Shown: in pieces, positions 1 to 63,545 of the stretch
How positions within the stretch are numbered: position 1 is the first letter of the stretch
How the letters are laid out: each line of letters starts with the position of its first letter
Origin: a virus
Virus record (IMG/VR): IMGVR_UViG_3300008450_000035
Coordinates: 1-63,545 of that record
DNA length: 63,545 nt
Reading direction: 5' to 3' (one strand)
Made by a program: the position numbers and the translations under genes
The notes under the pieces: generated by a model
Told to the model about the DNA's origin: nothing
The model's database searches: none
Seen by the model: the letters and a program-made list of their open reading frames with translations, nothing else

Positions 1-42
1 AACTAATCACACTTGAATATAACCAAGAAAAAATATACATTT

Positions 43-192
43 ATGAATGAACAAGAAATAATCAAAACACAACAGGAGTTAATTGATTTGTTATACTCAC
101 AAGTTGTGGACTTATCAATGATGTCCAAGGTTGAATTGGGTGATGATGTAATTGAGGAAATTAACCGATTAAAAGGATTGTTGAATGGATGA
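43..192 (+). CDS. Small hypothetical protein (49 aa)
   Basis: Intact short ORF from ATG to TGA, mostly helical and acidic (MNEQEIIKTQQELIDLL). Its last codons overlap the start of the next small ORF. No recognised family. It belongs to the tight cluster leading into thymidylate synthase, which is the main reason to believe it is real. Confidence 0.5.
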   Translation: MNEQEIIKTQQELIDLLYSQVVDLSMMSKVELGDDVIEEINRLKGLLNG

Positions 193-349
193 TAAAAAAC
201 TATCAAAGGAAGAGATTGAAGATATTGAATACCTCCAAAAAAATATAATTAAATCGTTAACACTCCCAATACATTTACACGGACTGAAGGAAGATGATGT
301 TGTGGGTGTGAAATCATTGGAAATAACAAAACAAAATAAAGATGAATAA
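185..349 (+). CDS. Small hypothetical protein (54 aa)
   Basis: Short ORF starting inside the end of the previous gene and stopping 8 nt inside the thyA start (GATGAATAA), the overlap pattern of translational coupling. The product begins MDDKKLSKEEIEDIEYLQ and looks like a charged helical protein. No family recognised. Confidence 0.5.
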   Translation: MDDKKLSKEEIEDIEYLQKNIIKSLTLPIHLHGLKEDDVVGVKSLEITKQNKDE

Positions 350-1175
350 AGCCGACAAATATTATATTCAAAATCTACAAAAGATTATATCAGAAGGATC
401 TTGGGATGAAAATCCAAGACCCAAATATTCTGATGGAACACCATCACACTCAAAGTTTATAACACAAGTGTTTGAAGAGTATGATATTTTAAAAGGTGAG
501 TTTCCAATTACAACATTAAGGAATACTGCAATCAAAACAGGAATTAAAGAAATACTTTGGATATACCAAAAACAAACTTCATCACTTGAGGTTGCTCGTG
601 AATTGGGAATTAACTGGTGGGAAGAATGGAATATTGGTGATAATAGTATTGGGCAAAGATATGGTGCAACAATCAAAAGATACAATTTAATGAATAAATT
701 ACTTGATGGGTTAGTTAATGACCCATTTGGTAGGAGACACATTATTAGTATGTATCAGTATGTTGATTTAAAAGAAACAAATGGTTTATTTCCTTGTGCA
801 TATGAAATCCTTTGTTCCGTTAGAAAGGTAGGTGAAGATAAAGTGTTGGATATGACATTAATCCAAAGATCAAACGACTACTTGGTTGCAGGATATATCA
901 ACAAGATACAATATTTAGCATTACAAATGATGATTGCAGGACATTGTGGTTATAAGATTGGTAAGTTTTGTCATCTCGTTCAAAATCTTCATATATATGA
1001 TAGACATTTTGATGGTGTTTATGAATTATTAAATAGAACACCATTGGAAACAGATTTACCATACATTGAGTTAACGGAAAATAAAAACTTCTATGATTAT
1101 ACTATTGACGACTTCAAAGTCCGTAATGTAGATAAAATAACAAAGTTAAGTTCAGAATTGGAACTTGCAATATAA
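342..1175 (+). CDS. thyA: Thymidylate synthase (ThyA-type)
   Basis: Converts dUMP to dTMP with methylene-tetrahydrofolate, supplying thymidine for phage DNA. The 277-residue length is normal for the family. Visible family features are the catalytic Cys152 in FPCAYEIL, the QRSND phosphate-binding segment near 175, an Asn at 187 in the position that favours dUMP over dCMP, and a HIYDRH segment near 217. The usual His after the catalytic Cys is Ala here (PCA instead of PCH), and the substrate-contacting D before HIY is N. It overlaps the preceding micro-gene and starts a nucleotide/accessory cluster. Family is secure; full activity is inferred. Confidence 0.92.
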   Translation: MNKADKYYIQNLQKIISEGSWDENPRPKYSDGTPSHSKFITQVFEEYDILKGEFPITTLRNTAIKTGIKEILWIYQKQTSSLEVARELGINWWEEWNIGDNSIGQRYGATIKRYNLMNKLLDGLVNDPFGRRHIISMYQYVDLKETNGLFPCAYEILCSVRKVGEDKVLDMTLIQRSNDYLVAGYINKIQYLALQMMIAGHCGYKIGKFCHLVQNLHIYDRHFDGVYELLNRTPLETDLPYIELTENKNFYDYTIDDFKVRNVDKITKLSSELELAI

Positions 1176-1187
1176 AATTAAAAAACT

Positions 1188-1436
1188 ATGGAAAGAGACA
1201 CATCGTGGGATGATCCACAACTATCAGATGGTGATATGCCAATCAGACAACAGAACGCACTTAAAAACACATTTCCTGATATGGAAATCCAAAAAGAAAT
1301 TAAACCACAATCACAACTTGAGGAACTTGATGACTATTTGAGAATGTTGGCAGATATGGATAAGATTGGAATTAGAAGAAAGATTGTATTATTGGAAGGA
1401 TATATTAATAAGATTAAAAACCAAATAAAGGATTAA
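1188..1436 (+). CDS. Hypothetical protein (82 aa)
   Basis: Short protein with a polar N-terminus and a helical C-terminus (residues about 45-80, rich in I, L, K, E). It lies 12 nt after thyA and 1 nt before the next gene, so probably in one operon. No family recognised. Confidence 0.65.
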   Translation: MERDTSWDDPQLSDGDMPIRQQNALKNTFPDMEIQKEIKPQSQLEELDDYLRMLADMDKIGIRRKIVLLEGYINKIKNQIKD

Positions 1437-1437
1437 A

Positions 1438-1818
1438 ATGTCCAATAAAAAACCTGATAATGTTTCTGACAATCCTGGCATATTACCTTATGGTAGTAAT
1501 GTCGGGGCACCAGCAATTATTCAAGATAACATTGATGAGTGGAAATTGATTAAAGTAAATAAGGTTAATAAACAATTTGAAAGTAAGTTTTTGGAGATTA
1601 AAAAAGAATATGAAAAACTTATTGAAGAATATGAATGGAACGAACTTGTTTATAAATCAAAATTCAATTTTGAACCTGTGATAGGTGAGACATATCATCT
1701 TTATTATAACAAGATGGGAAATACATTCTTATCTATTATTGAACCAAACCAATGGAATTATGATCTAATTGGTTCATTCATATATAACCACGATAATAAA
1801 TGGATAAAAAAGGGTTGA
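1438..1818 (+). CDS. DUF2452-like protein
   Basis: The product has the pattern I associate with DUF2452: an N-terminal GSNVGAPAI segment, a helical KEYEKLIEEYEWNELVY stretch and a C-terminal FEPVIGETYHLY strand-rich part. Function is unknown. It follows the 82-aa gene by one base and probably ends the thyA transcription unit. The family call is from memory of the motif. Confidence 0.65.
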   Translation: MSNKKPDNVSDNPGILPYGSNVGAPAIIQDNIDEWKLIKVNKVNKQFESKFLEIKKEYEKLIEEYEWNELVYKSKFNFEPVIGETYHLYYNKMGNTFLSIIEPNQWNYDLIGSFIYNHDNKWIKKG

Positions 1819-1867
1819 AGTTTTAATTTTCAATATTAATATATATTAAGAAAAACAAATTAAGGAT

Positions 1868-2260
1868 ATGAAGAAAGTAAGTTTTGATTTTGATGGAACC
1901 ATTTCCCGTCACTTTGGCGGACAACCAAATCCATTTGAGGATGATGTTAGAAATATGGTTAAACGATTAATAAATGATGGGCATGATGTTCACATTATAA
2001 CAAGACGATATGGAAATCCAATGATGACAGAAAATCGTGTTGTTTATGATGTTGCGGAAATGTTGGGAATAAATCCTGAGAATATTCATTTTACCAATAG
2101 AGAATGGAAGTTTAATAAAATTAATGAATTGGGTATTGAATATCACATTGATGATGATATGACAGATATTGATTATATTAAAAATAATTGTGGTAATACA
2201 AAAGGATTTTTATTGAATAACAATGGACCTGAAGGGTTTTATAAATTGATTAACCAATGA
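1868..2260 (+). CDS. HAD-superfamily phosphatase-like protein
   Basis: Begins with the HAD motif I signature FDFDGTI (Asp7 nucleophile, Asp9 acid/base). ITRR near residue 45 fits motif II and the acidic HIDDDMTDID near 95-103 fits motif IV. At 130 aa it is a compact HAD without a large cap domain. Small phage HAD proteins are often nucleotide or polynucleotide phosphatases, but the substrate cannot be read here. It overlaps the next gene by 4 nt (ATGA). Confidence 0.8.
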   Translation: MKKVSFDFDGTISRHFGGQPNPFEDDVRNMVKRLINDGHDVHIITRRYGNPMMTENRVVYDVAEMLGINPENIHFTNREWKFNKINELGIEYHIDDDMTDIDYIKNNCGNTKGFLLNNNGPEGFYKLINQ

Positions 2261-2493
2261 TAATACATATTTTACCTGAAGAATTTGAGGAAGGATTAAA
2301 GGATCCTTGGAAAGCTGGTTTAATTAAAAATCCTTCTATTGATTATGCAACCAACTGTGTTCACGGATGGTTTGAGGATCAAGATGTGATAGTGTTTAGA
2401 TTCAAACCATATGGATTTATAAATGACAATAGATACAATTCATACGAAATCTCATATGGAATGGCAGGAATAACAATTAATATTACTGTATAA
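2257..2493 (+). CDS. Hypothetical protein (78 aa)
   Basis: Overlaps the HAD gene (ATGA) and the next gene by one base, so it is part of the same operon. The product has an N-terminal helix and a C-terminal part rich in aromatic and Gly residues, likely beta. No family recognised. Confidence 0.6.
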   Translation: MIIHILPEEFEEGLKDPWKAGLIKNPSIDYATNCVHGWFEDQDVIVFRFKPYGFINDNRYNSYEISYGMAGITINITV

Positions 2494-2726
2494 TGAAAAC
2501 AAGAATCCATGTTAATCAACATTATATTCGATCCAATAAGACAAAGGATACCAAACTTCCTGTTATAACAATCAAACAAGGAAGAAAGAACACCTATTGT
2601 AATGAGGTTGAGATACTTGGACCAAGTAGAATTGTTTATTGTGGAAGTGGGGATAAAAAACCAATATTAAGTTGTGGTGCAAGGGTTGTGATAGAAACTG
2701 AAAGTGAAATTAAAATTATAAGTTAA
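2493..2726 (+). CDS. Small conserved phage-type protein (77 aa)
   Basis: Sequence of the form MKTRIHVNQH...NTYCNEVEILG...LSCGARVVIETE, a pattern I have seen in short phage proteins of unknown role. Beta-rich, with no catalytic motif visible. One-base overlap upstream and 1 nt gap downstream place it in the same operon. Confidence 0.65.
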   Translation: MKTRIHVNQHYIRSNKTKDTKLPVITIKQGRKNTYCNEVEILGPSRIVYCGSGDKKPILSCGARVVIETESEIKIIS

Positions 2727-2727
2727 T

Positions 2728-3483
2728 ATGAAAAGAATAGAAAAAATATTATTTAAAATAATTGATAAGGAAATTACTAATGTTGACACATACTATAATT
2801 CTGGTTCACTTTGGTTAATTTTTACTGATGAGAAAAAGTGGGTTGTTGAATTTACTGACAGTGGTGTATTATGGTTTAATTATTCTTTTTTTAATGATAT
2901 TTTTTCTTGGATTGGATTAACTGATAAAAAAGAAGAATACATTAAAAAATGGTTTGAAGAAAGATTTTTATTTAAACCAAAGGTTGAAGATACCATCCAA
3001 AATGGGGTGAAGAACACCAAAATGATAGGAATTTGGAATCAAACTCGTGTTGAAGATACCATTCAAAATGGGGTGAAACACACCAGTTGTCTAGAGCTGC
3101 GTACCCTAAAAATAGTTGAAGATACCATTCAAAATGGGGTGAAGGACACCCTTCCTTGGTCAAACAATCCGTTGCAAGCAGTTGAATATACCATTCAAAA
3201 TGGGGTGAAACACACCTTTAAAGGTAACCTCCGTTTTAACGATAAAGTTGAGGACACCATTCAAAATGGGGTGAAGGAAATATATAGCACACTACGACGA
3301 ACTATTCTTGGGGTTGATGATATCCTTAAAAATGGGATTAAGGAAACCAAAAGTATGGGTGGAAAAAGAAATGGTAGAGTTGATAATACCATTGAAAATG
3401 GGGTAAAACATTGTGAAGATGGTGATTGGTTAGATGGAGACGAAAGAATTGATAAAATTGTTGAAAATGGTTTGAAAGTATAA
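2728..3483 (+). CDS. Protein with C-terminal 22-aa repeat array
   Basis: 251 aa. Residues 1-85 form an alpha/beta domain rich in aromatics (NVDTYYNSGSLW). From residue 86 the protein is made of eight 22-residue units: a conserved half (V-E/D-x-T-I-x-N-G-V-K) and a variable half of about ten residues. At DNA level this is 36 bp conserved plus 30 bp variable, exactly in register. The last units are degenerate but keep amino-acid similarity (VDDILKNGIK, VDNTIENGVK, IDKIVENGLK), which favours a real coding role. No function known. Confidence 0.7.
   Translation: MKRIEKILFKIIDKEITNVDTYYNSGSLWLIFTDEKKWVVEFTDSGVLWFNYSFFNDIFSWIGLTDKKEEYIKKWFEERFLFKPKVEDTIQNGVKNTKMIGIWNQTRVEDTIQNGVKHTSCLELRTLKIVEDTIQNGVKDTLPWSNNPLQAVEYTIQNGVKHTFKGNLRFNDKVEDTIQNGVKEIYSTLRRTILGVDDILKNGIKETKSMGGKRNGRVDNTIENGVKHCEDGDWLDGDERIDKIVENGLKV
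2983..3480 (+). repeat. 36-bp direct repeats with 30-bp variable spacers, in frame
   Basis: Repeat starts are at 2983, 3049, 3115, 3181, 3247, 3313 and 3379, exactly 66 bp apart, plus a degenerate eighth at 3448. The conserved half begins GTTGAAGATACC and contains a small hairpin, CCATT-CAA-AATGG. The seven spacers share no sequence. Geometry and one-sided decay resemble a CRISPR array. The in-frame coding, synonymous repeat differences (atc/att, aag/aaa, gaa/gag) and lack of cas genes argue for protein repeats. Confidence 0.85.
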
Positions 3484-3492
3484 AAAATGTTG

Positions 3493-3500
3493 TATATTTG
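3493..3500 (+). promoter_or_regulatory. Host-type promoter -7 box (TATATTTG)
   Basis: Matches the Bacteroidota TAnnTTTG element. It lies just 5 bp before the ATG at 3505, so transcripts would be nearly leaderless. Confidence 0.5.
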
Positions 3501-3504
3501 TCAT

Positions 3505-3792
3505 ATGAATTTATGGGAAAAAGCACATTCTGAAATATACAACTCTAAAGAAGGAGATTCTTGGGGTGACATTAAAGTAGTTAAACGAACTCCAAAAAAA
3601 ATATATTTGGAATCAGGTTTAATTATAACAATAAAAGATAGTAAATACGGGTTTCAGTATCTGACATCCAAAAGTATAAAAAGGGGAACAAGAAGTTACC
3701 CATTGGTTGATCAAATATTGAGAGACATTGAAGGTTATTTAATTTACAAAATACACTCAAAAAATGAAATACAAATTAACAATAATATCTGA
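3505..3792 (+). CDS. Hypothetical protein (95 aa)
   Basis: I chose the ATG at 3505 because a TATATTTG promoter element lies immediately upstream and would cut off the more 5' in-frame start at 3487. The product begins MNLWEKAHSEIYNSKEGDSW and looks like a small alpha/beta protein. Its end overlaps the phosphoesterase start by 29 nt. No family recognised. Confidence 0.6.
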   Translation: MNLWEKAHSEIYNSKEGDSWGDIKVVKRTPKKIYLESGLIITIKDSKYGFQYLTSKSIKRGTRSYPLVDQILRDIEGYLIYKIHSKNEIQINNNI

Positions 3793-4462
3793 CACACATA
3801 ATAAACACAAAGTGTTAAATGGGGATTTACCAGGTGGTGATATTCTACTTCATGGTGGTGACATATCCTCAATGGGATATGAACACGAGATTGAGGGGTT
3901 TGCCAAGTGGTACGACAAACTTGATAACTACGATCATAAAGCGTTCATTGCAGGAAATCACGATTGGGGATTCCAAAATAATGTAGAAAAGATTAAAGGT
4001 ATTTTGACAGGATATAAATCAATTGATTATATTCAAGACGAGATGATTACCATCCAAGATGGTGATAAACCTGAGATTAAAATTTGGGGTAGTCCTTGGC
4101 AACCTGAGTTTTATGATTGGGCTTTTAATTTACCAAAAAATGGTGAAGAGTTGAAATCAAAATGGGACATGATCCCTGAAGGTATTGATATCTTAATTAC
4201 ACACGGACCTGCTTGGGGTATGTTGGATGATGTTGAAGGTAGAAGAGGACAACATTTGGGTTGTGAATTACTTGCGGAAAGAATCAAACAAATCAAACCA
4301 AAGATTCATATCTGTGGACATATCCATAGTGGGTACGGACACTATTATGATGGACACACACATTACTTCAATGCGTCAGTATTGAATGAACAATACTTAT
4401 ATACACATACTCCTTGGAATATTGAGTGGAATCCAATAACAAATGAAATTAATTTTTTATGA
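3764..4462 (+). CDS. Calcineurin-like metallophosphoesterase
   Basis: 232 aa with the full set of metallophosphoesterase metal-binding motifs: SDTH (Asp10, His12), GGDIS near 33, GNHDWG near 65, THGPAWG near 146 and GHIHSGYGH near 183. Overall it resembles the small single-domain MPPED-type group. Expected to be a two-metal hydrolase of phosphoesters; the substrate is unknown. It overlaps the upstream and downstream genes, consistent with one operon. Confidence 0.88.
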   Translation: MKYKLTIISDTHNKHKVLNGDLPGGDILLHGGDISSMGYEHEIEGFAKWYDKLDNYDHKAFIAGNHDWGFQNNVEKIKGILTGYKSIDYIQDEMITIQDGDKPEIKIWGSPWQPEFYDWAFNLPKNGEELKSKWDMIPEGIDILITHGPAWGMLDDVEGRRGQHLGCELLAERIKQIKPKIHICGHIHSGYGHYYDGHTHYFNASVLNEQYLYTHTPWNIEWNPITNEINFL

Positions 4463-4914
4463 TGGAATTAGAAGTTAGAACATTAAATATGACTCAATTG
4501 AAATTAATTAGATTTGATTTTGATATGTCACAAAGAGAATTGATAGAAGAATTATTTGGTTCTATGACAAGAGAAGAACAAGTATGGGCTCAAAAAATGA
4601 GTTTAACCATTCCAAATATTAGTTCTGAGGAATTTGATAAGGATGTTTGGGACATTGTATTGGTGGATAATTATTTACTTGATTGTATAGAATATATACT
4701 AAATAAGTACAATACAAGATATACCGTGGCTGACATTAGTGAAAATTATTATCATCGCGATATCTTAATTGAAGAGTTGTTATCTACCAGCATTGATTCA
4801 TATCTTGATGAATACCTAACAATAGACATGGTTCTTGATAGGATTAATGAAATTGGGATTAATGGGATTAATAAATTTGAAAAATCTTTTTTAGAAAGAT
4901 ACAATTCAATTTGA
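4459..4914 (+). CDS. Hypothetical protein (151 aa)
   Basis: ATGA overlap with the phosphoesterase. Acidic, largely helical, no catalytic motif seen. The C-terminal segment (MVLDRINEIGINGINKFEKSFLERY) resembles short helical tails in other phage proteins. No family recognised. Confidence 0.6.
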   Translation: MMELEVRTLNMTQLKLIRFDFDMSQRELIEELFGSMTREEQVWAQKMSLTIPNISSEEFDKDVWDIVLVDNYLLDCIEYILNKYNTRYTVADISENYYHRDILIEELLSTSIDSYLDEYLTIDMVLDRINEIGINGINKFEKSFLERYNSI

Positions 4915-4933
4915 TTATTCAAAAGTAAATTTA

Positions 4934-4941
4934 TATATTTG
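4934..4941 (+). promoter_or_regulatory. Host-type promoter -7 box (TATATTTG)
   Basis: TAnnTTTG element 33 bp before the ATG at 4975, in an intergenic gap after the previous stop. Confidence 0.55.
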
Positions 4942-4974
4942 TATTATTGTTAAACTAAAAATAAAAGAAAAAAA

Positions 4975-5226
4975 ATGGCAACAAAATCAGGATTAAAAGG
5001 AAGGTACATTTGTAAAGTTGGACACTTGGATGTTTACGCTAAAGACACAATGAAACCAAAGAAAAACCGTAGACCTGGATCAACAGAAACAGAAGTTGGA
5101 TCGACGGTATACAATGTTTATCATTCTAAGAAAATGGTTGAGAAAGGTATGAAAACCAAAGACGAGGCGATTGTTAAAGCAATTGAGGCTTTGGGTAATA
5201 AGTACCGAGCAATTTATAATTTGTAA
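4975..5226 (+). CDS. Small basic protein (83 aa)
   Basis: Stand-alone gene with its own host-type promoter and a hairpin after the stop. Lys/Arg rich (MATKSGLKGRYICKVGHLDVYAKD), with a C-terminal helix. Monocistronic layout suggests separate, probably early, expression. No family recognised. Confidence 0.65.
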   Translation: MATKSGLKGRYICKVGHLDVYAKDTMKPKKNRRPGSTETEVGSTVYNVYHSKKMVEKGMKTKDEAIVKAIEALGNKYRAIYNL

Positions 5227-5230
5227 AACA

Positions 5231-5258
5231 AAAGTCGGATGAAAGTCCGACTTTGTTG
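5231..5258 (+). terminator. Intrinsic terminator-like hairpin
   Basis: Perfect 9-bp stem AAAGTCGGA/TCCGACTTT with a 6-nt loop directly after the stop at 5226. The following T run is short. An ATATTTAT-type box follows within a few bases. Confidence 0.65.
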
Positions 5259-5265
5259 TATTTAT
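5259..5265 (+). promoter_or_regulatory. Putative late promoter box (TATTTAT)
   Basis: TATTTAT 4 bp before the GTG start at 5270 and right after the terminator hairpin. Confidence 0.5.
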
Positions 5266-5269
5266 AAGT

Positions 5270-5689
5270 GTGAGAAATATTATTAGACAGATATTAAAAG
5301 AAGAAACCAAAATAGCTGACAGAATTAAAAAAATGATTCAGAGGTTATTTCCTGATACATTAGTTTATACTGATTTTTTTTACGATAATTATGATGACGA
5401 GGATGTTGAGTATAATATAAGAATAACTTATAGATTGTCAGAAAAAACAAGAATTAGTGAGGATGAATATGGTGGTGTTAAACCATATGAAGGAGTTATA
5501 GTTTTTGATATTCTAAAAATTGAGTCAACAACATATGATAGTCGTGATGAATATAAAACTTTCTATTATGACGATGACTTACCTGAAGTGGTTTGGGATG
5601 TGTTCCAAGAATCCTTATATGAAAAGATTGAACCAATTACACCATTCTTATATTCCTATATAAGTTTTGATATTAATACAAGAACATAG
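5270..5689 (+). CDS. Leader-tagged protein, class A (139 aa)
   Basis: Starts with GTG. The leader MRNIIRQILKEET belongs to the recurring class A and ends in L-K-E, matching the T4 gp21-type (I/L)-x-E cleavage rule. The rest is acidic and beta-rich with no recognised domain. Its end overlaps the convergent gene by 17 nt. Inferred to be an internal virion protein. Confidence 0.65.
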   Translation: MRNIIRQILKEETKIADRIKKMIQRLFPDTLVYTDFFYDNYDDEDVEYNIRITYRLSEKTRISEDEYGGVKPYEGVIVFDILKIESTTYDSRDEYKTFYYDDDLPEVVWDVFQESLYEKIEPITPFLYSYISFDINTRT

Positions 5690-6683
5690 ATTGAAATGTG
5701 TTAAACGACATTGGTTGTTTAACATTTGGATTATATTTAAATGATACATTCATATCAACAACAGGTCTTCTACCTAATGGAATTGAAAGTCCCCTACTAA
5801 CCTGATACTCCAAAGATTCTTTAATATCGTCCTCACCAACATTTGGCATTTCACCTTTAAAGAATTCACCATCACCTTTAACAACTTTTCTTTCTTCCAT
5901 CTTTTGAACATTTGTTACTAGTACATCAACAATCGCTCTATTCTCAATAACATCAAATGATGTAATCTTAAATGTGACTTTTATTTTACTGTCACCCCAT
6001 CCTGAAGTTATAAATAAGTTTTTGTTTTCAACCTCTGAACTTGTTAATGATGATTTAAAATGCTCTTCTTTCTTTGATATTAATTCATCTAAAGTAATTC
6101 TACCCTCAATAATTTTATTCATTTCTTCTCTTGATACTGAAATCATTTCCTCACCAATTTCTCTATTATATCTGGTAGGACGAGAATGACTCATATGTTT
6201 GGAAGTTGATGAAGAATAATTATAATCTACGGCAAACCATTTACCAAATTTGAATGCGTATATTGGATACCAACCATATGATGAAACAACATAAACCCAT
6301 TCATTATCACGACTATTCTTCCAATTACCCTCCAAGTTAGAACCTTTAAATGGTATTTTGTCGGCAACATAAGTTGAGGATAATGTATTACTTGTTCTTT
6401 TTTGATTTAAGAACCTTTTTGGATCCTTGTAATTAGATTGAGTTACATTCTCATAATCACCATCAGGACGATAGTTTAATGTGTAGATATTATAATATTT
6501 ACGAGCTTCATTCCTTGGAATATTAAATGTGGATAATGAGTTCTCAAAGAAGTCTAACATCTTTTTTTCAGTTCCCAAATCTCTTTTAAATTTATTAACA
6601 AATTTAAAAAGACGAATCTCCATCGGATTGAAGATACTTTTTTCAGTTTCTTCCTTTATAATGTATTTAATTAAATCTTTCAT
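5673..6683 (-). CDS. Leader-tagged protein, class A (336 aa)
   Basis: Minus-strand gene with leader MKDLIKYIIKEET (I-K-E site) and its own ATATTTAT box upstream, so the tag/promoter association holds on both strands. The body is mixed alpha/beta with an aromatic middle (WVYVVSSYGWYPIYAFKFGKW). No family recognised. Probably packaged in the virion. Confidence 0.7.
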   Translation of the reverse strand: MKDLIKYIIKEETEKSIFNPMEIRLFKFVNKFKRDLGTEKKMLDFFENSLSTFNIPRNEARKYYNIYTLNYRPDGDYENVTQSNYKDPKRFLNQKRTSNTLSSTYVADKIPFKGSNLEGNWKNSRDNEWVYVVSSYGWYPIYAFKFGKWFAVDYNYSSSTSKHMSHSRPTRYNREIGEEMISVSREEMNKIIEGRITLDELISKKEEHFKSSLTSSEVENKNLFITSGWGDSKIKVTFKITSFDVIENRAIVDVLVTNVQKMEERKVVKGDGEFFKGEMPNVGEDDIKESLEYQVSRGLSIPLGRRPVVDMNVSFKYNPNVKQPMSFNTFQSMFLY

Positions 6684-6689
6684 CTCTTA

Positions 6690-6697
6690 ATAAATAT
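6690..6697 (-). promoter_or_regulatory. Putative late promoter box, minus strand
   Basis: ATATTTAT on the minus strand, 6 bp before the start at 6683. Confidence 0.55.
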
Positions 6698-6743
6698 ATC
6701 TACAATAATGTTTTGATACATATTATAATTAAATAAAAAGAAA

Positions 6744-7097
6744 ATGGCACATCCAATAATCCACGCAAAAAGCTCGGCAAAACAATTCGGAGGGAATTGG
6801 GAAGAATACATACATCTACACGAATGGATGGATCAAACTAAATCATGGGTAGGACATTCAGATCATAGAATGTTTCTACATCATTCGGAAGGTATTTTTA
6901 TAGGGGAGAAAACCTTTGGGACACACTTCAAAAATAGTGAGGATAAAATAGTATACACCAGATATGTTTTAGAACAACATATAAAAGAAGACTGTAATAA
7001 TTACATTCCGTCTGCAAAAGAATGGGTTACGGCAATGAAAAATCACGACAAACCATTATGGATGATTAAAACGATGAAGTTAGATTTCAACGATTAA
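6744..7097 (+). CDS. DUF6915-like protein (117 aa)
   Basis: Pattern MAHPIIHAKSSAKQFGG...HRMFLHHSEGIF...EQHIKEDCNNYIPSAKEW, His-rich in the middle, resembles a small family I recall as DUF6915. The clustered His and Glu could bind metal, but this is not shown. No leader tag and no clear ATATTTAT box. It lies between two tagged genes. Confidence 0.65.
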   Translation: MAHPIIHAKSSAKQFGGNWEEYIHLHEWMDQTKSWVGHSDHRMFLHHSEGIFIGEKTFGTHFKNSEDKIVYTRYVLEQHIKEDCNNYIPSAKEWVTAMKNHDKPLWMIKTMKLDFND

Positions 7098-7100
7098 TAC

Positions 7101-7107
7101 TATTTAT
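7101..7107 (+). promoter_or_regulatory. Putative late promoter box (TATTTAT)
   Basis: TATTTAT 14 bp before the ATG at 7122. Confidence 0.45.
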
Positions 7108-7121
7108 TAATAAAAATTAAG

Positions 7122-7805
7122 ATGAATAGACAACTTAAATCATTATTTGACTTCCTAAAAAGAATGGGTGCAACCGAAGGAAATATAAACTTTGGAATTT
7201 GGGATGATAATATTGAATATACTGATCAAAATATCACAAATGAAAATGGGAAAAACATCCCAATACCACCACCACTTGATAGATATCTTGAAACTATTGT
7301 TGATGAGCATATGGATGAAATATATAAAGATAAAAGGGAAGAAGATACGGGGTATAGAAGAGTGTATATGACATTTGATTTAGATAATTATAAAATCAAA
7401 ATGGAAATTGAAGCTCAGTTTTATGATAGTGAGACTGACGGAAGTTCGTATGATTTTAAAGATGAAAAACCTAATTGGGGTAAAGTTGTTAACGAAGTAT
7501 TTGATGAATTAGATTACAATGGTGTAATCATTTTAAGTTATGAAGGTGGTGGAGATAGTGGATACATACAATCTGAAATGAGTTTAACTGATAAAGGTGA
7601 AGAGGTTCCTATTGACGATAGATTAGAGGACATTGGATATTTTATGTTAAATGGTTCATTTAGTGGTTGGGAAATTAATGAAGGTTCTCAAGGACATATG
7701 TACTTCAATAGACAAGAGGCTTGGATTGAACATACTTGGAATACCGAAAAAGACAGAGAATGTTATAATGATATTATAATATCTGCGAATGACACTACCG
7801 ACTAA
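7122..7805 (+). CDS. Acidic hypothetical protein (227 aa)
   Basis: Strongly acidic protein with a helical N-terminus (MNRQLKSLFDFLKRMG) and a mixed body with a Gly-rich turn (SYEGGGDSGYIQSE). It lacks the (I/L)-x-E leader but has a late-type box. No family recognised. Confidence 0.6.
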   Translation: MNRQLKSLFDFLKRMGATEGNINFGIWDDNIEYTDQNITNENGKNIPIPPPLDRYLETIVDEHMDEIYKDKREEDTGYRRVYMTFDLDNYKIKMEIEAQFYDSETDGSSYDFKDEKPNWGKVVNEVFDELDYNGVIILSYEGGGDSGYIQSEMSLTDKGEEVPIDDRLEDIGYFMLNGSFSGWEINEGSQGHMYFNRQEAWIEHTWNTEKDRECYNDIIISANDTTD

Positions 7806-7818
7806 TCAAACAATGACA

Positions 7819-7825
7819 TATTTAT
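7819..7825 (+). promoter_or_regulatory. Putative late promoter box (TATTTAT)
   Basis: Part of ATATTTATAATAAA, 28 bp before the ATG at 7854. Confidence 0.5.
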
Positions 7826-7853
7826 AATAAAATAAACAAATAAAATTTTAAAT

Positions 7854-8450
7854 ATGTCTTATACTAAAGAACAAGTTGAAACGGCAGTAAAAGCCAAAGG
7901 GTATGTTTGGTTTGAAGATACCAACAATAAAGGTTATGATGTTAATATTGTAGGAATTAGAAATTCTGCAACAGGTGATAAAGTAACAAATCTTTTTGAT
8001 GATTATCTAACAATTTCTTACAAAGAAAATGGTGAATGGAAATTCCATATTTGGGCAGCAACAACTGATCCAGGAACAAAAGGTGTAATGCAATATGGTA
8101 ATAAAGCTGGTGTTGCAAGATTGGTTGAGGGACAATATCGTGGTTCACACACTATGAGACTTCATGCTGGTAAATATGAGGCTTTAGGGCAAAACAAACC
8201 TGTGAAAGTATTTAGAGATCCTAACAAGGATATGAAATATGATGAAACCAAAATTCAGGAAGGAGTTTTTGGTATTAATATTCATAAGGCAGGTGCCGAC
8301 TCAACTTATGTTGAAAACTGGAGTGAGGGATGTCAAGTATTTAAAAAATCAAAAGATTTTGAAGAATTTATGAATATTTGTAGAAAGGCTAAAGGGATTC
8401 ACGGAAATTCATTTACATATACTTTAATTGAAACTGCGGATATTAAATAA
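7854..8450 (+). CDS. L,D-transpeptidase-like cell-wall protein
   Basis: 198 aa. The second half carries INIHKAG followed about 15 residues later by WSEGCQVF, the H...S-x-G-C arrangement of YkuD/L,D-transpeptidase-type active sites. The first half (GYVWFEDTNNKGYDVNIVGIRNS) is a common N-terminus of Bacteroidota proteins of this kind. It probably acts on peptidoglycan cross-links; hydrolase or transferase cannot be told. No leader tag. The next gene starts on its last base. Confidence 0.65.
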   Translation: MSYTKEQVETAVKAKGYVWFEDTNNKGYDVNIVGIRNSATGDKVTNLFDDYLTISYKENGEWKFHIWAATTDPGTKGVMQYGNKAGVARLVEGQYRGSHTMRLHAGKYEALGQNKPVKVFRDPNKDMKYDETKIQEGVFGINIHKAGADSTYVENWSEGCQVFKKSKDFEEFMNICRKAKGIHGNSFTYTLIETADIK

Positions 8451-8749
8451 TGAAAATTATTATCACTGAAAAACAAATGTCTAAACTTGCGGGTAATAAA
8501 ATTACCTGCAAGTGTGGACATTCTTGGGTAAAAGAAGATGGTGATGAACACCCATATTTATGTCATTCTTGTGGTTGGGATCAAGACCAAGGTAAGTATG
8601 ATAAAAAAGAACTTAAGAAGTTTTGGGATAATTATGATGGAGAAATAAATGAAAAGTGGTCTGAAAAATACAAACAATCAATAGATTGTAATAATGCAAA
8701 AGGATTCTCTCAAAGAGCACATTGTCAAGGAAGAAAGAAAAGAAAATGA
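8450..8749 (+). CDS. Leader-tagged zinc-ribbon protein, class C (99 aa)
   Basis: Leader MKIIITEKQ (class C, I-T-E). Then C-x-C near 22-24 and C-x-x-C near 39-42, a likely Zn ribbon, and a C-terminal SIDCNNAKGFSQRAHCQGRK segment that recurs in phage small proteins. It overlaps both neighbours (ATGA downstream). Confidence 0.65.
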   Translation: MKIIITEKQMSKLAGNKITCKCGHSWVKEDGDEHPYLCHSCGWDQDQGKYDKKELKKFWDNYDGEINEKWSEKYKQSIDCNNAKGFSQRAHCQGRKKRK

Positions 8750-9291
8750 AACTAATCTTAAATGAAAATCAAATTACCAAATTAGCAATCCAAGGAAACA
8801 AAAGGATTAAGAATGCGATATTCAAAATATGGAATGATATCGGAGATAACGATATGCTTTTTGCTCAAACACATAATATATTAGGGTTTTCACCTGAAAC
8901 AATTGAACAAACCACAGGTTTAGGACGCACATTATCAATGTATTATTTAGAATGGAAAGGTGGTGTTGATGAAAACGGGAATTTAAATTTTTCAAAATTG
9001 GAAGAAGAGTTATTTAAGCCAAGAACTATTACCTCATCTCATTTGAAAATTAAATTAAATTATGAACCATTTGATTATGAGATTGAGAATGACAAAGTAC
9101 CATATGACATTCTTGTTAAAATAAAGATTTGGGAGAATTGGGGTGCTAAATTTAAGGAATATTATGATGATTTTGGTGATGATAGTCAGGTAGTTCATGA
9201 TGTTTTATATGATATTTATGAAGAACTAAATGCCGAAATATACAAAAAAACAGGATTTTTCATAATGACTATTATGGAATTTGTTGATTAA
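8746..9291 (+). CDS. Leader-tagged protein, class C (181 aa)
   Basis: Start placed at 8746 because it restores the leader MKLILNENQ (L-N-E) and gives an ATGA overlap with the previous stop. The body resembles the gene at 40387: both have FKIW/FKLW, then L...YLEWKGGVD / MLVEWYGGVD and a long alpha/beta tail. The two homologues carry different leader classes. Confidence 0.65.
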   Translation: MKLILNENQITKLAIQGNKRIKNAIFKIWNDIGDNDMLFAQTHNILGFSPETIEQTTGLGRTLSMYYLEWKGGVDENGNLNFSKLEEELFKPRTITSSHLKIKLNYEPFDYEIENDKVPYDILVKIKIWENWGAKFKEYYDDFGDDSQVVHDVLYDIYEELNAEIYKKTGFFIMTIMEFVD

Positions 9292-9303
9292 TAATTTTAT
9301 TCT

Positions 9304-9311
9304 TATATTTG
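9304..9311 (+). promoter_or_regulatory. Host-type promoter -7 box (TATATTTG)
   Basis: TAnnTTTG element 16 bp before the small membrane-protein start at 9328. Confidence 0.55.
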
Positions 9312-9327
9312 TAAAAAATATAATTTT

Positions 9328-9501
9328 ATGGGTAGTAAAGATGTTAAAAATTTAATTCTAATTGCGTTTGGGCTTTTTTTAATTTTCAGTTATATTTCAG
9401 GAACCTTAGATCCATTTGAATCGGGTAAATTTGCAAGATTTATTCAGGTTTGTGTATTTGGATTTATTGCTTATTTGTATTTAGATTCAAAAAGTAATTG
9501 A
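9328..9501 (+). CDS. Small two-helix membrane protein (57 aa)
   Basis: Short ORF with two hydrophobic segments (about residues 9-25 and 39-52) separated by a polar loop. It sits under a host-type promoter and has no leader tag. Too little sequence for a function; membrane location is inferred from hydrophobicity. Confidence 0.6.
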   Translation: MGSKDVKNLILIAFGLFLIFSYISGTLDPFESGKFARFIQVCVFGFIAYLYLDSKSN

Positions 9502-9533
9502 TAATCTAAGAATTTATCTGTATATTATTACAG

Positions 9534-9722
9534 ATGAAATTTAAAATAGAAGAAAATACTAGACCAATACAAACGCAGTATTATGTTTTGTACAAGAAGA
9601 ACTTTCTTTCAAGATGGAAATATACTAAAAATAAACTCGGTTTGACGGCATATTGGGTAACAAAAAAAGGTGCTGAAGTATATATTCAACAAGAAAAAAT
9701 TAGATTAGGTTTAATTAAATAG
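9534..9722 (+). CDS. Hypothetical protein (62 aa)
   Basis: Basic, aromatic-rich small protein (QTQYYVLYKKNFLSRWKY). Its stop is 2 nt before the next start, so it is probably co-transcribed. No family recognised. Confidence 0.5.
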   Translation: MKFKIEENTRPIQTQYYVLYKKNFLSRWKYTKNKLGLTAYWVTKKGAEVYIQQEKIRLGLIK

Positions 9723-9724
9723 TA

Positions 9725-9985
9725 ATGAAAAGTTATAGACAAAAATTGGCAATTTGGGTTGATGAAAAAATTAGTCAAACTGAAAATCCTGAAGTATTAT
9801 CCGTTTTGAATGATGTTAAAAAACAAATCAAAGGTATGGAAACTGAGGAAGAGTATATGGTAAATAAATCATACGATAAAGGTTATACTGACGCATCACA
9901 AAATAGAGGTAGAAGTTCTAATTATTATAAGACATTATATAAGTTAACAGATTATCTTAAACGAAGTGTTAGTAAAAAAGTTTAG
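9725..9985 (+). CDS. Hypothetical helical protein (86 aa)
   Basis: Mostly helical, charged product (MKSYRQKLAIWVDEKISQTE) in a run of small untagged genes. Two bases separate it from the upstream gene. No family recognised. Confidence 0.5.
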   Translation: MKSYRQKLAIWVDEKISQTENPEVLSVLNDVKKQIKGMETEEEYMVNKSYDKGYTDASQNRGRSSNYYKTLYKLTDYLKRSVSKKV

Positions 9986-9986
9986 T

Positions 9987-10208
9987 ATGTTCAAAAAGTT
10001 AAAAAACTTACTATATGGTAAGTTACCTGAAAGTAAGTTTGAAAAAAAAATAGTTTTAGTTAAGTATCCCCCAGTTTGTATTACCTGTGAAAAAGAAATG
10101 GATTCTTTGAGAATGAATCGTCCATTTTGTGATGAATGTCTTAATACTATTAAAGATGTTATAAATAAAAAAAATAAAAAGAATGAGAGGAAATCTAAAA
10201 AAATATAG
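9987..10208 (+). CDS. Small zinc-finger-like protein (73 aa)
   Basis: Start at 9987 follows the previous stop directly. Two pairs, C-x-x-C (CITC) and C-x-x-C (CDEC) about 20 residues apart, in a very basic protein suggest a zinc ribbon binding nucleic acid. Its Lys-rich end overlaps the next gene by 26 nt. Confidence 0.55.
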   Translation: MFKKLKNLLYGKLPESKFEKKIVLVKYPPVCITCEKEMDSLRMNRPFCDECLNTIKDVINKKNKKNERKSKKI

Positions 10209-10659
10209 TGATGGGTGGTTTATTGAATCCATAGTTGACGATAATGGAATTAAGTTACCACACCCAAGTAGAATAAGAGTCCATCCTGAACAATTAACTA
10301 ATGATGATCCTTATCGTACAAAATATGGTGTTGATGATGAGGTTTATTTTGAAGTTAAAACTATTGCCTTTGGTGATTCGGAGTTCAATGTAATGGATGA
10401 GGATGTTGCGATGATTATTGAAACTAAAACTGATACTTCAGAAAAAGAAGAAGTGGAAACTGAAGAAGAAGTTAATGTTGAAGAACCTGAATTTAATTTT
10501 GAAAACAACTCTAAAATGGAATACAGAATTGCGGTTGGTACGGATCCATTGAAACTTATTATTTCGGTGAACGAACTTTTACAACAAGATTGGATACCTC
10601 AAGGTGGAATGTGTGTTGACGATACTTATTTTTATCAGGCAATGGTTAAAATAAATTAA
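10183..10659 (+). CDS. Protein with C-terminal DUF1737-like domain (158 aa)
   Basis: N-terminal beta-rich part, an acidic linker near residues 85-105 (EKEEVETEEEVNVEEPE), then MEYRIAVGTDPLKLIISVNELL..GWxPxGG-like..FYQAMVK, the DUF1737 pattern. Function is unknown. Untagged; lies 2 nt before the next gene. Confidence 0.6.
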   Translation: MRGNLKKYSDGWFIESIVDDNGIKLPHPSRIRVHPEQLTNDDPYRTKYGVDDEVYFEVKTIAFGDSEFNVMDEDVAMIIETKTDTSEKEEVETEEEVNVEEPEFNFENNSKMEYRIAVGTDPLKLIISVNELLQQDWIPQGGMCVDDTYFYQAMVKIN

Positions 10660-10661
10660 GT

Positions 10662-11054
10662 ATGTCTTTGTTTAATATACAACCAAGATATTCAAATCCT
10701 GTAGAAAAGTTCGGTTATAAAAAACTTGATTTAATACAGAGGTTTTTAAAAAAATATTTTAATGATAATCAAATCTATATCAGAAATATTGAAATTCAAA
10801 AAAAACTTGAATTACCTTCATTTGCGAGTGTGACATTTAGTACCTCTGAAACGATAACACCAATAGAAGTAACTACTTTAATTATAAATTATTATAGTTC
10901 ATCTATTAATGGTTTATATTGGAATATATCAGTAAAACCCGAAGTTGAAAAAATGATTGTTGATATTTTTACTTTAAAAAATCAAGGAATTGATGAAGCT
11001 TTATTAAAAAATATTGAGGAAACTGAAAGAAATTATTTAAGAGAATTATATTAA
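10662..11054 (+). CDS. Hypothetical protein (130 aa)
   Basis: Alpha/beta protein beginning MSLFNIQPRYSNPVEKFG. It ends at a convergent minus-strand gene, with stop codons overlapping by 4 nt. No family recognised. Confidence 0.55.
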   Translation: MSLFNIQPRYSNPVEKFGYKKLDLIQRFLKKYFNDNQIYIRNIEIQKKLELPSFASVTFSTSETITPIEVTTLIINYYSSSINGLYWNISVKPEVEKMIVDIFTLKNQGIDEALLKNIEETERNYLRELY

Positions 11055-11179
11055 TTCTGACTCTTTAATTCCGTAGTTAACTTATTTAATAATACTCTAT
11101 TATTCTCAAGACGCTTTAAGTTCTTGGTTAAGTTTCTTCTATTTTTTTTTCCTTTACCTTCTTTTCTTGCTTTTGCCAT
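11051..11179 (-). CDS. Small basic protein (42 aa)
   Basis: Minus-strand ORF MAKARKEGKGKKNRRNLTKN..., almost all Lys/Arg in the first half, then a short helix. The base-rich start suggests nucleic-acid binding. A palindromic ATAAATATATTTAT upstream offers a late box on this strand as well. Confidence 0.55.
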   Translation of the reverse strand: MAKARKEGKGKKNRRNLTKNLKRLENNRVLLNKLTTELKSQN

Positions 11180-11215
11180 TGTTATATGTTTAAATTTTAT
11201 TAATTAAAGTTGTAT

Positions 11216-11229
11216 ATAAATATATTTAT
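11216..11229. promoter_or_regulatory. Palindromic bidirectional late promoter (ATAAATATATTTAT)
   Basis: Perfect 14-bp palindrome between divergent genes at 11179 (-) and 11235 (+). It presents an ATATTTAT box on each strand, 5 bp before the plus-strand start. Confidence 0.55.
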
Positions 11230-11234
11230 GATTA

Positions 11235-12845
11235 ATGAAAGATCTAATCCGACAAATATTAAGAGAAGATATAAGTACAAGTTTACCAATTAAACTTAGT
11301 GGTAGTTATAGAGTTCCAAAAAATATACCATCACGAGGAGATGCATTACACGCATTCAACAGAAGAAAATCTGATGGGTTTGGTGGATATATGTTAACAG
11401 GTGGACCAATACCAAGTCAATGGAGCGGTTATGTTACACTAAATCAAGGGAAAGGTATTAATCAAGTTTTAAGAGAGTTAATTGACAAAGGCGTTAAACC
11501 TGATGTTACAGATATTACTATTAATATTAATGATTATACTGTTAATTGGAGTGCAACTATTGATGAGAGTAGTGATGGTAAATCATATTATGGTGTAGGA
11601 TCAAGAGGTTCTGCTGGCGGAAATGCCGATTCAAGAGCGTTAGGACAGATATCAAAATTAAAATCTAAAAATCCTGAGTATTGTAATTGGAAAGAAGTGT
11701 TGGATTTAAATGTAACAACACCGTTTAAGATTAGACAATTCTTTTTAAAATACACTAAATGTAAAGAAGGTGAAGAAAATGATGTTGATAAACTTTATGA
11801 TAAATTAAAAACTAAAGGAGGTAAGAATTTAGAAAATAAAGTTAAAGATTGGATTAAAGATACTGGAATTGAAAGTAAATTCAAATCATTCAAAGACATT
11901 ATCAACTCAAATGAGTACAAGGATTTGTTAAAGTTTCTTGAAGTTAAGGAATCAATACAACTAAAGGAAGAATCTAACATACAATCAAGATTAATTTCTG
12001 TAATGAAAAATGCAGGATTTAAAACCGCCGCAGATTCCGTTGGGGGAATTGAGAACCTATTCAGAATACTTGGTAGGGATAAAGAAATTACTATGAAATA
12101 TCTTCTTAGTCATTTTAATGATTTAAAACTTGAAAAGTTCGGAAATGGATTTTATTTGTCTCAGGGTTATAATGCATTTTTAGAAAAGGATTCACCATTT
12201 TGGGGTGGAAATATAAAAGTATTTGATGATTACTTTTCCCATTTCTTGCATGACATACCTTATGAATTATACCTTGAATATAGAAAAGATTTACTGAGAG
12301 AAATAATAAGTAGATATCCTGAATTAAATGATGGGAGTCAAGTAATCGTATATAAAGACAGAGGATTATATCAAATATTAGACAGGTTTTATGTAAATGA
12401 TGAGGTAATTACCGAAAGCACTTCAAGAAAAGATAGAACCATTTCAATGATAGATGACATCGGTATTTTGGATACAATACAATTAGTAGGAGGTATTGAT
12501 AATCTAAAACGAATTTTAGGTAATGATTATTTTAATAAACATAAAAAAATTGAAGTAATTAGTGAAATTGCAGGTCATTTTGGAGGTAGAGGTGAAATAC
12601 ATTTTAGTGATTTTGATATTGATGTTAGTTTAGGTAAGGATGTTTATAGTGATGGAAGTTATCAAGAGACATTTGTACATTATGTTGATGATAATGAATA
12701 TTTTTACCATAAAACATGGATGTTTGATGAAGATGGATGGATGTTGGATGAACCAATTGATGAAGGATATATGAATTTATATAGTTTGGTGGATTATCAA
12801 ATTGATGAAATATTTAATGTATTAATTGATAAATTTTTAATTTAA
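11235..12845 (+). CDS. Leader-tagged multidomain protein with two VGG domains (536 aa)
   Basis: Leader MKDLIRQILRED (class A, L-R-E). Residues about 15-225 are a Gly-rich domain with no clear homologue. Then two copies of a recurring module, AGFKTAADSVGGIENLFRIL near 260 and IGILDTIQLVGGIDNLKRIL near 415, each preceded by an (I/L)-x-E site (LKEES and ITEST). This layout suggests a polyprotein cut into three parts by a prohead protease. The product is probably internal to the virion. Confidence 0.7.
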   Translation: MKDLIRQILREDISTSLPIKLSGSYRVPKNIPSRGDALHAFNRRKSDGFGGYMLTGGPIPSQWSGYVTLNQGKGINQVLRELIDKGVKPDVTDITININDYTVNWSATIDESSDGKSYYGVGSRGSAGGNADSRALGQISKLKSKNPEYCNWKEVLDLNVTTPFKIRQFFLKYTKCKEGEENDVDKLYDKLKTKGGKNLENKVKDWIKDTGIESKFKSFKDIINSNEYKDLLKFLEVKESIQLKEESNIQSRLISVMKNAGFKTAADSVGGIENLFRILGRDKEITMKYLLSHFNDLKLEKFGNGFYLSQGYNAFLEKDSPFWGGNIKVFDDYFSHFLHDIPYELYLEYRKDLLREIISRYPELNDGSQVIVYKDRGLYQILDRFYVNDEVITESTSRKDRTISMIDDIGILDTIQLVGGIDNLKRILGNDYFNKHKKIEVISEIAGHFGGRGEIHFSDFDIDVSLGKDVYSDGSYQETFVHYVDDNEYFYHKTWMFDEDGWMLDEPIDEGYMNLYSLVDYQIDEIFNVLIDKFLI

Positions 12846-12852
12846 TGAATGA

Positions 12853-14223
12853 ATGATTACAAAATTGTTAAAAGAAGAATTATTTAGAATACAAGACTTA
12901 ATGAATATTAAGAGAACTATTCTTAATGAGGAAAAAGCCGCAACCTCTACAGTTGAGGGAAAATGTTTAAATCTTAAAGATTATTCAAAATCGTTTAGTG
13001 CCGCTCAGGCAGCAACTGATTTAAGAGCACAAGAATTTATAAATGGTATTTTAGAGTATGTTAAGACAACTACACCTGATTTATATAGTAAATGGCAATC
13101 AGGAACATTTTTAAGTATTAGTAAAGTAACATTAATTGGATGTGCATCAAATAGGGTGACAAGTGATAGAGAAAAAAAATATGTTCAGTATTCATCTACT
13201 GGTGGTAGAGCAGTGTTACCTACTATGGATAATAATTATGTGGTAAAAACATATAATAAAGCTTCTTATAATACTGTGTTATCAGGTTCGGGAATAAGTG
13301 ATTTAAATTATCCAGAATACCAAGTATTTTTTGATGATAATCTTAAATATGCGTCAGACAGAGTAAATAACTTATGGAAAACAATGAAAAACCTCTTAAC
13401 AAAAAACAGAATTGTGTTTATAGACACACCAACAATAGAAGCTCATATAGTTAATACGGGTGGAAGGTTAGATGAAAATAGAGACACCGCAAGTTACCCT
13501 AATCCAGGACAAATAGTCTTATTCAAAGGTACAATCTGTGAATATAAAGGAGAAAGAAGTCCTGATTTATCTTGTATTAAAGGGTTAACGGTTGAGTTTA
13601 ACTATGATGAAGTTGTTGAAGCAACGGAAGGTGCCGCACATTGTTGTAATAAAGGTAGATTTAACTTAACACTAAATGGTGAACCAATAGTTAGAGATGA
13701 TGGTAAATTATACGCAAGTGTTAACAACGCGAGTGCAGAACAAGAAGAAACAGGATATGGAAATGAATTTTACAGAACCACGAAAGACTCCAAAGGAAAG
13801 GATGTTTTAAATAAAAATGTTTTTGGAAAACTTGGTACTATGGATATACAAGTTTTACCTGATAAAGAACAGTTGACAAGTGTTAGATGGAATAGTACAC
13901 ACAAATGTTGTGAAACTACTAAAAACCAAGGAAATATGAAAAATAAAGATCGAAAAACCGCTTGTTTTCCTGCGGGAAATTATAGATATAATGTCTTTAC
14001 AATTGATGATGAAAAGGCTAAGGCAATATATGATAAGGCAGTTGCAAATAATGATAAATTTTTGACTTTAAAAAGTAGTACTGATCATCCTGAAGCTCAT
14101 AAAGAATCCGTAAGAGTTTTAGTAAAAAATGCAAACGGGGAAACCGTTTATGATGTTATTGGTAGTCCATATGGACCGTTTCAAATACCATTCTGTGCTA
14201 AACCAACCAATATAGTAGCGTAA
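12853..14223 (+). CDS. Leader-tagged protein, variant leader (456 aa)
   Basis: Starts MITKLLKEELFRIQDLMN and reaches TILNEE at about residue 27, giving two (I/L)-x-E sites. The body is beta-rich with many Cys (CCNKGRF near 258, HKCCETT near 347) and no known catalytic motif. It follows the 536-aa gene by 7 nt without its own late box, so it is likely co-transcribed. Confidence 0.65.
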   Translation: MITKLLKEELFRIQDLMNIKRTILNEEKAATSTVEGKCLNLKDYSKSFSAAQAATDLRAQEFINGILEYVKTTTPDLYSKWQSGTFLSISKVTLIGCASNRVTSDREKKYVQYSSTGGRAVLPTMDNNYVVKTYNKASYNTVLSGSGISDLNYPEYQVFFDDNLKYASDRVNNLWKTMKNLLTKNRIVFIDTPTIEAHIVNTGGRLDENRDTASYPNPGQIVLFKGTICEYKGERSPDLSCIKGLTVEFNYDEVVEATEGAAHCCNKGRFNLTLNGEPIVRDDGKLYASVNNASAEQEETGYGNEFYRTTKDSKGKDVLNKNVFGKLGTMDIQVLPDKEQLTSVRWNSTHKCCETTKNQGNMKNKDRKTACFPAGNYRYNVFTIDDEKAKAIYDKAVANNDKFLTLKSSTDHPEAHKESVRVLVKNANGETVYDVIGSPYGPFQIPFCAKPTNIVA

Positions 14224-14235
14224 TATTTTTATTAA

Positions 14236-14583
14236 ATGAAAGATTTGATTAAACATATATTAAAAGAAGAAACAGAACCAAATGATATTGATAAAAAACT
14301 TCTTAATTTTTTATTGAGAAGAGTTAGAATTGAGGAAAAAGATTTGGGAACCGATTGGCTTGATAATAGACCCTTAAGAGTTACAGAATATAGATTTGAG
14401 GGATTACCTGGTTATGGATTTAATAGTTTTAATAATAAACCAACAATGGAATATAAAATTATTGAAATGTTATATGAAAATGACATAACCGAATATGTTT
14501 ATAACATGAATGAAAGAAATCCTGAAAGAATAAAAATAATCAAAACCATAAGACATTTTTTAAATAATCTATTAACAAAATAA
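14236..14583 (+). CDS. Leader-tagged protein, class A (115 aa)
   Basis: Leader MKDLIKHILKEETE (L-K-E). Short helical body ending in FLNNLLTK. A weak box (ATATTTTTAT) precedes it. It shares its final base with the next start (TAATG). No domain recognised. Confidence 0.6.
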   Translation: MKDLIKHILKEETEPNDIDKKLLNFLLRRVRIEEKDLGTDWLDNRPLRVTEYRFEGLPGYGFNSFNNKPTMEYKIIEMLYENDITEYVYNMNERNPERIKIIKTIRHFLNNLLTK

Positions 14584-14990
14584 TGAACTTACAAGAAAAT
14601 ATACATAGGATTAAATCAATGATGGGTTTATACGAACAAACATCTGAGATTAAAGTTAAGGCATCTATTGAGGGACTCATTAATTTCTTTGATCCTGCAA
14701 ATAAAAAAGTTTACAGGTACCAACTTCAAGCCAAAGTGGATGAAAAAACTTCAGTTAATATATTTGTTAAATCAATTGATGATATAACTGGTAGTTTAAC
14801 TTATATTAATCCTGAAGATGATACTGAAGAAACACAACAAATACCTGTAGATGAATTAAATAAAATTAAACTTGATTCACCAAAAAAAATGGATATTAAT
14901 AATATCTTATCATTTAGAAAATATCTAAAGACAATAGAGATTAATTTAATATTTGTTGAGGAAAAACAGTTACAAATTGTTAGTCATTAA
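14583..14990 (+). CDS. Leader-tagged protein, MNLQE-type (135 aa)
   Basis: Leader MNLQENIHRIKSMMGLYEQ, ending in L-Y-E, nearly the same as the leader at 20909. The body is a beta-rich domain (residues 25-110) of unknown function. Confidence 0.6.
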   Translation: MNLQENIHRIKSMMGLYEQTSEIKVKASIEGLINFFDPANKKVYRYQLQAKVDEKTSVNIFVKSIDDITGSLTYINPEDDTEETQQIPVDELNKIKLDSPKKMDINNILSFRKYLKTIEINLIFVEEKQLQIVSH

Positions 14991-15035
14991 TCAACACCTC
15001 TTTTTTATTAAAATTACTTTTTGTATTATTAATAT

Positions 15036-15236
15036 ATGTCAGTGGTATATGTTAAAATATTAAATTACGAGAATGGTGTTACCTACACCAAACAAAAAGT
15101 ATGTACAATACTTGATGAGGATCAGTATGGTAATGTTACCGTTAAAATTTATAACGATGATATTAAAGATTACGAATTAAGAGTGTTAATGAAAGGACAA
15201 TATTCAAGTCACCCATACTTAATGGAGTTTGATTAA
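15036..15236 (+). CDS. Hypothetical beta-rich protein (66 aa)
   Basis: Untagged small protein (MSVVYVKILNYENGVTYTKQ), predicted mostly strands. It sits alone between tagged genes. No family recognised. Confidence 0.5.
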   Translation: MSVVYVKILNYENGVTYTKQKVCTILDEDQYGNVTVKIYNDDIKDYELRVLMKGQYSSHPYLMEFD

Positions 15237-15266
15237 AAATTAATATACTCATAATTAAGATTCTTC

Positions 15267-15274
15267 ATATTTAT
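15267..15274 (+). promoter_or_regulatory. Putative late promoter box (ATATTTAT)
   Basis: 6 bp before the start at 15281. Confidence 0.55.
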
Positions 15275-15280
15275 AGTAAT

Positions 15281-16060
15281 ATGAAAGAACACATAAGACA
15301 TATCTTAAGAGAAGAAACCTCAAGACAAACCAAACTCATTCATATGATAACTAATTTGGGGTTAACCAATACCGCAAAAGCCGTTGGTGGATACAATAGA
15401 TTAGTTAAAGCATTAGAAGGTACCCATTTTTTTTTAACTCAAATTGATATAACACCAATAGATATTCGTTATTATTTGTCTGGTAGTAGAGGACAAGGTA
15501 AAGGTAATCTTTTTTATAGAATTATTATGGACCCTTATGATTTTTGGGATAGTTGGGAAGATTATGACACATACCAATTAATGGAAGAATTAAATGAGGA
15601 AAATCTTAAAAATGTAAGAAAAATATTATCTGAAGAGGAAGGTGAGGATTTATCGGATATACCTTTAAATGAATTACTTTGGTATGATCAATCTGATCGT
15701 ATTGGTAACGCTTTGAGAAATTCGGCAAATATTGTTGATGGAGATGCTTATGGTGATCACTTATATAAACAGATGAGTGATGCTCTTGAAAAATACGGAG
15801 GAAAAGTATTGGAGTTCAATAACGAAAACATATCCTTCACCGTAGATATGGAAACCTATATCTCAGAATTAAATGATGAAACAATTGATTATATTATAGA
15901 AAGATGTGGACTTGATTTCTCTTGTTTATTTGATGAGTTAAAGAGTGATGGTTGGATAGATAAACCAAAACCGAGATTCAATGAGGATTGGTACAATAAT
16001 AACTTTGATACCAAGTACTTCAACGAGGTATTTTCAGACAATATAGGCGAATATTTATAA
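15281..16060 (+). CDS. Leader-tagged VGG-domain protein (259 aa)
   Basis: Leader MKEHIRHILREETS (L-R-E), then LGLTNTAKAVGGYNRLVKAL near residue 30, the recurring VGG module, and a long acidic C-terminal region. Related in layout to the genes at 16065 and 23062. No catalytic motif. Confidence 0.7.
   Translation: MKEHIRHILREETSRQTKLIHMITNLGLTNTAKAVGGYNRLVKALEGTHFFLTQIDITPIDIRYYLSGSRGQGKGNLFYRIIMDPYDFWDSWEDYDTYQLMEELNEENLKNVRKILSEEEGEDLSDIPLNELLWYDQSDRIGNALRNSANIVDGDAYGDHLYKQMSDALEKYGGKVLEFNNENISFTVDMETYISELNDETIDYIIERCGLDFSCLFDELKSDGWIDKPKPRFNEDWYNNNFDTKYFNEVFSDNIGEYL
16051..16058 (+). promoter_or_regulatory. Putative late promoter box inside upstream CDS end
   Basis: ATATTTAT 6 bp before the start at 16065, overlapping the last codons of the preceding gene (EYL). 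Confidence 0.5.
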
Positions 16061-16064
16061 TAAT

Positions 16065-17102
16065 ATGAAAAAACTCATAAGACATACACTAAAAGAAGAA
16101 ACAGGAATACAAAATAGATTAAATCAATTAATCAAACAAAGTGGTATTATAAATGCATCAAATGCGGTTGGTGGTTTTACTAATTTAGTGAAGATATTGG
16201 GGTTAGAAATGAGTGATTTAAAAACCCAAGAGATGTTAGTTAAAAACTTTATTTATTATGTAGATATAGAAGATATTGATATATCACATTTAGAAATTAA
16301 TAAAGATAGATCAGATAAAGTAAGAATTAAAATACATTTTGAGACAAATAATCCTGCCAGTAATATGGAATCTTGGCTTGTAAGGACTTTATGTGATGAA
16401 ATGAATAAGTTTTTTCCATTTAAAACAGCAGCATCCTGGGAACCTGCATTTGCTGGCAGAGGTGTAACGGTAATATTAAATTCTGAAAGAATAGAGGAAA
16501 CTGATGAAATAAATGAATCATCATATATCCGTCCTGAAATTAGACGAAGAGTACGAAATTTAGATAGATTGGTTAATGCAATTCTACCTAATCTTTATAC
16601 TTGTGACTATCCCAATGGAGAGACATTTATTCAAGGAGTTGTGGATGAGATACGATGGTTATCTTTTGAGGATGATTATGGTTTACAGGATTTAAAATTT
16701 GAAGAACTTTCAGATTTCGTTTTTAATTATATGGGTGATGAATTGATTGAGTATTATGAAGACAGATGTAGTGGTATGATGGAAAGTAGAAAGATTATTA
16801 AAAAAGTATTAATGGAGGAAGAAATTAAAAAATTACCATCATTCTTTACAAGAAGAATCGATCATCACAAGTTTGAGAAGATGATGAGAAAAGGAATACC
16901 ATATATATTTCACGATTCAAACTCATTAGAAGAGTTTAAATATAAATTGGTTGAGGCAACATTAGAAAACTATATACACTATAAGTATGAAATAAATATT
17001 GATGAACTACCACAGGAAGATAAAGACACATTCATAAAATATATGATAGAAGTATATGATCCAGTATTAACGGCATATTATAGAAACTTTTATAAAAGAT
17101 GA
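16065..17102 (+). CDS. Leader-tagged three-module protein (345 aa)
   Basis: Leader MKKLIRHTLKEET, then a VGG module (INASNAVGGFTNLVKILG near 28-45). An INESS site near 148 is followed by a helical RRR domain (IRRRVRNLDR). A second internal leader-like SRKIIKKVLMEEE near 241 precedes another RRR-type domain (FFTRRIDHHKF). This alternation of cleavage sites and domains is the clearest polyprotein-like architecture here. Confidence 0.7.
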   Translation: MKKLIRHTLKEETGIQNRLNQLIKQSGIINASNAVGGFTNLVKILGLEMSDLKTQEMLVKNFIYYVDIEDIDISHLEINKDRSDKVRIKIHFETNNPASNMESWLVRTLCDEMNKFFPFKTAASWEPAFAGRGVTVILNSERIEETDEINESSYIRPEIRRRVRNLDRLVNAILPNLYTCDYPNGETFIQGVVDEIRWLSFEDDYGLQDLKFEELSDFVFNYMGDELIEYYEDRCSGMMESRKIIKKVLMEEEIKKLPSFFTRRIDHHKFEKMMRKGIPYIFHDSNSLEEFKYKLVEATLENYIHYKYEINIDELPQEDKDTFIKYMIEVYDPVLTAYYRNFYKR

Positions 17103-17428
17103 AAGAACTAATCAGATATATATTAAAAGAAGAAGTTAATCATAAAAAACTAAATATGATTAAGAAATATGTTGAGAAATATATTGATAGTAACAAAAAT
17201 CTTAAAGGTAATGTGTGTGAGGTATCGGCTCAAAGTGATAGAGGAACAATTGTTGTTGATATTTATATAGATGATGATCATTATATATCGTTAGATTATG
17301 AATATAACTTGTATTTTTTACAAAAAAATATTGAAAGTAAAATAATGGAAGCATTTGGGATTAAAAATAGATATGACATTATTGTGTACACAGAAAAATG
17401 TTCATCAGATAGACTTACATATGATTAA
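17099..17428 (+). CDS. Leader-tagged protein, class A (109 aa)
   Basis: Leader MKELIRYILKEEV (L-K-E), ATGA overlap with the previous gene. Body about 95 residues, alpha/beta. No family recognised. Confidence 0.6.
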   Translation: MKELIRYILKEEVNHKKLNMIKKYVEKYIDSNKNLKGNVCEVSAQSDRGTIVVDIYIDDDHYISLDYEYNLYFLQKNIESKIMEAFGIKNRYDIIVYTEKCSSDRLTYD

Positions 17429-17447
17429 AAGTAAAAGAGTTAATTAG

Positions 17448-17455
17448 ATATTTAT
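17448..17455 (+). promoter_or_regulatory. Putative late promoter box (ATATTTAT)
   Basis: 15 bp before the start at 17471. Confidence 0.5.
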
Positions 17456-17470
17456 TAATAAATTTGTAAA

Positions 17471-17995
17471 ATGAAAAAAATTATAAGATTAACAGAATCA
17501 GATTTAACAAGAATTGTTAATCGTGTGATTAATGAAAATCAAGAAGAAGTTGATCGCATATTAGATAAAATAAGTGATGGTGGATATGGGTCTTTAAGTA
17601 TTGATGAAAAAAGATACTTGAACGCATTTTCTAAACACGAAGGACGACCTGATGATTTTGTTGACCCATCAGAACAATATGATGAAAGTGAAAAAGAAGG
17701 TGAAAAATTCACATCATCATTTAAACATATACCCACAATAGAATTTGTTGTTACTTCAATAGAAAAAAAGACAAAGAACTTATATATTTTATATGGTACT
17801 ATACAATTTAACAATAAAGAATATATAGGTGGTTTGTATTTGAATAAACTTGGTAAACTTATTGATTTTGATTTTTATGAAGAACCAAAAAGTATTCATG
17901 ACGATGTTAGTATATTCAAAGATGATATTGAAGGTATTGAACACGAGGTTACGATGTTTTTTAAAGATGAGGTTATACCATCTTTAATAAATTAA
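17471..17995 (+). CDS. Leader-tagged protein, class B, DKISxxGYxSLSxDEK domain (174 aa)
   Basis: Leader MKKIIRLTESDLTRIVNRVI then NE (class B, I-N-E). Next comes LDKISDGGYGSLSIDEKRYL and a C-terminal beta domain ending in IEGIEHEVTMFF. The gene at 40950 has the same body behind a class C leader, so leader and body are separable modules. The short DKI..GY.SL helix resembles the C-terminal helix of some Bacteroidota proteins (DUF6576-like). Confidence 0.7.
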   Translation: MKKIIRLTESDLTRIVNRVINENQEEVDRILDKISDGGYGSLSIDEKRYLNAFSKHEGRPDDFVDPSEQYDESEKEGEKFTSSFKHIPTIEFVVTSIEKKTKNLYILYGTIQFNNKEYIGGLYLNKLGKLIDFDFYEEPKSIHDDVSIFKDDIEGIEHEVTMFFKDEVIPSLIN

Positions 17996-18007
17996 AATCT
18001 ATTTACA

Positions 18008-18039
18008 AACCCACACTTTAACAGGTTGTGGGTTTTTTG
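18008..18039 (+). terminator. Intrinsic terminator
   Basis: Stem AACCCACA/TGTGGGTT with an 11-nt loop, then TTTTTG. Lies 12 bp after the stop at 17995. Confidence 0.75.
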
Positions 18040-18048
18040 TTTGCACCA

Positions 18049-18056
18049 TATCTTTG
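18049..18056 (+). promoter_or_regulatory. Host-type promoter -7 box (TATCTTTG)
   Basis: TAnnTTTG element right after the terminator, 17 bp before the ATG at 18074. A TTG about 20 bp upstream lies inside the terminator stem. Confidence 0.55.
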
Positions 18057-18073
18057 TAGAAACGATAAGAGAT

Positions 18074-18346
18074 ATGAAAACCAGAGAAGAAATTAAAAAA
18101 GACATTTCAATTATTATTATTAACATGCACGATCAAAAACACAATAGTGATGATATTTTAAGACGATTGGGTGCGATTGAAGGTATGTTAATAATATTAG
18201 GTAAAACCAAAATGCACGAACCATTACCGTTTAAAGAAACGGAAGTAACTATTACTGGGTTTTGGGGTAAAACCACTACAGGTGTTGAAACAGAGTCGTA
18301 CAAAGATTGTATTTTAAGATTGGCTAAAGAAGTTATTAATGAATAA
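18074..18346 (+). CDS. Hypothetical protein (90 aa)
   Basis: Start set at 18074, downstream of the host-type promoter; a more 5' in-frame start would lie upstream of that promoter. Helical product (MKTREEIKKDISIIIINMHD). Untagged. No family recognised. Confidence 0.55.
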   Translation: MKTREEIKKDISIIIINMHDQKHNSDDILRRLGAIEGMLIILGKTKMHEPLPFKETEVTITGFWGKTTTGVETESYKDCILRLAKEVINE

Positions 18347-18361
18347 TAAACAATAAGAGAT

Positions 18362-18541
18362 ATGGAAAAACATACACAAATAGTAAAGATGGATAAATCA
18401 ATCCTTGAATATTTTAGAATGGTTATGGATTTTGATAACCAAAGTAAGAAATACAGAGAAGTTACCGAAAAAGAGTTTATCAATGAATTAACCAAGTCAT
18501 TGAATTGTTGTGTAGGAAACAAAGAAATTGTTTGGGTGTAA
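18362..18541 (+). CDS. Small hypothetical protein (59 aa)
   Basis: Complete short ORF 15 nt after the previous stop, product MEKHTQIVKMDKSILEYF..., alpha/beta. Its stop overlaps the next promoter region. No family recognised. Confidence 0.55.
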   Translation: MEKHTQIVKMDKSILEYFRMVMDFDNQSKKYREVTEKEFINELTKSLNCCVGNKEIVWV

Positions 18542-18573
18542 TTTGTTTAATTAAAAATAGTTTTCTATCTTTG
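18542..18573 (+). promoter_or_regulatory. Bacteroidota promoter, -33 TTTG and -7 TATCTTTG
   Basis: TTTG at 18542-18545 and TATCTTTG at 18566-18573, 20 bp apart, the classic Bacteroidota arrangement. The GTG start at 18579 is 5 bp downstream. Confidence 0.65.
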
Positions 18574-18578
18574 TTTTT

Positions 18579-18875
18579 GTGAGAGATTTAACAAAATATA
18601 TTGAGTCCATTTTTAAAACCAGTAACCATTACACCCTTATAATGGAAACTCCATATGTTATTACATATGAAAACGGAGTTAATGTAATTACATTTCATGT
18701 TGATTATAAGAATGATGATTTTATTTTTGAAATCTGTAATTCAGTATACCGTGTTGGGTTAAAAATAGTTTGTGACGGATTATTAAAACACCTCCCAAAA
18801 GGTTCATATATTTATAAATTAAACGAAATTAACATACCAATATCAAATATTGTCAAAGAATATTTCATAATATGA
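18579..18875 (+). CDS. Hypothetical protein (98 aa)
   Basis: GTG start immediately after a strong host-type promoter. Product MRDLTKYIESIFKTSNHYTL, alpha/beta. The first residues look like a class A leader but no (I/L)-x-E follows at the usual place. ATGA overlap with the zinc-ribbon gene. Confidence 0.55.
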   Translation: MRDLTKYIESIFKTSNHYTLIMETPYVITYENGVNVITFHVDYKNDDFIFEICNSVYRVGLKIVCDGLLKHLPKGSYIYKLNEINIPISNIVKEYFII

Positions 18876-19015
18876 GAAAGTGTAAAGATTGTGAAAGTGA
18901 TGAGGTGTTTGTGGAGTGTAATTATCCCAATTTAGATTATCCATTATATCAATGTTTCGGTTGTTATTGTGAAGAATATGATTATTATGTTTTTGGTGGA
19001 GATGATGAAGAATAA
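18872..19015 (+). CDS. Small zinc-ribbon protein (47 aa)
   Basis: MRKCKDCESDEVFVEC... with Cys pairs CKDC (4-7) and CFGCYC (29-34), consistent with one zinc site, and an acidic tail. Overlaps the previous stop. Function unknown. Confidence 0.55.
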   Translation: MRKCKDCESDEVFVECNYPNLDYPLYQCFGCYCEEYDYYVFGGDDEE

Positions 19016-19023
19016 ATAAGTGT

Positions 19024-19031
19024 ATATTTAT
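19024..19031 (+). promoter_or_regulatory. Putative late promoter box (ATATTTAT)
   Basis: 4 bp before the start at 19036. Confidence 0.55.
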
Positions 19032-19035
19032 TTGT

Positions 19036-19794
19036 ATGAATCTAAAAGAATCAATAAAAAAAGTATTAAGGGAAGAGAGGAATCATAGTAAATTAATAGT
19101 TAAATTATTAAATAGACTGATAGTTTCAAAATACGAAGATGTATGTAAGATTGAAGTTGTTCATCCTTCTGTTGATTCTGATTACGATTTTTATAGAGTG
19201 TTTGTTTATTTTAATCAGCATGGAAAAAATGGGTCTAAATATTGGGAAGAGAATATACTGAATGAAGTTTGGGAATATGTTCACGATACATTTGGGATTT
19301 CACCAGCTCTTCATTCAGTTCGTGTACCATCTTGTAATGATAATAAACTTAATGAAAATAGTGTGGATACAAGATTTAACAGAATAAAATCAATGGTTGA
19401 TGAATTTGGCGTATTTAATACCATCAAAGCGTTAGGTAGTTATACCAAGTTTAAAAAAATATATGGTGACAATCTAACAAAAGATGAGAAAGTTATTTTA
19501 ATAAGGGAACTTGTAAAAGAATATGGTGAAGACGGAGATTATATTGATGTTATGCCATATGACATTTTTGTTGAAATTGATTATAATCAAACTGATTCAT
19601 ACGATTACACCACTGAAGTCATATATGTAAACAAGGGTGGTTACTTTAATTTTAGACAATATAGTTATGATGATGAACTTGATGATTATGATTGGGAAGA
19701 TTATCATAATGGGAGTGAATATTTGTTTGTATTATCTGAATCAGAGTTAGAAAATATTATTCGTGTTATATTTGAGAGGGTAATTCATAAATAG
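19036..19794 (+). CDS. Leader-tagged VGG-like domain protein (252 aa)
   Basis: Leader MNLKESIKKVLREERN (L-R-E). Domain 1 to about residue 105. An internal KLNEN site is followed by FGVFNTIKALGSYTKFKKIYG, a diverged VGG module, then an acidic beta region. Fits the two-part polyprotein scheme. Confidence 0.65.
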   Translation: MNLKESIKKVLREERNHSKLIVKLLNRLIVSKYEDVCKIEVVHPSVDSDYDFYRVFVYFNQHGKNGSKYWEENILNEVWEYVHDTFGISPALHSVRVPSCNDNKLNENSVDTRFNRIKSMVDEFGVFNTIKALGSYTKFKKIYGDNLTKDEKVILIRELVKEYGEDGDYIDVMPYDIFVEIDYNQTDSYDYTTEVIYVNKGGYFNFRQYSYDDELDDYDWEDYHNGSEYLFVLSESELENIIRVIFERVIHK

Positions 19795-19852
19795 ATTCTT
19801 TCTTTACAATGAAATTAAAAAGAATTATACTTCAGGGTAAATAAAGAGAATT

Positions 19853-20482
19853 ATGGAATTATTAGAATCACTACAGTGGAGATACGCCACCAAGAAAATG
19901 AATGGGGAGAAAATCCCACAGGACAAATTAGAAAGAATCCTACAAGCAACAAAACTCGCACCAAGTTCATACGGACTAACTCCGTATAAAGTAATTGTTG
20001 TAGAGGATCAGAAACTAAAAGAAGAACTACAAGGAGTATGTTACGGACAAACACAGTTAACTGAATCATCGGCAGTACTTGTATTTGCAACTTGGGATGA
20101 TGTAACTGAAGAATCCGTGGATACATATATGAAAGAGATTGCAAGTCAAAGGGAAGTTCCTGTAGAGTCATTAGAGGGGTTGTCAGGAATGATTAAAGGA
20201 TCACTATCCAATATGACACAAGAACAAAAGATTTCATGGGCACAGAGACAAGCATATATTGGTTTAGGATTTGCTCTAACGGCAGCAGCAACAGAACAAG
20301 TAGACAGTACACCAATGGAAGGATTTAATCCTGTTGCGGTAGATAGAGTACTTGGATTACAAGATTATGGTTTAATGTCAGTAGTTGTATTACCGTTAGG
20401 ATATAGAGATAGTGAGAATGATTACCTTTCAAATCTAAAGAAAGTAAGAAGAGATGATGAAATGTTTTTTATTAGAAAGTAA
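19853..20482 (+). CDS. Nitroreductase-family oxidoreductase
   Basis: 209 aa, typical length for an FMN-dependent NAD(P)H nitroreductase. Family features: SLQWRYATKKM at the N-terminus, the FMN-binding region KLAPSSYGLTPYKVIVV, AYIGLGFALTAAATEQVDSTPMEG in the middle and a C-terminal VVLPLGYRD. It would reduce nitro or quinone compounds, perhaps protecting infected cells. No leader tag. It stands out from its neighbours and may be a recent acquisition. Confidence 0.85.
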   Translation: MELLESLQWRYATKKMNGEKIPQDKLERILQATKLAPSSYGLTPYKVIVVEDQKLKEELQGVCYGQTQLTESSAVLVFATWDDVTEESVDTYMKEIASQREVPVESLEGLSGMIKGSLSNMTQEQKISWAQRQAYIGLGFALTAAATEQVDSTPMEGFNPVAVDRVLGLQDYGLMSVVVLPLGYRDSENDYLSNLKKVRRDDEMFFIRK

Positions 20483-20502
20483 TATGTTTTTATTAAAATG
20501 TG

Positions 20503-20510
20503 ATATTTAT
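20503..20510 (+). promoter_or_regulatory. Putative late promoter box (ATATTTAT)
   Basis: 12 bp before the start at 20523. Confidence 0.5.
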
Positions 20511-20522
20511 AAATAAAAACCC

Positions 20523-20786
20523 ATGAAAAAAGTTATAAGATTAACAGAAAGTGAATTAACTCGTCTGATTAAAAGAATCATTAAAGAAAATGAAGATGAT
20601 ATAGATATGTCTAATTACTCAAACGATGACAGACTAAAAGGACTTAAAGATCAAATTATCACTTATTTAAATGATAATGGGGTTTATCCTAATGAGGAAT
20701 CTGATGATGATATTCTTGATGAATTATATTCCTTATATAGTCAAAGAGATCCACAAGCAATTAGATTTGTAAGAAGATTAAGCTAA
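20523..20786 (+). CDS. Leader-tagged protein, class B (87 aa)
   Basis: Leader MKKVIRLTESELTRLIKRII then KE (I-K-E), followed by about 60 acidic helical residues. No domain recognised. Confidence 0.6.
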   Translation: MKKVIRLTESELTRLIKRIIKENEDDIDMSNYSNDDRLKGLKDQIITYLNDNGVYPNEESDDDILDELYSLYSQRDPQAIRFVRRLS

Positions 20787-20861
20787 ATTCTTTTAAGAAT
20801 ATTAAAAGAATGTAATATGTTCTTTATTAGAAAATAATAATTAAAGAAAAGATTTAAGAAT

Positions 20862-20892
20862 GGGGATATAATAAATGTCCCCTTTTTTATTT
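20862..20892 (+). terminator. Intrinsic terminator
   Basis: Stem GGGGA/TCCCC with an 11-nt loop, followed by TTTTTTATTTT. It abuts the next late box within 6 bp. Confidence 0.65.
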
Positions 20893-20897
20893 TGTGG

Positions 20898-20904
20898 TAT
20901 TTAT
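20898..20904 (+). promoter_or_regulatory. Putative late promoter box (TATTTAT)
   Basis: 4 bp before the start at 20909. Confidence 0.5.
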
Positions 20905-20908
20905 ATAT

Positions 20909-21640
20909 ATGAATTTACAAGAACAAATATCAAGGATCCAATCAATGATGGGACTGAATGAAATATCAAACCCATACTCAATTACTTGGTTAGAACCAAC
21001 AAAAGAATATTTTACTCAAGAGTTAGACGAATTACTTGGAAATGATATGAGGTTCAGCAAAGATGAGTTCTTCCATCCACAAAATTATGATTTAATGTAT
21101 TCATTATTTCCACATACATTTAAACTTATTGCGGAACACGCAAAAGGAAGTGAAGTGGATGATGAACAAGAAATTAAAGACATTCTATTAGATAAAGAAA
21201 TATCTGATTTAATGAATGATTGGGACGATTTCAGAAAGGTTCTATTAAATGATAGACAATCACAAAGGGAGGGGTTTAATCTGTTTAATAAAGGAAGAAT
21301 GAAAGAGTGGGATGATAATAAAATCAACAACACATTTTATATGGGAAAGTTCTCAAAAGAGTTTCCAGGAATGTTTAAAGATACAACATCGTCAGGTTTA
21401 ATTAAACAAATGAAAAGTGATGATGGTGAAGTTAATCCACACCACAAAGGATATTTTGATAATATAGAAAACTTAAGAAACGAAAGACACAGAGAACTTC
21501 CATCTCCATTTGTTATGAAATTACCGTCAGGTGGGAGAGAAGGAAATGAATATACATTAATTGGTGGACACAAACGCTCAACAATTGCTAATCAACTAAA
21601 TGTACCAATATCTGTTTGGTTTATAGATTTATCGGAATGA
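20909..21640 (+). CDS. Leader-tagged protein with ParB-like C-terminus (243 aa)
   Basis: Start at 20909 gives the leader MNLQEQISRIQSMMGLNE (L-N-E). The C-terminal part has MKLPSGG...YTLIGGHKRSTIANQLNVPISVWFI, similar to the GGHRR...A..L...IPV motif of ParB/sulfiredoxin-like domains, which act as nucleases or NTP-dependent DNA-binding proteins. The middle region is helical and unknown. Overlaps the next start (ATGA). Confidence 0.6.
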   Translation: MNLQEQISRIQSMMGLNEISNPYSITWLEPTKEYFTQELDELLGNDMRFSKDEFFHPQNYDLMYSLFPHTFKLIAEHAKGSEVDDEQEIKDILLDKEISDLMNDWDDFRKVLLNDRQSQREGFNLFNKGRMKEWDDNKINNTFYMGKFSKEFPGMFKDTTSSGLIKQMKSDDGEVNPHHKGYFDNIENLRNERHRELPSPFVMKLPSGGREGNEYTLIGGHKRSTIANQLNVPISVWFIDLSE

Positions 21641-22371
21641 ATTCACAAGAAAACATATTAATATTAAAAAGTATCGCCAAAAAGATATCAGATAAACTTC
21701 ATTGTGATAGACACGGATCCTGTGTACATTTTGCGGAAATATTTGTTGAGGAAGTTAATGATAAACATCCTGAATTATTAAATGATTTTGATGTTATTGA
21801 GGGATATGTTAATGTAAAGTTTGGGAATGGAATACCTCAAGAACATACTTGGATTAGATTAAATAATGGTGAAATTATTGATCCAACATTTTCACAGTTT
21901 GACAAATACGATAAAAACGCACAGTACAGTAAAAAAAGAACTAAAGTTTATTCAGGACAAGAATATTATGATGAGGGTAAAGAAGGATCGTGGTTCTCCG
22001 AAAGAAGAAAAAACCTCCCAAGTTCAGTATTCAAGGAAGGAAAAAGAGAGTCTATAAGAAAGGTATTAAGGGAAGAAACCAAATTACCATTAATCATTAG
22101 GAGAAGGATTAACACCTTGGAGGATTTGTTATACAATCATATGGCAACATCATATGCTCCACACAAAGTTTGTAGATATAAAAACGAAGATGACTTACTT
22201 ATGTATGTTATTGCATCGGTAATAGAAGATATGTATTATAGATACTTTGATGAAGAGATTAGTGATTTATCAAAAGAGTGGGAAGATATGTATAGATTAA
22301 TGGAAAAATACATTACGGATGAATTTGGGGATAAAATAAAAAATTATTACCACATCCACTGTGGAGATTAA
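21637..22371 (+). CDS. Transglutaminase-like domain fused to internal leader + RRR domain (244 aa)
   Basis: Residues 1-135 show a papain/transglutaminase-like pattern: Cys in GSCVHFAEIF near 28, His in QEHTWIRL near 69 and Asp in IIDPTF near 81. At about residue 137 an internal leader, SIRKVLREETKLP, precedes an RRR-type helical domain (LIIRRRINTLEDLL). The fusion suggests cleavage at L-R-E would release two proteins. The Cys-His-Asp assignment is from spacing only. Confidence 0.6.
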   Translation: MNSQENILILKSIAKKISDKLHCDRHGSCVHFAEIFVEEVNDKHPELLNDFDVIEGYVNVKFGNGIPQEHTWIRLNNGEIIDPTFSQFDKYDKNAQYSKKRTKVYSGQEYYDEGKEGSWFSERRKNLPSSVFKEGKRESIRKVLREETKLPLIIRRRINTLEDLLYNHMATSYAPHKVCRYKNEDDLLMYVIASVIEDMYYRYFDEEISDLSKEWEDMYRLMEKYITDEFGDKIKNYYHIHCGD

Positions 22372-23078
22372 TGAGTAATACTATGAACCTACAAGAACAT
22401 ATAAGAAGAGTATTAAGGGAAGAAAAAAGATTCTCACCATTTATCAGTAGAAGATTACCAGAGGATGAGATAAATACATACTTCAATGAAGTTAAGAATC
22501 GTTTAATGGGAATGATAACAAGTGATAAGTCATCTATGATGGAAAAAGATGAATTTAAACAATTTATCATTACATACACAATTAATTTCATAATGGAAAA
22601 CTATTATGATACATTTCCTGAAATGACGGACTTCTATGAAAAATTATTTGATGATTTATATGAATATTATAATAATGAAATGGATGAATCTTATGAGAGT
22701 ATAAATAATATGAACCTACAAGAGAACATAAGAAAAGTATTGAGGGAAGAAAATAATATACCGTCATATATTAGAAGAAGACTCGGTATTTTACAGGAGT
22801 ATATGGATGATTTGGATCCAAACGATATTTGTAAATACTGGGATTATGATGAGGTTGATGGATTCACAAATGAGGTATTATCAGAGATAGTTAGAATTAT
22901 AGTTAATAGTATTCCTGAAATACATTCAGAAGATTGGTTTAATGCTTATGATGAAGTACTTGGTGTGTTAACCGATTTAAATTACCACTTGGAAATTAAC
23001 GACTTTTTTATTCACACACTTGATAATTGTGATAATTATGTAAATGAATCAATAGATAGAAATGAAAGAATTAATTAG
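22371..23078 (+). CDS. Tandem leader-tagged RRR-domain protein (235 aa)
   Basis: Two consecutive leader+domain units in one frame: MNLQEHIRRVLREEKRF (from 22383) with RRR domain 1, then MNLQENIRKVLREENNI (from 22710) with RRR domain 2 (YIRRRLGILQEYMDDLDPNDICKYWDYD). Either it is cut at the internal L-R-E or the second unit has its own start at 22710. The ATG at 22383 is an alternative start. Confidence 0.65.
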   Translation: MSNTMNLQEHIRRVLREEKRFSPFISRRLPEDEINTYFNEVKNRLMGMITSDKSSMMEKDEFKQFIITYTINFIMENYYDTFPEMTDFYEKLFDDLYEYYNNEMDESYESINNMNLQENIRKVLREENNIPSYIRRRLGILQEYMDDLDPNDICKYWDYDEVDGFTNEVLSEIVRIIVNSIPEIHSEDWFNAYDEVLGVLTDLNYHLEINDFFIHTLDNCDNYVNESIDRNERIN

Positions 23079-23496
23079 ACATATAATAAAAGAAGAAACA
23101 TCAAGAAAAACTAAACTATTAAAAATGGTTGATAGTATTGGGGTTCTAAACACGGCAGATGTTGTTGGTGGGGTGGAAAAATTATTTGATATATTAGGAA
23201 ACGAGTTCTTCACCGACTCCAATAAGATTGATATTATTAAAGAAATTATAGAATCAAATAATGGGGAATATATCTCATTGAGTGAACTAGGTGAAGAACC
23301 AATATTGGTAGATGATGACGGTGTAGAGTTTTCACAAATAGAAATATTATATTCAACAGATGTAATGTTATATCATTATGAAAAAGAAACAGGAAAAGAT
23401 CATGGAGAATCATTTATGGATTATGTACAATTACGAAGTTATATAATAGATGATATCTTTAATATGTTGGTTGACTATTATATAAATAACAATTAA
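23062..23496 (+). CDS. Leader-tagged VGG-domain protein (144 aa)
   Basis: Leader MKELIRHIIKEETSRKTKL (I-K-E), then IGVLNTADVVGGVEKLFDIL and an acidic beta tail. It begins inside the previous gene's end and is close kin of the genes at 23502 and 23933. Confidence 0.7.
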   Translation: MKELIRHIIKEETSRKTKLLKMVDSIGVLNTADVVGGVEKLFDILGNEFFTDSNKIDIIKEIIESNNGEYISLSELGEEPILVDDDGVEFSQIEILYSTDVMLYHYEKETGKDHGESFMDYVQLRSYIIDDIFNMLVDYYINNN

Positions 23497-23501
23497 GTGG
23501 A

Positions 23502-23933
23502 ATGAAAGAATTAATCAGACATATAATAAAAGAAGAAACCAACCGAAAGACAAGGATGGTAAAAATCATTAATAATATGGGAATTGATAAAACCATAGAG
23601 ATGATAGGGGGATTTGATAAGTTTGAGAAAATAATGGATATAAATGATCCGATGGATTACCTACATCTATTTAACGGAATGGATGAAGTCGAATCAAAAC
23701 AATACGAAAAATCTTTTATATATCGTTTTAACCCAAAACGCAATATAATGATGGTTAACCCTAATATAGAAAGAGTATATATCAATCAATATGAAATATG
23801 GAATGTTCTAAGGCGTGAATTTGATTTAAATAATAATGAAGCTCTTGATGCCGTAAATGAATGGTTAAAAGATGAATATGGTGTAGAAGATTTTATGTTA
23901 TTAGTTTCAAGCGCTTTAGATACAATTAAATAA
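23502..23933 (+). CDS. Leader-tagged VGG-domain protein (143 aa)
   Basis: Leader MKELIRHIIKEETNRKTRM, almost identical to the previous gene, then MGIDKTIEMIGGFDKFEKIM and an alpha/beta tail. Tandem paralogue. Confidence 0.7.
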   Translation: MKELIRHIIKEETNRKTRMVKIINNMGIDKTIEMIGGFDKFEKIMDINDPMDYLHLFNGMDEVESKQYEKSFIYRFNPKRNIMMVNPNIERVYINQYEIWNVLRREFDLNNNEALDAVNEWLKDEYGVEDFMLLVSSALDTIK

Positions 23934-24391
23934 TGAAAGAATTAATTAGACATATATTAAGGGAAGATCAAAACAGAGAAGAAAGACTCAGGTTAAAAAT
24001 TATCTCCATTATTAGAGATGCAGGACTTTCCCAAGCAATAAGTGTGATAGGAGGGGTTAATAATTTGATTAGAATATTGGGGGTAGAAAACTCAATGAAA
24101 TTTCTCAATTTGTTTAATGATATGGATGAGATAATTTTTGTTGATGAATACAATGATGACGATGAGTATACATTATTTAGATTCAGGGAAGGATTAAATT
24201 ATTTTGTCCTAAGAAATGATACAGGAACATTATTCATCTCCAAAGATATTATGGATGTATTAAAGACTATGGAAAATGATGATTATTTCTATATTTATCT
24301 ATGGATTAAAAGATGGGTTAAAAATCAATACGGAATAGAACCAAGAAATATCTTAACAACTGCTGGCGGAGATTTAGAAACGATGGGATAA
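23933..24391 (+). CDS. Leader-tagged VGG-domain protein (152 aa)
   Basis: Leader MKELIRHILREDQN (L-R-E), then AGLSQAISVIGGVNNLIRIL and LNLFNDMDEI. Starts on the last base of the previous gene (TAATG). Third tandem paralogue. Confidence 0.7.
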   Translation: MKELIRHILREDQNREERLRLKIISIIRDAGLSQAISVIGGVNNLIRILGVENSMKFLNLFNDMDEIIFVDEYNDDDEYTLFRFREGLNYFVLRNDTGTLFISKDIMDVLKTMENDDYFYIYLWIKRWVKNQYGIEPRNILTTAGGDLETMG

Positions 24392-24392
24392 C

Positions 24393-24740
24393 ATGAAAGA
24401 ATTAATTAGACATATAATAAAGGAGGAAACAAAGTTACCGGCATTAATCAGAAGAAGGGTATCTGAAGATGAGTTAGAACGAGAGTTTAAAGAATCGTTA
24501 AAAGATGCATTGGCAATGATTAAGAGAGGAAAAGACGATAGTTTACAATCCTTTACATACCAACGAATGTTAGAACATCTAATATGGGTAACAATTAGTA
24601 TGTTAATTGATTCGATCCATTATGAATTATTCTCAACAATCCCTGAAAATATAAATTGGTATGATGAAGTATTCAAAATGTTAGAGAAACATTACAGAAG
24701 TAGAATTGTTGATGAATACATGAAACATTTTAGATTATAA
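24393..24740 (+). CDS. Leader-tagged RRR-domain protein (115 aa)
   Basis: Leader MKELIRHIIKEETKLPAL (I-K-E), then IRRRVSEDELEREF and a helical domain ending in a Tyr-rich region. Member of the RRR helical family seen many times in the window. Confidence 0.7.
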   Translation: MKELIRHIIKEETKLPALIRRRVSEDELEREFKESLKDALAMIKRGKDDSLQSFTYQRMLEHLIWVTISMLIDSIHYELFSTIPENINWYDEVFKMLEKHYRSRIVDEYMKHFRL

Positions 24741-24748
24741 TTAAGTAT

Positions 24749-25162
24749 ATGAATATACAAGAAAACATAAGAAGAATATTAAGGGAAATGAGTGATGACT
24801 TATATGTTATACAGGATGAAGATAATCTTTTTTTACAAAGTCTTCCTCGTTCTATTAAAAGAAGAATAACCCATAAAGATTTAAAATGGTTTGATAATAG
24901 AATTGATGATTATATTCGTACAGTAACACACAAAGTCGGTTATAATTTATTTAAATCAATGGTTCTTGAGGGTATTATCAATGAATTTGTAACTGTATTT
25001 AAACTTAATGAATTTTCAGATGAACAAAATGAATGGGGGTTTTTTGAGTATGAATCAGAAGAATCAAAAAAGGCATTTGATTTGTTTTCTAAATTAAAAC
25101 CATTTCTTGATGATAAATATGGAAAAAGAATACGACAAGGATGGGAACAAAAAATGAGATAG
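24749..25162 (+). CDS. Leader-tagged RRR-domain protein (137 aa)
   Basis: Leader MNIQENIRRILREMS (L-R-E), then SLPRSIKRRITHKDLKW and a helical domain ending DDKYGKRIRQGWEQ. Last gene before the large noncoding region. Confidence 0.7.
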   Translation: MNIQENIRRILREMSDDLYVIQDEDNLFLQSLPRSIKRRITHKDLKWFDNRIDDYIRTVTHKVGYNLFKSMVLEGIINEFVTVFKLNEFSDEQNEWGFFEYESEESKKAFDLFSKLKPFLDDKYGKRIRQGWEQKMR

Positions 25163-25184
25163 AATTAAAGGATTTATTATAATA

Positions 25185-25271
25185 AAAGAGTATAGACTCA
25201 AATCATTCATTCCATCTTACCGTTCGTAAACTCACTACAGATTCCATTCATAATTTTATCCTATACTCTTT
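25185..25271 (+). ncRNA. Candidate structured RNA, long-arm inverted repeat
   Basis: AAAGAGTATAG (25185-25195) and CTATACTCTTT (25261-25271) are perfect 11-bp complements enclosing a 65-nt loop. No promoter of either class was found just upstream, so transcription is unproven; it could also be a DNA element. Confidence 0.35.
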
Positions 25272-25323
25272 GTTTACAGTAAACAGGTTAGTGTAAACAA
25301 CTATAACCAAATAAGGATACAAC

Positions 25324-25386
25324 CTTATAATCCATCATTATAAGTCTCCTACCTTATAATGTAAAATACTATTAACATTATGTAGG
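25324..25386. repeat. Two consecutive hairpins
   Basis: CTTATAAT-ccatc-ATTATAAG (25324-25344), then CCTAC..ATAATGT / ACATTAT-GTAGG (25348-25386) with a 3-nt bulge. They may extend the preceding inverted repeat into one structured RNA or mark a protein-binding region. Confidence 0.5.
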
Positions 25387-25410
25387 GTATTTGTAAAAAG
25401 TATTTCCCCC

Positions 25411-25472
25411 ATTTAAATCACTCCACTTCGTTCCGTTCTCCCTCATTTAAATCACTACACTTCGTTCCGTTC
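25411..25472. repeat. 28-bp direct repeat, 34-bp period
   Basis: ATTTAAATCACT(C/A)CACTTCGTTC core occurs at 25411 and 25445 with one mismatch over 28 bp, each copy led by the palindrome ATTTAAAT and a C/T tract. Confidence 0.75.
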
Positions 25473-25536
25473 CCCATATATAAAAGACAATAGAGTAACA
25501 CATATAGAAATCCATTGGTGTTCACTAAAAGAGAAT

Positions 25537-25553
25537 GTTCACGGATCGTGAAC
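25537..25553. promoter_or_regulatory. 17-bp palindrome, candidate operator
   Basis: GTTCACG-GAT-CGTGAAC, perfect 7-bp arms. A half-site (GTTCACT) lies about 15 bp upstream. Suits a dimeric DNA-binding protein. Confidence 0.5.
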
Positions 25554-25572
25554 AAAGGAAAATAATGAACAG

Positions 25573-25647
25573 ATGAGGGGATTAGTTTTAGTAAACATAA
25601 GTGTCATCATATTAGTAAACGTAGTTTATAATGAAATGATGAGGTGA
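25573..25647 (+). CDS. Possible membrane micropeptide (24 aa)
   Basis: MRGLVLVNISVIILVNVVYN..., a single hydrophobic segment. One nt separates its stop from a second micro-ORF. Size alone makes this uncertain. Confidence 0.28.
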   Translation: MRGLVLVNISVIILVNVVYNEMMR

Positions 25648-25648
25648 A

Positions 25649-25738
25649 ATGTTATTTACAAGTGTTGTAAGTATGTCTAAATTTGGAGGGGATATTACTG
25701 AAGGATTCCTTAACGGATTCGTTGAAGAACTATTCTAA
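25649..25738 (+). CDS. Possible micropeptide (29 aa)
   Basis: MLFTSVVSMSKFGGDITEGF..., directly after the hydrophobic micro-ORF. The sequence reads like protein (Gly/acidic turn, then a short helix) but nothing proves expression. Confidence 0.28.
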   Translation: MLFTSVVSMSKFGGDITEGFLNGFVEELF

Positions 25739-25868
25739 CGACATAAATGTCTGTCCCCCGCTAGTGGATAGTAACCTTACATTTTTTGCTGGATTTTGTA
25801 TATAGTAAAAAAAGTGTTGTTCTTGGTACCGATAGAGGGGAAAAATTGACGCCAGACATAGTGTCAGG

Positions 25869-25880
25869 GACATTTTGTCA
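25869..25880. promoter_or_regulatory. GACATTTTGTCA site, copy 1
   Basis: TGAC/GTCA-type inverted motif followed by GGTAAA. Related sites at 25960 and 27820 flank the same gene block, suggesting one regulator. Confidence 0.4.
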
Positions 25881-25959
25881 GGTAAATTTAGTTGATTGTG
25901 GGAGAGAGTGGGAACATCAAAACCCTGTGAGGGGATTGTCCCGTGTTTAACTCTCGACT

Positions 25960-25971
25960 GACATTTTGACA
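25960..25971. promoter_or_regulatory. GACATTTTGACA site, copy 2
   Basis: Second copy, 91 bp after the first and about 70 bp before the gene at 26039. Confidence 0.4.
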
Positions 25972-26038
25972 AAAACAAGTTTTTTAACATAAAAAGTTAT
26001 TAACAATTCCCCTCTGACGGGGTTAACAAATGTAAATT

Positions 26039-26350
26039 ATGAAAGAATTATTAGATGAATTTATATGTACCGTTACTGAAGAAAACCGTACTATAACCCT
26101 GACATACTGTCATCCCACTTATTCCCACTCAGGAACTTGTGTATTTGAGTCACACCAAATGAAGGGAACCTCCAAACCAATTGTTCAAAAGTTTTTAATC
26201 ATGACGGGATGTGACATGGGGGATGTGATAGAATATATCTATCAGACAAGGGGATTATCAGAAAAAGATTTTGATGAGGTGAATATGATTATCAGGGAAC
26301 ACTCAAGGACTATAGTTGAGAAGGAGGATCCAGATCCTCATCAGTCATAA
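26039..26350 (+). CDS. Hypothetical protein (103 aa)
   Basis: MKELLDEFICTVTEENRTIT..., a Cys/His-containing first half (CHPTYSHSGTC) and helical second half. The start resembles a class A leader but no I/L-x-E follows at the expected spot. A 41-nt tail-to-tail overlap with a minus-strand ORF. Confidence 0.55.
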   Translation: MKELLDEFICTVTEENRTITLTYCHPTYSHSGTCVFESHQMKGTSKPIVQKFLIMTGCDMGDVIEYIYQTRGLSEKDFDEVNMIIREHSRTIVEKEDPDPHQS

Positions 26351-26465
26351 TATGTTTTCTAATATAATTGGACACACAACCATTGGGGAAATACTTCAAC
26401 ATAAGGGAAGATACCAAGATGACAAGGGGAAAGATAATCCCCAATAGAAATAAAATGTAGAACAT
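26310..26465 (-). CDS. Small membrane protein (51 aa)
   Basis: MFYILFLLGIIFPLVILVSS..., one N-terminal transmembrane segment and a polar tail. It follows another small membrane ORF by 2 nt on the same strand, so the pair may be an operon. The C-terminal 14 residues overlap the convergent gene. Confidence 0.45.
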   Translation of the reverse strand: MFYILFLLGIIFPLVILVSSLMLKYFPNGCVSNYIRKHIMTDEDLDPPSQL

Positions 26466-26467
26466 AA

Positions 26468-26563
26468 CTAATCCTTAAATAAATAAATGATAAGTCCTGA
26501 TATGATGAGGGATATGATACACACAACCAACATCCCCACGGTAACAACAGACTTCAACAACAT
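26468..26563 (-). CDS. Small membrane protein (31 aa)
   Basis: MLLKSVVTVGMLVVCIISLI..., a single transmembrane helix of the size of small phage membrane regulators. TATCTTTA upstream on this strand is one base off the host promoter box. Confidence 0.4.
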   Translation of the reverse strand: MLLKSVVTVGMLVVCIISLIISGLIIYLFKD

Positions 26564-26647
26564 AACATAAAGATACAAAACAATTTGTGTTATTCCAACA
26601 TCTTTTTATAAAAAGATTAAATGTGTGAAACAATTTAAATTACTCCG

Positions 26648-26655
26648 ATATTTAT
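26648..26655 (+). promoter_or_regulatory. Putative late promoter box (ATATTTAT)
   Basis: 13 bp before the start at 26669. Confidence 0.5.
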
Positions 26656-26668
26656 TGTTAAAAAGATT

Positions 26669-27490
26669 ATGGGAAATTTATTTCAACAAATAAAAGATTC
26701 AGTAAAAGGACAGAAAAGTGATTTCTGTTCAAGATCCACAAGGGTTACACTACTAACTCAAGGTAGAGTTGAGTCAGATGAAATCACATATACAAACTGT
26801 TATGGAGTTTCATCAGGGATTACCTATTCTGACATACAACTAAATAATAACTATATCCCCGACTGTGTTAGAGGGGGAAGTCCAATTGTTTCTAAATCGG
26901 GGTATAAATATTTTGTTCAGTATGGAACAACCAATTGTGAAACTCCACCATCAGGGGAGAATAAAATATTATTTCCTTGTGCAGGTTTAGGTGAAGTAGT
27001 TGTTGATACAACGGGATATAATCTAACACAAGGTAGTATATATGAAATGACACTTAATCCATTAAATCCTGGACCAATACCTAGATTACAATGTTTTACA
27101 GTTGGAGAACAAACAAATCAACAAGCTGAGTATAACATTATGGGAATCAAGGGAACTGTTGAAGACTGTAATGTATGTGGAGGTCCACCAAAACCAACTG
27201 TAACATTCCCAACTTCAACACCAACACCAACTCTACCTACATATTTTTCATATATAGTTGGTGATACATCATATAATAATCAAATAGATGCTTGTACGCC
27301 AGGTGGGGGAACAATTACTGTTTATTCAAGTACTAATGATCCAATTGTTAATTCAACATTCTTATATAGTGATATACTATTAACAATACCATACAATTCA
27401 GAAGGTTTTGTTTATTACTCAGGAAAAGGAGACTCTGTAATCAGTACGGGATCTGATGGTAAACTCACAAGTTTTAGTCTTTGTACTTAA
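26669..27490 (+). CDS. Putative beta-rich structural protein with TP linker (273 aa)
   Basis: Two Cys-containing beta-rich regions joined by a Pro/Thr linker (TFPTSTPTPTLPTYF, about residue 180-195). Such linkers separate domains in virion or extracellular proteins. Late-type box upstream, terminator directly downstream, no leader tag. Might be a decoration or fibre protein; this is a guess from composition. Confidence 0.6.
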   Translation: MGNLFQQIKDSVKGQKSDFCSRSTRVTLLTQGRVESDEITYTNCYGVSSGITYSDIQLNNNYIPDCVRGGSPIVSKSGYKYFVQYGTTNCETPPSGENKILFPCAGLGEVVVDTTGYNLTQGSIYEMTLNPLNPGPIPRLQCFTVGEQTNQQAEYNIMGIKGTVEDCNVCGGPPKPTVTFPTSTPTPTLPTYFSYIVGDTSYNNQIDACTPGGGTITVYSSTNDPIVNSTFLYSDILLTIPYNSEGFVYYSGKGDSVISTGSDGKLTSFSLCT

Positions 27491-27494
27491 ATAC

Positions 27495-27530
27495 AATCCC
27501 CCACATTACATGGGGGATTTCTTTTTTTAT
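27495..27530 (+). terminator. Intrinsic terminator
   Basis: AATCCCCCA-cattaca-TGGGGGATT stem followed by TCTTTTTTTAT. Could also end the minus-strand small RNA, although that side lacks a T run. Confidence 0.8.
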
Positions 27531-27602
27531 ATAAGCAGGTTGGAGTCCACCCTCTTAGAGAAGAACCTGTTTCCCTGACCCGTCTTCGGACTGAACCACT
27601 GA
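27500..27602 (-). ncRNA. Candidate small RNA driven by a host-type promoter
   Basis: Between a near-perfect Bacteroidota promoter (27608-27638) and the hairpin at 27495 lies about 100 nt of higher-GC sequence with internal pairing on the minus strand: CAGGTT...AACCTG arms and a CCG-AAGA-CGG hairpin. No convincing ORF starts after the promoter. Ends are approximate. Confidence 0.4.
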
Positions 27603-27607
27603 CAATA

Positions 27608-27638
27608 CAAAGGTACGGATTATAATTGACACCACAAA
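27608..27638 (-). promoter_or_regulatory. Bacteroidota promoter, TTTG-N19-TACCTTTG
   Basis: On the minus strand TTTG (27635-27638) and TACCTTTG (27608-27615) are 19 bp apart, matching the -33/-7 consensus spacing. No protein gene follows. Confidence 0.6.
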
Positions 27639-27663
27639 ACATTCCCCCATATATTTTATGTGA

Positions 27664-27737
27664 GTTATTAACAATGGGGTTGTTTACATATGTAAACTGA
27701 TAGGGGGAGGTATTACTTATGAACATATGTTAATAAC
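27664..27737. repeat. Nested palindromes
   Basis: GTTATTAACA (27664-27673) pairs perfectly with TGTTAATAAC (27728-27737). Inside lies a perfect 16-bp palindrome GTTTACATATGTAAAC (27682-27697), related to GTTTACAGTAAAC at 25272. Candidate regulator or replication-protein sites. Confidence 0.6.
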
Positions 27738-27819
27738 TTAATATCCCCTCCCTCAGATAGTGGCATACCCCCTATATTGGGGATTACCCCCTCCCCCCTC
27801 CCGTATGCCCCCCATATAT

Positions 27820-27831
27820 GACATTTTGACA
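27820..27831. promoter_or_regulatory. GACATTTTGACA site, copy 3
   Basis: Third copy of the 25869/25960 motif, again followed by GGTAAA, upstream of the HNH gene. Confidence 0.4.
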
Positions 27832-27868
27832 GGTAAAAAGGGGGGACAATCCCAAAAACAAAGTATTC

Positions 27869-27897
27869 GTAAAAAAAATTTTGGAAAAAATTTTTGG
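27869..27897 (+). repeat. AAAATTTTGGAAAAAATTTTTG element, copy 1
   Basis: A/T-tract element with a GG core; related copies at 28468-28493 and 29521-29550, each shortly upstream of a gene start. May be a bent-DNA or protein-binding site. Confidence 0.4.
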
Positions 27898-27932
27898 TAT
27901 TTTTCCATTTCTATATTATAGGAATTTTTTAT

Positions 27933-27940
27933 TATATTTG
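27933..27940 (+). promoter_or_regulatory. Host-type promoter -7 box (TATATTTG)
   Basis: TAnnTTTG element 4 bp before the HNH start at 27945. Confidence 0.5.
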
Positions 27941-27944
27941 TATT

Positions 27945-28445
27945 ATGGAAAAAATCTGTAAAAAGTGTGAAACAGAAAAAGAATTGTCTTACTATAGAAA
28001 GGGGAGGACTACTTGTAAATTATGTGAAAATAAAATTAGGTATATACAAAAACAGGAAAGAAGAAAAGTGGATCCCCAATATGACAAAGAAATTAAGTCA
28101 TATGATGTAATGAGAAAAAGGAAAAAAGAGAAGGAGAATCAACTAACGGGGTTTATTCAGAAGATGAGACAATCCATTAGAAAATCATTCAAAAGACAAG
28201 GGTATACAAAGAACTCAAGAACATATGATATACTTGGGGAATCTTGGGGGAATGTGAAATTATATTTTGAGTCTTTATTCCAAGATGGAATGACATGGGA
28301 TAATCATGGGGAATGGGAGATTGATCACATTATTCCATTATCAACATCCAATTGTGAAGAAGATGTTATTCGTCTATGTCATTACTCCAATCTTCAACCC
28401 CTATGGAAAAAGGATAATAAATTGAAGGGGTGTAAAATTCTGTAG
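27945..28445 (+). CDS. HNH endonuclease
   Basis: 166 aa from the ATG after the promoter box. N-terminal zinc ribbon CKKC...CKLC, a basic middle, and the HNH core IDHIIPLS...NLQPLWKKDN near residues 125-155. Stand-alone HNH genes in phages are usually homing endonucleases or nicking enzymes that spread themselves. It lies in the G/C-tract-rich island, consistent with a mobile gene. No intron was recognised around it. Confidence 0.85.
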   Translation: MEKICKKCETEKELSYYRKGRTTCKLCENKIRYIQKQERRKVDPQYDKEIKSYDVMRKRKKEKENQLTGFIQKMRQSIRKSFKRQGYTKNSRTYDILGESWGNVKLYFESLFQDGMTWDNHGEWEIDHIIPLSTSNCEEDVIRLCHYSNLQPLWKKDNKLKGCKIL

Positions 28446-28467
28446 TGTTGTTTATCCCCCTATATAT

Positions 28468-28493
28468 GTAAAAAAATTCTGGAAAAATTTTTG
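28468..28493 (+). repeat. AAAATTCTGGAAAAATTTTTG element, copy 2
   Basis: Second copy, about 35 bp before the start at 28527. Confidence 0.4.
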
Positions 28494-28526
28494 ATAAAAT
28501 CGGGTATTATGTATATCATTATGATT

Positions 28527-28808
28527 ATGTCTAAACAAAAAAATAAAAAAAGAAATATTAGGATAGGGGATAATATAATAAGGGTTCCTTCTAAATCAAT
28601 TAAATTTACTGACTTATATAATGAGTTTGAATTTGCTACTACCAAAGTGGGGGATAAACATTATATATTTGAATCATCTTCAGGATATGTAATTGGTCAA
28701 GGGGATAGTTACACAAGAGCAAGAAATAACTCAAAGGAATTTCTTAATAGGACTAATGGTAGATTTTCAGAATTGATTAATTATTTTTTAACCCCTCCAA
28801 CTAAGTAG
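28527..28808 (+). CDS. Hypothetical protein (93 aa)
   Basis: I prefer the ATG at 28527 (MSKQKNKKRNIRIGDN) over the hydrophobic in-frame extension. Beta-rich, basic start. The stop lies inside the terminator hairpin. No family recognised. Confidence 0.5.
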   Translation: MSKQKNKKRNIRIGDNIIRVPSKSIKFTDLYNEFEFATTKVGDKHYIFESSSGYVIGQGDSYTRARNNSKEFLNRTNGRFSELINYFLTPPTK

Positions 28809-28817
28809 GGTTTTTTA
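28790..28817 (+). terminator. Intrinsic terminator overlapping CDS end
   Basis: AACCC(T).../(A)GGGTT then TTTTATTT; the stem includes the last codons and stop of the upstream gene. A late box follows after 8 bp. Confidence 0.6.
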
Positions 28818-28825
28818 TTTCCCGT

Positions 28826-28833
28826 ATATTTAT
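28826..28833 (+). promoter_or_regulatory. Putative late promoter box (ATATTTAT)
   Basis: 5 bp before the start at 28839. Confidence 0.6.
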
Positions 28834-28838
28834 CTTAT

Positions 28839-29135
28839 ATGAAAATTATTATCACCGAGAATCAAAACGATTTAATAAGACGATACCAATTATTCAAAGA
28901 TGAGGTATATAAACAAATGGGAACTTCAAACCCTTGTTATTATAATGATTACTTTGATTTTGACAGATACAAACGGGATATGATAAATTCCTCAATTAAT
29001 GAGGTTGTTGGTGATTTGGGTATTGATGAAAGAATATTGACAACATTCAAAGGTGAATTATTAAATGAGTTACTTGGTATTATTAGAAGATACTACAATA
29101 AATTCCTTAAGGAGAACTGTCGTCCAAGATGGTAA
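28839..29135 (+). CDS. Leader-tagged RRR-like helical protein, class C (98 aa)
   Basis: Leader MKIIITENQ (I-T-E). Helical body with NPCYYNDYFDFDRYK, the P-C-x-Y pattern shared with the genes at 32630 and 36963. Confidence 0.65.
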   Translation: MKIIITENQNDLIRRYQLFKDEVYKQMGTSNPCYYNDYFDFDRYKRDMINSSINEVVGDLGIDERILTTFKGELLNELLGIIRRYYNKFLKENCRPRW

Positions 29136-29141
29136 TGTAAT

Positions 29142-29149
29142 ATATTTAT
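29142..29149 (+). promoter_or_regulatory. Putative late promoter box (ATATTTAT)
   Basis: 4 bp before the start at 29154. Confidence 0.6.
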
Positions 29150-29153
29150 CTAT

Positions 29154-29480
29154 ATGAAGATTATTATAACGGAAGAACAATATGACAATTTATATTTAAG
29201 GAGAAGATTGTCTGATATAATGGATGAAGGATTATTCTTAATTGATAATGCCCATAATCTTTATAGGGGTACTGACTTTTGTGAACATTACCCCACTCTT
29301 AAGATATTCATGGAAGGTTTTATTGAGGACATTATAAATCAATATTATAATATGACTGGTGATGATATACGGGAATTTATCTATGATTATATTGGGCAAG
29401 AAAACTTTATTGATATGTTGCTTGATGTTCATGGTGAGGAGATTGAAACCTTATATAATGAAATAACAAAAGATTGTTAA
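29154..29480 (+). CDS. Leader-tagged RRR-domain protein, class C (108 aa)
   Basis: Leader MKIIITEEQ (I-T-E), then LRRRLSDIMDEG and a helical acidic body. Paralogue of the gene at 28839. Confidence 0.65.
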   Translation: MKIIITEEQYDNLYLRRRLSDIMDEGLFLIDNAHNLYRGTDFCEHYPTLKIFMEGFIEDIINQYYNMTGDDIREFIYDYIGQENFIDMLLDVHGEEIETLYNEITKDC

Positions 29481-29520
29481 TATAACATCACCCCCCATCT
29501 CTAATTTATCCCCCATATCT

Positions 29521-29550
29521 CAAAAAAAAATTTCCAGAAAAATTTTCAGA
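29521..29550 (+). repeat. AAAATTTCCAGAAAAATTTTC element, copy 3
   Basis: Third, more diverged copy, about 30 bp before the start at 29580. Confidence 0.35.
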
Positions 29551-29559
29551 AAATCCGAG

Positions 29560-29566
29560 TATTTAT
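29560..29566 (+). promoter_or_regulatory. Putative late promoter box (TATTTAT)
   Basis: 13 bp before the start at 29580. Confidence 0.5.
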
Positions 29567-29579
29567 AATAAAAGATACT

Positions 29580-29918
29580 ATGAAAAAATTTATTATAACA
29601 GAAGAAGAAAAAAGTAGAATCTTGGGTATGCACAAATCATACGCATCAATGATTAACGAACAAGTGTTAACCGATGAAGAAGTACAAAATCGTTTAGCGG
29701 TTTTATATATAATGAAAACACAAAAATTAGATAAACTAAAGTCAGAAAACTATTTAAAAAATGAGGGTGGTTATGACAACTTTATTACAGGATTTGATGG
29801 ACAAAATGAGCCTTATATGGATTGGTTAAAATCTATAGGGTTAGAAAGAGGTGATGTTTATATTGATGGTGGTAATAGAGATCGTGTTTTAACTAAATTA
29901 AAAGAACTTGAAAAATAA
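29580..29918 (+). CDS. Leader-tagged protein, class D (112 aa)
   Basis: Long leader MKKFIITEEEKSRILGMHKS.. ending in SMINEQ, with I-T-E and I-N-E sites. The body ends in a short Gly/Asp domain (YIDGGNRDRVLTKLKELEK) that resembles a peptidoglycan-binding-like fold only loosely. Confidence 0.65.
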   Translation: MKKFIITEEEKSRILGMHKSYASMINEQVLTDEEVQNRLAVLYIMKTQKLDKLKSENYLKNEGGYDNFITGFDGQNEPYMDWLKSIGLERGDVYIDGGNRDRVLTKLKELEK

Positions 29919-29941
29919 ATAAAAGTCATTTTATAATTATT

Positions 29942-29973
29942 AACCCCTCCAGTTAGAGGGGTTTTTTATTTTT
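29942..29973 (+). terminator. Intrinsic terminator
   Basis: Perfect stem AACCCCTC/GAGGGGTT, 6-nt loop, then TTTTATTTTT. Next late box 4 bp downstream. Confidence 0.8.
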
Positions 29974-29977
29974 CCAT

Positions 29978-29985
29978 ATATTTAT
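29978..29985 (+). promoter_or_regulatory. Putative late promoter box (ATATTTAT)
   Basis: 9 bp before the start at 29995. Confidence 0.6.
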
Positions 29986-29994
29986 CTTTATACC

Positions 29995-30390
29995 ATGGAA
30001 GAAAATCTTAAAATAAAACAAACCCTTAAAAGGACATTTGAGAATAAGACATATGAAACTTCATTTGAAGATGAGGTTAATAGTTGGAATGGGGAAAGTG
30101 ATTATGAGGAATATGTATTCAAATACTATATTGAGGTTGGGAAGGTAATTGGTAAGGGTGGTAATACCGGTGCTGGAATCAATGTGGTTATCACGGATAT
30201 TCATAGAGATGGTGATGACTATTATTATGATTGGGCTGAATCTGATTATAGTGAAAACGCTTGGTATATTGATAAATTGTCGGATATCTTATATGACGAA
30301 ATAATTTCTATGTATCCATTCTCCATTTATCCCACTTTCTATGGTTATGATGAATATGAGAATTTATCTGACAATCAAAAAAATATTTAA
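29995..30390 (+). CDS. Hypothetical acidic protein (131 aa)
   Basis: MEENLKIKQTLKRTFENKTY..., no (I/L)-x-E leader although it uses a late-type box. Gly-rich turn near 60 (GKGGNTGAGINVVI) and a Tyr/Asp-rich tail. No family recognised. Confidence 0.6.
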   Translation: MEENLKIKQTLKRTFENKTYETSFEDEVNSWNGESDYEEYVFKYYIEVGKVIGKGGNTGAGINVVITDIHRDGDDYYYDWAESDYSENAWYIDKLSDILYDEIISMYPFSIYPTFYGYDEYENLSDNQKNI

Positions 30391-30393
30391 TTG

Positions 30394-30401
30394 ATATTTA
30401 T
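30394..30401 (+). promoter_or_regulatory. Putative late promoter box (ATATTTAT)
   Basis: 5 bp before the start at 30407. Confidence 0.6.
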
Positions 30402-30406
30402 TTAAT

Positions 30407-30721
30407 ATGAAAAAGATTATTAAATTAACGGAATCAGATTTAACAAGAATTGTTAATCGTGTAATTAACGAGGATTATTCTTCTAATTTTAAAAGAAGGT
30501 TTAAATCAATTAATGATGAAATATTGGAGTTGATTGATAGTGCTAAGGATGAGGTTGATGAGGATGATTTTGATGACTATTATGATTATTTGGAGGGTCT
30601 TGTTTATTGGGTTGTACAAGAACTACAATCAAGATATGGAGATGATGATGATTTTTGGTATGATGACGAGGACGAAATAATTGAGTACATTAAAGATAAG
30701 TATGATGAGTACTTGGAATAA
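30407..30721 (+). CDS. Leader-tagged protein, class B (104 aa)
   Basis: Leader MKKIIKLTESDLTRIVNRVI then NE (I-N-E). The rest is very acidic and helical (DEVDEDDFDDYYDYLEGL), a charge profile common to many bodies here. Confidence 0.65.
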   Translation: MKKIIKLTESDLTRIVNRVINEDYSSNFKRRFKSINDEILELIDSAKDEVDEDDFDDYYDYLEGLVYWVVQELQSRYGDDDDFWYDDEDEIIEYIKDKYDEYLE

Positions 30722-30733
30722 ATAAAATAAGTT

Positions 30734-31273
30734 ATGAACAGAAGCTATAGTAAAATCAGGCATATACAAGAATCTAATTTAAAATTGGAAAAAAGATTCT
30801 TAAATGAACAAATAACAACGGGAACAACAACGGGAACAACAACGGGAACAACTCAAGTTGACATTAATGAAGAACAAGGTATAACTCCTTCGTGGGAATC
30901 AAAATACACCGAATGGGCGAATAATAAATCAGGCAATCCCGAATTGGCAATGAAACTAATGTCAAGATATTGGGATTTAAAAAATCATCCTGAAATGCCT
31001 GTTAAGTACAAAGATTTTAATAATTTAACTGACGCTAACGAACTACAAGATCTTATTGATGAAATGGAAGAGGCGGTAATAATTAACAAACTGAATCAAG
31101 ACATTACAAGAGTAAATCATTTTGGGGATTATCATGATGGTAGATATCAATCCGATTATCATAAAAAACATGATATAAGTGTTGGTCCTGAGGCTAAAAA
31201 AGAGAGAGAAAAAAGACAAGAAGAAAGAAGACGAGAAGAAGATAGAAAATGGTTTGAAAGAATGAGACACTGA
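30734..31273 (+). CDS. Leader-tagged protein with TG repeats (179 aa)
   Basis: Leader-like MNRSYSKIRHIQES... reaching RFLNEQ (L-N-E) near residue 26. Then a 12-bp tandem repeat codes TTGTTTGTTTGTT, and the C-terminus is a highly charged helix (KKEREKRQEERRREEDRKW). No domain recognised. Confidence 0.6.
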   Translation: MNRSYSKIRHIQESNLKLEKRFLNEQITTGTTTGTTTGTTQVDINEEQGITPSWESKYTEWANNKSGNPELAMKLMSRYWDLKNHPEMPVKYKDFNNLTDANELQDLIDEMEEAVIINKLNQDITRVNHFGDYHDGRYQSDYHKKHDISVGPEAKKEREKRQEERRREEDRKWFERMRH

Positions 31274-31290
31274 ATATGAAATAAACATTA

Positions 31291-31321
31291 CCCCCATTCC
31301 TAATAAGAGTGGGGTTTTTTG
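31291..31321 (+). terminator. Intrinsic terminator
   Basis: CCCCATTC/GAGTGGGG stem (one mismatch) followed by TTTTTTG. Confidence 0.7.
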
Positions 31322-31388
31322 TTTTCTGCCTTTTATGTGTTTTTTTGTCCCGTTCCCGACTTCGTCGGTTATTTTTTGTTTGGATGAT

Positions 31389-31396
31389 ATATTTAT
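31389..31396 (+). promoter_or_regulatory. Putative late promoter box (ATATTTAT)
   Basis: ATATTTATAAATAAA, 14 bp before the start at 31411. Confidence 0.55.
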
Positions 31397-31410
31397 AAAT
31401 AAAATTAATT

Positions 31411-32217
31411 ATGAAACATATTTTAAACGACATATCTTTGGAAGACAAGAAGAGAATCCTTGAACAACATGACGGTGGAAAAAAATTGGTTATTGAAAAC
31501 TTTAATAAATTGGTTAATAACAAATTGGGTACCGTAAAGGTTTTGGTTGAACAAGATGACGAGTTCTTAAAGACTGACTGGGTTCAGACAAGTTATGTAA
31601 CCCCATTGTTAACCAATGGTTATTCTCAAGTTGCTGAAATAGATCTTCCTGATGGTACATACAAAATGGGAGGTAGTGGATATCAAATTAATATTAACGA
31701 TTCCACTGATAAAGAAACTGGATATTCATTAATTGTTCAGAGTGGAATTAGAGGTGAATGGGAAGGTGATATAACAATTACATCAAAAAAACCAAGTAAA
31801 AATTATGCTGGTATATTCTTTAAAAATGTTGGATATACTGCACCTGAAAAAACTATTCAAACAGGACAAACTCAAACTTTATCAAGTAAGGTATCAACTG
31901 AAGGACTTAAAAATGTTTCCGACTCAATGATACAATCCCCACCATTTAAAGGTTATTATAGTGGTTATGTAATTGGTGGGACTTTTAATGGTGTAAATTA
32001 TGAATGGGATTTTAATGGTGTTGAGGGTATGTCAGGAGTTAGAGGTATGGTTGATGGACAGATTATTTGTGATAATAATACTGGTTTAAATAAACAAACA
32101 AAAAAGGAAATCACAGATGCTATTAACCCAGGATTTTGGCTTGGTTTTTATAGTTCACAATCAAAATTTGTGTGTTATATGACAACAAATAATACCCCTA
32201 AAGTGGTGACATTTTAA
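31411..32217 (+). CDS. Leader-tagged protein, class D-like (268 aa)
   Basis: MKHILNDISLEDKKRILEQH... resembles the class D leader; an L-V-E site lies near residue 66. The body is beta-rich with many Gly/Thr and looks like a secreted or structural domain. No family recognised. Confidence 0.6.
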   Translation: MKHILNDISLEDKKRILEQHDGGKKLVIENFNKLVNNKLGTVKVLVEQDDEFLKTDWVQTSYVTPLLTNGYSQVAEIDLPDGTYKMGGSGYQININDSTDKETGYSLIVQSGIRGEWEGDITITSKKPSKNYAGIFFKNVGYTAPEKTIQTGQTQTLSSKVSTEGLKNVSDSMIQSPPFKGYYSGYVIGGTFNGVNYEWDFNGVEGMSGVRGMVDGQIICDNNTGLNKQTKKEITDAINPGFWLGFYSSQSKFVCYMTTNNTPKVVTF

Positions 32218-32239
32218 ATAAATAAATAAAAACAAAAAA

Positions 32240-32560
32240 ATGAAAAAAGTAATTAGATTAACCGAATCAGATTTAGTCCGAATAGTTAGAAGAGTAATTA
32301 AAGAAGGGGTAACCGTAGTAAACCCTTGGTCGGATATTGAAAGTGTCGATAAAGGAGATACTATGAAAGTAACTTCTAAAGATGGTGCCATTGATCATTT
32401 TAAGAATGGAAAAAGATGGACTGGATATATTGGATACAATATTATACAAAATCCAAGACAGGTACAACTTGATCAATCAGGTGCTATGAATGTTGTTTCA
32501 TTTGACCCAACAAGAAAAACCGTAACATTCCAAAACGGAGTTGTAATTGGACCGGCATAA
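32240..32560 (+). CDS. Leader-tagged protein, class B (106 aa)
   Basis: Leader MKKVIRLTESDLVRIVRRVI then KE (I-K-E). Beta-rich body of about 80 residues (residue 25 on). It follows the previous gene by 22 nt; no late box of its own. Confidence 0.6.
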   Translation: MKKVIRLTESDLVRIVRRVIKEGVTVVNPWSDIESVDKGDTMKVTSKDGAIDHFKNGKRWTGYIGYNIIQNPRQVQLDQSGAMNVVSFDPTRKTVTFQNGVVIGPA

Positions 32561-32580
32561 TAATACAAAAATAATTTTAA

Positions 32581-32610
32581 AACCCCACCTCATCCGTGGG
32601 GTTTTTTGTT
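32581..32610 (+). terminator. Intrinsic terminator
   Basis: AACCCCAC/GTGGGGTT stem, 7-nt loop, then TTTTGTTTT. Late box 7 bp downstream. Confidence 0.8.
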
Positions 32611-32616
32611 TTCAAT

Positions 32617-32624
32617 ATATTTAT
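32617..32624 (+). promoter_or_regulatory. Putative late promoter box (ATATTTAT)
   Basis: 5 bp before the start at 32630. Confidence 0.6.
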
Positions 32625-32629
32625 CTAAT

Positions 32630-33466
32630 ATGAAAATACAAAACGATGCAATACTATGGTTTAGGAGACGAATAAATGATCCTGAAATAATGGATGTTCT
32701 TAAAGATATTGTTGAGGAGGGGTATGAATATGTTAATCCCTGTGATTATAAGAACAATTTTAAATCTTATTTAAATGACATTGTTTATGGTTCCGTTCAG
32801 ACATTCATAAATTCATATGATGAATTGTATAAAACAAAAAGTGATATGAGGGTTCTTGAGAGTTATATTTATAAATTCATTGAATTTAAATTTGTGAATT
32901 CCATAAAAGAAAATTATGACTATTGGATTGAGGATTGTGATGAAACCCTTAATGAATCTCAGGTTCCACAACGAACAACATCCCTTGTATCAAGATTATA
33001 TGAAGAAGGTAAAAGCATTAAAAAAATAAATGAGATAACGGGAATACCATTTGAGACAATTATTTTATCAATTAAAGATTATTCTATGTTAATTGATTGT
33101 GGAATGGCGTATGAGTTGATTGATCTTCTTTTTAGATATACCAATTTATTAAAGACTAAGTCTGAGTCAAGTGAAGGACAAATTGAGATTAGTTATGAAA
33201 GATTTGGGGGTACGGTAGAATACGGATATAGAACCAAAGAATATGTTTTACATGGTTTTGCCACACCGTATTGGAATGGAGAGTGTGATTTACCAATTGA
33301 TAATACGAACTATTATGACAGGAGGAGAGATAAGGATGAAGACGATGATTGGTTAACAAGTGTCAACATTCCCTTTGAATTTTATAACATATCGGAATTA
33401 ATTGATTGGTTTAATGATGAATACCATCAATTACTTTTGGAGATAATGAAACAATGGGAGGTGTAA
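32630..33466 (+). CDS. RRR-domain protein with second domain (278 aa)
   Basis: Start at 32630 follows the late box. MKIQNDAILWFRRRINDPEI: an RRR helical domain without the usual I-T-E. It contains YVNPCDYKNNF, then an internal LNESQ site near residue 106, then a helix-turn-helix-like SIKKINEITGIPFETI and a beta-rich tail. A two-part polyprotein is possible. Confidence 0.6.
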   Translation: MKIQNDAILWFRRRINDPEIMDVLKDIVEEGYEYVNPCDYKNNFKSYLNDIVYGSVQTFINSYDELYKTKSDMRVLESYIYKFIEFKFVNSIKENYDYWIEDCDETLNESQVPQRTTSLVSRLYEEGKSIKKINEITGIPFETIILSIKDYSMLIDCGMAYELIDLLFRYTNLLKTKSESSEGQIEISYERFGGTVEYGYRTKEYVLHGFATPYWNGECDLPIDNTNYYDRRRDKDEDDDWLTSVNIPFEFYNISELIDWFNDEYHQLLLEIMKQWEV

Positions 33467-33469
33467 TGT

Positions 33470-33829
33470 ATGAAATTTATTATAACTGAATCAAGATATA
33501 GTGACCTTGTAACCAACTATTTGGACATTGGGGTTCATCCCGATTATAATTGGGGACCTGAACTTCACGATTTTTATCGTAAAGAAATTAAATCATACGG
33601 GATTTATGATTTTGTAATTAATGATAATGTTGCATATACCTATTACGGAGAATGGGATGGGTATGATTATATGTATCTGTTATTAATCCAACCTTGGTTG
33701 AGTAGGGAACTGACATCAATGTTCGGTCCAAAGTGGAAACCAATATTTAAGGAATGGTTTGAAAAAAATTCGGGACTTGAGGTTAGGGATATGAAAGTAG
33801 GTGAAAATTTGGGAAACTACATTGATTAA
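33470..33829 (+). CDS. Leader-tagged protein, class C (119 aa)
   Basis: Leader MKFIITESRYSDLV (I-T-E), then an aromatic-rich alpha/beta body. 3 nt after the previous gene. Confidence 0.6.
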   Translation: MKFIITESRYSDLVTNYLDIGVHPDYNWGPELHDFYRKEIKSYGIYDFVINDNVAYTYYGEWDGYDYMYLLLIQPWLSRELTSMFGPKWKPIFKEWFEKNSGLEVRDMKVGENLGNYID

Positions 33830-33830
33830 T

Positions 33831-33838
33831 ATATTTAT
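33831..33838 (+). promoter_or_regulatory. Putative late promoter box (ATATTTAT)
   Basis: 13 bp before the start at 33852. Confidence 0.55.
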
Positions 33839-33851
33839 AAATAAAATAATT

Positions 33852-34334
33852 ATGGGAAAATTTATTATAACAGAAGAAGAAAAAAACTCCATTAGAAAAA
33901 TGTATCTGATGGAAGAAGATGAAACCGCTCAAGCAGATGAGGAGGTAAAAAATATTGATATTAAACAATATTGTTCGGATAGAGGAGCACCATCATGGGT
34001 TACCAAAATACTAAATTCTTTACCTGAAGATAAAAAACAGGAAGCAATAAAAATTATCAAAAACTTTGCAAATGCTATCAGTGGTAAAAGTCTAAAAGAA
34101 TTAATTACTCTTAGAAAAGAAGTTAATGATGAAAAACGAAAAGCCGAATTGTTAAATAAGGGTAGTATGAATGAACAACTTGCCCCTTTGGTTATTGCAG
34201 GTATTTCTATTCCCGCAACTTTATTAATAATCATCGGTATAGTTTTGGTTGCAATTATAATAGTTTTTATTGTTAAAAAAACTAAGAAAAGTCAATATGG
34301 ATGTGGGGGTCCTGGTTGGTGGAATGATTTGTAA
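33852..34334 (+). CDS. Leader-tagged protein with C-terminal TM helix, class D (160 aa)
   Basis: Leader MGKFIITEEEKNSIRKMYLMEED (I-T-E, L-M-E). The middle is a helical domain. Residues about 115-145 form one long hydrophobic helix (SIPATLLIIIGIVLVAIIIV), then a basic stretch and GCGGPGWW. A packaged membrane-active protein is possible. Confidence 0.65.
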   Translation: MGKFIITEEEKNSIRKMYLMEEDETAQADEEVKNIDIKQYCSDRGAPSWVTKILNSLPEDKKQEAIKIIKNFANAISGKSLKELITLRKEVNDEKRKAELLNKGSMNEQLAPLVIAGISIPATLLIIIGIVLVAIIIVFIVKKTKKSQYGCGGPGWWNDL

Positions 34335-34405
34335 TTTTATTTTTTGTTTCATCCATATATAAAAATTATTGAACGAAAATTAAAAGAATTAGAATTAGTT
34401 AAAAT

Positions 34406-34687
34406 ATGAGTCCTAAAGTACCGTTATTTTTTAAACGAAGATTTTATCAAGGTCCATTTGAGAACCAACTTATGCGTAGTATGCAAAAATGGATTGATAA
34501 AGGAGGTAAATCATTTGCGGATTATCAAGTTAATGTGATTAATGATGTTATTGATGAATATTTTTGGTCGTTATATAATATCAGTATTTTTGATGATCTT
34601 GAACTTGGTGAGATTTATAGTTTTGAGGACTTTGTTTCCGATAAATATGGGAAAATAATGAGGGAATACTGGTTTGATAATAATTAG
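34406..34687 (+). CDS. RRR-like helical protein (93 aa)
   Basis: MSPKVPLFFKRRFYQGPFENQ lacks a leader but matches the body of the RRR family (PLFFKRR..., ending DKYGKIMREYW like the gene at 24749). It may be an untagged paralogue. Confidence 0.55.
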   Translation: MSPKVPLFFKRRFYQGPFENQLMRSMQKWIDKGGKSFADYQVNVINDVIDEYFWSLYNISIFDDLELGEIYSFEDFVSDKYGKIMREYWFDNN

Positions 34688-34696
34688 TAATTATAT

Positions 34697-34724
34697 CCCC
34701 ACCTCATCAGTGGGGTTTTTTATT
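34697..34724 (+). terminator. Intrinsic terminator
   Basis: CCCCAC/GTGGGG stem then TTTTTTATTTTT. Late box 6 bp downstream. Confidence 0.8.
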
Positions 34725-34730
34725 TTTCAT

Positions 34731-34738
34731 ATATTTAT
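34731..34738 (+). promoter_or_regulatory. Putative late promoter box (ATATTTAT)
   Basis: 5 bp before the start at 34744. Confidence 0.6.
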
Positions 34739-34743
34739 CTAAT

Positions 34744-35049
34744 ATGAAATATATCATTACCGAAACACAGGATAAAAAAATACAATCATTTGTAAGACGA
34801 CTTAATATTGTTGATGATTTTATTTCTATGTTGGATCCTAAAGATATTTGTAAATATTGGAACAACACAGATAAAGATGCGTTATTTTTTGCTGATGATG
34901 TTCTTGTTGGTGCAGTATGGGTAGTTAACGAAACCCTTGGAATTAAAAATTCATATGACAATAAAGAACTTTATAAATTTCTTGAGGATGCTGGTTATTA
35001 CGATAAACTAATTAAAATATTTCATAACTCATTTGAATTATGCGAATAA
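34744..35049 (+). CDS. Leader-tagged RRR-domain protein, class C (101 aa)
   Basis: Leader MKYIITETQ (I-T-E), then FVRRLNIVDDFISMLDPKDICKYW, closely matching the second unit of the protein at 22371 (DLDPNDICKYW). Overlaps the next start. Confidence 0.65.
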   Translation: MKYIITETQDKKIQSFVRRLNIVDDFISMLDPKDICKYWNNTDKDALFFADDVLVGAVWVVNETLGIKNSYDNKELYKFLEDAGYYDKLIKIFHNSFELCE

Positions 35050-35369
35050 TAATAACTGAAAATCAAAAATATGTTCTCCGAAGAGTCCAACAATTTATTG
35101 ATATTGTTGAGGAACAGATAGAGGGGTATGAATTAAATGAAGATGGTGCTTGGTGGTGTAGACATAATACCCCAAATACTTTTTTGGATCAGGTTAGAGA
35201 TAGATCGATTGAAGAGTTTGTTAATAATAACTGGGATTTCTTTCATGATGATTCTGAAAAGGGTGGTGCAAATATGGATATCAGTATGTTAAATAACATT
35301 GTTGAACGGGAATATGGAAACTATATTAAGAACTTGTTTGTTCGTAAATGTAATAAATCACGATTTTAA
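35040..35369 (+). CDS. Leader-tagged RRR-like helical protein, class C (109 aa)
   Basis: Leader MRIIITENQ (I-T-E), then VLRRVQQFIDIVEEQIEG and an acidic helical body. Starts inside the previous gene's end. Confidence 0.65.
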   Translation: MRIIITENQKYVLRRVQQFIDIVEEQIEGYELNEDGAWWCRHNTPNTFLDQVRDRSIEEFVNNNWDFFHDDSEKGGANMDISMLNNIVEREYGNYIKNLFVRKCNKSRF

Positions 35370-35371
35370 TT

Positions 35372-35722
35372 ATGAAATACATTATCACAGAATCTCAATT
35401 TAAAACTAGAATTTACGATAAGTTCCTTAATATGTTGGTGAAAGAAACCGAAATATTTGGCGGTAAAAAACATAAGTATATGTCATATGAATATGTTGCG
35501 TTCATAAAATATCCCCATTCTGAAAGAATACCTTCTGATTTGGCATTTAATGACCCTGAAGAATATACATTCACAACACCAGGAGGATTGATGGAAGAAT
35601 GGTTACAATTAATTGGGGTTGATATAAAAAATTCACCTTATTTAGGTAAACAACTTTGGGATGAGTATTTGGATAGATTACGCATTAAAGTGATAGACTA
35701 CATCCAAAATTATATTAACTAA
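35372..35722 (+). CDS. Leader-tagged protein, class C (116 aa)
   Basis: Leader MKYIITESQ (I-T-E), helical body with no recognised family. Immediately followed by a remnant of another class C leader. Confidence 0.6.
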   Translation: MKYIITESQFKTRIYDKFLNMLVKETEIFGGKKHKYMSYEYVAFIKYPHSERIPSDLAFNDPEEYTFTTPGGLMEEWLQLIGVDIKNSPYLGKQLWDEYLDRLRIKVIDYIQNYIN

Positions 35723-35746
35723 ATGAAATATATTATCATTTATTAA
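35723..35746 (+). pseudogene. Vestigial class C leader (MKYIIIY-stop)
   Basis: ATGAAATATATTATCA matches the first 16 bases of the gene at 36963, then diverges and stops after seven codons. It starts right after a tagged gene's stop, where another tagged gene would be expected. Probably the stub of a deleted cassette. Confidence 0.4.
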
Positions 35747-35772
35747 AAAAATAAATCAATTATAATGTTGTT

Positions 35773-35952
35773 ATGAACAATTCACAGAAAGCAGAAAAGT
35801 ATAATCAATTAATGTTTGAATATACAAGAGTACAAAACCAAATTTCATCTATTAAGGGTGAATCCATTGATTTAAATCAAAAACAAATAAACGAAATTAG
35901 AGAACTTGAGAATAGATTAAGATTTTTAATGGAATCCGCATCTCGTTTATAA
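35773..35952 (+). CDS. Small coiled-coil protein (59 aa)
   Basis: MNNSQKAEKYNQLMFEYTRV..., a single long helix with heptad-like Leu/Ile spacing. One nt before the next gene. No family recognised. Confidence 0.5.
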   Translation: MNNSQKAEKYNQLMFEYTRVQNQISSIKGESIDLNQKQINEIRELENRLRFLMESASRL

Positions 35953-35953
35953 T

Positions 35954-36586
35954 ATGGCTTACATTGAACATAATTTTTTTCCTTTAAAAGTTTGGGTTAG
36001 AAACGAGTATTTCTATCAAGGTAAAAAAGGTTTGGGTGAATTTACTCAAGGAGTTATTGTTTCCGTTAGATGTATGCCTGGACAAGCGGCATTATTCCAA
36101 GTCCTATTAGAAAATGGTGTGATGAGGGATAAGTTACCGTCACACGCATTGCTTACAGAACCAAAATTACCTGATCCGGATCTTCCATTTCATTTTTTAC
36201 AGTTATGGAATTGTTTTTCATATAATTTTACATTGTTTCATTTGAGTTATGTATATGATACGAATGTTGAAGTGTTTATGAAAGATAAAAAATGGTATTC
36301 AGGTAGTTATTATGCGACTATTAACTGGGGTTCAAATGATATGAATACGGATTTGACATTGGCTGAAGATCCAATGGAACATAAATCACACCACATTATT
36401 TTATTAGACAACGGGCAAATTGCACTACAACCAAACAACAGAATCAAATGGTCGGAACCATCTTTTGTCACAAAACCATTCCCTGATAAACCAGATTTTT
36501 TGGTTAATAAAGATTGGTTTAATACTGAAGGTTTTGATAAATGGAATACCGAAGATTCTGAAAGAATGTTTTACGATACTGAATAA
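35954..36586 (+). CDS. Hypothetical protein (210 aa)
   Basis: Untagged, beta-rich with many aromatic residues. The first half (VRNEYFYQGKKGLGEFTQGVIVSVRC) looks like an SH3-like barrel segment. The second half has SYYATINWGSNDMNTDLT. No family recognised. Confidence 0.55.
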   Translation: MAYIEHNFFPLKVWVRNEYFYQGKKGLGEFTQGVIVSVRCMPGQAALFQVLLENGVMRDKLPSHALLTEPKLPDPDLPFHFLQLWNCFSYNFTLFHLSYVYDTNVEVFMKDKKWYSGSYYATINWGSNDMNTDLTLAEDPMEHKSHHIILLDNGQIALQPNNRIKWSEPSFVTKPFPDKPDFLVNKDWFNTEGFDKWNTEDSERMFYDTE

Positions 36587-36590
36587 TCAT

Positions 36591-36598
36591 ATATTTAT
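36591..36598 (+). promoter_or_regulatory. Putative late promoter box (ATATTTAT)
   Basis: 6 bp before the start at 36605. Confidence 0.6.
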
Positions 36599-36604
36599 TT
36601 GTAT

Positions 36605-36952
36605 ATGAAAATAATAATTTCCGAATCTCAAAAAAGTCGGATGTATTCTATAATACAAAATCTGATTGACTCCGAGTTGAACAAAATTCGTGAGGAGTCA
36701 GAAAATTGGGGTTTGGGTGAGATGGATGAACTTGATGAAATCCAATCAATAGAAAGGATTGAGGTTGACAATATATCTACAGTGGATGGGGTTAAAGTTT
36801 ATATTAATATCTATAAAAATTCACAAAGAAATGATTTTCAAAACACCCGTGGAGAATTACAATATTATATTCAAGACATCATACCAAATATAAAAATATT
36901 TATAAACGATATAATTGATGAAAGGACATTTGGACCTGGAATTGATTGGTAA
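36605..36952 (+). CDS. Leader-tagged protein, class C (115 aa)
   Basis: Start at 36605 gives MKIIISESQ (I-S-E). The body is an acidic alpha/beta domain. No family recognised. Confidence 0.6.
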   Translation: MKIIISESQKSRMYSIIQNLIDSELNKIREESENWGLGEMDELDEIQSIERIEVDNISTVDGVKVYINIYKNSQRNDFQNTRGELQYYIQDIIPNIKIFINDIIDERTFGPGIDW

Positions 36953-36962
36953 ATAATTGGTT

Positions 36963-37640
36963 ATGAAATATATTATCACAGAATCACAACATAATTTTAT
37001 TAAAAGAAGGTATTCCTTTATAAGACAACTAATGGATAGGGAACTTGTTGATCAAGAACCTTGTTATTACAAATATCATGGGACAGGATTCAATAGTTAT
37101 AAGCAAGCTGTTTTAGAAGGTGTTACAGAATTTGTTATGCAAGACTTCCCTAATTTTTTTGATATGGATGAGGGTGAATCTGATGAAAAGTGGTATATGA
37201 TACACGATAGTTTAGAGGGTTTATTTAGTGAAGAAATTGAGTACCATTATGACAATGCCGATTGTAGTGAATATGAAGAGGGTTATCTGAATGAGTCTAA
37301 TGTTATTAGTGAATTGGATAGAAACTGGATGGATTCGGAGTATGAAGAACAATATGATAGAATTAAGAAAGGTATTATTAGAAGTATTAAAAAGATGATG
37401 ACATCATATGGTGAAAATGAAAGAGTAATTAATGTATATGGTGAAAATGAAAAAATTTTGATGTCATATCTTAAACAAAGTCGCGAATTATATTACGATA
37501 GATCAATCTCAGATATAATGGAAAACACATTACCCCACCCAATATGGTTCGTGAATGGTAAATATATTATGAGTGAAGTTTTTGAATCGTTTTTCCCTAA
37601 TGAACAAGTTAAACGATGTTCCAGTGCAAATATAGTTTAA
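36963..37640 (+). CDS. Leader-tagged two-domain protein, class C (225 aa)
   Basis: Leader MKYIITESQ (I-T-E), then a helical RRR-type domain (FIKRRYSFIRQLM) with EPCYYKYH. An internal YLNESN site near residue 116 precedes a second domain. Fits the polyprotein pattern. Confidence 0.65.
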   Translation: MKYIITESQHNFIKRRYSFIRQLMDRELVDQEPCYYKYHGTGFNSYKQAVLEGVTEFVMQDFPNFFDMDEGESDEKWYMIHDSLEGLFSEEIEYHYDNADCSEYEEGYLNESNVISELDRNWMDSEYEEQYDRIKKGIIRSIKKMMTSYGENERVINVYGENEKILMSYLKQSRELYYDRSISDIMENTLPHPIWFVNGKYIMSEVFESFFPNEQVKRCSSANIV

Positions 37641-37657
37641 TTTTATTCCACCTAATG

Positions 37658-37665
37658 ATATTTAT
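37658..37665 (+). promoter_or_regulatory. Putative late promoter box (ATATTTAT)
   Basis: 14 bp before the start at 37680. Confidence 0.5.
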
Positions 37666-37679
37666 TAATAAAGTAAAAT

Positions 37680-38243
37680 ATGAAGAATTTATTTATTATA
37701 GAAGAAAGTGAAAGAAATAGAATTTTAGGTATGCATGAAAATGCAACTAAAAATCAATATCTAACCGAAAATGAGGAGATGTCCGAACAAGTTGGTGCGG
37801 GTATCAAATCAAAGTTTGCTGGTTTAGGTGCAAGAGTTAAAACAACAGCTCAAAATTTGAAAACTGCGGTAACACCTACGACAACACAAGAAAGAATCAC
37901 AGATAGTCCTAAATTGAATGCTGCTCTTGCAAGAATTAAATCAAGAGCTGGTTCTTTTGAAAAGATTGTTTCTGATTTGAATACTGATTTGAATGAGATA
38001 GTTACTCAGGCAACAAACTTTACAGGTGCAAATAACCCATTTAGATTTGAGGCACAACAATTATTGGATTTAACTAATACTTATAGAACTTTATTATCTC
38101 AGGTTAGTACAACAAATACTCAAATGAAGTCGTTCCAATTCAAAAAACCTGAATTAACCGCACCAGCAGCGGCAACAACTACACCGGCAGCAACAACTAC
38201 AACAACTACTACTGCACCGGCATCAACAACACAGACGGCTTAA
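37680..38243 (+). CDS. Leader-tagged protein, class D, low-complexity tail (187 aa)
   Basis: Leader MKNLFIIEESERNRILGMHEN (I-I-E), then YLTENEE (L-T-E). Helical middle and a Thr/Ala/Pro-rich tail (residues about 162-187). Possibly a virion linker or scaffold-like protein. Confidence 0.65.
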   Translation: MKNLFIIEESERNRILGMHENATKNQYLTENEEMSEQVGAGIKSKFAGLGARVKTTAQNLKTAVTPTTTQERITDSPKLNAALARIKSRAGSFEKIVSDLNTDLNEIVTQATNFTGANNPFRFEAQQLLDLTNTYRTLLSQVSTTNTQMKSFQFKKPELTAPAAATTTPAATTTTTTTAPASTTQTA

Positions 38244-38246
38244 AAT

Positions 38247-38681
38247 ATGAAAAAAGTAATTAGACTAACGGAATCAGATTTAACAAGGATTGTTAAAAGA
38301 GTAATAAATGAACAACTTAGTTTGGGTGATTTAGGAAAATTACCTACAGTTGATATTAACAAACCTAAAAATGTAAGTAAAAAAGGTTCAATTAAAGATA
38401 TTGCAAATAAAAATTTTAAAAACAAAGAAGATTTTAATCATGTTTATAAAATGACTCAAGATCCTAATACTACTTGGGTTATAGTATCTTCTACAGGAGA
38501 TGTTAAGGTTGCTGGAGTCTCAAAAAATTTAAGTGGTAAACAACTAAAGTCATCGGATTTTATTGATTTAACTAATGGTGGTGAAATTACCCTTAAACCA
38601 AAAAATAAAGAAATAAATGCGGTTATGTACATCCAATTAGGTCGTAATGGGTCTATTGAATCTGGGATGGTATGGGACTAA
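38247..38681 (+). CDS. Leader-tagged protein, class B (144 aa)
   Basis: Leader MKKVIRLTESDLTRIVKRVI then NEQ (I-N-E). Beta-rich body from residue 30. 3 nt after the previous gene, so likely co-transcribed. Confidence 0.65.
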   Translation: MKKVIRLTESDLTRIVKRVINEQLSLGDLGKLPTVDINKPKNVSKKGSIKDIANKNFKNKEDFNHVYKMTQDPNTTWVIVSSTGDVKVAGVSKNLSGKQLKSSDFIDLTNGGEITLKPKNKEINAVMYIQLGRNGSIESGMVWD

Positions 38682-38703
38682 AATAAACAAATAGAATAAT
38701 ATT

Positions 38704-39306
38704 ATGGACGATAGAATTTTAAAAAATGAAATAATGAAAGAAATTAAACGAAGAGGACTTCTTGAACAAGAGGAACAGGACGAAAGAGAAGATGATTCTG
38801 ATGTTGAGGAAACGGAAGAAGGACTTTATAAATTACCGTCAAAAACAATCAAAATTTTAACTGATAGAATTAAAGACGAATACACCGCACACTATTTTTA
38901 TAGAGCGGCAACAAATTGGTGTAGAGATAAAAACTATAAGAAGGCGGCAGAATTTTTCAGTAATGAGGCTGATGACGAATTAACTCACGCGAAAAAAATT
39001 CAAGAGTATATGGTGGATTTTAACATCATACCTCAAATCCCTCAGGCACCAATTGATCACAAATTTGACAATCTTATTGAGATAGTTCACGGAGCCTACA
39101 AAATGGAATTGGGATTGATGAAGTCATATAACGAAGATTCTCAAGAGTTGTTTTCCAATGATATGTCAACCTTTGATTTTTTAACTGAGTTTAGAGAAAT
39201 CCAAAGAGGTGCTGTTATTGAATACAATGATTTGATTAATGGTAGTCAATTAGTTGACACTAAAGATAAATTCCAAGTACTATACTTTGAACAAACTTAT
39301 TTTTAA
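38704..39306 (+). CDS. Leader-tagged ferritin-like protein (200 aa)
   Basis: Residues 1-35 are a helical, acidic leader with LLEQEE (L-L-E) near 18-23. Residues about 45-195 match the ferritin-like four-helix bundle: RIKDEYTAHYFYRAATNW with Glu in helix 1, FFSNEADDELTHAKKIQEYM with the E..H metal-site pattern, and a later MELGLMKSYNEDSQELF. Predicted to bind iron or act in oxidative defence (Dps/bacterioferritin/rubrerythrin group). If the leader is a capsid tag, this would be a packaged ferritin-like protein. Confidence 0.75.
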   Translation: MDDRILKNEIMKEIKRRGLLEQEEQDEREDDSDVEETEEGLYKLPSKTIKILTDRIKDEYTAHYFYRAATNWCRDKNYKKAAEFFSNEADDELTHAKKIQEYMVDFNIIPQIPQAPIDHKFDNLIEIVHGAYKMELGLMKSYNEDSQELFSNDMSTFDFLTEFREIQRGAVIEYNDLINGSQLVDTKDKFQVLYFEQTYF

Positions 39307-39328
39307 TAAAATAAATATACAAATTAAA

Positions 39329-39358
39329 ACCTCATCCTTTGGTGGGGTTTTTTTATTT
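39329..39358 (+). terminator. Intrinsic terminator
   Basis: AACCTCA/TGGGGTT stem with G-T pairing, then a run of eight T. Late box 6 bp downstream. Confidence 0.65.
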
Positions 39359-39363
39359 TCATT

Positions 39364-39371
39364 ATATTTAT
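39364..39371 (+). promoter_or_regulatory. Putative late promoter box (ATATTTAT)
   Basis: 4 bp before the start at 39376. Confidence 0.6.
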
Positions 39372-39375
39372 CGTT

Positions 39376-39900
39376 ATGGTAGTAGAATTAACTAAAGAAC
39401 AAGAAAAAGGTTTTGAGATTTTAACAAGAACATTAATACGAAAATTCCCATACATTAAAAGTTTAAAACTGATTAACGGTAGTGCATATCATATATGGAT
39501 ACAATTTGAAGTTGAGTTCTTTAGTTTTTTAACTTTTTACAATGCTCCACCAAATGATTTTTATACAAAATATGGGGCAAAAGGAATTTATGAGTACTTT
39601 AAAAGTAGCACACCCAGTCATTACACATTTACTATGGTTGGTGGTGATTCAGTAGAAGAATTTGGTAATGAATTTAATAAAAATTTTATAAAAATAATTA
39701 ATATTCTTTACGAATCATTACCTGAACAATATATTAAATTTAAAGAAGATTGGTATGAAAAATCCCCAATAGAATTGGGGATTAGTTCATTTTATGTTGT
39801 GGTTGATAAGAGTAAAGAAACCCCCACTCTCCGAGATACGTTAGATCCTGAATATGAAAGTGCTAGACAATCTCTATATCCATCAGAATCACCCGACTGA
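39376..39900 (+). CDS. Hypothetical protein (174 aa)
   Basis: Untagged alpha/beta protein (MVVELTKEQEKGFEILTRTL) under a late-type box. Overlaps the convergent FKBP gene by 12 nt. No family recognised. Confidence 0.6.
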   Translation: MVVELTKEQEKGFEILTRTLIRKFPYIKSLKLINGSAYHIWIQFEVEFFSFLTFYNAPPNDFYTKYGAKGIYEYFKSSTPSHYTFTMVGGDSVEEFGNEFNKNFIKIINILYESLPEQYIKFKEDWYEKSPIELGISSFYVVVDKSKETPTLRDTLDPEYESARQSLYPSESPD

Positions 39901-40314
39901 TACTACCTCAAGTTCAAAAATTAATTTCTTACCTGATAGAGGGTGATTTGCATCTAATGTAACAGTTTCTTCATTAACTGCAAGTACGGTAACATTAACA
40001 GGACCTCCTGGAGTCATTGCTTGTAACATATCACCAACTTTAATTCCTTCAGGAACTTGATTTTTTTGTACTTCAGATACCATCATTTCGTTTGGTTGTC
40101 CGTAAGCATTCTCAGGTTCTATCTCTACTGTTCTTTTTTCACCCACTTCCATATCAATCAAACCATCTTCAAAACCTTTAATAAGAGTCCCCTCACCAAG
40201 TTTAACTGTAATTGGTTCCCTTCCCTCATTCAATGATGAATCAAAAATAGAACCATCTTCTAATTTACCTGTGTAGTGTACTGTTACCAGGTCTCCATTT
40301 TGTATTTTTGCCAT
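39889..40314 (-). CDS. SlyD-like FKBP peptidyl-prolyl isomerase
   Basis: 141 aa. FKBP core split around an insert: VTVHYTGKLEDGSIFDSS, LIKGFEDGLIDMEVGEKR and a terminal LSGKKLIFELEVV, with an IF-type flap domain between about 70 and 120. This is the SlyD architecture; the metal-binding His/Cys tail of E. coli SlyD is absent. A folding helper for prolyl bonds, unusual in phages. No leader tag and minus strand, so probably acquired separately. Confidence 0.88.
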   Translation of the reverse strand: MAKIQNGDLVTVHYTGKLEDGSIFDSSLNEGREPITVKLGEGTLIKGFEDGLIDMEVGEKRTVEIEPENAYGQPNEMMVSEVQKNQVPEGIKVGDMLQAMTPGGPVNVTVLAVNEETVTLDANHPLSGKKLIFELEVVSVG

Positions 40315-40373
40315 AATAATATTGTTTTTGATAAGTGTATGAGTATTTTTTCGTATAGTAAAATGTTTTGATG

Positions 40374-40381
40374 ATATTTAT
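40374..40381 (+). promoter_or_regulatory. Putative late promoter box (ATATTTAT)
   Basis: 5 bp before the start at 40387. Confidence 0.55.
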
Positions 40382-40386
40382 TTTAT

Positions 40387-40953
40387 ATGAGGGAAATTAT
40401 TCGTAAAGTTTTATTGGAGACTGACTATTTGAAGAGGAAGGAGTTTGCAAAAAAAACTTTATTTAAGTTATGGGATAGAGAAAAATCTATGGGTAAACAA
40501 CCAGTAATTAATGATGTGATTACTCAAACTTTTGGTGTTATGGCGTATGACTTAAATGAGATGTTAGTTGAGTGGTATGGAGGTGTTGATAAGGTATACG
40601 AAATAATAAAAAACAGATTATCAAATAAATCTATAACAACAGATAAAATTCAGGAATTGGGGGTTAATGTTGGAAATTATGATTTTACATTTGAATTTGA
40701 GAATATAAAAATTCGTAGAAGTCGTAGTGGAGGGTATGATTTGGAACTCCAAATGAATATAATTGATGGTGGAGTTGAGTTAATGACTGACGGTGAATAC
40801 ATTGATTTAATGAACCCAAGTTCTGTAAATGATGATTTATGGTGGGAAATATCTTATGAAATAAAAGATATTGCAGGAGATTTAATATATAAAATATCAA
40901 AAGAATATGGATTTGATAGTTTTTTAGGTGACATAATAATAGATTTTATATGA
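40387..40953 (+). CDS. Leader-tagged protein, class A (188 aa)
   Basis: Leader MREIIRKVLLETD (L-L-E). Body similar to the gene at 8746 (LFKLW..., MLVEWYGGVDKVYEII) which has a class C leader. Overlaps the next start (ATGA). Confidence 0.65.
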   Translation: MREIIRKVLLETDYLKRKEFAKKTLFKLWDREKSMGKQPVINDVITQTFGVMAYDLNEMLVEWYGGVDKVYEIIKNRLSNKSITTDKIQELGVNVGNYDFTFEFENIKIRRSRSGGYDLELQMNIIDGGVELMTDGEYIDLMNPSSVNDDLWWEISYEIKDIAGDLIYKISKEYGFDSFLGDIIIDFI

Positions 40954-41432
40954 AATATTTAATTACAGAGTCTCAATATGAGATATTAATTGAGAATCAA
41001 AAATATGTTGATTCATTATTGGATAAAATTTCCGAAGAAGGGTACCAATCATTAAGTATTGATGAGAAAAGGTATTTGGATGAATTTTCTAAACACAAAG
41101 GAGAACCTGATGAGTTTGTTTACTCTTCAGATCAACACGACGAAAGAGAAGGTGAAGTGATTGAAGGTGAGATTTCTGGATTACCCATTAAGTATACATT
41201 TTCTGAGGAGGCGGATAACAATGATGGTATTGGTTATTATGGTGGACTTGAATTTGATGGTGATGAATATTTTGGAGTTATAATCTCGGATGAACGAGGA
41301 CATTTGGTGGGTTATGATTTTTATAGCGTTCTTTCAGATGATGATGTTAGATTACAAGACAATATTGAAGGATTGGAACACGAAGTTTCTTTATTTTTTT
41401 CAGAAAATGTTCTTCCTGAACTACATAGGTGA
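40950..41432 (+). CDS. Leader-tagged protein, class C, DKISxxGYxSLSxDEK domain (160 aa)
   Basis: Leader MKYLITESQYEILIENQ (I-T-E), then LDKISEEGYQSLSIDEKRYL and a body ending IEGLEHEVSLFF, clearly homologous to the class B-tagged gene at 17471. Key evidence for leader swapping. Confidence 0.7.
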   Translation: MKYLITESQYEILIENQKYVDSLLDKISEEGYQSLSIDEKRYLDEFSKHKGEPDEFVYSSDQHDEREGEVIEGEISGLPIKYTFSEEADNNDGIGYYGGLEFDGDEYFGVIISDERGHLVGYDFYSVLSDDDVRLQDNIEGLEHEVSLFFSENVLPELHR

Positions 41433-41453
41433 TAGAATTTTCTAAAAAACGGT

Positions 41454-41461
41454 ATATTTAT
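41454..41461 (+). promoter_or_regulatory. Putative late promoter box (ATATTTAT)
   Basis: 31 bp before the start at 41493, farther than usual. Confidence 0.45.
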
Positions 41462-41492
41462 ATATTAAATAAAAGAAATTAAAAAAATTATA

Positions 41493-41882
41493 ATGAAAAA
41501 AGTAATTAGATTGACAGAAAGTGAATTAACTGAACTTATACATAGAATCATTGTTGAGACGGAAATGGATATGGATCGTGATACGATGAAGGATGGCGAA
41601 ATGGAAGAAGGTTTATTTGGACCAAGCAAAAAAGAAAAAGAAGAATCCAAAAAAGATTTAATGAATAAAATGGAAGATTTACTTGGAAATAGTGAATATA
41701 CTGAAGATGAATTGGCGAATAGTATGGAATCTATTTTGAATAAAGCTAAAGATTCTCATTACAAAGGGAAAGTTAAGTTAACTAAAACATCAAAAGGAAA
41801 ACCAATGTTTGCTTTTGAACCTGAACTTACTAAGATGCAAAAGTTGGCAGCAGGATCAAGAGGACAAGCTTACGGAAGATAA
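41493..41882 (+). CDS. Leader-tagged protein, class B (129 aa)
   Basis: Leader MKKVIRLTESELTELIHRII then VETE (I-V-E), followed by an acidic/basic helical body ending in KMQKLAAGSRGQAYGR. No domain recognised. Confidence 0.65.
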   Translation: MKKVIRLTESELTELIHRIIVETEMDMDRDTMKDGEMEEGLFGPSKKEKEESKKDLMNKMEDLLGNSEYTEDELANSMESILNKAKDSHYKGKVKLTKTSKGKPMFAFEPELTKMQKLAAGSRGQAYGR

Positions 41883-41903
41883 TATTAAAAATTATCAATA
41901 TTG

Positions 41904-41929
41904 AAAAGGGACTTTAAGTCCCTTTTTTT
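41904..41929. terminator. Bidirectional terminator
   Basis: AAAAGGGACTT/AAGTCCCTTTT stem with a 1-nt apex and T run (A run on the other side) between two convergent genes. Confidence 0.8.
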
Positions 41930-42197
41930 ATTCCTCAAACATTTCATCAATCATAACATTTGCGTTGTATGAAATTTCGTAAAATCTTTTGTAATTATAT
42001 GATTGAATAATTTGTTGAATAAACACAATCGCAACACTCAAAAAAATGTAAGGAACGAATGTTGGAAACATAGTTACAAACAAAGTATATACGAATAATG
42101 AGGTGAAGAATAAAAAACTGATAACTGAAAATACCAATTTAGAATTGTAAGTATTAACCATTGACTGAATCTCTTTTAATTTTTTGTTTGTTTCCAT
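41928..42197 (-). CDS. Two-TM membrane protein (89 aa)
   Basis: N-terminal helix, hydrophobic segments about residues 20-40 and 45-62, then a charged tail. Host-type promoter box on this strand at 42223-42230. Untagged. Perhaps a small membrane modulator. Confidence 0.6.
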   Translation of the reverse strand: METNKKLKEIQSMVNTYNSKLVFSVISFLFFTSLFVYTLFVTMFPTFVPYIFLSVAIVFIQQIIQSYNYKRFYEISYNANVMIDEMFEE

Positions 42198-42222
42198 TGT
42201 TCTATATTTTATAAGTATAATA

Positions 42223-42230
42223 CAAATATA
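42223..42230 (-). promoter_or_regulatory. Host-type promoter -7 box, minus strand (TATATTTG)
   Basis: 25 bp before the start at 42197. Confidence 0.5.
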
Positions 42231-42253
42231 ATGTTTTTAATCTGTTCTACCAA

Positions 42254-42261
42254 ATATTTAT
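42254..42261 (+). promoter_or_regulatory. Putative late promoter box (ATATTTAT)
   Basis: 6 bp before the start at 42268. Confidence 0.6.
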
Positions 42262-42267
42262 TTAAGT

Positions 42268-42873
42268 ATGAAAATAATTTTAAGTGAAAGTCAGTATATT
42301 AAATTAATTACAGAAGTTGAGGATATTGAACCATCAAAATCCGCTGTAAGGAATATTTGTGATAGTGAGAAGTTTTGTAATGCTCAGGGGGAAATAACTT
42401 TTGGACAATTGCGAGCATTGGTTGAGTCTACAACAAAAAAAAGATTATATCAGCATGTTGGTGAGGGTGGATTTAAGGCGACGATAAGAATGTTACCTTG
42501 GTTTTTACCCCAACTTATTATTGCAGGAGTAGTTGGATCCGCAGCAAGAGCAATTAACAAAATAGTTAGACCAACATTAGAGGAAACTGATAATTATAAA
42601 ACTTGGTGGGGTAGAGCGGTTATGAAGTCGTTTGATATTGTTGAGGGAGAATTAGGGTTAAGAGATCCTTTATCAAAAATATTTTTTATATCCGATGGTC
42701 TTATGACAATGATGGATGATAAATATAAAGTTAAATTCGCCAAATATATTGCGGAATTGGCTAGTGAACAACCTGACGATGAGGTGGTTCCTGAATACTT
42801 TGTTGAAAACGAATTAAGAAGGTGGGTTAATGATAAATTTCTTTTGGATCCACCACTACCACCAAAAATATGA
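42268..42873 (+). CDS. Leader-tagged protein, class C (201 aa)
   Basis: Leader MKIILSESQ (L-S-E). A hydrophobic stretch near 75-95 (MLPWFLPQLIIAGVVGSAAR) may insert into membrane, followed by a helical region. Similar in style to the minus-strand gene at 56491. Confidence 0.65.
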   Translation: MKIILSESQYIKLITEVEDIEPSKSAVRNICDSEKFCNAQGEITFGQLRALVESTTKKRLYQHVGEGGFKATIRMLPWFLPQLIIAGVVGSAARAINKIVRPTLEETDNYKTWWGRAVMKSFDIVEGELGLRDPLSKIFFISDGLMTMMDDKYKVKFAKYIAELASEQPDDEVVPEYFVENELRRWVNDKFLLDPPLPPKI

Positions 42874-43085
42874 TTTCATTTATTAAACATTTAATAGTAG
42901 TTTTTGGACAACGATACGGTTCTTTTGTATGGTTTGGTACCCACATTAGTTTAACGCAAACAGATTGGCATTGGTTACTTGAAATTTTTTTATCTGTATT
43001 TATAAACTTTTTAATTATATTTTCGTTATACTTAGAGTGGAAAGATAATGAAAATGAAAAATTACAAAAAACTAACAATACCTAA
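42870..43085 (+). CDS. Small membrane protein (71 aa)
   Basis: MISFIKHLIVVFGQRYGSFVWFG..., two hydrophobic stretches, the second (FLSVFINFLIIFSLYL) a clear TM helix. ATGA overlap with the tagged gene upstream. Confidence 0.6.
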   Translation: MISFIKHLIVVFGQRYGSFVWFGTHISLTQTDWHWLLEIFLSVFINFLIIFSLYLEWKDNENEKLQKTNNT

Positions 43086-43632
43086 AGATTCTGCTTGGGA
43101 AAGAAAATCAATATGGAGAAAATTACCTCTTTGGTTAAAAACATTTTTAACAGGTTGTAATAATCTAATTAAATGGACACCAACAATTTGGAAACAAAGG
43201 GATTGGGACGACTCATTCATCTTTGATATTTTACAAAAGAAAATTGAATTCCAAAGAAAGGAACTTGTATTATCAAATAGACATACCAGAATTAATATTG
43301 ATAATCGTGATATGACAATAGTTCTTAATTTAATTGAGAAAGTTAGAAACGAGTATTATGCTACCGAATATTTGGATTATCGTGAAACTAAATTCCGATT
43401 TGAGGATATTGAGGGTAGACCCCAATATAAATCTTTAGAGTTAGATGTTGTATGGGAAGATGATGACACATTCTTATATAAGTACCCTTCCACAATTCGT
43501 AAAGTAATTAAAGATAAACCAGGACTTAACAAATCAGACCTTTGTTTTTGGGTTGCACAATACAATCAAGAAAAGGCACATAATCTATTATTTAAAATTT
43601 TAAAAGAAAGGATGAGATGGTGGTGGGATTAA
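43048..43632 (+). CDS. Hypothetical phage protein (194 aa)
   Basis: Basic start, then WTPTIWKQRDWDDSFIFDILQKKIEFQ, a segment I associate with a common phage protein of unknown role. The ATG at 43054 is an equally good start. Overlaps the TM protein by 38 nt. Untagged. Confidence 0.65.
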   Translation: MKMKNYKKLTIPKDSAWERKSIWRKLPLWLKTFLTGCNNLIKWTPTIWKQRDWDDSFIFDILQKKIEFQRKELVLSNRHTRINIDNRDMTIVLNLIEKVRNEYYATEYLDYRETKFRFEDIEGRPQYKSLELDVVWEDDDTFLYKYPSTIRKVIKDKPGLNKSDLCFWVAQYNQEKAHNLLFKILKERMRWWWD

Positions 43633-43901
43633 AGTTTAACATCAAGTGATGACATAACAATTGGTTTTGATTTAATACCTAAAATTGGCCAACCATTATC
43701 CATCATAAAGTTAATACCATCGGGGTGAGATTCCACTGATTCCTCAATATTGTCAGTGTAAATTGTGATAGTAATCATATGACATTGTTTACTTCTAACC
43801 CAATTAATATCATTAACAACTACCTCACTATTAATACCATATAAAAGATCTTTATGAGTTTTTAAAACTTTATTTAGTATTATTTCAAGACGGTGTTTCA
43901 T
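43629..43901 (-). CDS. Hypothetical protein (90 aa)
   Basis: Start at MKHRLEIILNKVLKTHKDLL. Alpha/beta, ending convergent with the previous gene (4-nt overlap). No family recognised. Confidence 0.5.
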   Translation of the reverse strand: MKHRLEIILNKVLKTHKDLLYGINSEVVVNDINWVRSKQCHMITITIYTDNIEESVESHPDGINFMMDNGWPILGIKSKPIVMSSLDVKL

Positions 43902-43992
43902 ATATTGAAAATATAATAACCATAAATGATAAGACAATGGCTTCTTTTGCTAAAAGGCGTTCGTCAGATAAGAAAACAAACAAAACTTAATA

Positions 43993-44000
43993 ATATTTAT
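43993..44000 (+). promoter_or_regulatory. Putative late promoter box (ATATTTAT)
   Basis: 3 bp before the start at 44004; it decides that start over the more 5' in-frame ATG. Confidence 0.6.
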
Positions 44001-44003
44001 CAC

Positions 44004-46253
44004 ATGAATATGAAAAATTTAATCTTAACTTTATTAATGGTGTTAACAACATCATTATCTTTCACACAATTTTGTCCGTATCTCGGAAATGATCAATTAT
44101 TATCTTGCGGAATCAATTCAACAACATTAACTGCTGATTTAAGTCAATGTGGTGTTGGTGGAATCAACCCAAATCAAACAACTAATTATGGTGTTAGTAA
44201 CATTGCTTACTCTCCTGACTCATACACCAATGGTAACTCAGTTTTTTTAGGTGATGATGCAATATCTAACTCAATTCCGATAGGATTTAACTTTTGTTAT
44301 TTTGGGCAAACATATACCAACTTTTACATTGGTTCAAACAATTGGGTTGGATTTTCTGCGGGACAAAACTCCACTTGGATAACAACTCCTATCCCTAATG
44401 GTTCAGGATCGGCACCTATGAATTGTATAATGGGTCCTTGGCAAGACATTAATCCTGGAATTGGTGGTACTATAAAATATGCGGTATACGGGACGGCTCC
44501 GTGTAGACGACTTGTTATATCGTATTATCAAGTACCTATGTTTTCGTGTACAAGCCAATTATATAGTAGTCAAATTAAAATTTATGAAACAACAAATATA
44601 ATTGAAACTCATATTTTAAATAAACCAATTTGTGCGTCTTGGAACTCAGGTAATGCGGTTCACGGATTACATAATGCGAATGGAACACAATCTGTTTTAG
44701 TACAACCACCCGTTTCAACATCAATTAGAAATAATAACCAATGGTCAACACAAAATGAGGGAGTTAGATTTACACCATCAGGACCTGTAGTTAATCCTGT
44801 ACTTACTTGGTACCAAGTTGGTAACCCAAATCCAATAGGTACAGGTCCAACGATTAATGTAACACCACCCCCACAAGGTGCAAACTACACTTGTCGTTTT
44901 GTTTATCCCATTTGTAATGCAGGTTGGAACATTTGTAATTCAGTTGTTGGTGGTTTTGGACCTGATACTGTATTTGTTTTACCTGGACCACCAAATATAC
45001 AAACATCCATAACATCATTTACCGAACCATTATGTTATTTAGGATGTGATGGAACCGCAACTGTAACCCCAATAAATGGTACACCAAATTTTACCTATTT
45101 ATGGTCTAATGGACAAACAACACAAACCGCAATAAATTTATGTGTAGGAGTGTATGATGTTTTAGTTACAGATGATAATGGATGTACAGGTAATTCTTCC
45201 ATTACAATAAATCAACCAACACAAGTAATTTTTAATAACATCATTGAGTCTAATGTTACTTGTGATGAAAATGACGGATCAATAATTATGGTTGGTAATG
45301 GGGGAACTCAACCATATAATTATTTTATTGATAATGTATCGTCTAACGACACAATTAATGGTTTATCGGGGGGTAATTATTTAATCTCAATTCAGGATGT
45401 TAACGGTTGTCAAATAGACTCTAATGTTTATCTAACATACCCAACACCAATTACACCATCCATATCACCTATTGATACGGTACAATGTATTCCTGGTAAC
45501 TTTACATTTGTAAATACCTCATCACCATCTATTAATATGGTTAGTACTTTTGTTATGTTTGATGATAATACTGACACAACAACATTATTAACGGATAATA
45601 TCACTCACACATATGATTCAGTTGGTGTTTGGGATATCACAATGTCGGTTACTTCTGATTATGGGTGTGTTTATACTCAAACATTTGATGACATTGTTGA
45701 AACTCGTCCATTACCAACCGCACAATTTAACATCTCACCAAATCCAACTACCTTCTTTGAAACAACTGTGTTAATGCGGGATCAATCCTACTCTAATATT
45801 GTTGATTGGTATTGGTACTCACCAAATGGATCACCAATGGTAAGTACTTATGATAGTCCAACAATTACATTCCCTGAAGGAGTTACAGGACAATACCCTG
45901 TTTATTTAACGGTTATTGATAATCTTGGATGTTCAGATACCACATCAAGAATTTTAACCGTAGAGAGTGATGTATTATCATTTATTCCAAATACATTTAC
46001 ACCCGATGGAAATGAATACAATCAAGGTTGGGGGTTTAATTTTGCGGGTATTGATGAATACCGATTTAATTTATACATCTTTAATAGATGGGGAGAAATG
46101 ATATGGGAGTGTCACAATCCTAATGAGACTTGGGATGGGACATACAATGGTTTCCCTGTACAACAAGGTATGTATGCTTGGAAAGCGGACTTTGGTGTGG
46201 TAAACACTGATGAAAGAAGAAGTATTAACGGTTTTGTAAATGTAATCAGATGA
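44004..46253 (+). CDS. T9SS type-B sorted surface protein with SprB/PKD repeats (749 aa)
   Basis: Signal peptide MKNLILTLLMVLTTSLSFTQ. A Cys-containing N-terminal beta domain follows to about residue 330. SprB-like repeats (GCDGTATVTPINGTPNFTYL..WSNGQTTQ..GVYDVLVTDDNGC, then a second copy to about 490) precede PKD-like domains. The last 90 residues (FIPNTFTPDGNEYNQGW...LYIFNRWGEMIW...WDGTYNG..GMYAWK...GFVNVIR) match the gliding-motility-associated type-B sorting domain. Such proteins leave the cell through the type IX system and stay on the surface, so this phage product is predicted to be displayed on the infected host. Confidence 0.85.
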   Translation: MNMKNLILTLLMVLTTSLSFTQFCPYLGNDQLLSCGINSTTLTADLSQCGVGGINPNQTTNYGVSNIAYSPDSYTNGNSVFLGDDAISNSIPIGFNFCYFGQTYTNFYIGSNNWVGFSAGQNSTWITTPIPNGSGSAPMNCIMGPWQDINPGIGGTIKYAVYGTAPCRRLVISYYQVPMFSCTSQLYSSQIKIYETTNIIETHILNKPICASWNSGNAVHGLHNANGTQSVLVQPPVSTSIRNNNQWSTQNEGVRFTPSGPVVNPVLTWYQVGNPNPIGTGPTINVTPPPQGANYTCRFVYPICNAGWNICNSVVGGFGPDTVFVLPGPPNIQTSITSFTEPLCYLGCDGTATVTPINGTPNFTYLWSNGQTTQTAINLCVGVYDVLVTDDNGCTGNSSITINQPTQVIFNNIIESNVTCDENDGSIIMVGNGGTQPYNYFIDNVSSNDTINGLSGGNYLISIQDVNGCQIDSNVYLTYPTPITPSISPIDTVQCIPGNFTFVNTSSPSINMVSTFVMFDDNTDTTTLLTDNITHTYDSVGVWDITMSVTSDYGCVYTQTFDDIVETRPLPTAQFNISPNPTTFFETTVLMRDQSYSNIVDWYWYSPNGSPMVSTYDSPTITFPEGVTGQYPVYLTVIDNLGCSDTTSRILTVESDVLSFIPNTFTPDGNEYNQGWGFNFAGIDEYRFNLYIFNRWGEMIWECHNPNETWDGTYNGFPVQQGMYAWKADFGVVNTDERRSINGFVNVIR

Positions 46254-46339
46254 GTTTAGAAATTTATACCGCAATATATACACCTATTGTAATAGTGGGT
46301 GTATTTGTTTTCTTAATTTTATATCGGAAAGAAAAGTAA
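46250..46339 (+). CDS. Single-TM micropeptide (29 aa)
   Basis: ATGA overlap with the surface-protein stop. MSLEIYTAIYTPIVIVGVFV... is one transmembrane helix with a basic tail (YRKEK). The coupling to the upstream gene supports it. Confidence 0.5.
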   Translation: MSLEIYTAIYTPIVIVGVFVFLILYRKEK

Positions 46340-46362
46340 ATAGTTATTTATGTTGGATTGTG

Positions 46363-46370
46363 ATATTTAT
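46363..46370 (+). promoter_or_regulatory. Putative late promoter box (ATATTTAT)
   Basis: 4 bp before the histidine-kinase start at 46375; no clear second box inside the following five-gene cluster. Confidence 0.6.
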
Positions 46371-46374
46371 TAAT

Positions 46375-48498
46375 ATGACAAAACTTTCAAAAATATCTTT
46401 ATTTATTTCGGTAATCATTATGATTGCTTTTTTTACAACACAATCATTAGTTGTTTTTAATTTTATAAAATATATTGATGAGGTTGGTTATTTTGGTTAC
46501 GCTTGTTTTTTAGCATTTTTACCATTTTTCGCGGTTGTTGTTTTAGAATATGTAAAAAGAAATAGAATCGGTAAAAACCATAATAAGTATATTAAAGAAT
46601 TAAATAAAACACTTATATCACAGTCACACAATCCTTTATTTTATGAGGGTAATACAACCGAAGGTGCGAAAGTACTAACTAAAGAAGTTACAGAATCAAT
46701 AAGTGCTGATAGATGTTCAATATGGTTATACAATGAAGATAAAACGGCAATAATATGTGAACAATTATATATCAAATCTGAAGATAATTGGTATCAAAAT
46801 ATAACACTACGCAAAAAAGATTTCCAACCGTACTTTTTGGCGTTATTAATTAACCCAATCATTATTGCAAATGATGCTGAGTCACATACCGCAACTTCTT
46901 GTTTTACTGAGACATATTTAAAACCACTTGGTGTAAAATCTATGTTAGATGTCCCTATTGTTTACCGTGGAGAAACGATAGGTGTTATTTGTATTGAGTC
47001 ATTAACCCTTAGAGATTGGGATAATGCTGAAGTTAATTTCGCCCAATTATTATCATCCCTTTATACTTTTGCTTATTCAGTTAAAGAAGGAAACGATTTA
47101 TTAAGAAGAAATAAGGAAACTGAAAACTTTTTAAACGAATCGTCAATTATTTCAGTTGCCGATAAATACGGTAAAATCACATATGTTAATAAAAAATTTG
47201 AGGAAGTTTCAGGTTGGTTGTTAGATGAAGTTAAAGGTAAAGATCATAGTATTGTTAATTCTGATTTACAACCTGAAGGATATTGGGGTAAGATGTATGA
47301 AAAAGTAATGAAAGGTGAAATATGGAATGATGTTGTTACCAATAAAGGAAAGTCAGGAGAACTATATTATGTTGATACATATATTAGGGCAAGATTTGAT
47401 AAAGATGGTAAATTAGAAGGGTTTTCATCAATCAGACAAGATGTTACAGATCTTAAGAAAAAAGAAGTTGAAATTCGTAATAGAATGAACGCAATAAATA
47501 AATCTAACGCAGTTATTGAGTTTGATTTAGAAGGGAATATTATTTTTGCTAACGACTTGTTTTTAAATACTATGGGATATTCATCAATTGATGAAATAGT
47601 CGGAAAACACCATAGAATATTTATAGATGAGGAACATTCAAAAAGTGAGGAATATTATCTTTTTTGGAAAAAATTAAATGATGGTATATTATTTACTGGT
47701 GAAATTACTAGAGTTAAAAAAGATGGATCTTTAGTGTATCTACAAGCCACTTATAACCCTATTCTTGGTTTAGACGGTAAAATTTATCGTATTATGAAAA
47801 TCGCCACTGATATCACTAATTCTCATGAACAAAAGAAAGAGATTGAAAAGAAAAATACTTATTTAGAACACGCAGCAAAGATATTAAGACACGATATGCA
47901 TTCAGGTATAAATACATATATGCCAAGAGGATTGAGTTCGTTAGAAAGAAGATTAAGTTCTGAAGACATTACATCATTAAAAATTGAGGCACCTATTAGA
48001 ATGATTAAAGAAGGGTTAAAACATTCTCAAAAAGTATATAAAGGTGTTTATGAATTTACTAATTTAGTTAAAAAAGACGTTGTTTTAAATAAATCAGAAT
48101 GTAATTTAAAAACCATTCTAAATGATTATTTGTCATCAACGGCATACAGTAGTCAAGTTATTATTGAGGACTTACCAACAATAGAAGTAAACGAGGCGTT
48201 ATTTTGTACTGCAGTAGATAACCTAATTAGAAATGGTTTAAAGTATAATGATTCAGATACTAAGTTTGTTAAAATTTATTCAGATAAAAATAATATCTAT
48301 ATCCAAGACAACGGTAGAGGAATTACACAAGAAGATTTTAATCACCTACGTGAACCATATACAAGAAAGGAAGGACAAACAGAGTCAGGTACAGGTTTGG
48401 GGTTAAATATTTGTGTTGCAATTTTAGAGGAACACGGGTTTAATATCACTTGTGAGAAAAATGAAATAGGAACAAAAATGAAAATAAAAATAAAATAA
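46375..48498 (+). CDS. Membrane sensor histidine kinase (GAF-PAS-PAS-HK, 707 aa)
   Basis: Two N-terminal TM helices (about 5-27 and 38-58), GAF-like domain (about 80-240), two PAS/PAC domains (about 250-365 and 375-485), a HisKA-like segment with ILRHDMHSG (phospho-acceptor His506), and an HATPase domain: N box DNLIRN (about 615-620), G1 DNGRGI (about 646-651), G2 GTGLGLNIC near the C-terminus. All catalytic elements look intact. The response regulator follows after 17 nt and the endolysin is two genes further, so I infer a signalling unit linked to lysis. Full kinases are rare in phages. The input signal is unknown. Confidence 0.9.
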   Translation: MTKLSKISLFISVIIMIAFFTTQSLVVFNFIKYIDEVGYFGYACFLAFLPFFAVVVLEYVKRNRIGKNHNKYIKELNKTLISQSHNPLFYEGNTTEGAKVLTKEVTESISADRCSIWLYNEDKTAIICEQLYIKSEDNWYQNITLRKKDFQPYFLALLINPIIIANDAESHTATSCFTETYLKPLGVKSMLDVPIVYRGETIGVICIESLTLRDWDNAEVNFAQLLSSLYTFAYSVKEGNDLLRRNKETENFLNESSIISVADKYGKITYVNKKFEEVSGWLLDEVKGKDHSIVNSDLQPEGYWGKMYEKVMKGEIWNDVVTNKGKSGELYYVDTYIRARFDKDGKLEGFSSIRQDVTDLKKKEVEIRNRMNAINKSNAVIEFDLEGNIIFANDLFLNTMGYSSIDEIVGKHHRIFIDEEHSKSEEYYLFWKKLNDGILFTGEITRVKKDGSLVYLQATYNPILGLDGKIYRIMKIATDITNSHEQKKEIEKKNTYLEHAAKILRHDMHSGINTYMPRGLSSLERRLSSEDITSLKIEAPIRMIKEGLKHSQKVYKGVYEFTNLVKKDVVLNKSECNLKTILNDYLSSTAYSSQVIIEDLPTIEVNEALFCTAVDNLIRNGLKYNDSDTKFVKIYSDKNNIYIQDNGRGITQEDFNHLREPYTRKEGQTESGTGLGLNICVAILEEHGFNITCEKNEIGTKMKIKIK

Positions 48499-48515
48499 AA
48501 AACAAAAAAGAAAAA

Positions 48516-48953
48516 ATGATTGATTCAATTTTATTGGTGGATGATGAAGATTTATTCCATTTAGTATTTGAAGACGCTTGTTCATTACTTGACATAAGTT
48601 TGTCTTTAAACGCATTAAATAGTTCTGACGAAGCTGCAAAACTATTCCAAAAATGGTTCCAAAGTGGAGACGATAATGATAAACCTGAATGTGTGTTTGT
48701 TGATTTAAATATTATAGGTAGTTCTTTTGATGGTATAGAATTAATTAGAAAAATTAATTTTGAGTATGGTAATCATGTGGTTATTGGAATAATATCATCA
48801 AGTAATGAACCTGAAGAACAAGCAAAGGCGATTCAGGCAGGTGCTCAGTTTTGGATTATTAAATCTGACGACATTGAACCTCGTTTAGAAGAGTTCAGAA
48901 AAGACTATGATGGGTATAAAAATAGAACTTTACCATTTAAAGTTTACAAATGA
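48516..48953 (+). CDS. Single-domain response regulator (145 aa)
   Basis: Receiver domain with acidic pair Asp9/Asp10 (LLVDDED), phospho-acceptor Asp63 (VFVDLNI), Ser95 in IISSSN and Lys116 in WIIKSDD. No DNA-binding output domain, so it probably signals by protein contact. Directly downstream of the kinase and overlapping the next gene by 4 nt, which codes a coiled-coil membrane protein, a plausible partner. Confidence 0.88.
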   Translation: MIDSILLVDDEDLFHLVFEDACSLLDISLSLNALNSSDEAAKLFQKWFQSGDDNDKPECVFVDLNIIGSSFDGIELIRKINFEYGNHVVIGIISSSNEPEEQAKAIQAGAQFWIIKSDDIEPRLEEFRKDYDGYKNRTLPFKVYK

Positions 48954-49627
48954 TAAAAATAGATAGTAATACTAAAAAACTTTTGATGGACTTATACCTT
49001 AAAAAAGGTATAGGTCTTGAAGGTAATATTACTAAACTTATCAATACTGAAGATGATGAGGACTTTAAAAAGTATTTAAAGGATTGTGAAACAAAAGACG
49101 GAGACAAAAGAAGAAAACGTCTTGAGATGACAAAAAAAATACAAAAACAAAATGAGGAACTTGTAATTTTAAATGAAAAAAACGAAAAAATGATGGAAGA
49201 TCTTCAGTCAACTTTAAAAGAAACTGAAGAACAAAGGGTAAAAATTGAAGCACAAAATGAGGAGTTAATTGATTGGAGAGAAGAAAACGAAAAAATACAA
49301 CAAGATCTACAAAGAGAAATGATTAATTCTGAAAAAGCAAGAATACAGGCTGAAGAAGCGAAAACAAATGCCCTAAATGACTTGGATATATTACAAAAAA
49401 GAAATCAAACTGAGTTAATATCAACAATTGTTAGGGTTGCTCTTTGGATTATTATGGGTGTTGGGGTTGTTACAACTGGAGTTTATGTTTTTACACTTGT
49501 AATGGGTAAAGACACTCAAGTTATTAGTGCCGCTTGGTCAAATATATTTGGTATTCTTTTAACAAACGCTTTTTCAATCGTAGGAACCATTATGGGTATT
49601 AAATACGCAACAGAAAATAAACAATAA
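48950..49627 (+). CDS. Coiled-coil protein with two C-terminal TM helices (225 aa)
   Basis: Residues 1-45 are a small helical domain, about 50-155 a long coiled coil (KKIQKQNEELVILNEKNEKM), then TM helices at about 163-183 and 195-217. ATGA overlap with the response regulator and 10 nt before the endolysin. It could be a holin-like or holin-controlling protein, or a membrane effector of the response regulator. No homology recognised. Confidence 0.7.
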   Translation: MIKIDSNTKKLLMDLYLKKGIGLEGNITKLINTEDDEDFKKYLKDCETKDGDKRRKRLEMTKKIQKQNEELVILNEKNEKMMEDLQSTLKETEEQRVKIEAQNEELIDWREENEKIQQDLQREMINSEKARIQAEEAKTNALNDLDILQKRNQTELISTIVRVALWIIMGVGVVTTGVYVFTLVMGKDTQVISAAWSNIFGILLTNAFSIVGTIMGIKYATENKQ

Positions 49628-49637
49628 AACAAAAATT

Positions 49638-50465
49638 ATGTTATTAAAAGTGGGATCGGAAGGGGACGATGTAAAAAAACTCCAAGAAAAATTAGGTGTA
49701 GAAACTATAGGTAAATTTGGACCTAAAACTGAAGCAGCAGTTAAAGCTTGGCAAAAAGCAAATGGATTAAAAGACGATGGTATTGTTGGCGATGCAACTT
49801 GGTCTAAATTATTTGGTGAATCACCACAGGTAGTTAAAGAAAATGTAGTTATTACACCCGTAGAGGGATTAAACATTGAGAAACTTAAAGGAACTATTCC
49901 TGATACGGTAATTGCACAGATTGCAGAAACCGCAAAGAAGTTTAATATCACAAACAATTTGAGGTTGGCTCACTTTTTAGCACAATGTGCTCATGAATCA
50001 GGTAATTTTAAGGCAGTTTCGGAGAATTTAAACTACTCTGCTGACGGATTAAAAAAAACATTTGGGAAATACTTCCCTGGAACCCTTGCTGAGTCATATG
50101 CAAAACAACCTGAAAAGATTGCGTCCCGTGTTTATGGTGGAAGAATGGGAAATGGTGACGAAACAACCAAAGAAGGGTATAAATTTAGAGGAAGAGGATA
50201 CATTCAATTAACTGGAAAGGCAAATTATGTAAGTTTTACTAAGTTTATTGGTGAAGATTGTGTTACAACCCCTGATTTAGTGGCAAATAAGTACCCATTG
50301 GCGTCTGCAGCGTTCTTTTTCGATTCAAATAAGTTGTGGAGTATCTGTGATTTAGGATCATCAGACGATGTTGTAACAAAAGTAACAAAAAGGGTGAATG
50401 GAGGAACTCATGGACTTGAGGATAGACTCACAAAGTTCAAAAAGTACTATAGTTTATTAAAATAA
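49638..50465 (+). CDS. Endolysin: peptidoglycan-binding + GH19 lysozyme (275 aa)
   Basis: Residues 1-60 are a peptidoglycan-binding domain (VGSEGDDVKKLQEKLGV..FGPKTEAAVKAWQ..DDGIVGDATW). Residues about 85-275 form a GH19 domain: HFLAQCAHESGNF with the catalytic Glu, SENLNYSADGLKKTFGKYF, VYGGRMGN, then FRGRGYIQLTGKANY. Cuts peptidoglycan at the end of infection. No signal peptide, so it needs a holin. It sits in the two-component cluster. Confidence 0.92.
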   Translation: MLLKVGSEGDDVKKLQEKLGVETIGKFGPKTEAAVKAWQKANGLKDDGIVGDATWSKLFGESPQVVKENVVITPVEGLNIEKLKGTIPDTVIAQIAETAKKFNITNNLRLAHFLAQCAHESGNFKAVSENLNYSADGLKKTFGKYFPGTLAESYAKQPEKIASRVYGGRMGNGDETTKEGYKFRGRGYIQLTGKANYVSFTKFIGEDCVTTPDLVANKYPLASAAFFFDSNKLWSICDLGSSDDVVTKVTKRVNGGTHGLEDRLTKFKKYYSLLK

Positions 50466-50494
50466 TTGACAATTTAGGTTAAAACCACTATAAT
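50466..50494 (+). promoter_or_regulatory. Sigma70-like TTGACA-N17-TATAAT
   Basis: Exact -35 and -10 consensus with ideal 17-bp spacing, just before the small membrane gene. Not a Bacteroidota promoter type, so it may be chance or belong to another sigma factor. Confidence 0.4.
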
Positions 50495-50515
50495 TACCCT
50501 ATAAATTTAAAAAAT

Positions 50516-50767
50516 ATGGTATTAATAGTGGTTTTAATCGTTTTTACACTTGTTTTAAGTGTATTTTCAATAGGTTTGTTCATTTGGTGGAGAAAATACG
50601 GTAGAGAACTGTTTTCTATGGTAAAAAAAATGAATAATTACACAAAAAATCAAAATTTTCCCTTTGATAGTGATATTTTAAGACAAAATCTTAATTTTCC
50701 TAAAGATTTTAGTGAAAATTTAAAAAATTTACAAGATTTATTAGGAAAATCACATAAAAAACACTAA
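50516..50767 (+). CDS. Small membrane protein, spanin- or holin-like (83 aa)
   Basis: N-terminal TM helix (about 1-24, VLIVVLIVFTLVLSVFSIGL), then a charged, partly helical cytoplasmic or periplasmic tail. Position directly after the endolysin fits a lysis accessory protein (inner-membrane spanin-like or antiholin). No lipobox partner identified. Confidence 0.6.
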   Translation: MVLIVVLIVFTLVLSVFSIGLFIWWRKYGRELFSMVKKMNNYTKNQNFPFDSDILRQNLNFPKDFSENLKNLQDLLGKSHKKH

Positions 50768-50786
50768 AAAACCCCATTTTTAGTGT
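50760..50786 (+). terminator. Terminator-like hairpin
   Basis: AACACTAAAAA/TTTTTAGTGTT, 6-nt CCCC-containing loop, at the stop of the lysis cluster. T run is within the stem. Confidence 0.55.
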
Positions 50787-50983
50787 TAATTTAACCTATT
50801 TTTACTAAAAAAACCCGTTTTTTTGTCAAAATTGATGTTTTTTTTATCATTTATAGTCAAAATTTGACATATTATGGTGATTTTTTGTCGGTTTTTAACC
50901 CTATTTAAATGGTATTTTACCCTATTTTTCATCAAAAATCATTGATTTTATAGGTAAAACTACCGTATAAAAGAATACCTTAT
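50787..50983. other. AT-rich noncoding stretch
   Basis: Long T tracts, repeated ACCCTATTT, and a GTCAAA-A-TTTGAC inverted repeat (50856-50868). No gene found. May hold a regulator site for the flanking lysis operon. Confidence 0.4.
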
Positions 50984-51139
50984 TTAAGGCTTTTTCTTCA
51001 GGTATTTAACCTCTACCTCATATGGTCCAGTATTTGTCTTTAAATTGTCATATTTCCATATAACAGTACAGTCGTCATAAGTGAAAACTCTCTCAAATTT
51101 AACTTGTTCTGGTAATTTCTTGGTGTTTTTTGAACTCAT
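50984..51139 (-). CDS. Small hypothetical protein (51 aa)
   Basis: Minus-strand ORF MSSKNTKKLPEQVKFERVFT..., beta-rich, ending EVKYLKKKP. Has its own host-type promoter box upstream, which supports it. Confidence 0.6.
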   Translation of the reverse strand: MSSKNTKKLPEQVKFERVFTYDDCTVIWKYDNLKTNTGPYEVEVKYLKKKP

Positions 51140-51164
51140 ATCTTATTATTTTGTGTTTGGTTCA

Positions 51165-51172
51165 CAAATATA
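51165..51172 (-). promoter_or_regulatory. Host-type promoter -7 box, minus strand (TATATTTG)
   Basis: 25 bp before the start at 51139. Confidence 0.55.
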
Positions 51173-51196
51173 GTAAAAATATCAATAAAAACCAAA

Positions 51197-51316
51197 TTAC
51201 CTCTTTAAGGTGTGATCACATTTTCTATACCATTCAAGGTATTCTCTCCTGTCGTTAATAACTGTTTTACAAAACAATGTAACCGTAAAACCAAAAAATA
51301 TTATAAATCCTATCAT
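51197..51316 (-). CDS. Small single-TM protein (39 aa)
   Basis: MIGFIIFFGFTVTLFCKTVI..., one N-terminal TM helix and a polar tail. Opposite the lysis cluster. Low information, but a clean ORF. Confidence 0.45.
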   Translation of the reverse strand: MIGFIIFFGFTVTLFCKTVINDRREYLEWYRKCDHTLKR

Positions 51317-51378
51317 ATCAACAATATATAGTAAAAAAACTTATAAAGTGTGTTACGATAACATTAAGTTTAGGTTAT

Positions 51379-51403
51379 AAAAAACCCCACCTTTTGAGTG
51401 GGG
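51379..51403 (-). terminator. Intrinsic terminator, minus strand
   Basis: CCCCAC/GTGGGG stem followed on the minus strand by TTTTTTATA. Ends the holin-like gene. Confidence 0.75.
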
Positions 51404-51424
51404 ATTACATAAAAAACTAATAAT

Positions 51425-51688
51425 TTATCCTTCAGGTGTCTCTTCGTCCTCTGATCCGTGTTTCTTATTGATAAATTTATCAACAGAACCAATAGCAAAT
51501 GAACCTAATACTAAAATTAAGAATGAATTAAAGATAAATTCATTAACCACCAATGGTGCTCCCATAAAACCTGTGATAATATCTGCACCAGCAAATAAAC
51601 ACATCATTAAAAATGCGATAAACCCTACTACAGATTTTTCGTTAATAGAATTGTTGTCACAAAACAACTGATTAAAAAATTTTTTCAT
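51425..51688 (-). CDS. Two-TM holin-like protein (87 aa)
   Basis: Start at MKKFFNQLFCDNNSINEKS, chosen because a late box lies just upstream on this strand. Two TM segments (about 20-38 and 48-68), short loop and charged C-terminus (KHGSEDEETPEG), the shape of class II holins. Close to the endolysin but opposite strand. Could be the holin missing from the plus-strand cluster. Confidence 0.6.
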   Translation of the reverse strand: MKKFFNQLFCDNNSINEKSVVGFIAFLMMCLFAGADIITGFMGAPLVVNEFIFNSFLILVLGSFAIGSVDKFINKKHGSEDEETPEG

Positions 51689-51704
51689 AATACTTGTTTT
51701 ATAT

Positions 51705-51712
51705 ATAAATAT
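51705..51712 (-). promoter_or_regulatory. Putative late promoter box, minus strand
   Basis: ATATTTAT on the minus strand, 16 bp before the start at 51688. Confidence 0.5.
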
Positions 51713-51781
51713 TAAAAAAAATACCAAAAACTATTTACTTTAATATTTGATATAATATACTAAACGAATTTTTAACCAATA

Positions 51782-51812
51782 AAAAAAGGGACAGTAGCGA
51801 ATTGTCCCTTTT
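51782..51812. terminator. Intrinsic terminator
   Basis: AAAAAGGGACA/TGTCCCTTTTT stem, 9-nt loop. Follows the minus-strand gene ending at 51850 and works in both directions. Confidence 0.75.
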
Positions 51813-51849
51813 TGGTGTTGCCTTAACGACAACGGTCCTAATTAAATTC

Positions 51850-52377
51850 TTATTGTCCTTTAACTAAATTAACACATTGTTTTAAGTACTCTTTAGTTCT
51901 TGGGGATGGAGTATACTCGTCCTCTTTAACCTGTAGATTCAATATCTTTTCAATATCTTTAACTAATTCAGTACCGTGCTCGTTTTCTTTATATAATTCA
52001 ATGACTTTATCCATTGCTTTATGACAATCCCCACTAGTTTCATCATAATAGTTCTTATTTCTGAATCTGTTGAGATTATTCATCATTTCGTAAGCCAAGT
52101 GTTCTCCACCATCTTTAATGTCCTTAAACAATCTAATATTGTTTAATATACCCAATGTATCAACAAATCCATTAACACCTCTATTTCTTTTTGTAACTCC
52201 TGGTGAGTATTTTGCAAATTCCTCAGAATCCCCAACGATTTCATCCAACTGAATTATATTCTCAGGAATACATCTTGGTTTAACTTTTTTCTTTTCTGCG
52301 GAACTCATGCTATCATCTTCTTTGATGATTTTATATAGTGCTTTTCTAATATCACTTTCTTTAACTAATCTTCTCAT
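51850..52377 (-). CDS. Leader-tagged protein, class A-like (175 aa)
   Basis: Start at 52377: MRRLVKESDIRKALYKIIKEDD (I-K-E near residue 20). Helical body with a Lys/Pro segment, KKKVKPRCIPENIIQL. Own late box upstream on this strand. No family recognised. Confidence 0.65.
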   Translation of the reverse strand: MRRLVKESDIRKALYKIIKEDDSMSSAEKKKVKPRCIPENIIQLDEIVGDSEEFAKYSPGVTKRNRGVNGFVDTLGILNNIRLFKDIKDGGEHLAYEMMNNLNRFRNKNYYDETSGDCHKAMDKVIELYKENEHGTELVKDIEKILNLQVKEDEYTPSPRTKEYLKQCVNLVKGQ

Positions 52378-52393
52378 AGTGTAACTTTTTAAT

Positions 52394-52420
52394 ATAAATA
52401 TCAAACATTATTGTATTTAT
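52394..52420. promoter_or_regulatory. Divergent late promoter pair
   Basis: ATATTTAT on the minus strand (52394-52401) for the gene starting at 52377, and TATTTAT on the plus strand (52414-52420) for the gene at 52442. Confidence 0.55.
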
Positions 52421-52441
52421 AAATATAAATATACCTGAAAA

Positions 52442-53074
52442 ATGAATAATATTAAACAGATTGTTAGAAGAGTTATTTCTGAAACTTTTATACCTAATAT
52501 GGTTTTAACTGAAAATGTTAAAATATCTAAGAATTTGGATTACCATATTAATAATAAAATTACTTTATCTGAAAGTGTTTTTAGACCATATTCGGATAGC
52601 TATTTTAATTTGGTTTGTGAAGTTAGAGATTTATATAATAACGGATCAATTCAATTAAATAGATCAGACAAATGGTTAATTGAAACTGATTTAGGTAAGA
52701 TGGTTAAACTATCTTCAGGTGAATATGTTTCATTGGATTGTCCTTATTTAATGACTGAGGAAGAACTATTATCTGAAGCTGAATATCAAGGTAAAAAAGT
52801 TAAAGTTGGTTACCCAATGAGAAACTCTGGTGGTGGTAAAAAGTATAAAGTATATGTTAAGAACCCATCGACAGGTAAAATCAAAAAAATCACATTTGGT
52901 GATGTACATGGAGGATTAACCGCTAAGGTGTCTAACCCTGAAGCGAGAAGAAGTTTTGCGGCAAGACACAAATGTAAAGATAAGAAAGATAGAATGAAAG
53001 CTGGTTATTGGGCTTGTAGAATTAATCGTTATGGACACCTGTGGGGTGGTAAAACATATGGAGGTTATTGGTGA
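52442..53074 (+). CDS. Leader-tagged virion-type protein (210 aa)
   Basis: Leader MNNIKQIVRRVISET (I-S-E) with further sites (LTEN, LSES). The C-terminal 75 residues (ITFGDVHGGLTAKVSNP..RRSFAARHKC..KKDRMKAGYWACR) match a basic domain found in head-related proteins of T4-like phages (DUF5872-type). This is the best structural clue that tagged proteins belong to the capsid. Confidence 0.65.
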   Translation: MNNIKQIVRRVISETFIPNMVLTENVKISKNLDYHINNKITLSESVFRPYSDSYFNLVCEVRDLYNNGSIQLNRSDKWLIETDLGKMVKLSSGEYVSLDCPYLMTEEELLSEAEYQGKKVKVGYPMRNSGGGKKYKVYVKNPSTGKIKKITFGDVHGGLTAKVSNPEARRSFAARHKCKDKKDRMKAGYWACRINRYGHLWGGKTYGGYW

Positions 53075-53077
53075 TTT

Positions 53078-54082
53078 ATGAAATTAACTAAAAAAATGAT
53101 TGATAGGTTAGAATCATCAATAAAAAAAATTATTGATGGTTATGAACCATTTGAGTATATAATAGATGATGATGATTTAAAATTTATTAAAATAGAACCA
53201 TATATTTTATGGAATAGATTTGTGAAAAATTACACCATAAATCTGTTTTATAATTTTAATAAATACATAACTTATGAAGGTAAGAAATCGGCGATAAAAC
53301 ATGGGTATGAATTAATCCAAAGAATAAAAATGATACTTCCAGTTCTTTCAGATGCCATTGGAGATGTTCACGTTAAAACAAAGGAAGAATATAAGAGATA
53401 TGAGGACGAATTAATACCCCAAGTAAGAAAATTTCTACCTGAGCAAAAGATGATAATTAAAGAAGAAAAATATACCGAAGAGTATTTCCAAAAGATGGAA
53501 AATAGAATCAATAAATTCTTATCAAAATTTAAACCATTAAAAAGTGAAAATTTTGTTGGGTATACCGCTATTGTAGGTAAAGAAAAACATCACGACGGAT
53601 TAAGTGTTAGGATAATTGCCTTATTCAAAAAACCATTTACTCAAAATGATTCGGATATATCTAATACCCAAATTAAAAAAATGATACCTATGTTAAAAGA
53701 CGGAATTCCTCAATTAGGTAATGCAGAAATAAAAGGGGGTAGTAGTTCAACAATTGAAAGTCATAAACAAAATTTAGGTTGGGAATTAAAATGGTTGGGT
53801 AGAAAACTTGATGAATCAACATTACCATTTAAACAAACAACTAAGGATGGGATAAAAACCAGAGTTTTTGATAAGAATATTGATAACCACGAATTAAAAT
53901 GGCATCGTGATGAAAGAGACAGAATTGTTGAAGTCGTAAAAGGTAGTGGATGGAAATTCCAAACGGACAATGAATTACCGAGAACATTAAAAGAAGGGGA
54001 CAGATTTACCATCCCCTCCGAGATCTATCATAGAGTGATTAGAGGTAGTGGTGATTTAGTTATTAAAATCAAAGAACTTTGA
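53078..54082 (+). CDS. Protein with C-terminal cupin-like domain (334 aa)
   Basis: MKLTKKMIDRLESSIKK..., helical start without an early I/L-x-E. A middle alpha/beta domain runs from about 140 to 235. The C-terminal about 75 residues form a cupin-like barrel: HELKWHRDERDRIVEVV, GDRFTIPSEIYHRVIRG. 3 nt after the previous gene. Role unknown, perhaps virion-associated. Confidence 0.6.
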   Translation: MKLTKKMIDRLESSIKKIIDGYEPFEYIIDDDDLKFIKIEPYILWNRFVKNYTINLFYNFNKYITYEGKKSAIKHGYELIQRIKMILPVLSDAIGDVHVKTKEEYKRYEDELIPQVRKFLPEQKMIIKEEKYTEEYFQKMENRINKFLSKFKPLKSENFVGYTAIVGKEKHHDGLSVRIIALFKKPFTQNDSDISNTQIKKMIPMLKDGIPQLGNAEIKGGSSSTIESHKQNLGWELKWLGRKLDESTLPFKQTTKDGIKTRVFDKNIDNHELKWHRDERDRIVEVVKGSGWKFQTDNELPRTLKEGDRFTIPSEIYHRVIRGSGDLVIKIKEL

Positions 54083-55042
54083 TTATTCAACCACCACATA
54101 ATCAACGAACATAAGGGAACTTAAATTTGAGGGGTTTCCGCCAGCATATGATATCGCACTTTGTAAAGATTCCTCAATTTGTTTTAATTTGATAAAAATA
54201 GATTCTTCTTTATAAGGAATATATTTTTTAATTCCCTCAATTCTATTTTCTTTTCCTGATTGTTCTGAAGATGCCGAACCCCAAAAAGTTTTATGCCATT
54301 TATCATTGATTTGGATTAATTTACCTGGTGATTCTTTATACCCCGCAAGCATTCCACCAACCATAACCATTGAACCTCCTAAAACAAGACTTTTAACAAT
54401 GTCAGAATGTTCTTTAATTGATCCATCTGCAATAATTTGTTTTTTCGCAATTCTGGCACAATCTCGTATCATACTTGCTTGCCAACCACGATTACCGAAA
54501 CCTGTTGAGTGATATGTCGTACAAGCGGATCCACCACCTATACCTACTTTAACTGAGTCACATCCCCATTCTTCTAAATCTTTAACCGCTTCAGGTGTGC
54601 AAACATTACCACCAATAATAAATGTATGAGGTAATTTCTTACGAAGAAACTCAATCATTCTCTTCATCTTAATACAATGTCCGTGAGCAATATCGACGGT
54701 AACAAACTCAGGTATTAAATCTTCATCAATCAGTTCCTCAACTAATGAGTACGAATCATCATTAACACCAATAGATATTGATGAAAGTAAGTTTTGTTGT
54801 TTCATATTTCTAATAAATGAAACTTCATCAATCTCAAATCTGTGTAAGATGTAAAAATATCCATTCCTTGCTAACTCAATTGCCAATTTTTCATCAATGA
54901 TACTTTCCATGTTTGCGGGAATCACAGGAAGTTTAAATTTGTAACCACCAAATTTTACAGATGTATCACAATCTGATCTTGTGTATACATAACTGTACTG
55001 TGGGATTAATGTTATTTTATCAAAATCAAACTTCTTGCTCAT
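54083..55042 (-). CDS. guaC: GMP reductase
   Basis: Reduces GMP to IMP with NADPH, moving guanine nucleotides toward adenine. 319 aa, (beta/alpha)8 barrel of the IMPDH/GMPR family without CBS domains. Features: GIGGGSACTTYHSTGFGNRGWQ with the catalytic Cys, IIADGSIKEHSDIVKSLVLG, MVMVGGMLAG, and a C-terminal LQSAISYAGG. This matches the Gram-positive-type GuaC more than IMPDH. Overlaps the thioesterase gene by 17 nt. GMP reductase is uncommon in phages. Confidence 0.88.
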   Translation of the reverse strand: MSKKFDFDKITLIPQYSYVYTRSDCDTSVKFGGYKFKLPVIPANMESIIDEKLAIELARNGYFYILHRFEIDEVSFIRNMKQQNLLSSISIGVNDDSYSLVEELIDEDLIPEFVTVDIAHGHCIKMKRMIEFLRKKLPHTFIIGGNVCTPEAVKDLEEWGCDSVKVGIGGGSACTTYHSTGFGNRGWQASMIRDCARIAKKQIIADGSIKEHSDIVKSLVLGGSMVMVGGMLAGYKESPGKLIQINDKWHKTFWGSASSEQSGKENRIEGIKKYIPYKEESIFIKLKQIEESLQSAISYAGGNPSNLSSLMFVDYVVVE

Positions 55043-55442
55043 ACTTACCTTCTATTAGTTTATTTATTCTGTTTTTTCCTTTTTCACCAATCGGAATTGG
55101 GTTTCCATATTCACTTATTTGAACAAATCTGATATTTGTTTTTAATACGATAACTTGATTTCCCGTGTAAACATCGTGAGCTCTCGCCTCCATATAAAGT
55201 GTAATTGATGTTGTACCTATTTTAGATGGATAACCATATATTTTTAATAGTTGTCCTTCTTTCGCCGGTTTTTCAAAATTACATTTATCAATAGATACTG
55301 TAACCATTCTTGGCGAATCACATAATTGCATTGAGTATCCAGCCGCTGCAGCATCAATCCAAGCCAAAAGTTTTCCACCGAATAAATTTCCGTGAAATCC
55401 TAAGTCTGATTTTTTAATTGGGTGAGTGTTTAATAATTCCAT
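55026..55442 (-). CDS. Acyl-CoA thioesterase (hotdog fold, YciA-like)
   Basis: 138 aa. HGNLFGGKLLAWIDAAAAGYSM contains the conserved N..GG...D of hotdog acyl-CoA hydrolases; later VTVSIDKCNFEKPAKEGQLLKIYG fits the same family. Would hydrolyse fatty acyl-CoA. Coupled to guaC on the minus strand under a TAAATTTG box. No obvious phage role; may alter host lipids or be a passenger. Confidence 0.82.
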   Translation of the reverse strand: MELLNTHPIKKSDLGFHGNLFGGKLLAWIDAAAAGYSMQLCDSPRMVTVSIDKCNFEKPAKEGQLLKIYGYPSKIGTTSITLYMEARAHDVYTGNQVIVLKTNIRFVQISEYGNPIPIGEKGKNRINKLIEGKYEQEV

Positions 55443-55474
55443 TGATTAAGTATAATAATTAAAAGTTAACAATT

Positions 55475-55482
55475 CAAATTTA
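55475..55482 (-). promoter_or_regulatory. Host-type promoter -7 box, minus strand (TAAATTTG)
   Basis: 32 bp before the thioesterase start, fits TAnnTTTG. Confidence 0.45.
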
Positions 55483-55499
55483 TAAGAAAAATAAACGTT

Positions 55500-55507
55500 A
55501 TATTTAT
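55500..55507 (+). promoter_or_regulatory. Putative late promoter box (ATATTTAT)
   Basis: 4 bp before the start at 55512. Confidence 0.6.
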
Positions 55508-55511
55508 TAGT

Positions 55512-56111
55512 ATGAATATCAAGGAAACAATACGAAAAATAATCAATGAAGACAATAGGATGAGAGAACCAATTCGTAAAATAGTTAGAGATATAATATC
55601 TGTGGTTAAAAATGAAGATGAAGGAGAATTTTATTTGCCTGAATACTTTGAAGATGATGATTCCATGGTTTACGAGTTCAATAAGTTAAATCCGTTCTCT
55701 GTTGATGTAATTATTGAATATGGTAAATATGGTGTAAATGCGTCTTATGTGAGAGATGATGAAACCATAATGGTTAAAATCCAATATGGTAAAAACGATA
55801 AAAATAATATTTTATATAAATTAATTGGTGAACTTAACGAATTAATTGCTCACGAATTAAGACATCTAAAACAACACAAATTAGGTTTATTTGATTTAGA
55901 TGTTGAGGAACCCGAATCTCCTTTGGAGTACTATACTCAACCTCATGAAATAGACTCCCAATACTTTGGATTTAAGAGGTTGTCCAGGTTAACAAAAAAA
56001 CCATTTAATAAAGTGGTTAAAAATTGGTTTGATACCCACAAAGAACTACATCAATTAAATAATAATGAAGTTGAGATTGTTGTGGATAAAATTTTAAATT
56101 ATAGAAAATAA
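55512..56111 (+). CDS. Leader-tagged zincin-like metallopeptidase (199 aa)
   Basis: Leader MNIKETIRKIINEDN (I-N-E). At about residue 115, LIAHELRHLKQ is an HExxH zinc-binding motif, followed about 30 residues later by QPHEIDSQYFGF with a possible third-ligand Glu. A packaged protease would be injected with the DNA or act in head maturation. It is not recognised as the gp21-type (serine) prohead protease. Starts 1 nt before the next gene. Confidence 0.7.
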   Translation: MNIKETIRKIINEDNRMREPIRKIVRDIISVVKNEDEGEFYLPEYFEDDDSMVYEFNKLNPFSVDVIIEYGKYGVNASYVRDDETIMVKIQYGKNDKNNILYKLIGELNELIAHELRHLKQHKLGLFDLDVEEPESPLEYYTQPHEIDSQYFGFKRLSRLTKKPFNKVVKNWFDTHKELHQLNNNEVEIVVDKILNYRK

Positions 56112-56494
56112 TGGCGCACTATACGGAAACATATAATCCCGAACTAATAAAAAAACTTGACAAAATTAAATACTTGATACTTTCAATTGGTGGTATTGAA
56201 GATAGAATTGATTTTGAGGTGGACATGAATTCAATTAATGGAGAGATATACTCATTATCAATTTATATTAGTAATGATTTTGAGGTTGATGGTTTGTTAG
56301 AAGAGTTTATTGAAATCTTTAATGATTTAGATACTAAAATGCGTAATATATTTAAAAAAATTAAATTAGATGAACATTTAAACTTGAATCGTTCTTATCA
56401 AAATGATTATAATGGGGGTATGGTTGAATATCTAAATTTTGAGAATAGGTACGGAACTTTAAATTACACTATTCATTTCCTATTACATATTTAA
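56111..56494 (+). CDS. Hypothetical protein (127 aa)
   Basis: Untagged alpha/beta protein (MAHYTETYNPELIKKLDKIK) starting on the last base of the metallopeptidase gene. Ends 4 nt into the convergent gene. No family recognised. Confidence 0.6.
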   Translation: MAHYTETYNPELIKKLDKIKYLILSIGGIEDRIDFEVDMNSINGEIYSLSIYISNDFEVDGLLEEFIEIFNDLDTKMRNIFKKIKLDEHLNLNRSYQNDYNGGMVEYLNFENRYGTLNYTIHFLLHI

Positions 56495-57111
56495 TTTCTG
56501 AATCTATTAATAATTTTTCTGATTACCTCTCTAACAATAATACTTGATCCGATAATCACACCATAACTTAATAGTCTTTTTATAATTTGATTAATAGTTG
56601 TTTGATCGAATCCCATTTGAGCCATTTCATACAATTGAGGTAATATCGGAATTAAAAATGTATATGCCAACATATTAGATACTTTGAACATCGTTATATT
56701 CAAACTTTCTACAAAGGATAAAAAAGTATCTTTAAGATTATTTGCCGCAGATAACATCTTATCAAATACCTCAACTAATCCCCTTTCTTTAATCTCAGAA
56801 AGTATTTTTACCAAAGCCTTTTTGTTTGAGGTGTAATAAGTAACCATAACTCCCGTAACAAGTAAAGATAAATCAAGACTTGTTAATTCAGGATGTTCAC
56901 CCTCAATAAATTTTGTTACTGGCATCATTAAACCGCCAAGGGTTGATCCCCAACTTAATAAGAATCCAAAATCAAGTCCTGTTACCGTTTTAGCTTCCTT
57001 TAAAACCTTTTCAGTAAACTCACCCATTGACTTATAACTCTTCAAAATCTTCTCAGATAAACCTTCGGTTAACAATAATTTATTCTGATTTTCTGATATT
57101 ACTACTTTCAT
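56491..57111 (-). CDS. Leader-tagged membrane-associated protein, class C (206 aa)
   Basis: Leader MKVVISENQNKLLLTEG (I-S-E, L-T-E). Hydrophobic stretches near 48-65, 78-95 and 138-160 suggest membrane insertion. Similar in style to the gene at 42268. Own late box on this strand. Confidence 0.65.
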   Translation of the reverse strand: MKVVISENQNKLLLTEGLSEKILKSYKSMGEFTEKVLKEAKTVTGLDFGFLLSWGSTLGGLMMPVTKFIEGEHPELTSLDLSLLVTGVMVTYYTSNKKALVKILSEIKERGLVEVFDKMLSAANNLKDTFLSFVESLNITMFKVSNMLAYTFLIPILPQLYEMAQMGFDQTTINQIIKRLLSYGVIIGSSIIVREVIRKIINRFRN

Positions 57112-57121
57112 AATTACAATA

Positions 57122-57142
57122 ATAAATATATCGTATATTTAT
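57122..57142. promoter_or_regulatory. Divergent late promoter pair
   Basis: ATATTTAT minus (57122-57129) for the gene at 57111 and plus (57135-57142) for the gene at 57149, 5 bp apart. Confidence 0.6.
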
Positions 57143-57148
57143 TTGTGT

Positions 57149-57808
57149 ATGGCAAGATTAAATTTAAACCCTGAATTATCAAAAGGAGATAGAGTTATAT
57201 GTATCTCAATGGATGATGAATACGCTGCAGTCCCAACAGGAATACCGGGAACAGTAACCCATGTTAGTGTTGTTTTTGGTGAAAAACAATATAATGTTAG
57301 TTGGGATAACGGATCCAAACTGGCACTTATTGATGGTGCGGATAAATGGATGAAGGAAGAGGATATGTTAAATAGAAGAAGGAAAAAAACCGATGAATCT
57401 GTTTTTGTAACCACAAAAAAGAATTTTTTAAAAGAAAACTTCTTTCAACAAAACTTAGACTTATTTAGAAATTTTAATGTTAGATTATTACATCAATACT
57501 TAAAAGCTTTAAGAGAGTCTGGTGTTACAAATATGTTAGGTGCGGCACCATATCTTTATATGGGTAGAGAACGAATTGCACATCAACATCATTATGAAGA
57601 TTTTGATGGAGAAAGAGAGGAGGCGTTTGAGAGGGTTCTTGATATGGCAGATGAGATAAAAGATGAGATGATTCAAGGGGCAATTAAAATTCTTGAAAAA
57701 ACTAATCAGGAGGTAACCCCAAGAAGGGCATCAAGACAAATTGAGGAATATGCAAGAAAAATGTTAATGGCATATACAAAAATGGCTGGAGGGCATTTAA
57801 ATCATTAA
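57149..57808 (+). CDS. DUF4314-like N-terminal domain protein (219 aa)
   Basis: Residues 1-70 resemble DUF4314 (GDRVICISMDDEYAAVPTGI..GTVTHV..VSWDNGSKLALIDGADKW), a small SH3-like domain. The rest is helical and charged, His/Glu rich near 145. Start set at 57149 by the late box. No leader. Confidence 0.65.
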   Translation: MARLNLNPELSKGDRVICISMDDEYAAVPTGIPGTVTHVSVVFGEKQYNVSWDNGSKLALIDGADKWMKEEDMLNRRRKKTDESVFVTTKKNFLKENFFQQNLDLFRNFNVRLLHQYLKALRESGVTNMLGAAPYLYMGRERIAHQHHYEDFDGEREEAFERVLDMADEIKDEMIQGAIKILEKTNQEVTPRRASRQIEEYARKMLMAYTKMAGGHLNH

Positions 57809-57810
57809 TG

Positions 57811-57818
57811 ATATTTAT
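57811..57818 (+). promoter_or_regulatory. Putative late promoter box (ATATTTAT)
   Basis: 15 bp before the start at 57834. Confidence 0.5.
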
Positions 57819-57833
57819 ATAAAAACTAAAATT

Positions 57834-58532
57834 ATGGCACAATATTTTTTCGGAATAACAAAAGAGGAGAAAGAAAATATTCTTAACCAACATAAAACCG
57901 TTTATGACGGATATGTTACCCAATATGGACAAAGTAATGAACAACCTTTATATGTTCAAGATTTTGCTAACGATAAGAACGGAATTACCGTATCTAATAA
58001 AGGTGAGGTTAAAACCTATACAAATATGAACATCAACGAGTCTCACTCAGGTTTGGACATGATTGGTGACGGTGATGATGATTTAATTAATGGAACCGTT
58101 GATATTGATGATGAGTCAAACTGGGAAGATGAAGGTATTGAATTCATTTCATTAGGATTGAGTGATGATGACTGTCACGAATGTGGTGGTGAAATGGAAG
58201 AAGGTTGGGATAGTCCGGAAATGAAAAACCGTTATGATGATTATTCATCTAAAGATTATAGAGATTTACCAAAAGTATTTGGACACGGAATGTCTGATTA
58301 TGAAGGAACAAGATTAATTGATCCTGAAATGGAAGATGACGATTTTGAGGAATTTAACGATAATTATAACGATGATTTTAATTACGGTGAGGACTTTGAG
58401 GATGATGATGATTTTGAACCAATATTTGAAGATAATTTCTCTGATGAGGTGGATGATGAAATCCTACCTGAGTTTACAGAAAAGTTGAATGAATCATTGG
58501 ATATGTTTAGAAGATTTAAAAAATATAATTAA
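57834..58532 (+). CDS. Leader-tagged acidic protein, class D-like (232 aa)
   Basis: MAQYFFGITKEEKENILNQH resembles the class D leader but its E spacing is not I/L-x-E; the first such site is INES near residue 65. Extremely acidic, with a CHEC Cys pair near 117 and Asp/Glu runs. Acidity fits an internal or DNA-mimic role; unproven. Confidence 0.6.
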   Translation: MAQYFFGITKEEKENILNQHKTVYDGYVTQYGQSNEQPLYVQDFANDKNGITVSNKGEVKTYTNMNINESHSGLDMIGDGDDDLINGTVDIDDESNWEDEGIEFISLGLSDDDCHECGGEMEEGWDSPEMKNRYDDYSSKDYRDLPKVFGHGMSDYEGTRLIDPEMEDDDFEEFNDNYNDDFNYGEDFEDDDDFEPIFEDNFSDEVDDEILPEFTEKLNESLDMFRRFKKYN

Positions 58533-58571
58533 TTATTTCTTTTAAACATTAATTAGTTAATCTTTACTCAA

Positions 58572-58877
58572 ATGGAAATTAACGAAATAGTATCATACTA
58601 CATACACGAGGGATCAAGGAGATTAGAGGTTTCCTTCAGATTGATGAACGACAACGACGACGAGGTTAGAAACGATATCATTAATATAGATGAAGCCGAG
58701 GATTTCGGTTATAATTTAATCCAGGAAGGATTTGATTTATTTGATGATGAAGATAATGAAGATGACTTTGACGATTTTGATGACTTTGACTCAATTGATG
58801 AAGAAACTCTAATTACCTACCTTAACGAATATTATATCGTTAACCCAACAAAATTACCAAAACCTGAATTATTTTAA
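58572..58877 (+). CDS. Very acidic protein (101 aa)
   Basis: MEINEIVSYYIHEGSRRLEV..., a short beta start then a run of Asp/Glu (FDDEDNEDDFDDFDDFD) near 57-75. No family recognised. Ends in a hairpin shared with the convergent lipoprotein gene. Confidence 0.55.
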   Translation: MEINEIVSYYIHEGSRRLEVSFRLMNDNDDEVRNDIINIDEAEDFGYNLIQEGFDLFDDEDNEDDFDDFDDFDSIDEETLITYLNEYYIVNPTKLPKPELF

Positions 58878-58904
58878 GAGTTGATCCATTAAGGACCAAC
58901 TCTT
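58876..58904. terminator. Hairpin between convergent genes
   Basis: AAGAGTTG/CAACTCTT, 13-nt loop, spanning both stop regions. No T run on either side, so terminator activity is uncertain. Confidence 0.4.
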
Positions 58905-59395
58905 GTTAGAATTAAAGTTACCGATACATTAGAACCAGCACTTCCGTTAGCCCAAGTTCCTGTGGTACGAAGAACCAATGTTTCATTACCATCATCAACA
59001 ATCTTAAATGTTCTCGTTGATCCATCAATGTCAACTTGGATATACCCCAAATCAAACTGAGTGGTTTGTCCGTGAACATAGTAATAATATTCTTTAGTCC
59101 AATTAACCGAACCATCAGGATTATCAATTGGTTTGAACCTCATCATGGAATAATCCATATGAATTCGAGTAAAACCAACTTCAATTGAATCCATTGGAAA
59201 TTTCTCACTTGGGTTTACATACAAATCACCAGGGTAATAAACCATATTATTACTTGATGAAGTATTATCAACTTCTTCGTATGTTACCTTATCAATACGA
59301 TACTCACCACTCAAACTAACAAGAGTTGATTGTTCGTATTTAACACAAGAAGTTAAAAGAAAAATTGACACGAGGAAATAAAGAATTCTTTTCAT
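58889..59395 (-). CDS. Lipoprotein (168 aa)
   Basis: Signal peptide MKRILYFLVSIFLLTSC with lipobox LTSC, so Cys17 is predicted to be lipidated. The rest is a beta-rich, lipocalin-like domain (GEYRIDKVTYEE... ending VTLILTRVG). Its own host-type promoter implies early expression. Phage lipoproteins often block superinfection or change the host surface; this is only inference. Confidence 0.75.
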   Translation of the reverse strand: MKRILYFLVSIFLLTSCVKYEQSTLVSLSGEYRIDKVTYEEVDNTSSSNNMVYYPGDLYVNPSEKFPMDSIEVGFTRIHMDYSMMRFKPIDNPDGSVNWTKEYYYYVHGQTTQFDLGYIQVDIDGSTRTFKIVDDGNETLVLRTTGTWANGSAGSNVSVTLILTRVGP

Positions 59396-59423
59396 AGTTT
59401 ATTTGTTTATTATTTTATGAATA

Positions 59424-59431
59424 CAAAGATA
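59424..59431 (-). promoter_or_regulatory. Host-type promoter -7 box, minus strand (TATCTTTG)
   Basis: 28 bp before the lipoprotein start. Confidence 0.55.
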
Positions 59432-59454
59432 TGGAAATTTATTTAATCTACAAG

Positions 59455-59461
59455 TATTTAT
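59455..59461 (+). promoter_or_regulatory. Putative late promoter box (TATTTAT)
   Basis: 9 bp before the start at 59471. Confidence 0.5.
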
Positions 59462-59470
59462 ATAAATAAT

Positions 59471-59722
59471 ATGGAAACAAATTTAGACGAGTTAATTTAC
59501 TTGATGAAAAAATATACCTATACCGATGATAATAACGGTGAAATAGGTGAACAAGACGAAGGTGGGGGAGCGGCTGCAACAGGAGGTGGTGGTGAAGGAT
59601 ATCCTACCGTTACAAAGTGGGAAACAGGACTCACTAGAAGTGTTGCAAATACCATAGACGATAAAGTGACTTGGAAGTCCTTGAATAAACTTGTAAGGGG
59701 TAAGGCAAACACATTATTATGA
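59471..59722 (+). CDS. Leader-tagged Gly-rich protein (83 aa)
   Basis: METNLDELIYLMKKYTYTDD... reaching IGEQDE (I-G-E) near 26. A GGG-AAATGGGGEG linker is followed by YPTVTKWETGLTRSVAN. Overlaps the next gene by 4 nt. Possibly a minor virion protein. Confidence 0.6.
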   Translation: METNLDELIYLMKKYTYTDDNNGEIGEQDEGGGAAATGGGGEGYPTVTKWETGLTRSVANTIDDKVTWKSLNKLVRGKANTLL

Positions 59723-60996
59723 ATAATACTGATGAAATATTGAAGAGAATACTTCTTAATATGAAGTACGATTCAAGAAAAACTTTGAGTGAAAATAGTA
59801 GTCTATTATCCGAAAATGATAAAAGGGATACTAAAGAATATTGGGACAATCTTTACAAAAAAGGTAAAGTAAGTAAAGATATGTATGATTATCATATTGA
59901 AAGGATTGAGGGTTTAGAATTAACTAAATCTTTTACTAAAGGTATGAAACAAAAAGAATTTCAAGGTAACGAGGAATGGAATGATCAACCCAAAAATTCG
60001 GTATATAATGTTTATGACAAATCAACTATAGTAACTTATAAATCTGTAATACCTGGCAAATTTTTAACCGCACCTTTACTTGGGACACCTAGTGTAAAAC
60101 CATTATCTTACCATAGTAAAAATCAACCTTACTACGAAGAAGGTGCAAAAAGAATGTTTGGGTTGGCTTGTCAAGTACTTTCAGGGACAAATGATAAATA
60201 TAAAGTTGGGTATGATAATATGACAGATTATTATATGGATGATAATGGTAATAGATGTCAACCAACAAAATCATACATTGAGATAACAAATACTGGTAGA
60301 GATAAAAAGTACGATTACCAAAGAATATCCGACATGGATAATAGAAATAAGGAATACTTTTACCGACAAAAAAATACTACAGAATGGAAAACACCGAATT
60401 ATAAGATGAAAGAATCTATAATGAGTGGAGTTACATTTGATTCAGGAGGAATAAACATCCAAGGGATAAAACAAAGAACTAAATATGAATACCCAGCAGG
60501 ATGCAAACCTTTACCATTTGATACTTGTTTAAGATGGTCGTGGAGATCACTTTATGAATATGGAGGTGTTGATGGAGGACTTGATTCATTTGAATATTTT
60601 GAGAACAAAGACTCAACAAAAATAACTTATAAAGCGTGTATTAGGGTTGATGACTTTTACACACCTTGGTTATCTGAATATGCTGGTTATTATGATACAT
60701 CAAAAATATCGGAAGGTAGTTATAACGAATCTTTAGGGGTTAAAATTGGGATGACTTGTCCTAAAGGTGCGATAACGTCATTACCATCAACACCAAGTGT
60801 TTATTACGGTAGTGAAAATAATCAATCAGTTTCTGATTTAGAGAAAAAAGATGAATTGGCTCGTAAATATTCCGCAGAAGCGGAATCTTACTATAAAGAA
60901 AAATCCGCATACAATAGAGTAGGTGAAAGAACACAATTAGAAATTGATGCAATGTCTTCAGTAGTATCGGGTGGTTTAAGAATTGTAGGAAAATAA
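59719..60996 (+). CDS. Leader-tagged protein, long variant leader (425 aa)
   Basis: MNNTDEILKRILLNMKYDSR... with LLSEND (L-S-E) near 33. The body is mixed, with many Tyr, Lys and Gly, and no catalytic motif. Part of a run of three tagged genes at 59471-63262 that look co-transcribed. Confidence 0.6.
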   Translation: MNNTDEILKRILLNMKYDSRKTLSENSSLLSENDKRDTKEYWDNLYKKGKVSKDMYDYHIERIEGLELTKSFTKGMKQKEFQGNEEWNDQPKNSVYNVYDKSTIVTYKSVIPGKFLTAPLLGTPSVKPLSYHSKNQPYYEEGAKRMFGLACQVLSGTNDKYKVGYDNMTDYYMDDNGNRCQPTKSYIEITNTGRDKKYDYQRISDMDNRNKEYFYRQKNTTEWKTPNYKMKESIMSGVTFDSGGINIQGIKQRTKYEYPAGCKPLPFDTCLRWSWRSLYEYGGVDGGLDSFEYFENKDSTKITYKACIRVDDFYTPWLSEYAGYYDTSKISEGSYNESLGVKIGMTCPKGAITSLPSTPSVYYGSENNQSVSDLEKKDELARKYSAEAESYYKEKSAYNRVGERTQLEIDAMSSVVSGGLRIVGK

Positions 60997-60997
60997 T

Positions 60998-63262
60998 ATG
61001 GAAAAGAATTTAAAACAAATATTATCGGAAATGAAAAAACTTATGGAATATAACCCATCCATAGGTAAAATAATTAACGAACAAGATCCAGATTTTGACA
61101 TTGACCCAAGATTAGGTTCTCAAAAATCTGATCGTTTGGGTAAAGGAGGTACATTTGATAGACAACAAAAAGAATTAACAAGAAAAGGTGTAAAATCAAC
61201 TGATGGATATTTTTATAGACAAAGTTTTAATGAACATAAAGGATACTTTGATAATAATATGATGTTAGGAGAATGTTTTGACATAATCAATTTCACAACA
61301 AATGATAATGCACTAACTTCAATGAATATTCCTAAAGATAAAATGTTTAAAGACGAAATCGGGTATTATATTAAAGGTAAAACCAATGCATACGGAGATT
61401 CAAGAGACATTAGAATTTATTTACCAAAAGATGATTTTTTTAGAAATTTAAATGGTGTTGTTAAATCATTTATTGCTTACCAAACTTGTAATGATCAAAA
61501 AAGAAAACAAGGAGGTAGAAAATATAATTTAGTGTATCAATTAACAGATCCATCAAAAGCGGTTATAAATCAAATTATTGACGGTAATGGGTTTCAAATC
61601 ATTGACGGTGAAGTTTCAAGAGGGTGGACAATAAGTCAATTTGGTGGTAACCAGTCTGGGTATTTTAGAAGTAAATCTGAAGAATATGATGATGTAATTG
61701 GTGGTGATCCAAGTTTAAAGGGATCTTTATTACCTCAAGATTTTTCTGAATTTTCATTAGATAATTACGGTGAAGAATATGGTAGATCAGATTTTGATAT
61801 ATGGTATGATTCTGGTTGGGGAACTGCTGTGAGTATTGGTGTTGCAATTTTAGCGTCTATCGTTACTGGTGGTATTGCGGCAGGTGTTGGGCTAACAAGT
61901 AGATTCGCAATTTTAGGTGCCGAATTGGCGGGTGAATTATTAATTGCGATACCTGAAGCAATATATCTAAAAGGTAGAGGTTTAAATAGCGGTGCCGCAA
62001 TGGTATTATTATTTTCATTGATACCCGTATTAAATGCTAGTGGTTTTGCAAAAAAAATAACAGGAACATTAACAGATAAAGAAATATCGAATTTAATTAA
62101 AAAGATATCACAAGATGCAGAACAAGGTGCGTTTAAAACACCTGGAGATGTTAAAGCATGGATTAAAGGTTTAGATGATAAAACAAGAAAATTTGTTGAG
62201 GAAACATTACAAAATGGTTCGGACGCATTAAAACAGGTTAATAAAGAAGTATTAGTTAAAGATATTAATGATGGTTTAAAAAAAATACTTAATGAAGTTA
62301 GAACAAATAAAGTGGTTACTAAAGAAATTGCCGAAAGTGTTGACAAATTATTTGCTGATTACGCTAAAAGTTATGCAAGCACATTTAAATTAATAGGACT
62401 TGATTTGGTGGCGGTTTTTTCGTCTATGCCAATAATTAAAACATTAGTTAAAGACGATGAAGAAATAATGAAAGACCCTCAAGGTTTTTTAGAAAATGTT
62501 AAGAAGAACATTGAATTGGTTTTTGGAAATGCTGACGAAAAGATTAGGAAAAAAGCCGAAGAGGAATGTAAAAAATTACAATCAGATTTTATTAATGCAA
62601 CAACAACAGATGAACAATTAGAAAAAGGTAAATTATATCTTAATTTTTTAAGGGATATTGGGAATACCGGCAAAATAGATTATGAAGAAATGAGTACTGA
62701 AGCATATAAAGTTTTGTTACAAATGGTTTTATATGATATTAAGAAGGAATATTATGTTGCTTATGCGAATAATCAAACTAAAGAAATTTTAGAAAGTAAG
62801 AATAAATATAATCAATTAGTTAACACTACTGAAAAATTTGAGCAATCCCTATTAAGTTTTTGTTCTGATTTACCAATGACACCATTTCAAAATTATCAAG
62901 AGGCTTGTGAGTTTTTAACTTGGGTTAGTACAAATAAAAAGAATTTTTATTTCACAATTTCTTTTGAGGATGGAACTGAAATGACGGTTATAGGAGTTAA
63001 ATCTTGTGATTTTAAGAAAAATGAATTGGGTTATTCTGACTCATTCATTATGAATGAATGTGAAATTAGAAATGCATATAGTCAATATGGTACGGAGTAC
63101 TCAAAAATAGTTCCGACTACTATTACATCATCACAAGTAAGTGAAACTAAAAATTGGCAATATAAAGATAGTGATGGGAATTGGGTTGATTGTACCAAAA
63201 CTCAAGCCGATGCTAGAAAAAAGAAAGGTCAAGAAATTAGAGAAAAACCAAAAATGAATTAA
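60998..63262 (+). CDS. Leader-tagged large protein with TM region (754 aa)
   Basis: MEKNLKQILSEMKKLMEYNP.. IINEQ with three (I/L)-x-E sites in the first 25 residues. A hydrophobic region near 275-330 (AVSIGVAILASIVTGGIAAG, LAGELLIAIPEAIYL) lies between soluble domains, then a long helical region and a C-terminal beta part. Could be a DNA-ejection or membrane-penetration protein; guessed from layout. Confidence 0.65.
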   Translation: MEKNLKQILSEMKKLMEYNPSIGKIINEQDPDFDIDPRLGSQKSDRLGKGGTFDRQQKELTRKGVKSTDGYFYRQSFNEHKGYFDNNMMLGECFDIINFTTNDNALTSMNIPKDKMFKDEIGYYIKGKTNAYGDSRDIRIYLPKDDFFRNLNGVVKSFIAYQTCNDQKRKQGGRKYNLVYQLTDPSKAVINQIIDGNGFQIIDGEVSRGWTISQFGGNQSGYFRSKSEEYDDVIGGDPSLKGSLLPQDFSEFSLDNYGEEYGRSDFDIWYDSGWGTAVSIGVAILASIVTGGIAAGVGLTSRFAILGAELAGELLIAIPEAIYLKGRGLNSGAAMVLLFSLIPVLNASGFAKKITGTLTDKEISNLIKKISQDAEQGAFKTPGDVKAWIKGLDDKTRKFVEETLQNGSDALKQVNKEVLVKDINDGLKKILNEVRTNKVVTKEIAESVDKLFADYAKSYASTFKLIGLDLVAVFSSMPIIKTLVKDDEEIMKDPQGFLENVKKNIELVFGNADEKIRKKAEEECKKLQSDFINATTTDEQLEKGKLYLNFLRDIGNTGKIDYEEMSTEAYKVLLQMVLYDIKKEYYVAYANNQTKEILESKNKYNQLVNTTEKFEQSLLSFCSDLPMTPFQNYQEACEFLTWVSTNKKNFYFTISFEDGTEMTVIGVKSCDFKKNELGYSDSFIMNECEIRNAYSQYGTEYSKIVPTTITSSQVSETKNWQYKDSDGNWVDCTKTQADARKKKGQEIREKPKMN

Positions 63263-63278
63263 AATAATCTATACTATA

Positions 63279-63545
63279 ATGCGAAAAATAATTACCGAAA
63301 TAAACAGAATTAGAGAAATGATAGGAGTATCCTTAATTGTTGAGGGTATTGGTGATGTTTTAAACATATTTACTAATTTAGGTAAAAAAAGTATTAAAGA
63401 ATTAAGTAATGAGGAACAAGAAATTATAAGTAAACTCATTAAAGATTCTGCCGAAATACAAAGAGCCGGTATAAGAAGTATTGATGATGTTATGTCAGAT
63501 GCTGGAAAACAATTATTATTAAAAACCATTAGAGAAAATAGTGTT
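63279..63545 (+). CDS. Leader-tagged protein, partial (at least 89 aa)
   Basis: Open to the window edge, no stop. Leader MRKIITEINRIREMIGVSLI (I-T-E), then IVEG. It continues the tagged run; the true length is unknown. Confidence 0.6.
   Translation, partial: MRKIITEINRIREMIGVSLIVEGIGDVLNIFTNLGKKSIKELSNEEQEIISKLIKDSAEIQRAGIRSIDDVMSDAGKQLLLKTIRENSV

Follow-up and report, generated by a model that had tools for sequence, protein, structure and literature searches.

About fifty genes with candidate T4-type capsid-targeting leaders in a 63-kb segment of a T4-related jumbo phage

It has been described, in the passages available from the literature, that the capsid-targeting system of phage T4 uses a short N-terminal tag, carried by otherwise unrelated bodies and ending in an (I/L)-x-E junction, features which recur in the leader-bearing phages considered here together with a gp21-family protease and a gp23 bearing the same motif (PMC9026906, PMC9958956). 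One of the T4 internal proteins, IPI, blocks a restriction enzyme, according to parts of PMC9026906 and PMC3012670. In the giant phage SPN3US, as reported in excerpts of PMC5694885 and PMC10052503, cleavage occurs at A-x-E, nine proteins share 14 known sites, and the propeptides are mostly longer than 100 residues. The window analysed here, a stretch of 63,545 nucleotides in which 109 genes were called, is 99.998% identical to G001:31141-94685, G001 being a 304-kb record. The initial annotation had proposed about fifty proteins with common N-terminal leaders, and curation confirmed 50 such genes between positions 5270 and 63545 (Table 1), distributed among classes A (17), B (7), C (13) and D (5) and a further mixed type, E (8). 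Start codons are ambiguous for several of them, the gene at 5270 beginning with GTG.

An [ILV]-x-E triplet was found within the class-specific range in 41 of the 50 genes, a count which is descriptive because the ranges were chosen after inspection of the sequences, that of class E (residues 14-34) being permissive. By class, the triplet was present in 17/17 A, 7/7 B, 4/5 D and 8/8 E leaders, but in only 5/13 of class C. With the ranges fixed in this way, the leader ends in (I/L)-x-E in 36/37 genes of classes A, B, D and E taken together.

Table 1. Leaders of the curated 50-gene set in window coordinates; a slash marks the predicted cut point, and "no 2nd site" the lack of a second (I/L)-x-E.
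Class	Leader or start	Leader position	Strand	Gene	Remark
A	MRNIIRQILKE/	5270..5302	+	5270-5689	GTG start
A	MKDLIKYIIKE/	6651..6683	-	5673-6683	
C	MKIIITEKQM	8450..8479	+	8450-8749	leader-like start; no 2nd site
C	MKLILNENQI	8746..8775	+	8746-9291	variant; no 2nd site
A	MKDLIRQILRE/	11235..11267	+	11235-12845	
E	ends TILNE/	12853..12930	+	12853-14223	
A	MKDLIKHILKE/	14236..14268	+	14236-14583	top G009 match has class C/D-type start
E	MNLQENIHRIKSMMGLYE/	14583..14636	+	14583-14990	
A	MKEHIRHILRE/	15281..15313	+	15281-16060	
A	MKKLIRHTLKE/	16065..16097	+	16065-17102	
A	MKELIRYILKE/	17099..17131	+	17099-17428	
B	MKKIIRLTESDLTRIVNRVINE/	17471..17536	+		body homologous to class C-tagged gene at 40950
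A	MNLKESIKKVLRE/	19036..19074	+	19036-19794	
B	MKKVIRLTESELTRLIKRIIKE/	20523..20588	+	20523-20786	
E	MNLQEQISRIQSMMGLNE/	20909..20962	+	20909-21640	
A	MNLQEHIRRVLRE/	22383..22421	+	22383-23078	
A	MKELIRHIIKE/	23062..23094	+	23062-23496	
A	MKELIRHIIKE/	23502..23534	+	23502-23933	
A	MKELIRHILRE/	23933..23965	+	23933-24391	
A	MKELIRHIIKE/	24393..24425	+	24393-24740	
A	MNIQENIRRILRE/	24749..24787	+	24749-25162	
C	MKIIITENQN	28839..28868	+	28839-29135	start; no 2nd site
C	MKIIITEEQY	29154..29183	+	29154-29480	start; no 2nd site
D	MKKFIITEEEKSRILGMHKSYASMINE/	29580..29660	+	29580-29918	
B	MKKIIKLTESDLTRIVNRVINE/	30407..30472	+	30407-30721	
E	ends RFLNE/	30734..30808	+	30734-31273	
D	MKHILNDISLEDKKRILE/	31411..31464	+	31411-32217	variant
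B	MKKVIRLTESDLVRIVRRVIKE/	32240..32305	+	32240-32560	
C	MKFIITESRY	33470..33499	+	33470-33829	start; no 2nd site
D	MGKFIITEEEKNSIRKMYLME/	33852..33914	+	33852-34334	
C	MKYIITETQD	34744..34773	+	34744-35049	start; no 2nd site
C	possible site IVE/	35040..35111	+	35040-35369	
C	possible site VKE/	35372..35446	+	35372-35722	
C	MKIIISESQK	36605..36634	+	36605-36952	start; no 2nd site
C	MKYIITESQH	36963..36992	+	36963-37640	start; no 2nd site
D	ends QYLTE/	37680..37769	+	37680-38243	
B	MKKVIRLTESDLTRIVKRVINE/	38247..38312	+	38247-38681	
E	ends GLLE/	38704..38766	+	38704-39306	ahead of ferritin-like domain
A	MREIIRKVLLE/	40387..40419	+	40387-40953	
C	MKYLITESQYEILIE/	40950..40994	+	40950-41432	ahead of DUF6576-containing body
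B	MKKVIRLTESELTELIHRIIVE/	41493..41558	+	41493-41882	
C	MKIILSESQYIKLITE/	42268..42315	+	42268-42873	
B	MRRLVKESDIRKALYKIIKE/	52318..52377	-	51850-52377	variant
A	MNNIKQIVRRVISE/	52442..52483	+	52442-53074	
A	MNIKETIRKIINE/	55512..55550	+	55512-56111	
C	MKVVISENQNKLLLTE/	57064..57111	-	56491-57111	
D-like	MAQYFFGITK	57834..57863	+	57834-58532	start; in-range site absent
E	ends SLLSE/	59719..59814	+	59719-60996	
E	ends KIINE/	60998..61081	+	60998-63262	
E	MRKIITEINRIREMIGVSLIVE/	63279..63344	+		gene continues past window end

The bodies behind the leaders, for which ferritin-like, metallopeptidase, zinc ribbon and ParB-like domains had been suggested, were compared with Pfam. The ferritin-like body was recovered (Ferritin, 2.8e-18), and among 20 leader-bearing window proteins only ferritin/rubrerythrin and DUF6576 exceeded the curated cut-offs. 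A double zinc ribbon gave one match, at 0.0011, among the first 52 proteins, and metallopeptidase and ParB had no significant match among the 20 leader proteins scanned singly.

In favour of the initial annotation, (I/L)-x-E triplets near the N-terminus are more frequent than in matched controls. A pattern of helix plus site in the first 26 residues occurred in 34/380 G001 genes versus 11/2538 internal 26-residue blocks; as a sole detector it was discarded, since a large part of classes C and D escapes it and a few ordinary helices (e.g., an epimerase-like start in immuto) are caught, and therefore we relied on tests with fixed definitions. The class B set was defined from residues 1-9 only, and of the 45 proteins found 3 were removed for similar bodies. 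In the remaining 42, whose bodies have no detected similarity, Glu22 is present in 40, and conservation stops there, the information falling from 3.3 bits to less than 0.2 within three residues. Among non-redundant bodies, [IL]xE lies at residues 16-32 in 16/17 class D proteins (17.8% of control windows) and at residues 13-20 in 18/35 of class C (9.1% of control windows). Moreover, a scan for N-termini common to genes with unrelated bodies retrieved 46/354 G001 genes versus 4 internal segments at a score of at least 50, and 60 versus 6 at a score of at least 44; 9 of the G001 matches, above 120 kb, mostly resemble ordinary family similarity and not leaders.

These data also bear on where classes C and D would be cut. 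The I-T-E of their starts had been taken as the cut triplet, but, given the enrichment of a second (I/L)-x-E further downstream, the main site probably lies elsewhere; in class D and in about half of class C this second triplet would be the likelier cut. The other half of class C has none (17/35 non-redundant proteins overall, 8/13 in the window).

The prohead protease gp21 was not found within the window, which is a fragment of a larger genome. In fact, the rest of the parent record, where such an enzyme was expected, carries a gp21-family protease (PF03420, 3.0e-23), as do 21/30 leader-bearing records, including G001 and all 8 over 230 kb; the only PDB match of the protease profile at 0.001 was 5jbl, T4 gp21 (2.4e-22). 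An (L/I)-x-E near the C-terminus was observed in 16/16 jumbo gp21s aligned, of 21 found, and is absent from the gp21 of phage immuto. The head module of G001 is T4-type, with portal, protease and gp23 in the same genome, and the putative cleavage junction of gp23, L-I-N-E/A, is present in 18/18 sequences, some of them near-identical, its triplet being identical to that of several class B leaders. Both gp21 and the T4 portal are absent in 8/30 leader-bearing records. One of these, G009 (224 kb), was rejected as a counterexample, its lack of gp21 being explained by a contig that is broken on either side of the head module; in four others, G014, G024, G027 and G030 (60-118 kb), none of the T4 families searched was found.

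Taken together, the protease of the parent, the gp23 junction and the excess of (I/L)-x-E over controls favour the reading of the initial annotation, and we consider it very likely that the leaders are T4-type capsid-targeting propeptides of a greatly expanded system, in which 63 kb encode about 50 tagged proteins of five leader classes. Speaking against it are the class C leaders without a second site, the window's lack of gp21, the 8 records with neither gp21 nor T4 portal, phage Mel-JY01 (gp21 but no comparable leader set) and the slight likeness to the tag of T4 itself. The host of this T4-related jumbo phage is probably a member of the Bacteroidetes. A short, probably helical tag would dock an unrelated protein onto the prohead core, presumably by binding an acidic gp22-like protein; the gp21-family serine protease would then cut after the Glu of (I/L)-x-E, freeing the body inside the head, and many of the packaged proteins, whatever their putative functions, could be injected together with the phage DNA.

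On the other hand, the leaders might dock proteins to the prohead core, or to another phage structure, and never be removed, in which case (I/L)-x-E would simply be where an amphipathic helix stops. The half of class C lacking a second site would suit such a tag, and so would the predicted structure of the protein from a leader-bearing core gene about 4 kb from gp23 (helix 3-15, then a low-confidence linker 15-22, with a mean pLDDT of only 60.5), compatible with a tag whether or not it is cut. However, at the class B junction position -3 and the Glu are conserved and the residue between them is freer, which fits a protease site better; moreover, in classes C and D the Glu is frequently followed by Q, N or S, and gp23 bears the same motif at its own junction. 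We therefore regard a permanent tag as unlikely.

We judge it very unlikely that the common N-termini have no part in targeting and were merely left behind when genes duplicated or recombined at conserved 5' ends. In favour of this origin, similar genes do occur in tandem (23062-24740), and leader DNA is 74-80% identical within G001, so that the leaders probably descend from a common ancestor. By contrast, 37% of the identical residues in the 13 class B leaders of G001 are encoded by different codons, and their DNA is 74% identical over the leader versus 39% upstream and 33% downstream; thus, as judged by codon usage, the leaders are conserved as protein. In the core gene near gp23, [ILV]xE is kept in 44/44 distinct leaders though much of the leader varies, and in a 36-copy alignment, many rows of which begin at about residue 6-10, no position ahead of residue 23 is invariant except Glu16. 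Furthermore, homologous bodies carry different leaders, with A/B, B/C and A/C swaps, one B/C swap lying within the window (17471, class B, and 40950, class C); at least these three classes are thus exchanged for each other. Clustering of the bodies by single linkage at E<1e-4 was dropped because it joined families that are unrelated, so the swaps were re-derived with stricter pairs; the largest of the resulting clusters (42 members) still looks mixed, and only swaps readable in the printed sequences were used.

That the leaders address another site in the infected cell (membrane, secretion or phage compartment) is highly improbable: their shortness and, as judged by eye, their basic, amphipathic character recall some targeting peptides, and a T9SS-type protein is also encoded by the phage (among the matches listed in a wider family scan, which for its second set cover the first 25 of 34 families), but the sequences suggest that the leaders have no hydrophobic core of the signal-peptide kind and terminate in Glu, the class B DNA pattern, with exact matches in 111 stretches of viral contigs, had 0 in a collection of 84,980 cellular genomes, and the leader-bearing core gene lies near gp23.

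Returning to capsid targeting, there is a more general, tentative picture, which we hold to be possible but somewhat short of an even chance: the leader classes could be modular address labels that are interchangeable, might be specific to a compartment and admit proteins to the prohead core. With them, jumbo and huge phages related to T4 would load each virion with dozens of rapidly changing effectors, and every phage lineage would evolve labels of its own, as exemplified by LR756508 (484 kb). If capsid targeting is true, the protein cargo of the virus may be unusually large and possibly injected with the DNA; the leader would give a readout, from sequence alone, of which proteins are packed, and probably injected, by a jumbo phage, much of what is annotated as 'hypothetical proteins' in environmental phages would become candidate first-minute effectors, and further tags would be available for loading foreign proteins into phage heads.

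No description of this leader set was found in the titles, abstract starts and passages of the open-licence PMC literature, nor did the parts of that literature covered yield proteomics of any phage in this group that carries the leaders; the proteome of immuto was likewise not found in open-licence PMC. The shared-N-terminus scan recovered the T4 IPII/IPIII leader as a positive control, though not IPI and Alt, and detected other leader families in immuto and LR756508. It found no leader family in crAss001 at two higher thresholds and no comparable leader set in Mel-JY01, where gp21 is present; by tblastn, neither the 754-aa gene nor the class B leader had a match among named phages.

Flavobacterium phage vB_FspM_immuto (NC_055915) is a cultured T4-like relative with gp21 and gp23 and, by the same scan, three small shared-leader families; it differs in its 160-kb genome with about nine tagged genes and in the absence of class B, C and D leaders by the patterns used. 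Phages of the phiKZ/SPN3US type, in the portions of PMC5694885 and PMC10052503 consulted, are similarly giant, contain numerous internal head proteins and encode a protease related to gp21; their A-x-E/S-x-E motif and long propeptides were not found here, where leaders of 11-32 residues show (I/L/V)-x-E wherever a site was found, and candidates are far more numerous. In a comparison made only by eye with T4 starts, the present leaders show no clear likeness to the T4 tag apart from the cut motif and, in many of them, Lys at position 2. T4 has three internal proteins plus Alt, whereas the window holds about 50 tagged genes in five leader classes, with leaders of this length and bodies mostly without known function.

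The 63,545-bp window, an IMG/VR fragment, corresponds to positions 31141-94685 of a 304,365-bp viral genome (IMGVR_UViG_3300031857_000005, hereafter G001) with 99.998% identity. After curation, 50 of its genes carry a shared N-terminal leader (17 of class A, 7 of class B, 13 of class C, 5 of class D and 8 of a mixed class E), and in 41 of them [ILV]-x-E falls within the range of the class, the ranges being fixed after inspection of the sequences; the misses are eight class C leaders and one of class D. This agrees with the initial annotation, which had proposed about fifty proteins with leaders ending in (I/L)-x-E. The first 20 residues were then compared for every pair of genes with unrelated bodies, using internal segments as control (see table), a scan that also picks up ordinary family similarity, most of the nine G001 hits above 120 kb not being leaders. 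In T4 (150 of 169 kb covered) the scan recovered the internal proteins IPII and IPIII, the remaining hits being homing endonucleases; IPI and Alt were not recovered. In crAss001 (100 of 103 kb) none of the 89 genes reached a score of 44 or 50, and two reached 38.

Genes with shared starts (scan score at least 50) and internal-segment controls
Genome	Genes	Shared start	Control
G001	354	46	4
G003	337	41	5
G006	300	30	10
G007	321	30	0
G002	324	21	2
G004	232	12	0
G009	266	24	0
immuto (Flavobacterium phage)	202	8	0
T4	212	7	0
Mel-JY01	206	0	0

Different leaders are found on homologous bodies. The RYMFFSNL gene, a core gene about 4 kb from that of the major head protein gp23, bears leader A in four genomes and leader B in G002; a YEDxxGSVEExN body follows leader C in G002 and leader A in G006; the window paralogs 17471 (leader B) and 40950 (leader C) have homologous bodies; and window gene 14236, of class A, has its best match in G009 (43.7% identity) in a protein with a class C/D-like start. 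The RYMFFSNL gene has at least 597 related stretches in viral contigs, of which 80 were kept and 78 were readable, giving 44 distinct leaders, all with [ILV]-x-E from residue 8 onwards. Linkers were 4 to 14 residues long, other than in three B/C-like starts, which the splitting rule divided at the first site. When 36 of the 80 were aligned, no position before 23 was invariant except Glu16; this speaks for the aligned part only, because many rows begin at about residue 6-10. In a low-confidence structure model, residues 3-15 form a helix, followed by a linker (15-22) that is itself weakly predicted.

The junction is sharpest in class B, which was defined on residues 1-9 alone (45 proteins found in six genomes, 42 kept after removal of three with similar bodies). 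All 42 have I, V or L at residue 20, residue 21 is the least constrained position of the leader (1.0 bit), and Glu occupies residue 22 in 40/42 (3.3 bits), after which the information per position drops to 0.94, 0.37, 0.18, 0.14 and 0.01 bits. Class A, defined on residues 1-6, has Glu11 in 22 of 38 proteins, a set that takes in signal peptides and other non-leaders, and no conservation is left by residue 14. Among non-redundant proteins, (I/L)-x-E was found at residues 16-32 in 16/17 of class D, against 17.8% of control windows, and at residues 13-20 in 18/35 of class C, against 9.1%; the commonest residue after Glu was Gln in class D (8/16) and Asn or Ser in class C (9/18). Together with the 46 shared starts against 4 in G001, these controls bear out the claim that the motif and the starts exceed chance. 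Since the downstream site is enriched, the likely cut in classes C and D shifts from the I-T-E listed in the initial annotation to this second site, which is absent from about half of class C.

The initial annotation had also called for a search beyond the window for a protease of the T4 gp21 type. We surveyed the 30 records of at least 59 kb behind 80 listed loci of the 111 class B-matching stretches: gp21 (PF03420) was present in 21/30 and gp23 in 18/30, and both occurred in all eight records over 230 kb. Of 12 records searched for the T4 portal family, 4 had it, including one (G028) without gp21; among the eight that lacked both gp21 and portal, gp19 gave a weak match below the cut-off in four and no match in the other four. 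In G009, which is syntenic with G001, the contig ends leave out about 94-166 kb, where the head module sits. A profile from the gp21 alignment (16 of the 21 jumbo sequences plus immuto) had T4 gp21 (5jbl, 2.4e-22) as its sole match in PDB, ELNHP and GISSRG aligning to ELNAP and GVASRG of the crystallised chain. We take the His and Ser of these motifs to be the catalytic residues, altered in 5jbl for crystallisation. As read from the alignment, (L/I)-x-E lies near the C-terminus in 16/16 jumbo gp21s and is absent there from that of immuto. L-I-N-E|A stands directly before the gp23 mature region in 18/18 sequences, several of them near-identical. Between protease and gp23 lies a strongly acidic protein (net charge -70), a property that a gp22-like core would be expected to have; it had no PHROG match, so that we only infer this role for it.

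The class B pattern occurred in 111 viral-contig stretches and in none of the 84,980 species of a collection of cellular genomes (exact matches, contigs of at least 3 kb); the class A and class D patterns gave 26 and 10 stretches. Three small leader families occur in cultured immuto, which grows on Flavobacterium sp. LMO8; its candidate tagged products are gp003, gp230, gp095, gp094, gp092, gp083, gp080, gp077 and gp076. A family of its own is present in the 484-kb phage LR756508 (42/608 genes at a score of at least 44, against 2 in the control), where many of the tagged genes surround gp21 and gp23 in the 140-195 kb region; with a pattern chosen after inspection, [ILV]-x-E was present in 21/21, against 31% of control windows. 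Mel-JY01 possesses gp21, yet shared starts were limited to 3/206 genes at score 44 and lacked the cut motif; therefore, gp21 does not imply a leader arsenal.

The host is probably a member of the Bacteroidetes, because window-encoded proteins match CHU_C (type IX secretion), SprB and PKD domains and the gp23 matches include a cultured relative infecting Flavobacterium, although the two matches ranked above it belong to an uncultured 484-kb phage and to one whose recorded source is Microcystis. No tRNA was detected in the window by ARAGORN.

Further features of the window and related genomes
Sequence	Position	Observation	Reading
Window	25163-26038; 50768-51424	Few convincing genes	
Window	38704-39306	Ferritin-like protein, leader-like start ending L-L-E	Possibly packaged, iron-binding or DNA-protecting
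Window	43926-48953	Two large proteins, then a short response-regulator-sized one, in a row, none with a leader; CHU_C, SprB, PKD, PAS, GAF, HATPase and response-regulator matches for the set as a whole	Protein-by-protein assignment inferred
G001	363-3523; 301461-304364	Record's two ends; genes a001, a003-a005 and a377-a380 with similar N-termini in the same order	Suggests a duplicated block
G001	134290-135006	238-aa protein between portal and gp21, start MKFGLLKSQIENILIES	May be a gp67/gp68-like core protein of the group
G001	141671-142969	Third gene after gp23; class A leader at start, complete class B leader in interior	Resembles a fusion of two tagged proteins
LR756508.1	156480-158204	gp21-like protease, 574 aa, long insert directly after ELDHPD	By eye the insert looks like an intein

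Tag, site and protease are established at the level of sequence. On the simplest reading, the T-even targeting-sequence principle has been expanded in these phages, so that the leader would dock the protein on the prohead core, the gp21-family protease would cut it in the head, and the freed bodies would be packaged and injected as cargo.

The first 10 residues of T4 IPIII are enough for targeting, targeting and processing residues are separable, and gp21 cleaves after L/I-x-E (PMC9026906); the T4 core and copy numbers have also been described (PMC9958956). In SPN3US, nine proteins are cut at 14 sites (PMC10052503), with A-x-E as the motif (PMC5694885). Freshwater Bacteroidetes phages of up to 331 kb share a similar structural block, and it has been suggested that one of their proteins might be encapsulated, leaders not being mentioned in the accessible part of that report (PMC9723584). 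IPIII is required for infecting one E. coli strain and is functional untagged in the cytoplasm (PMC9391042), and the T-even internal proteins are diverse defence proteins whose only common part is the targeting sequence (PMC3012670).
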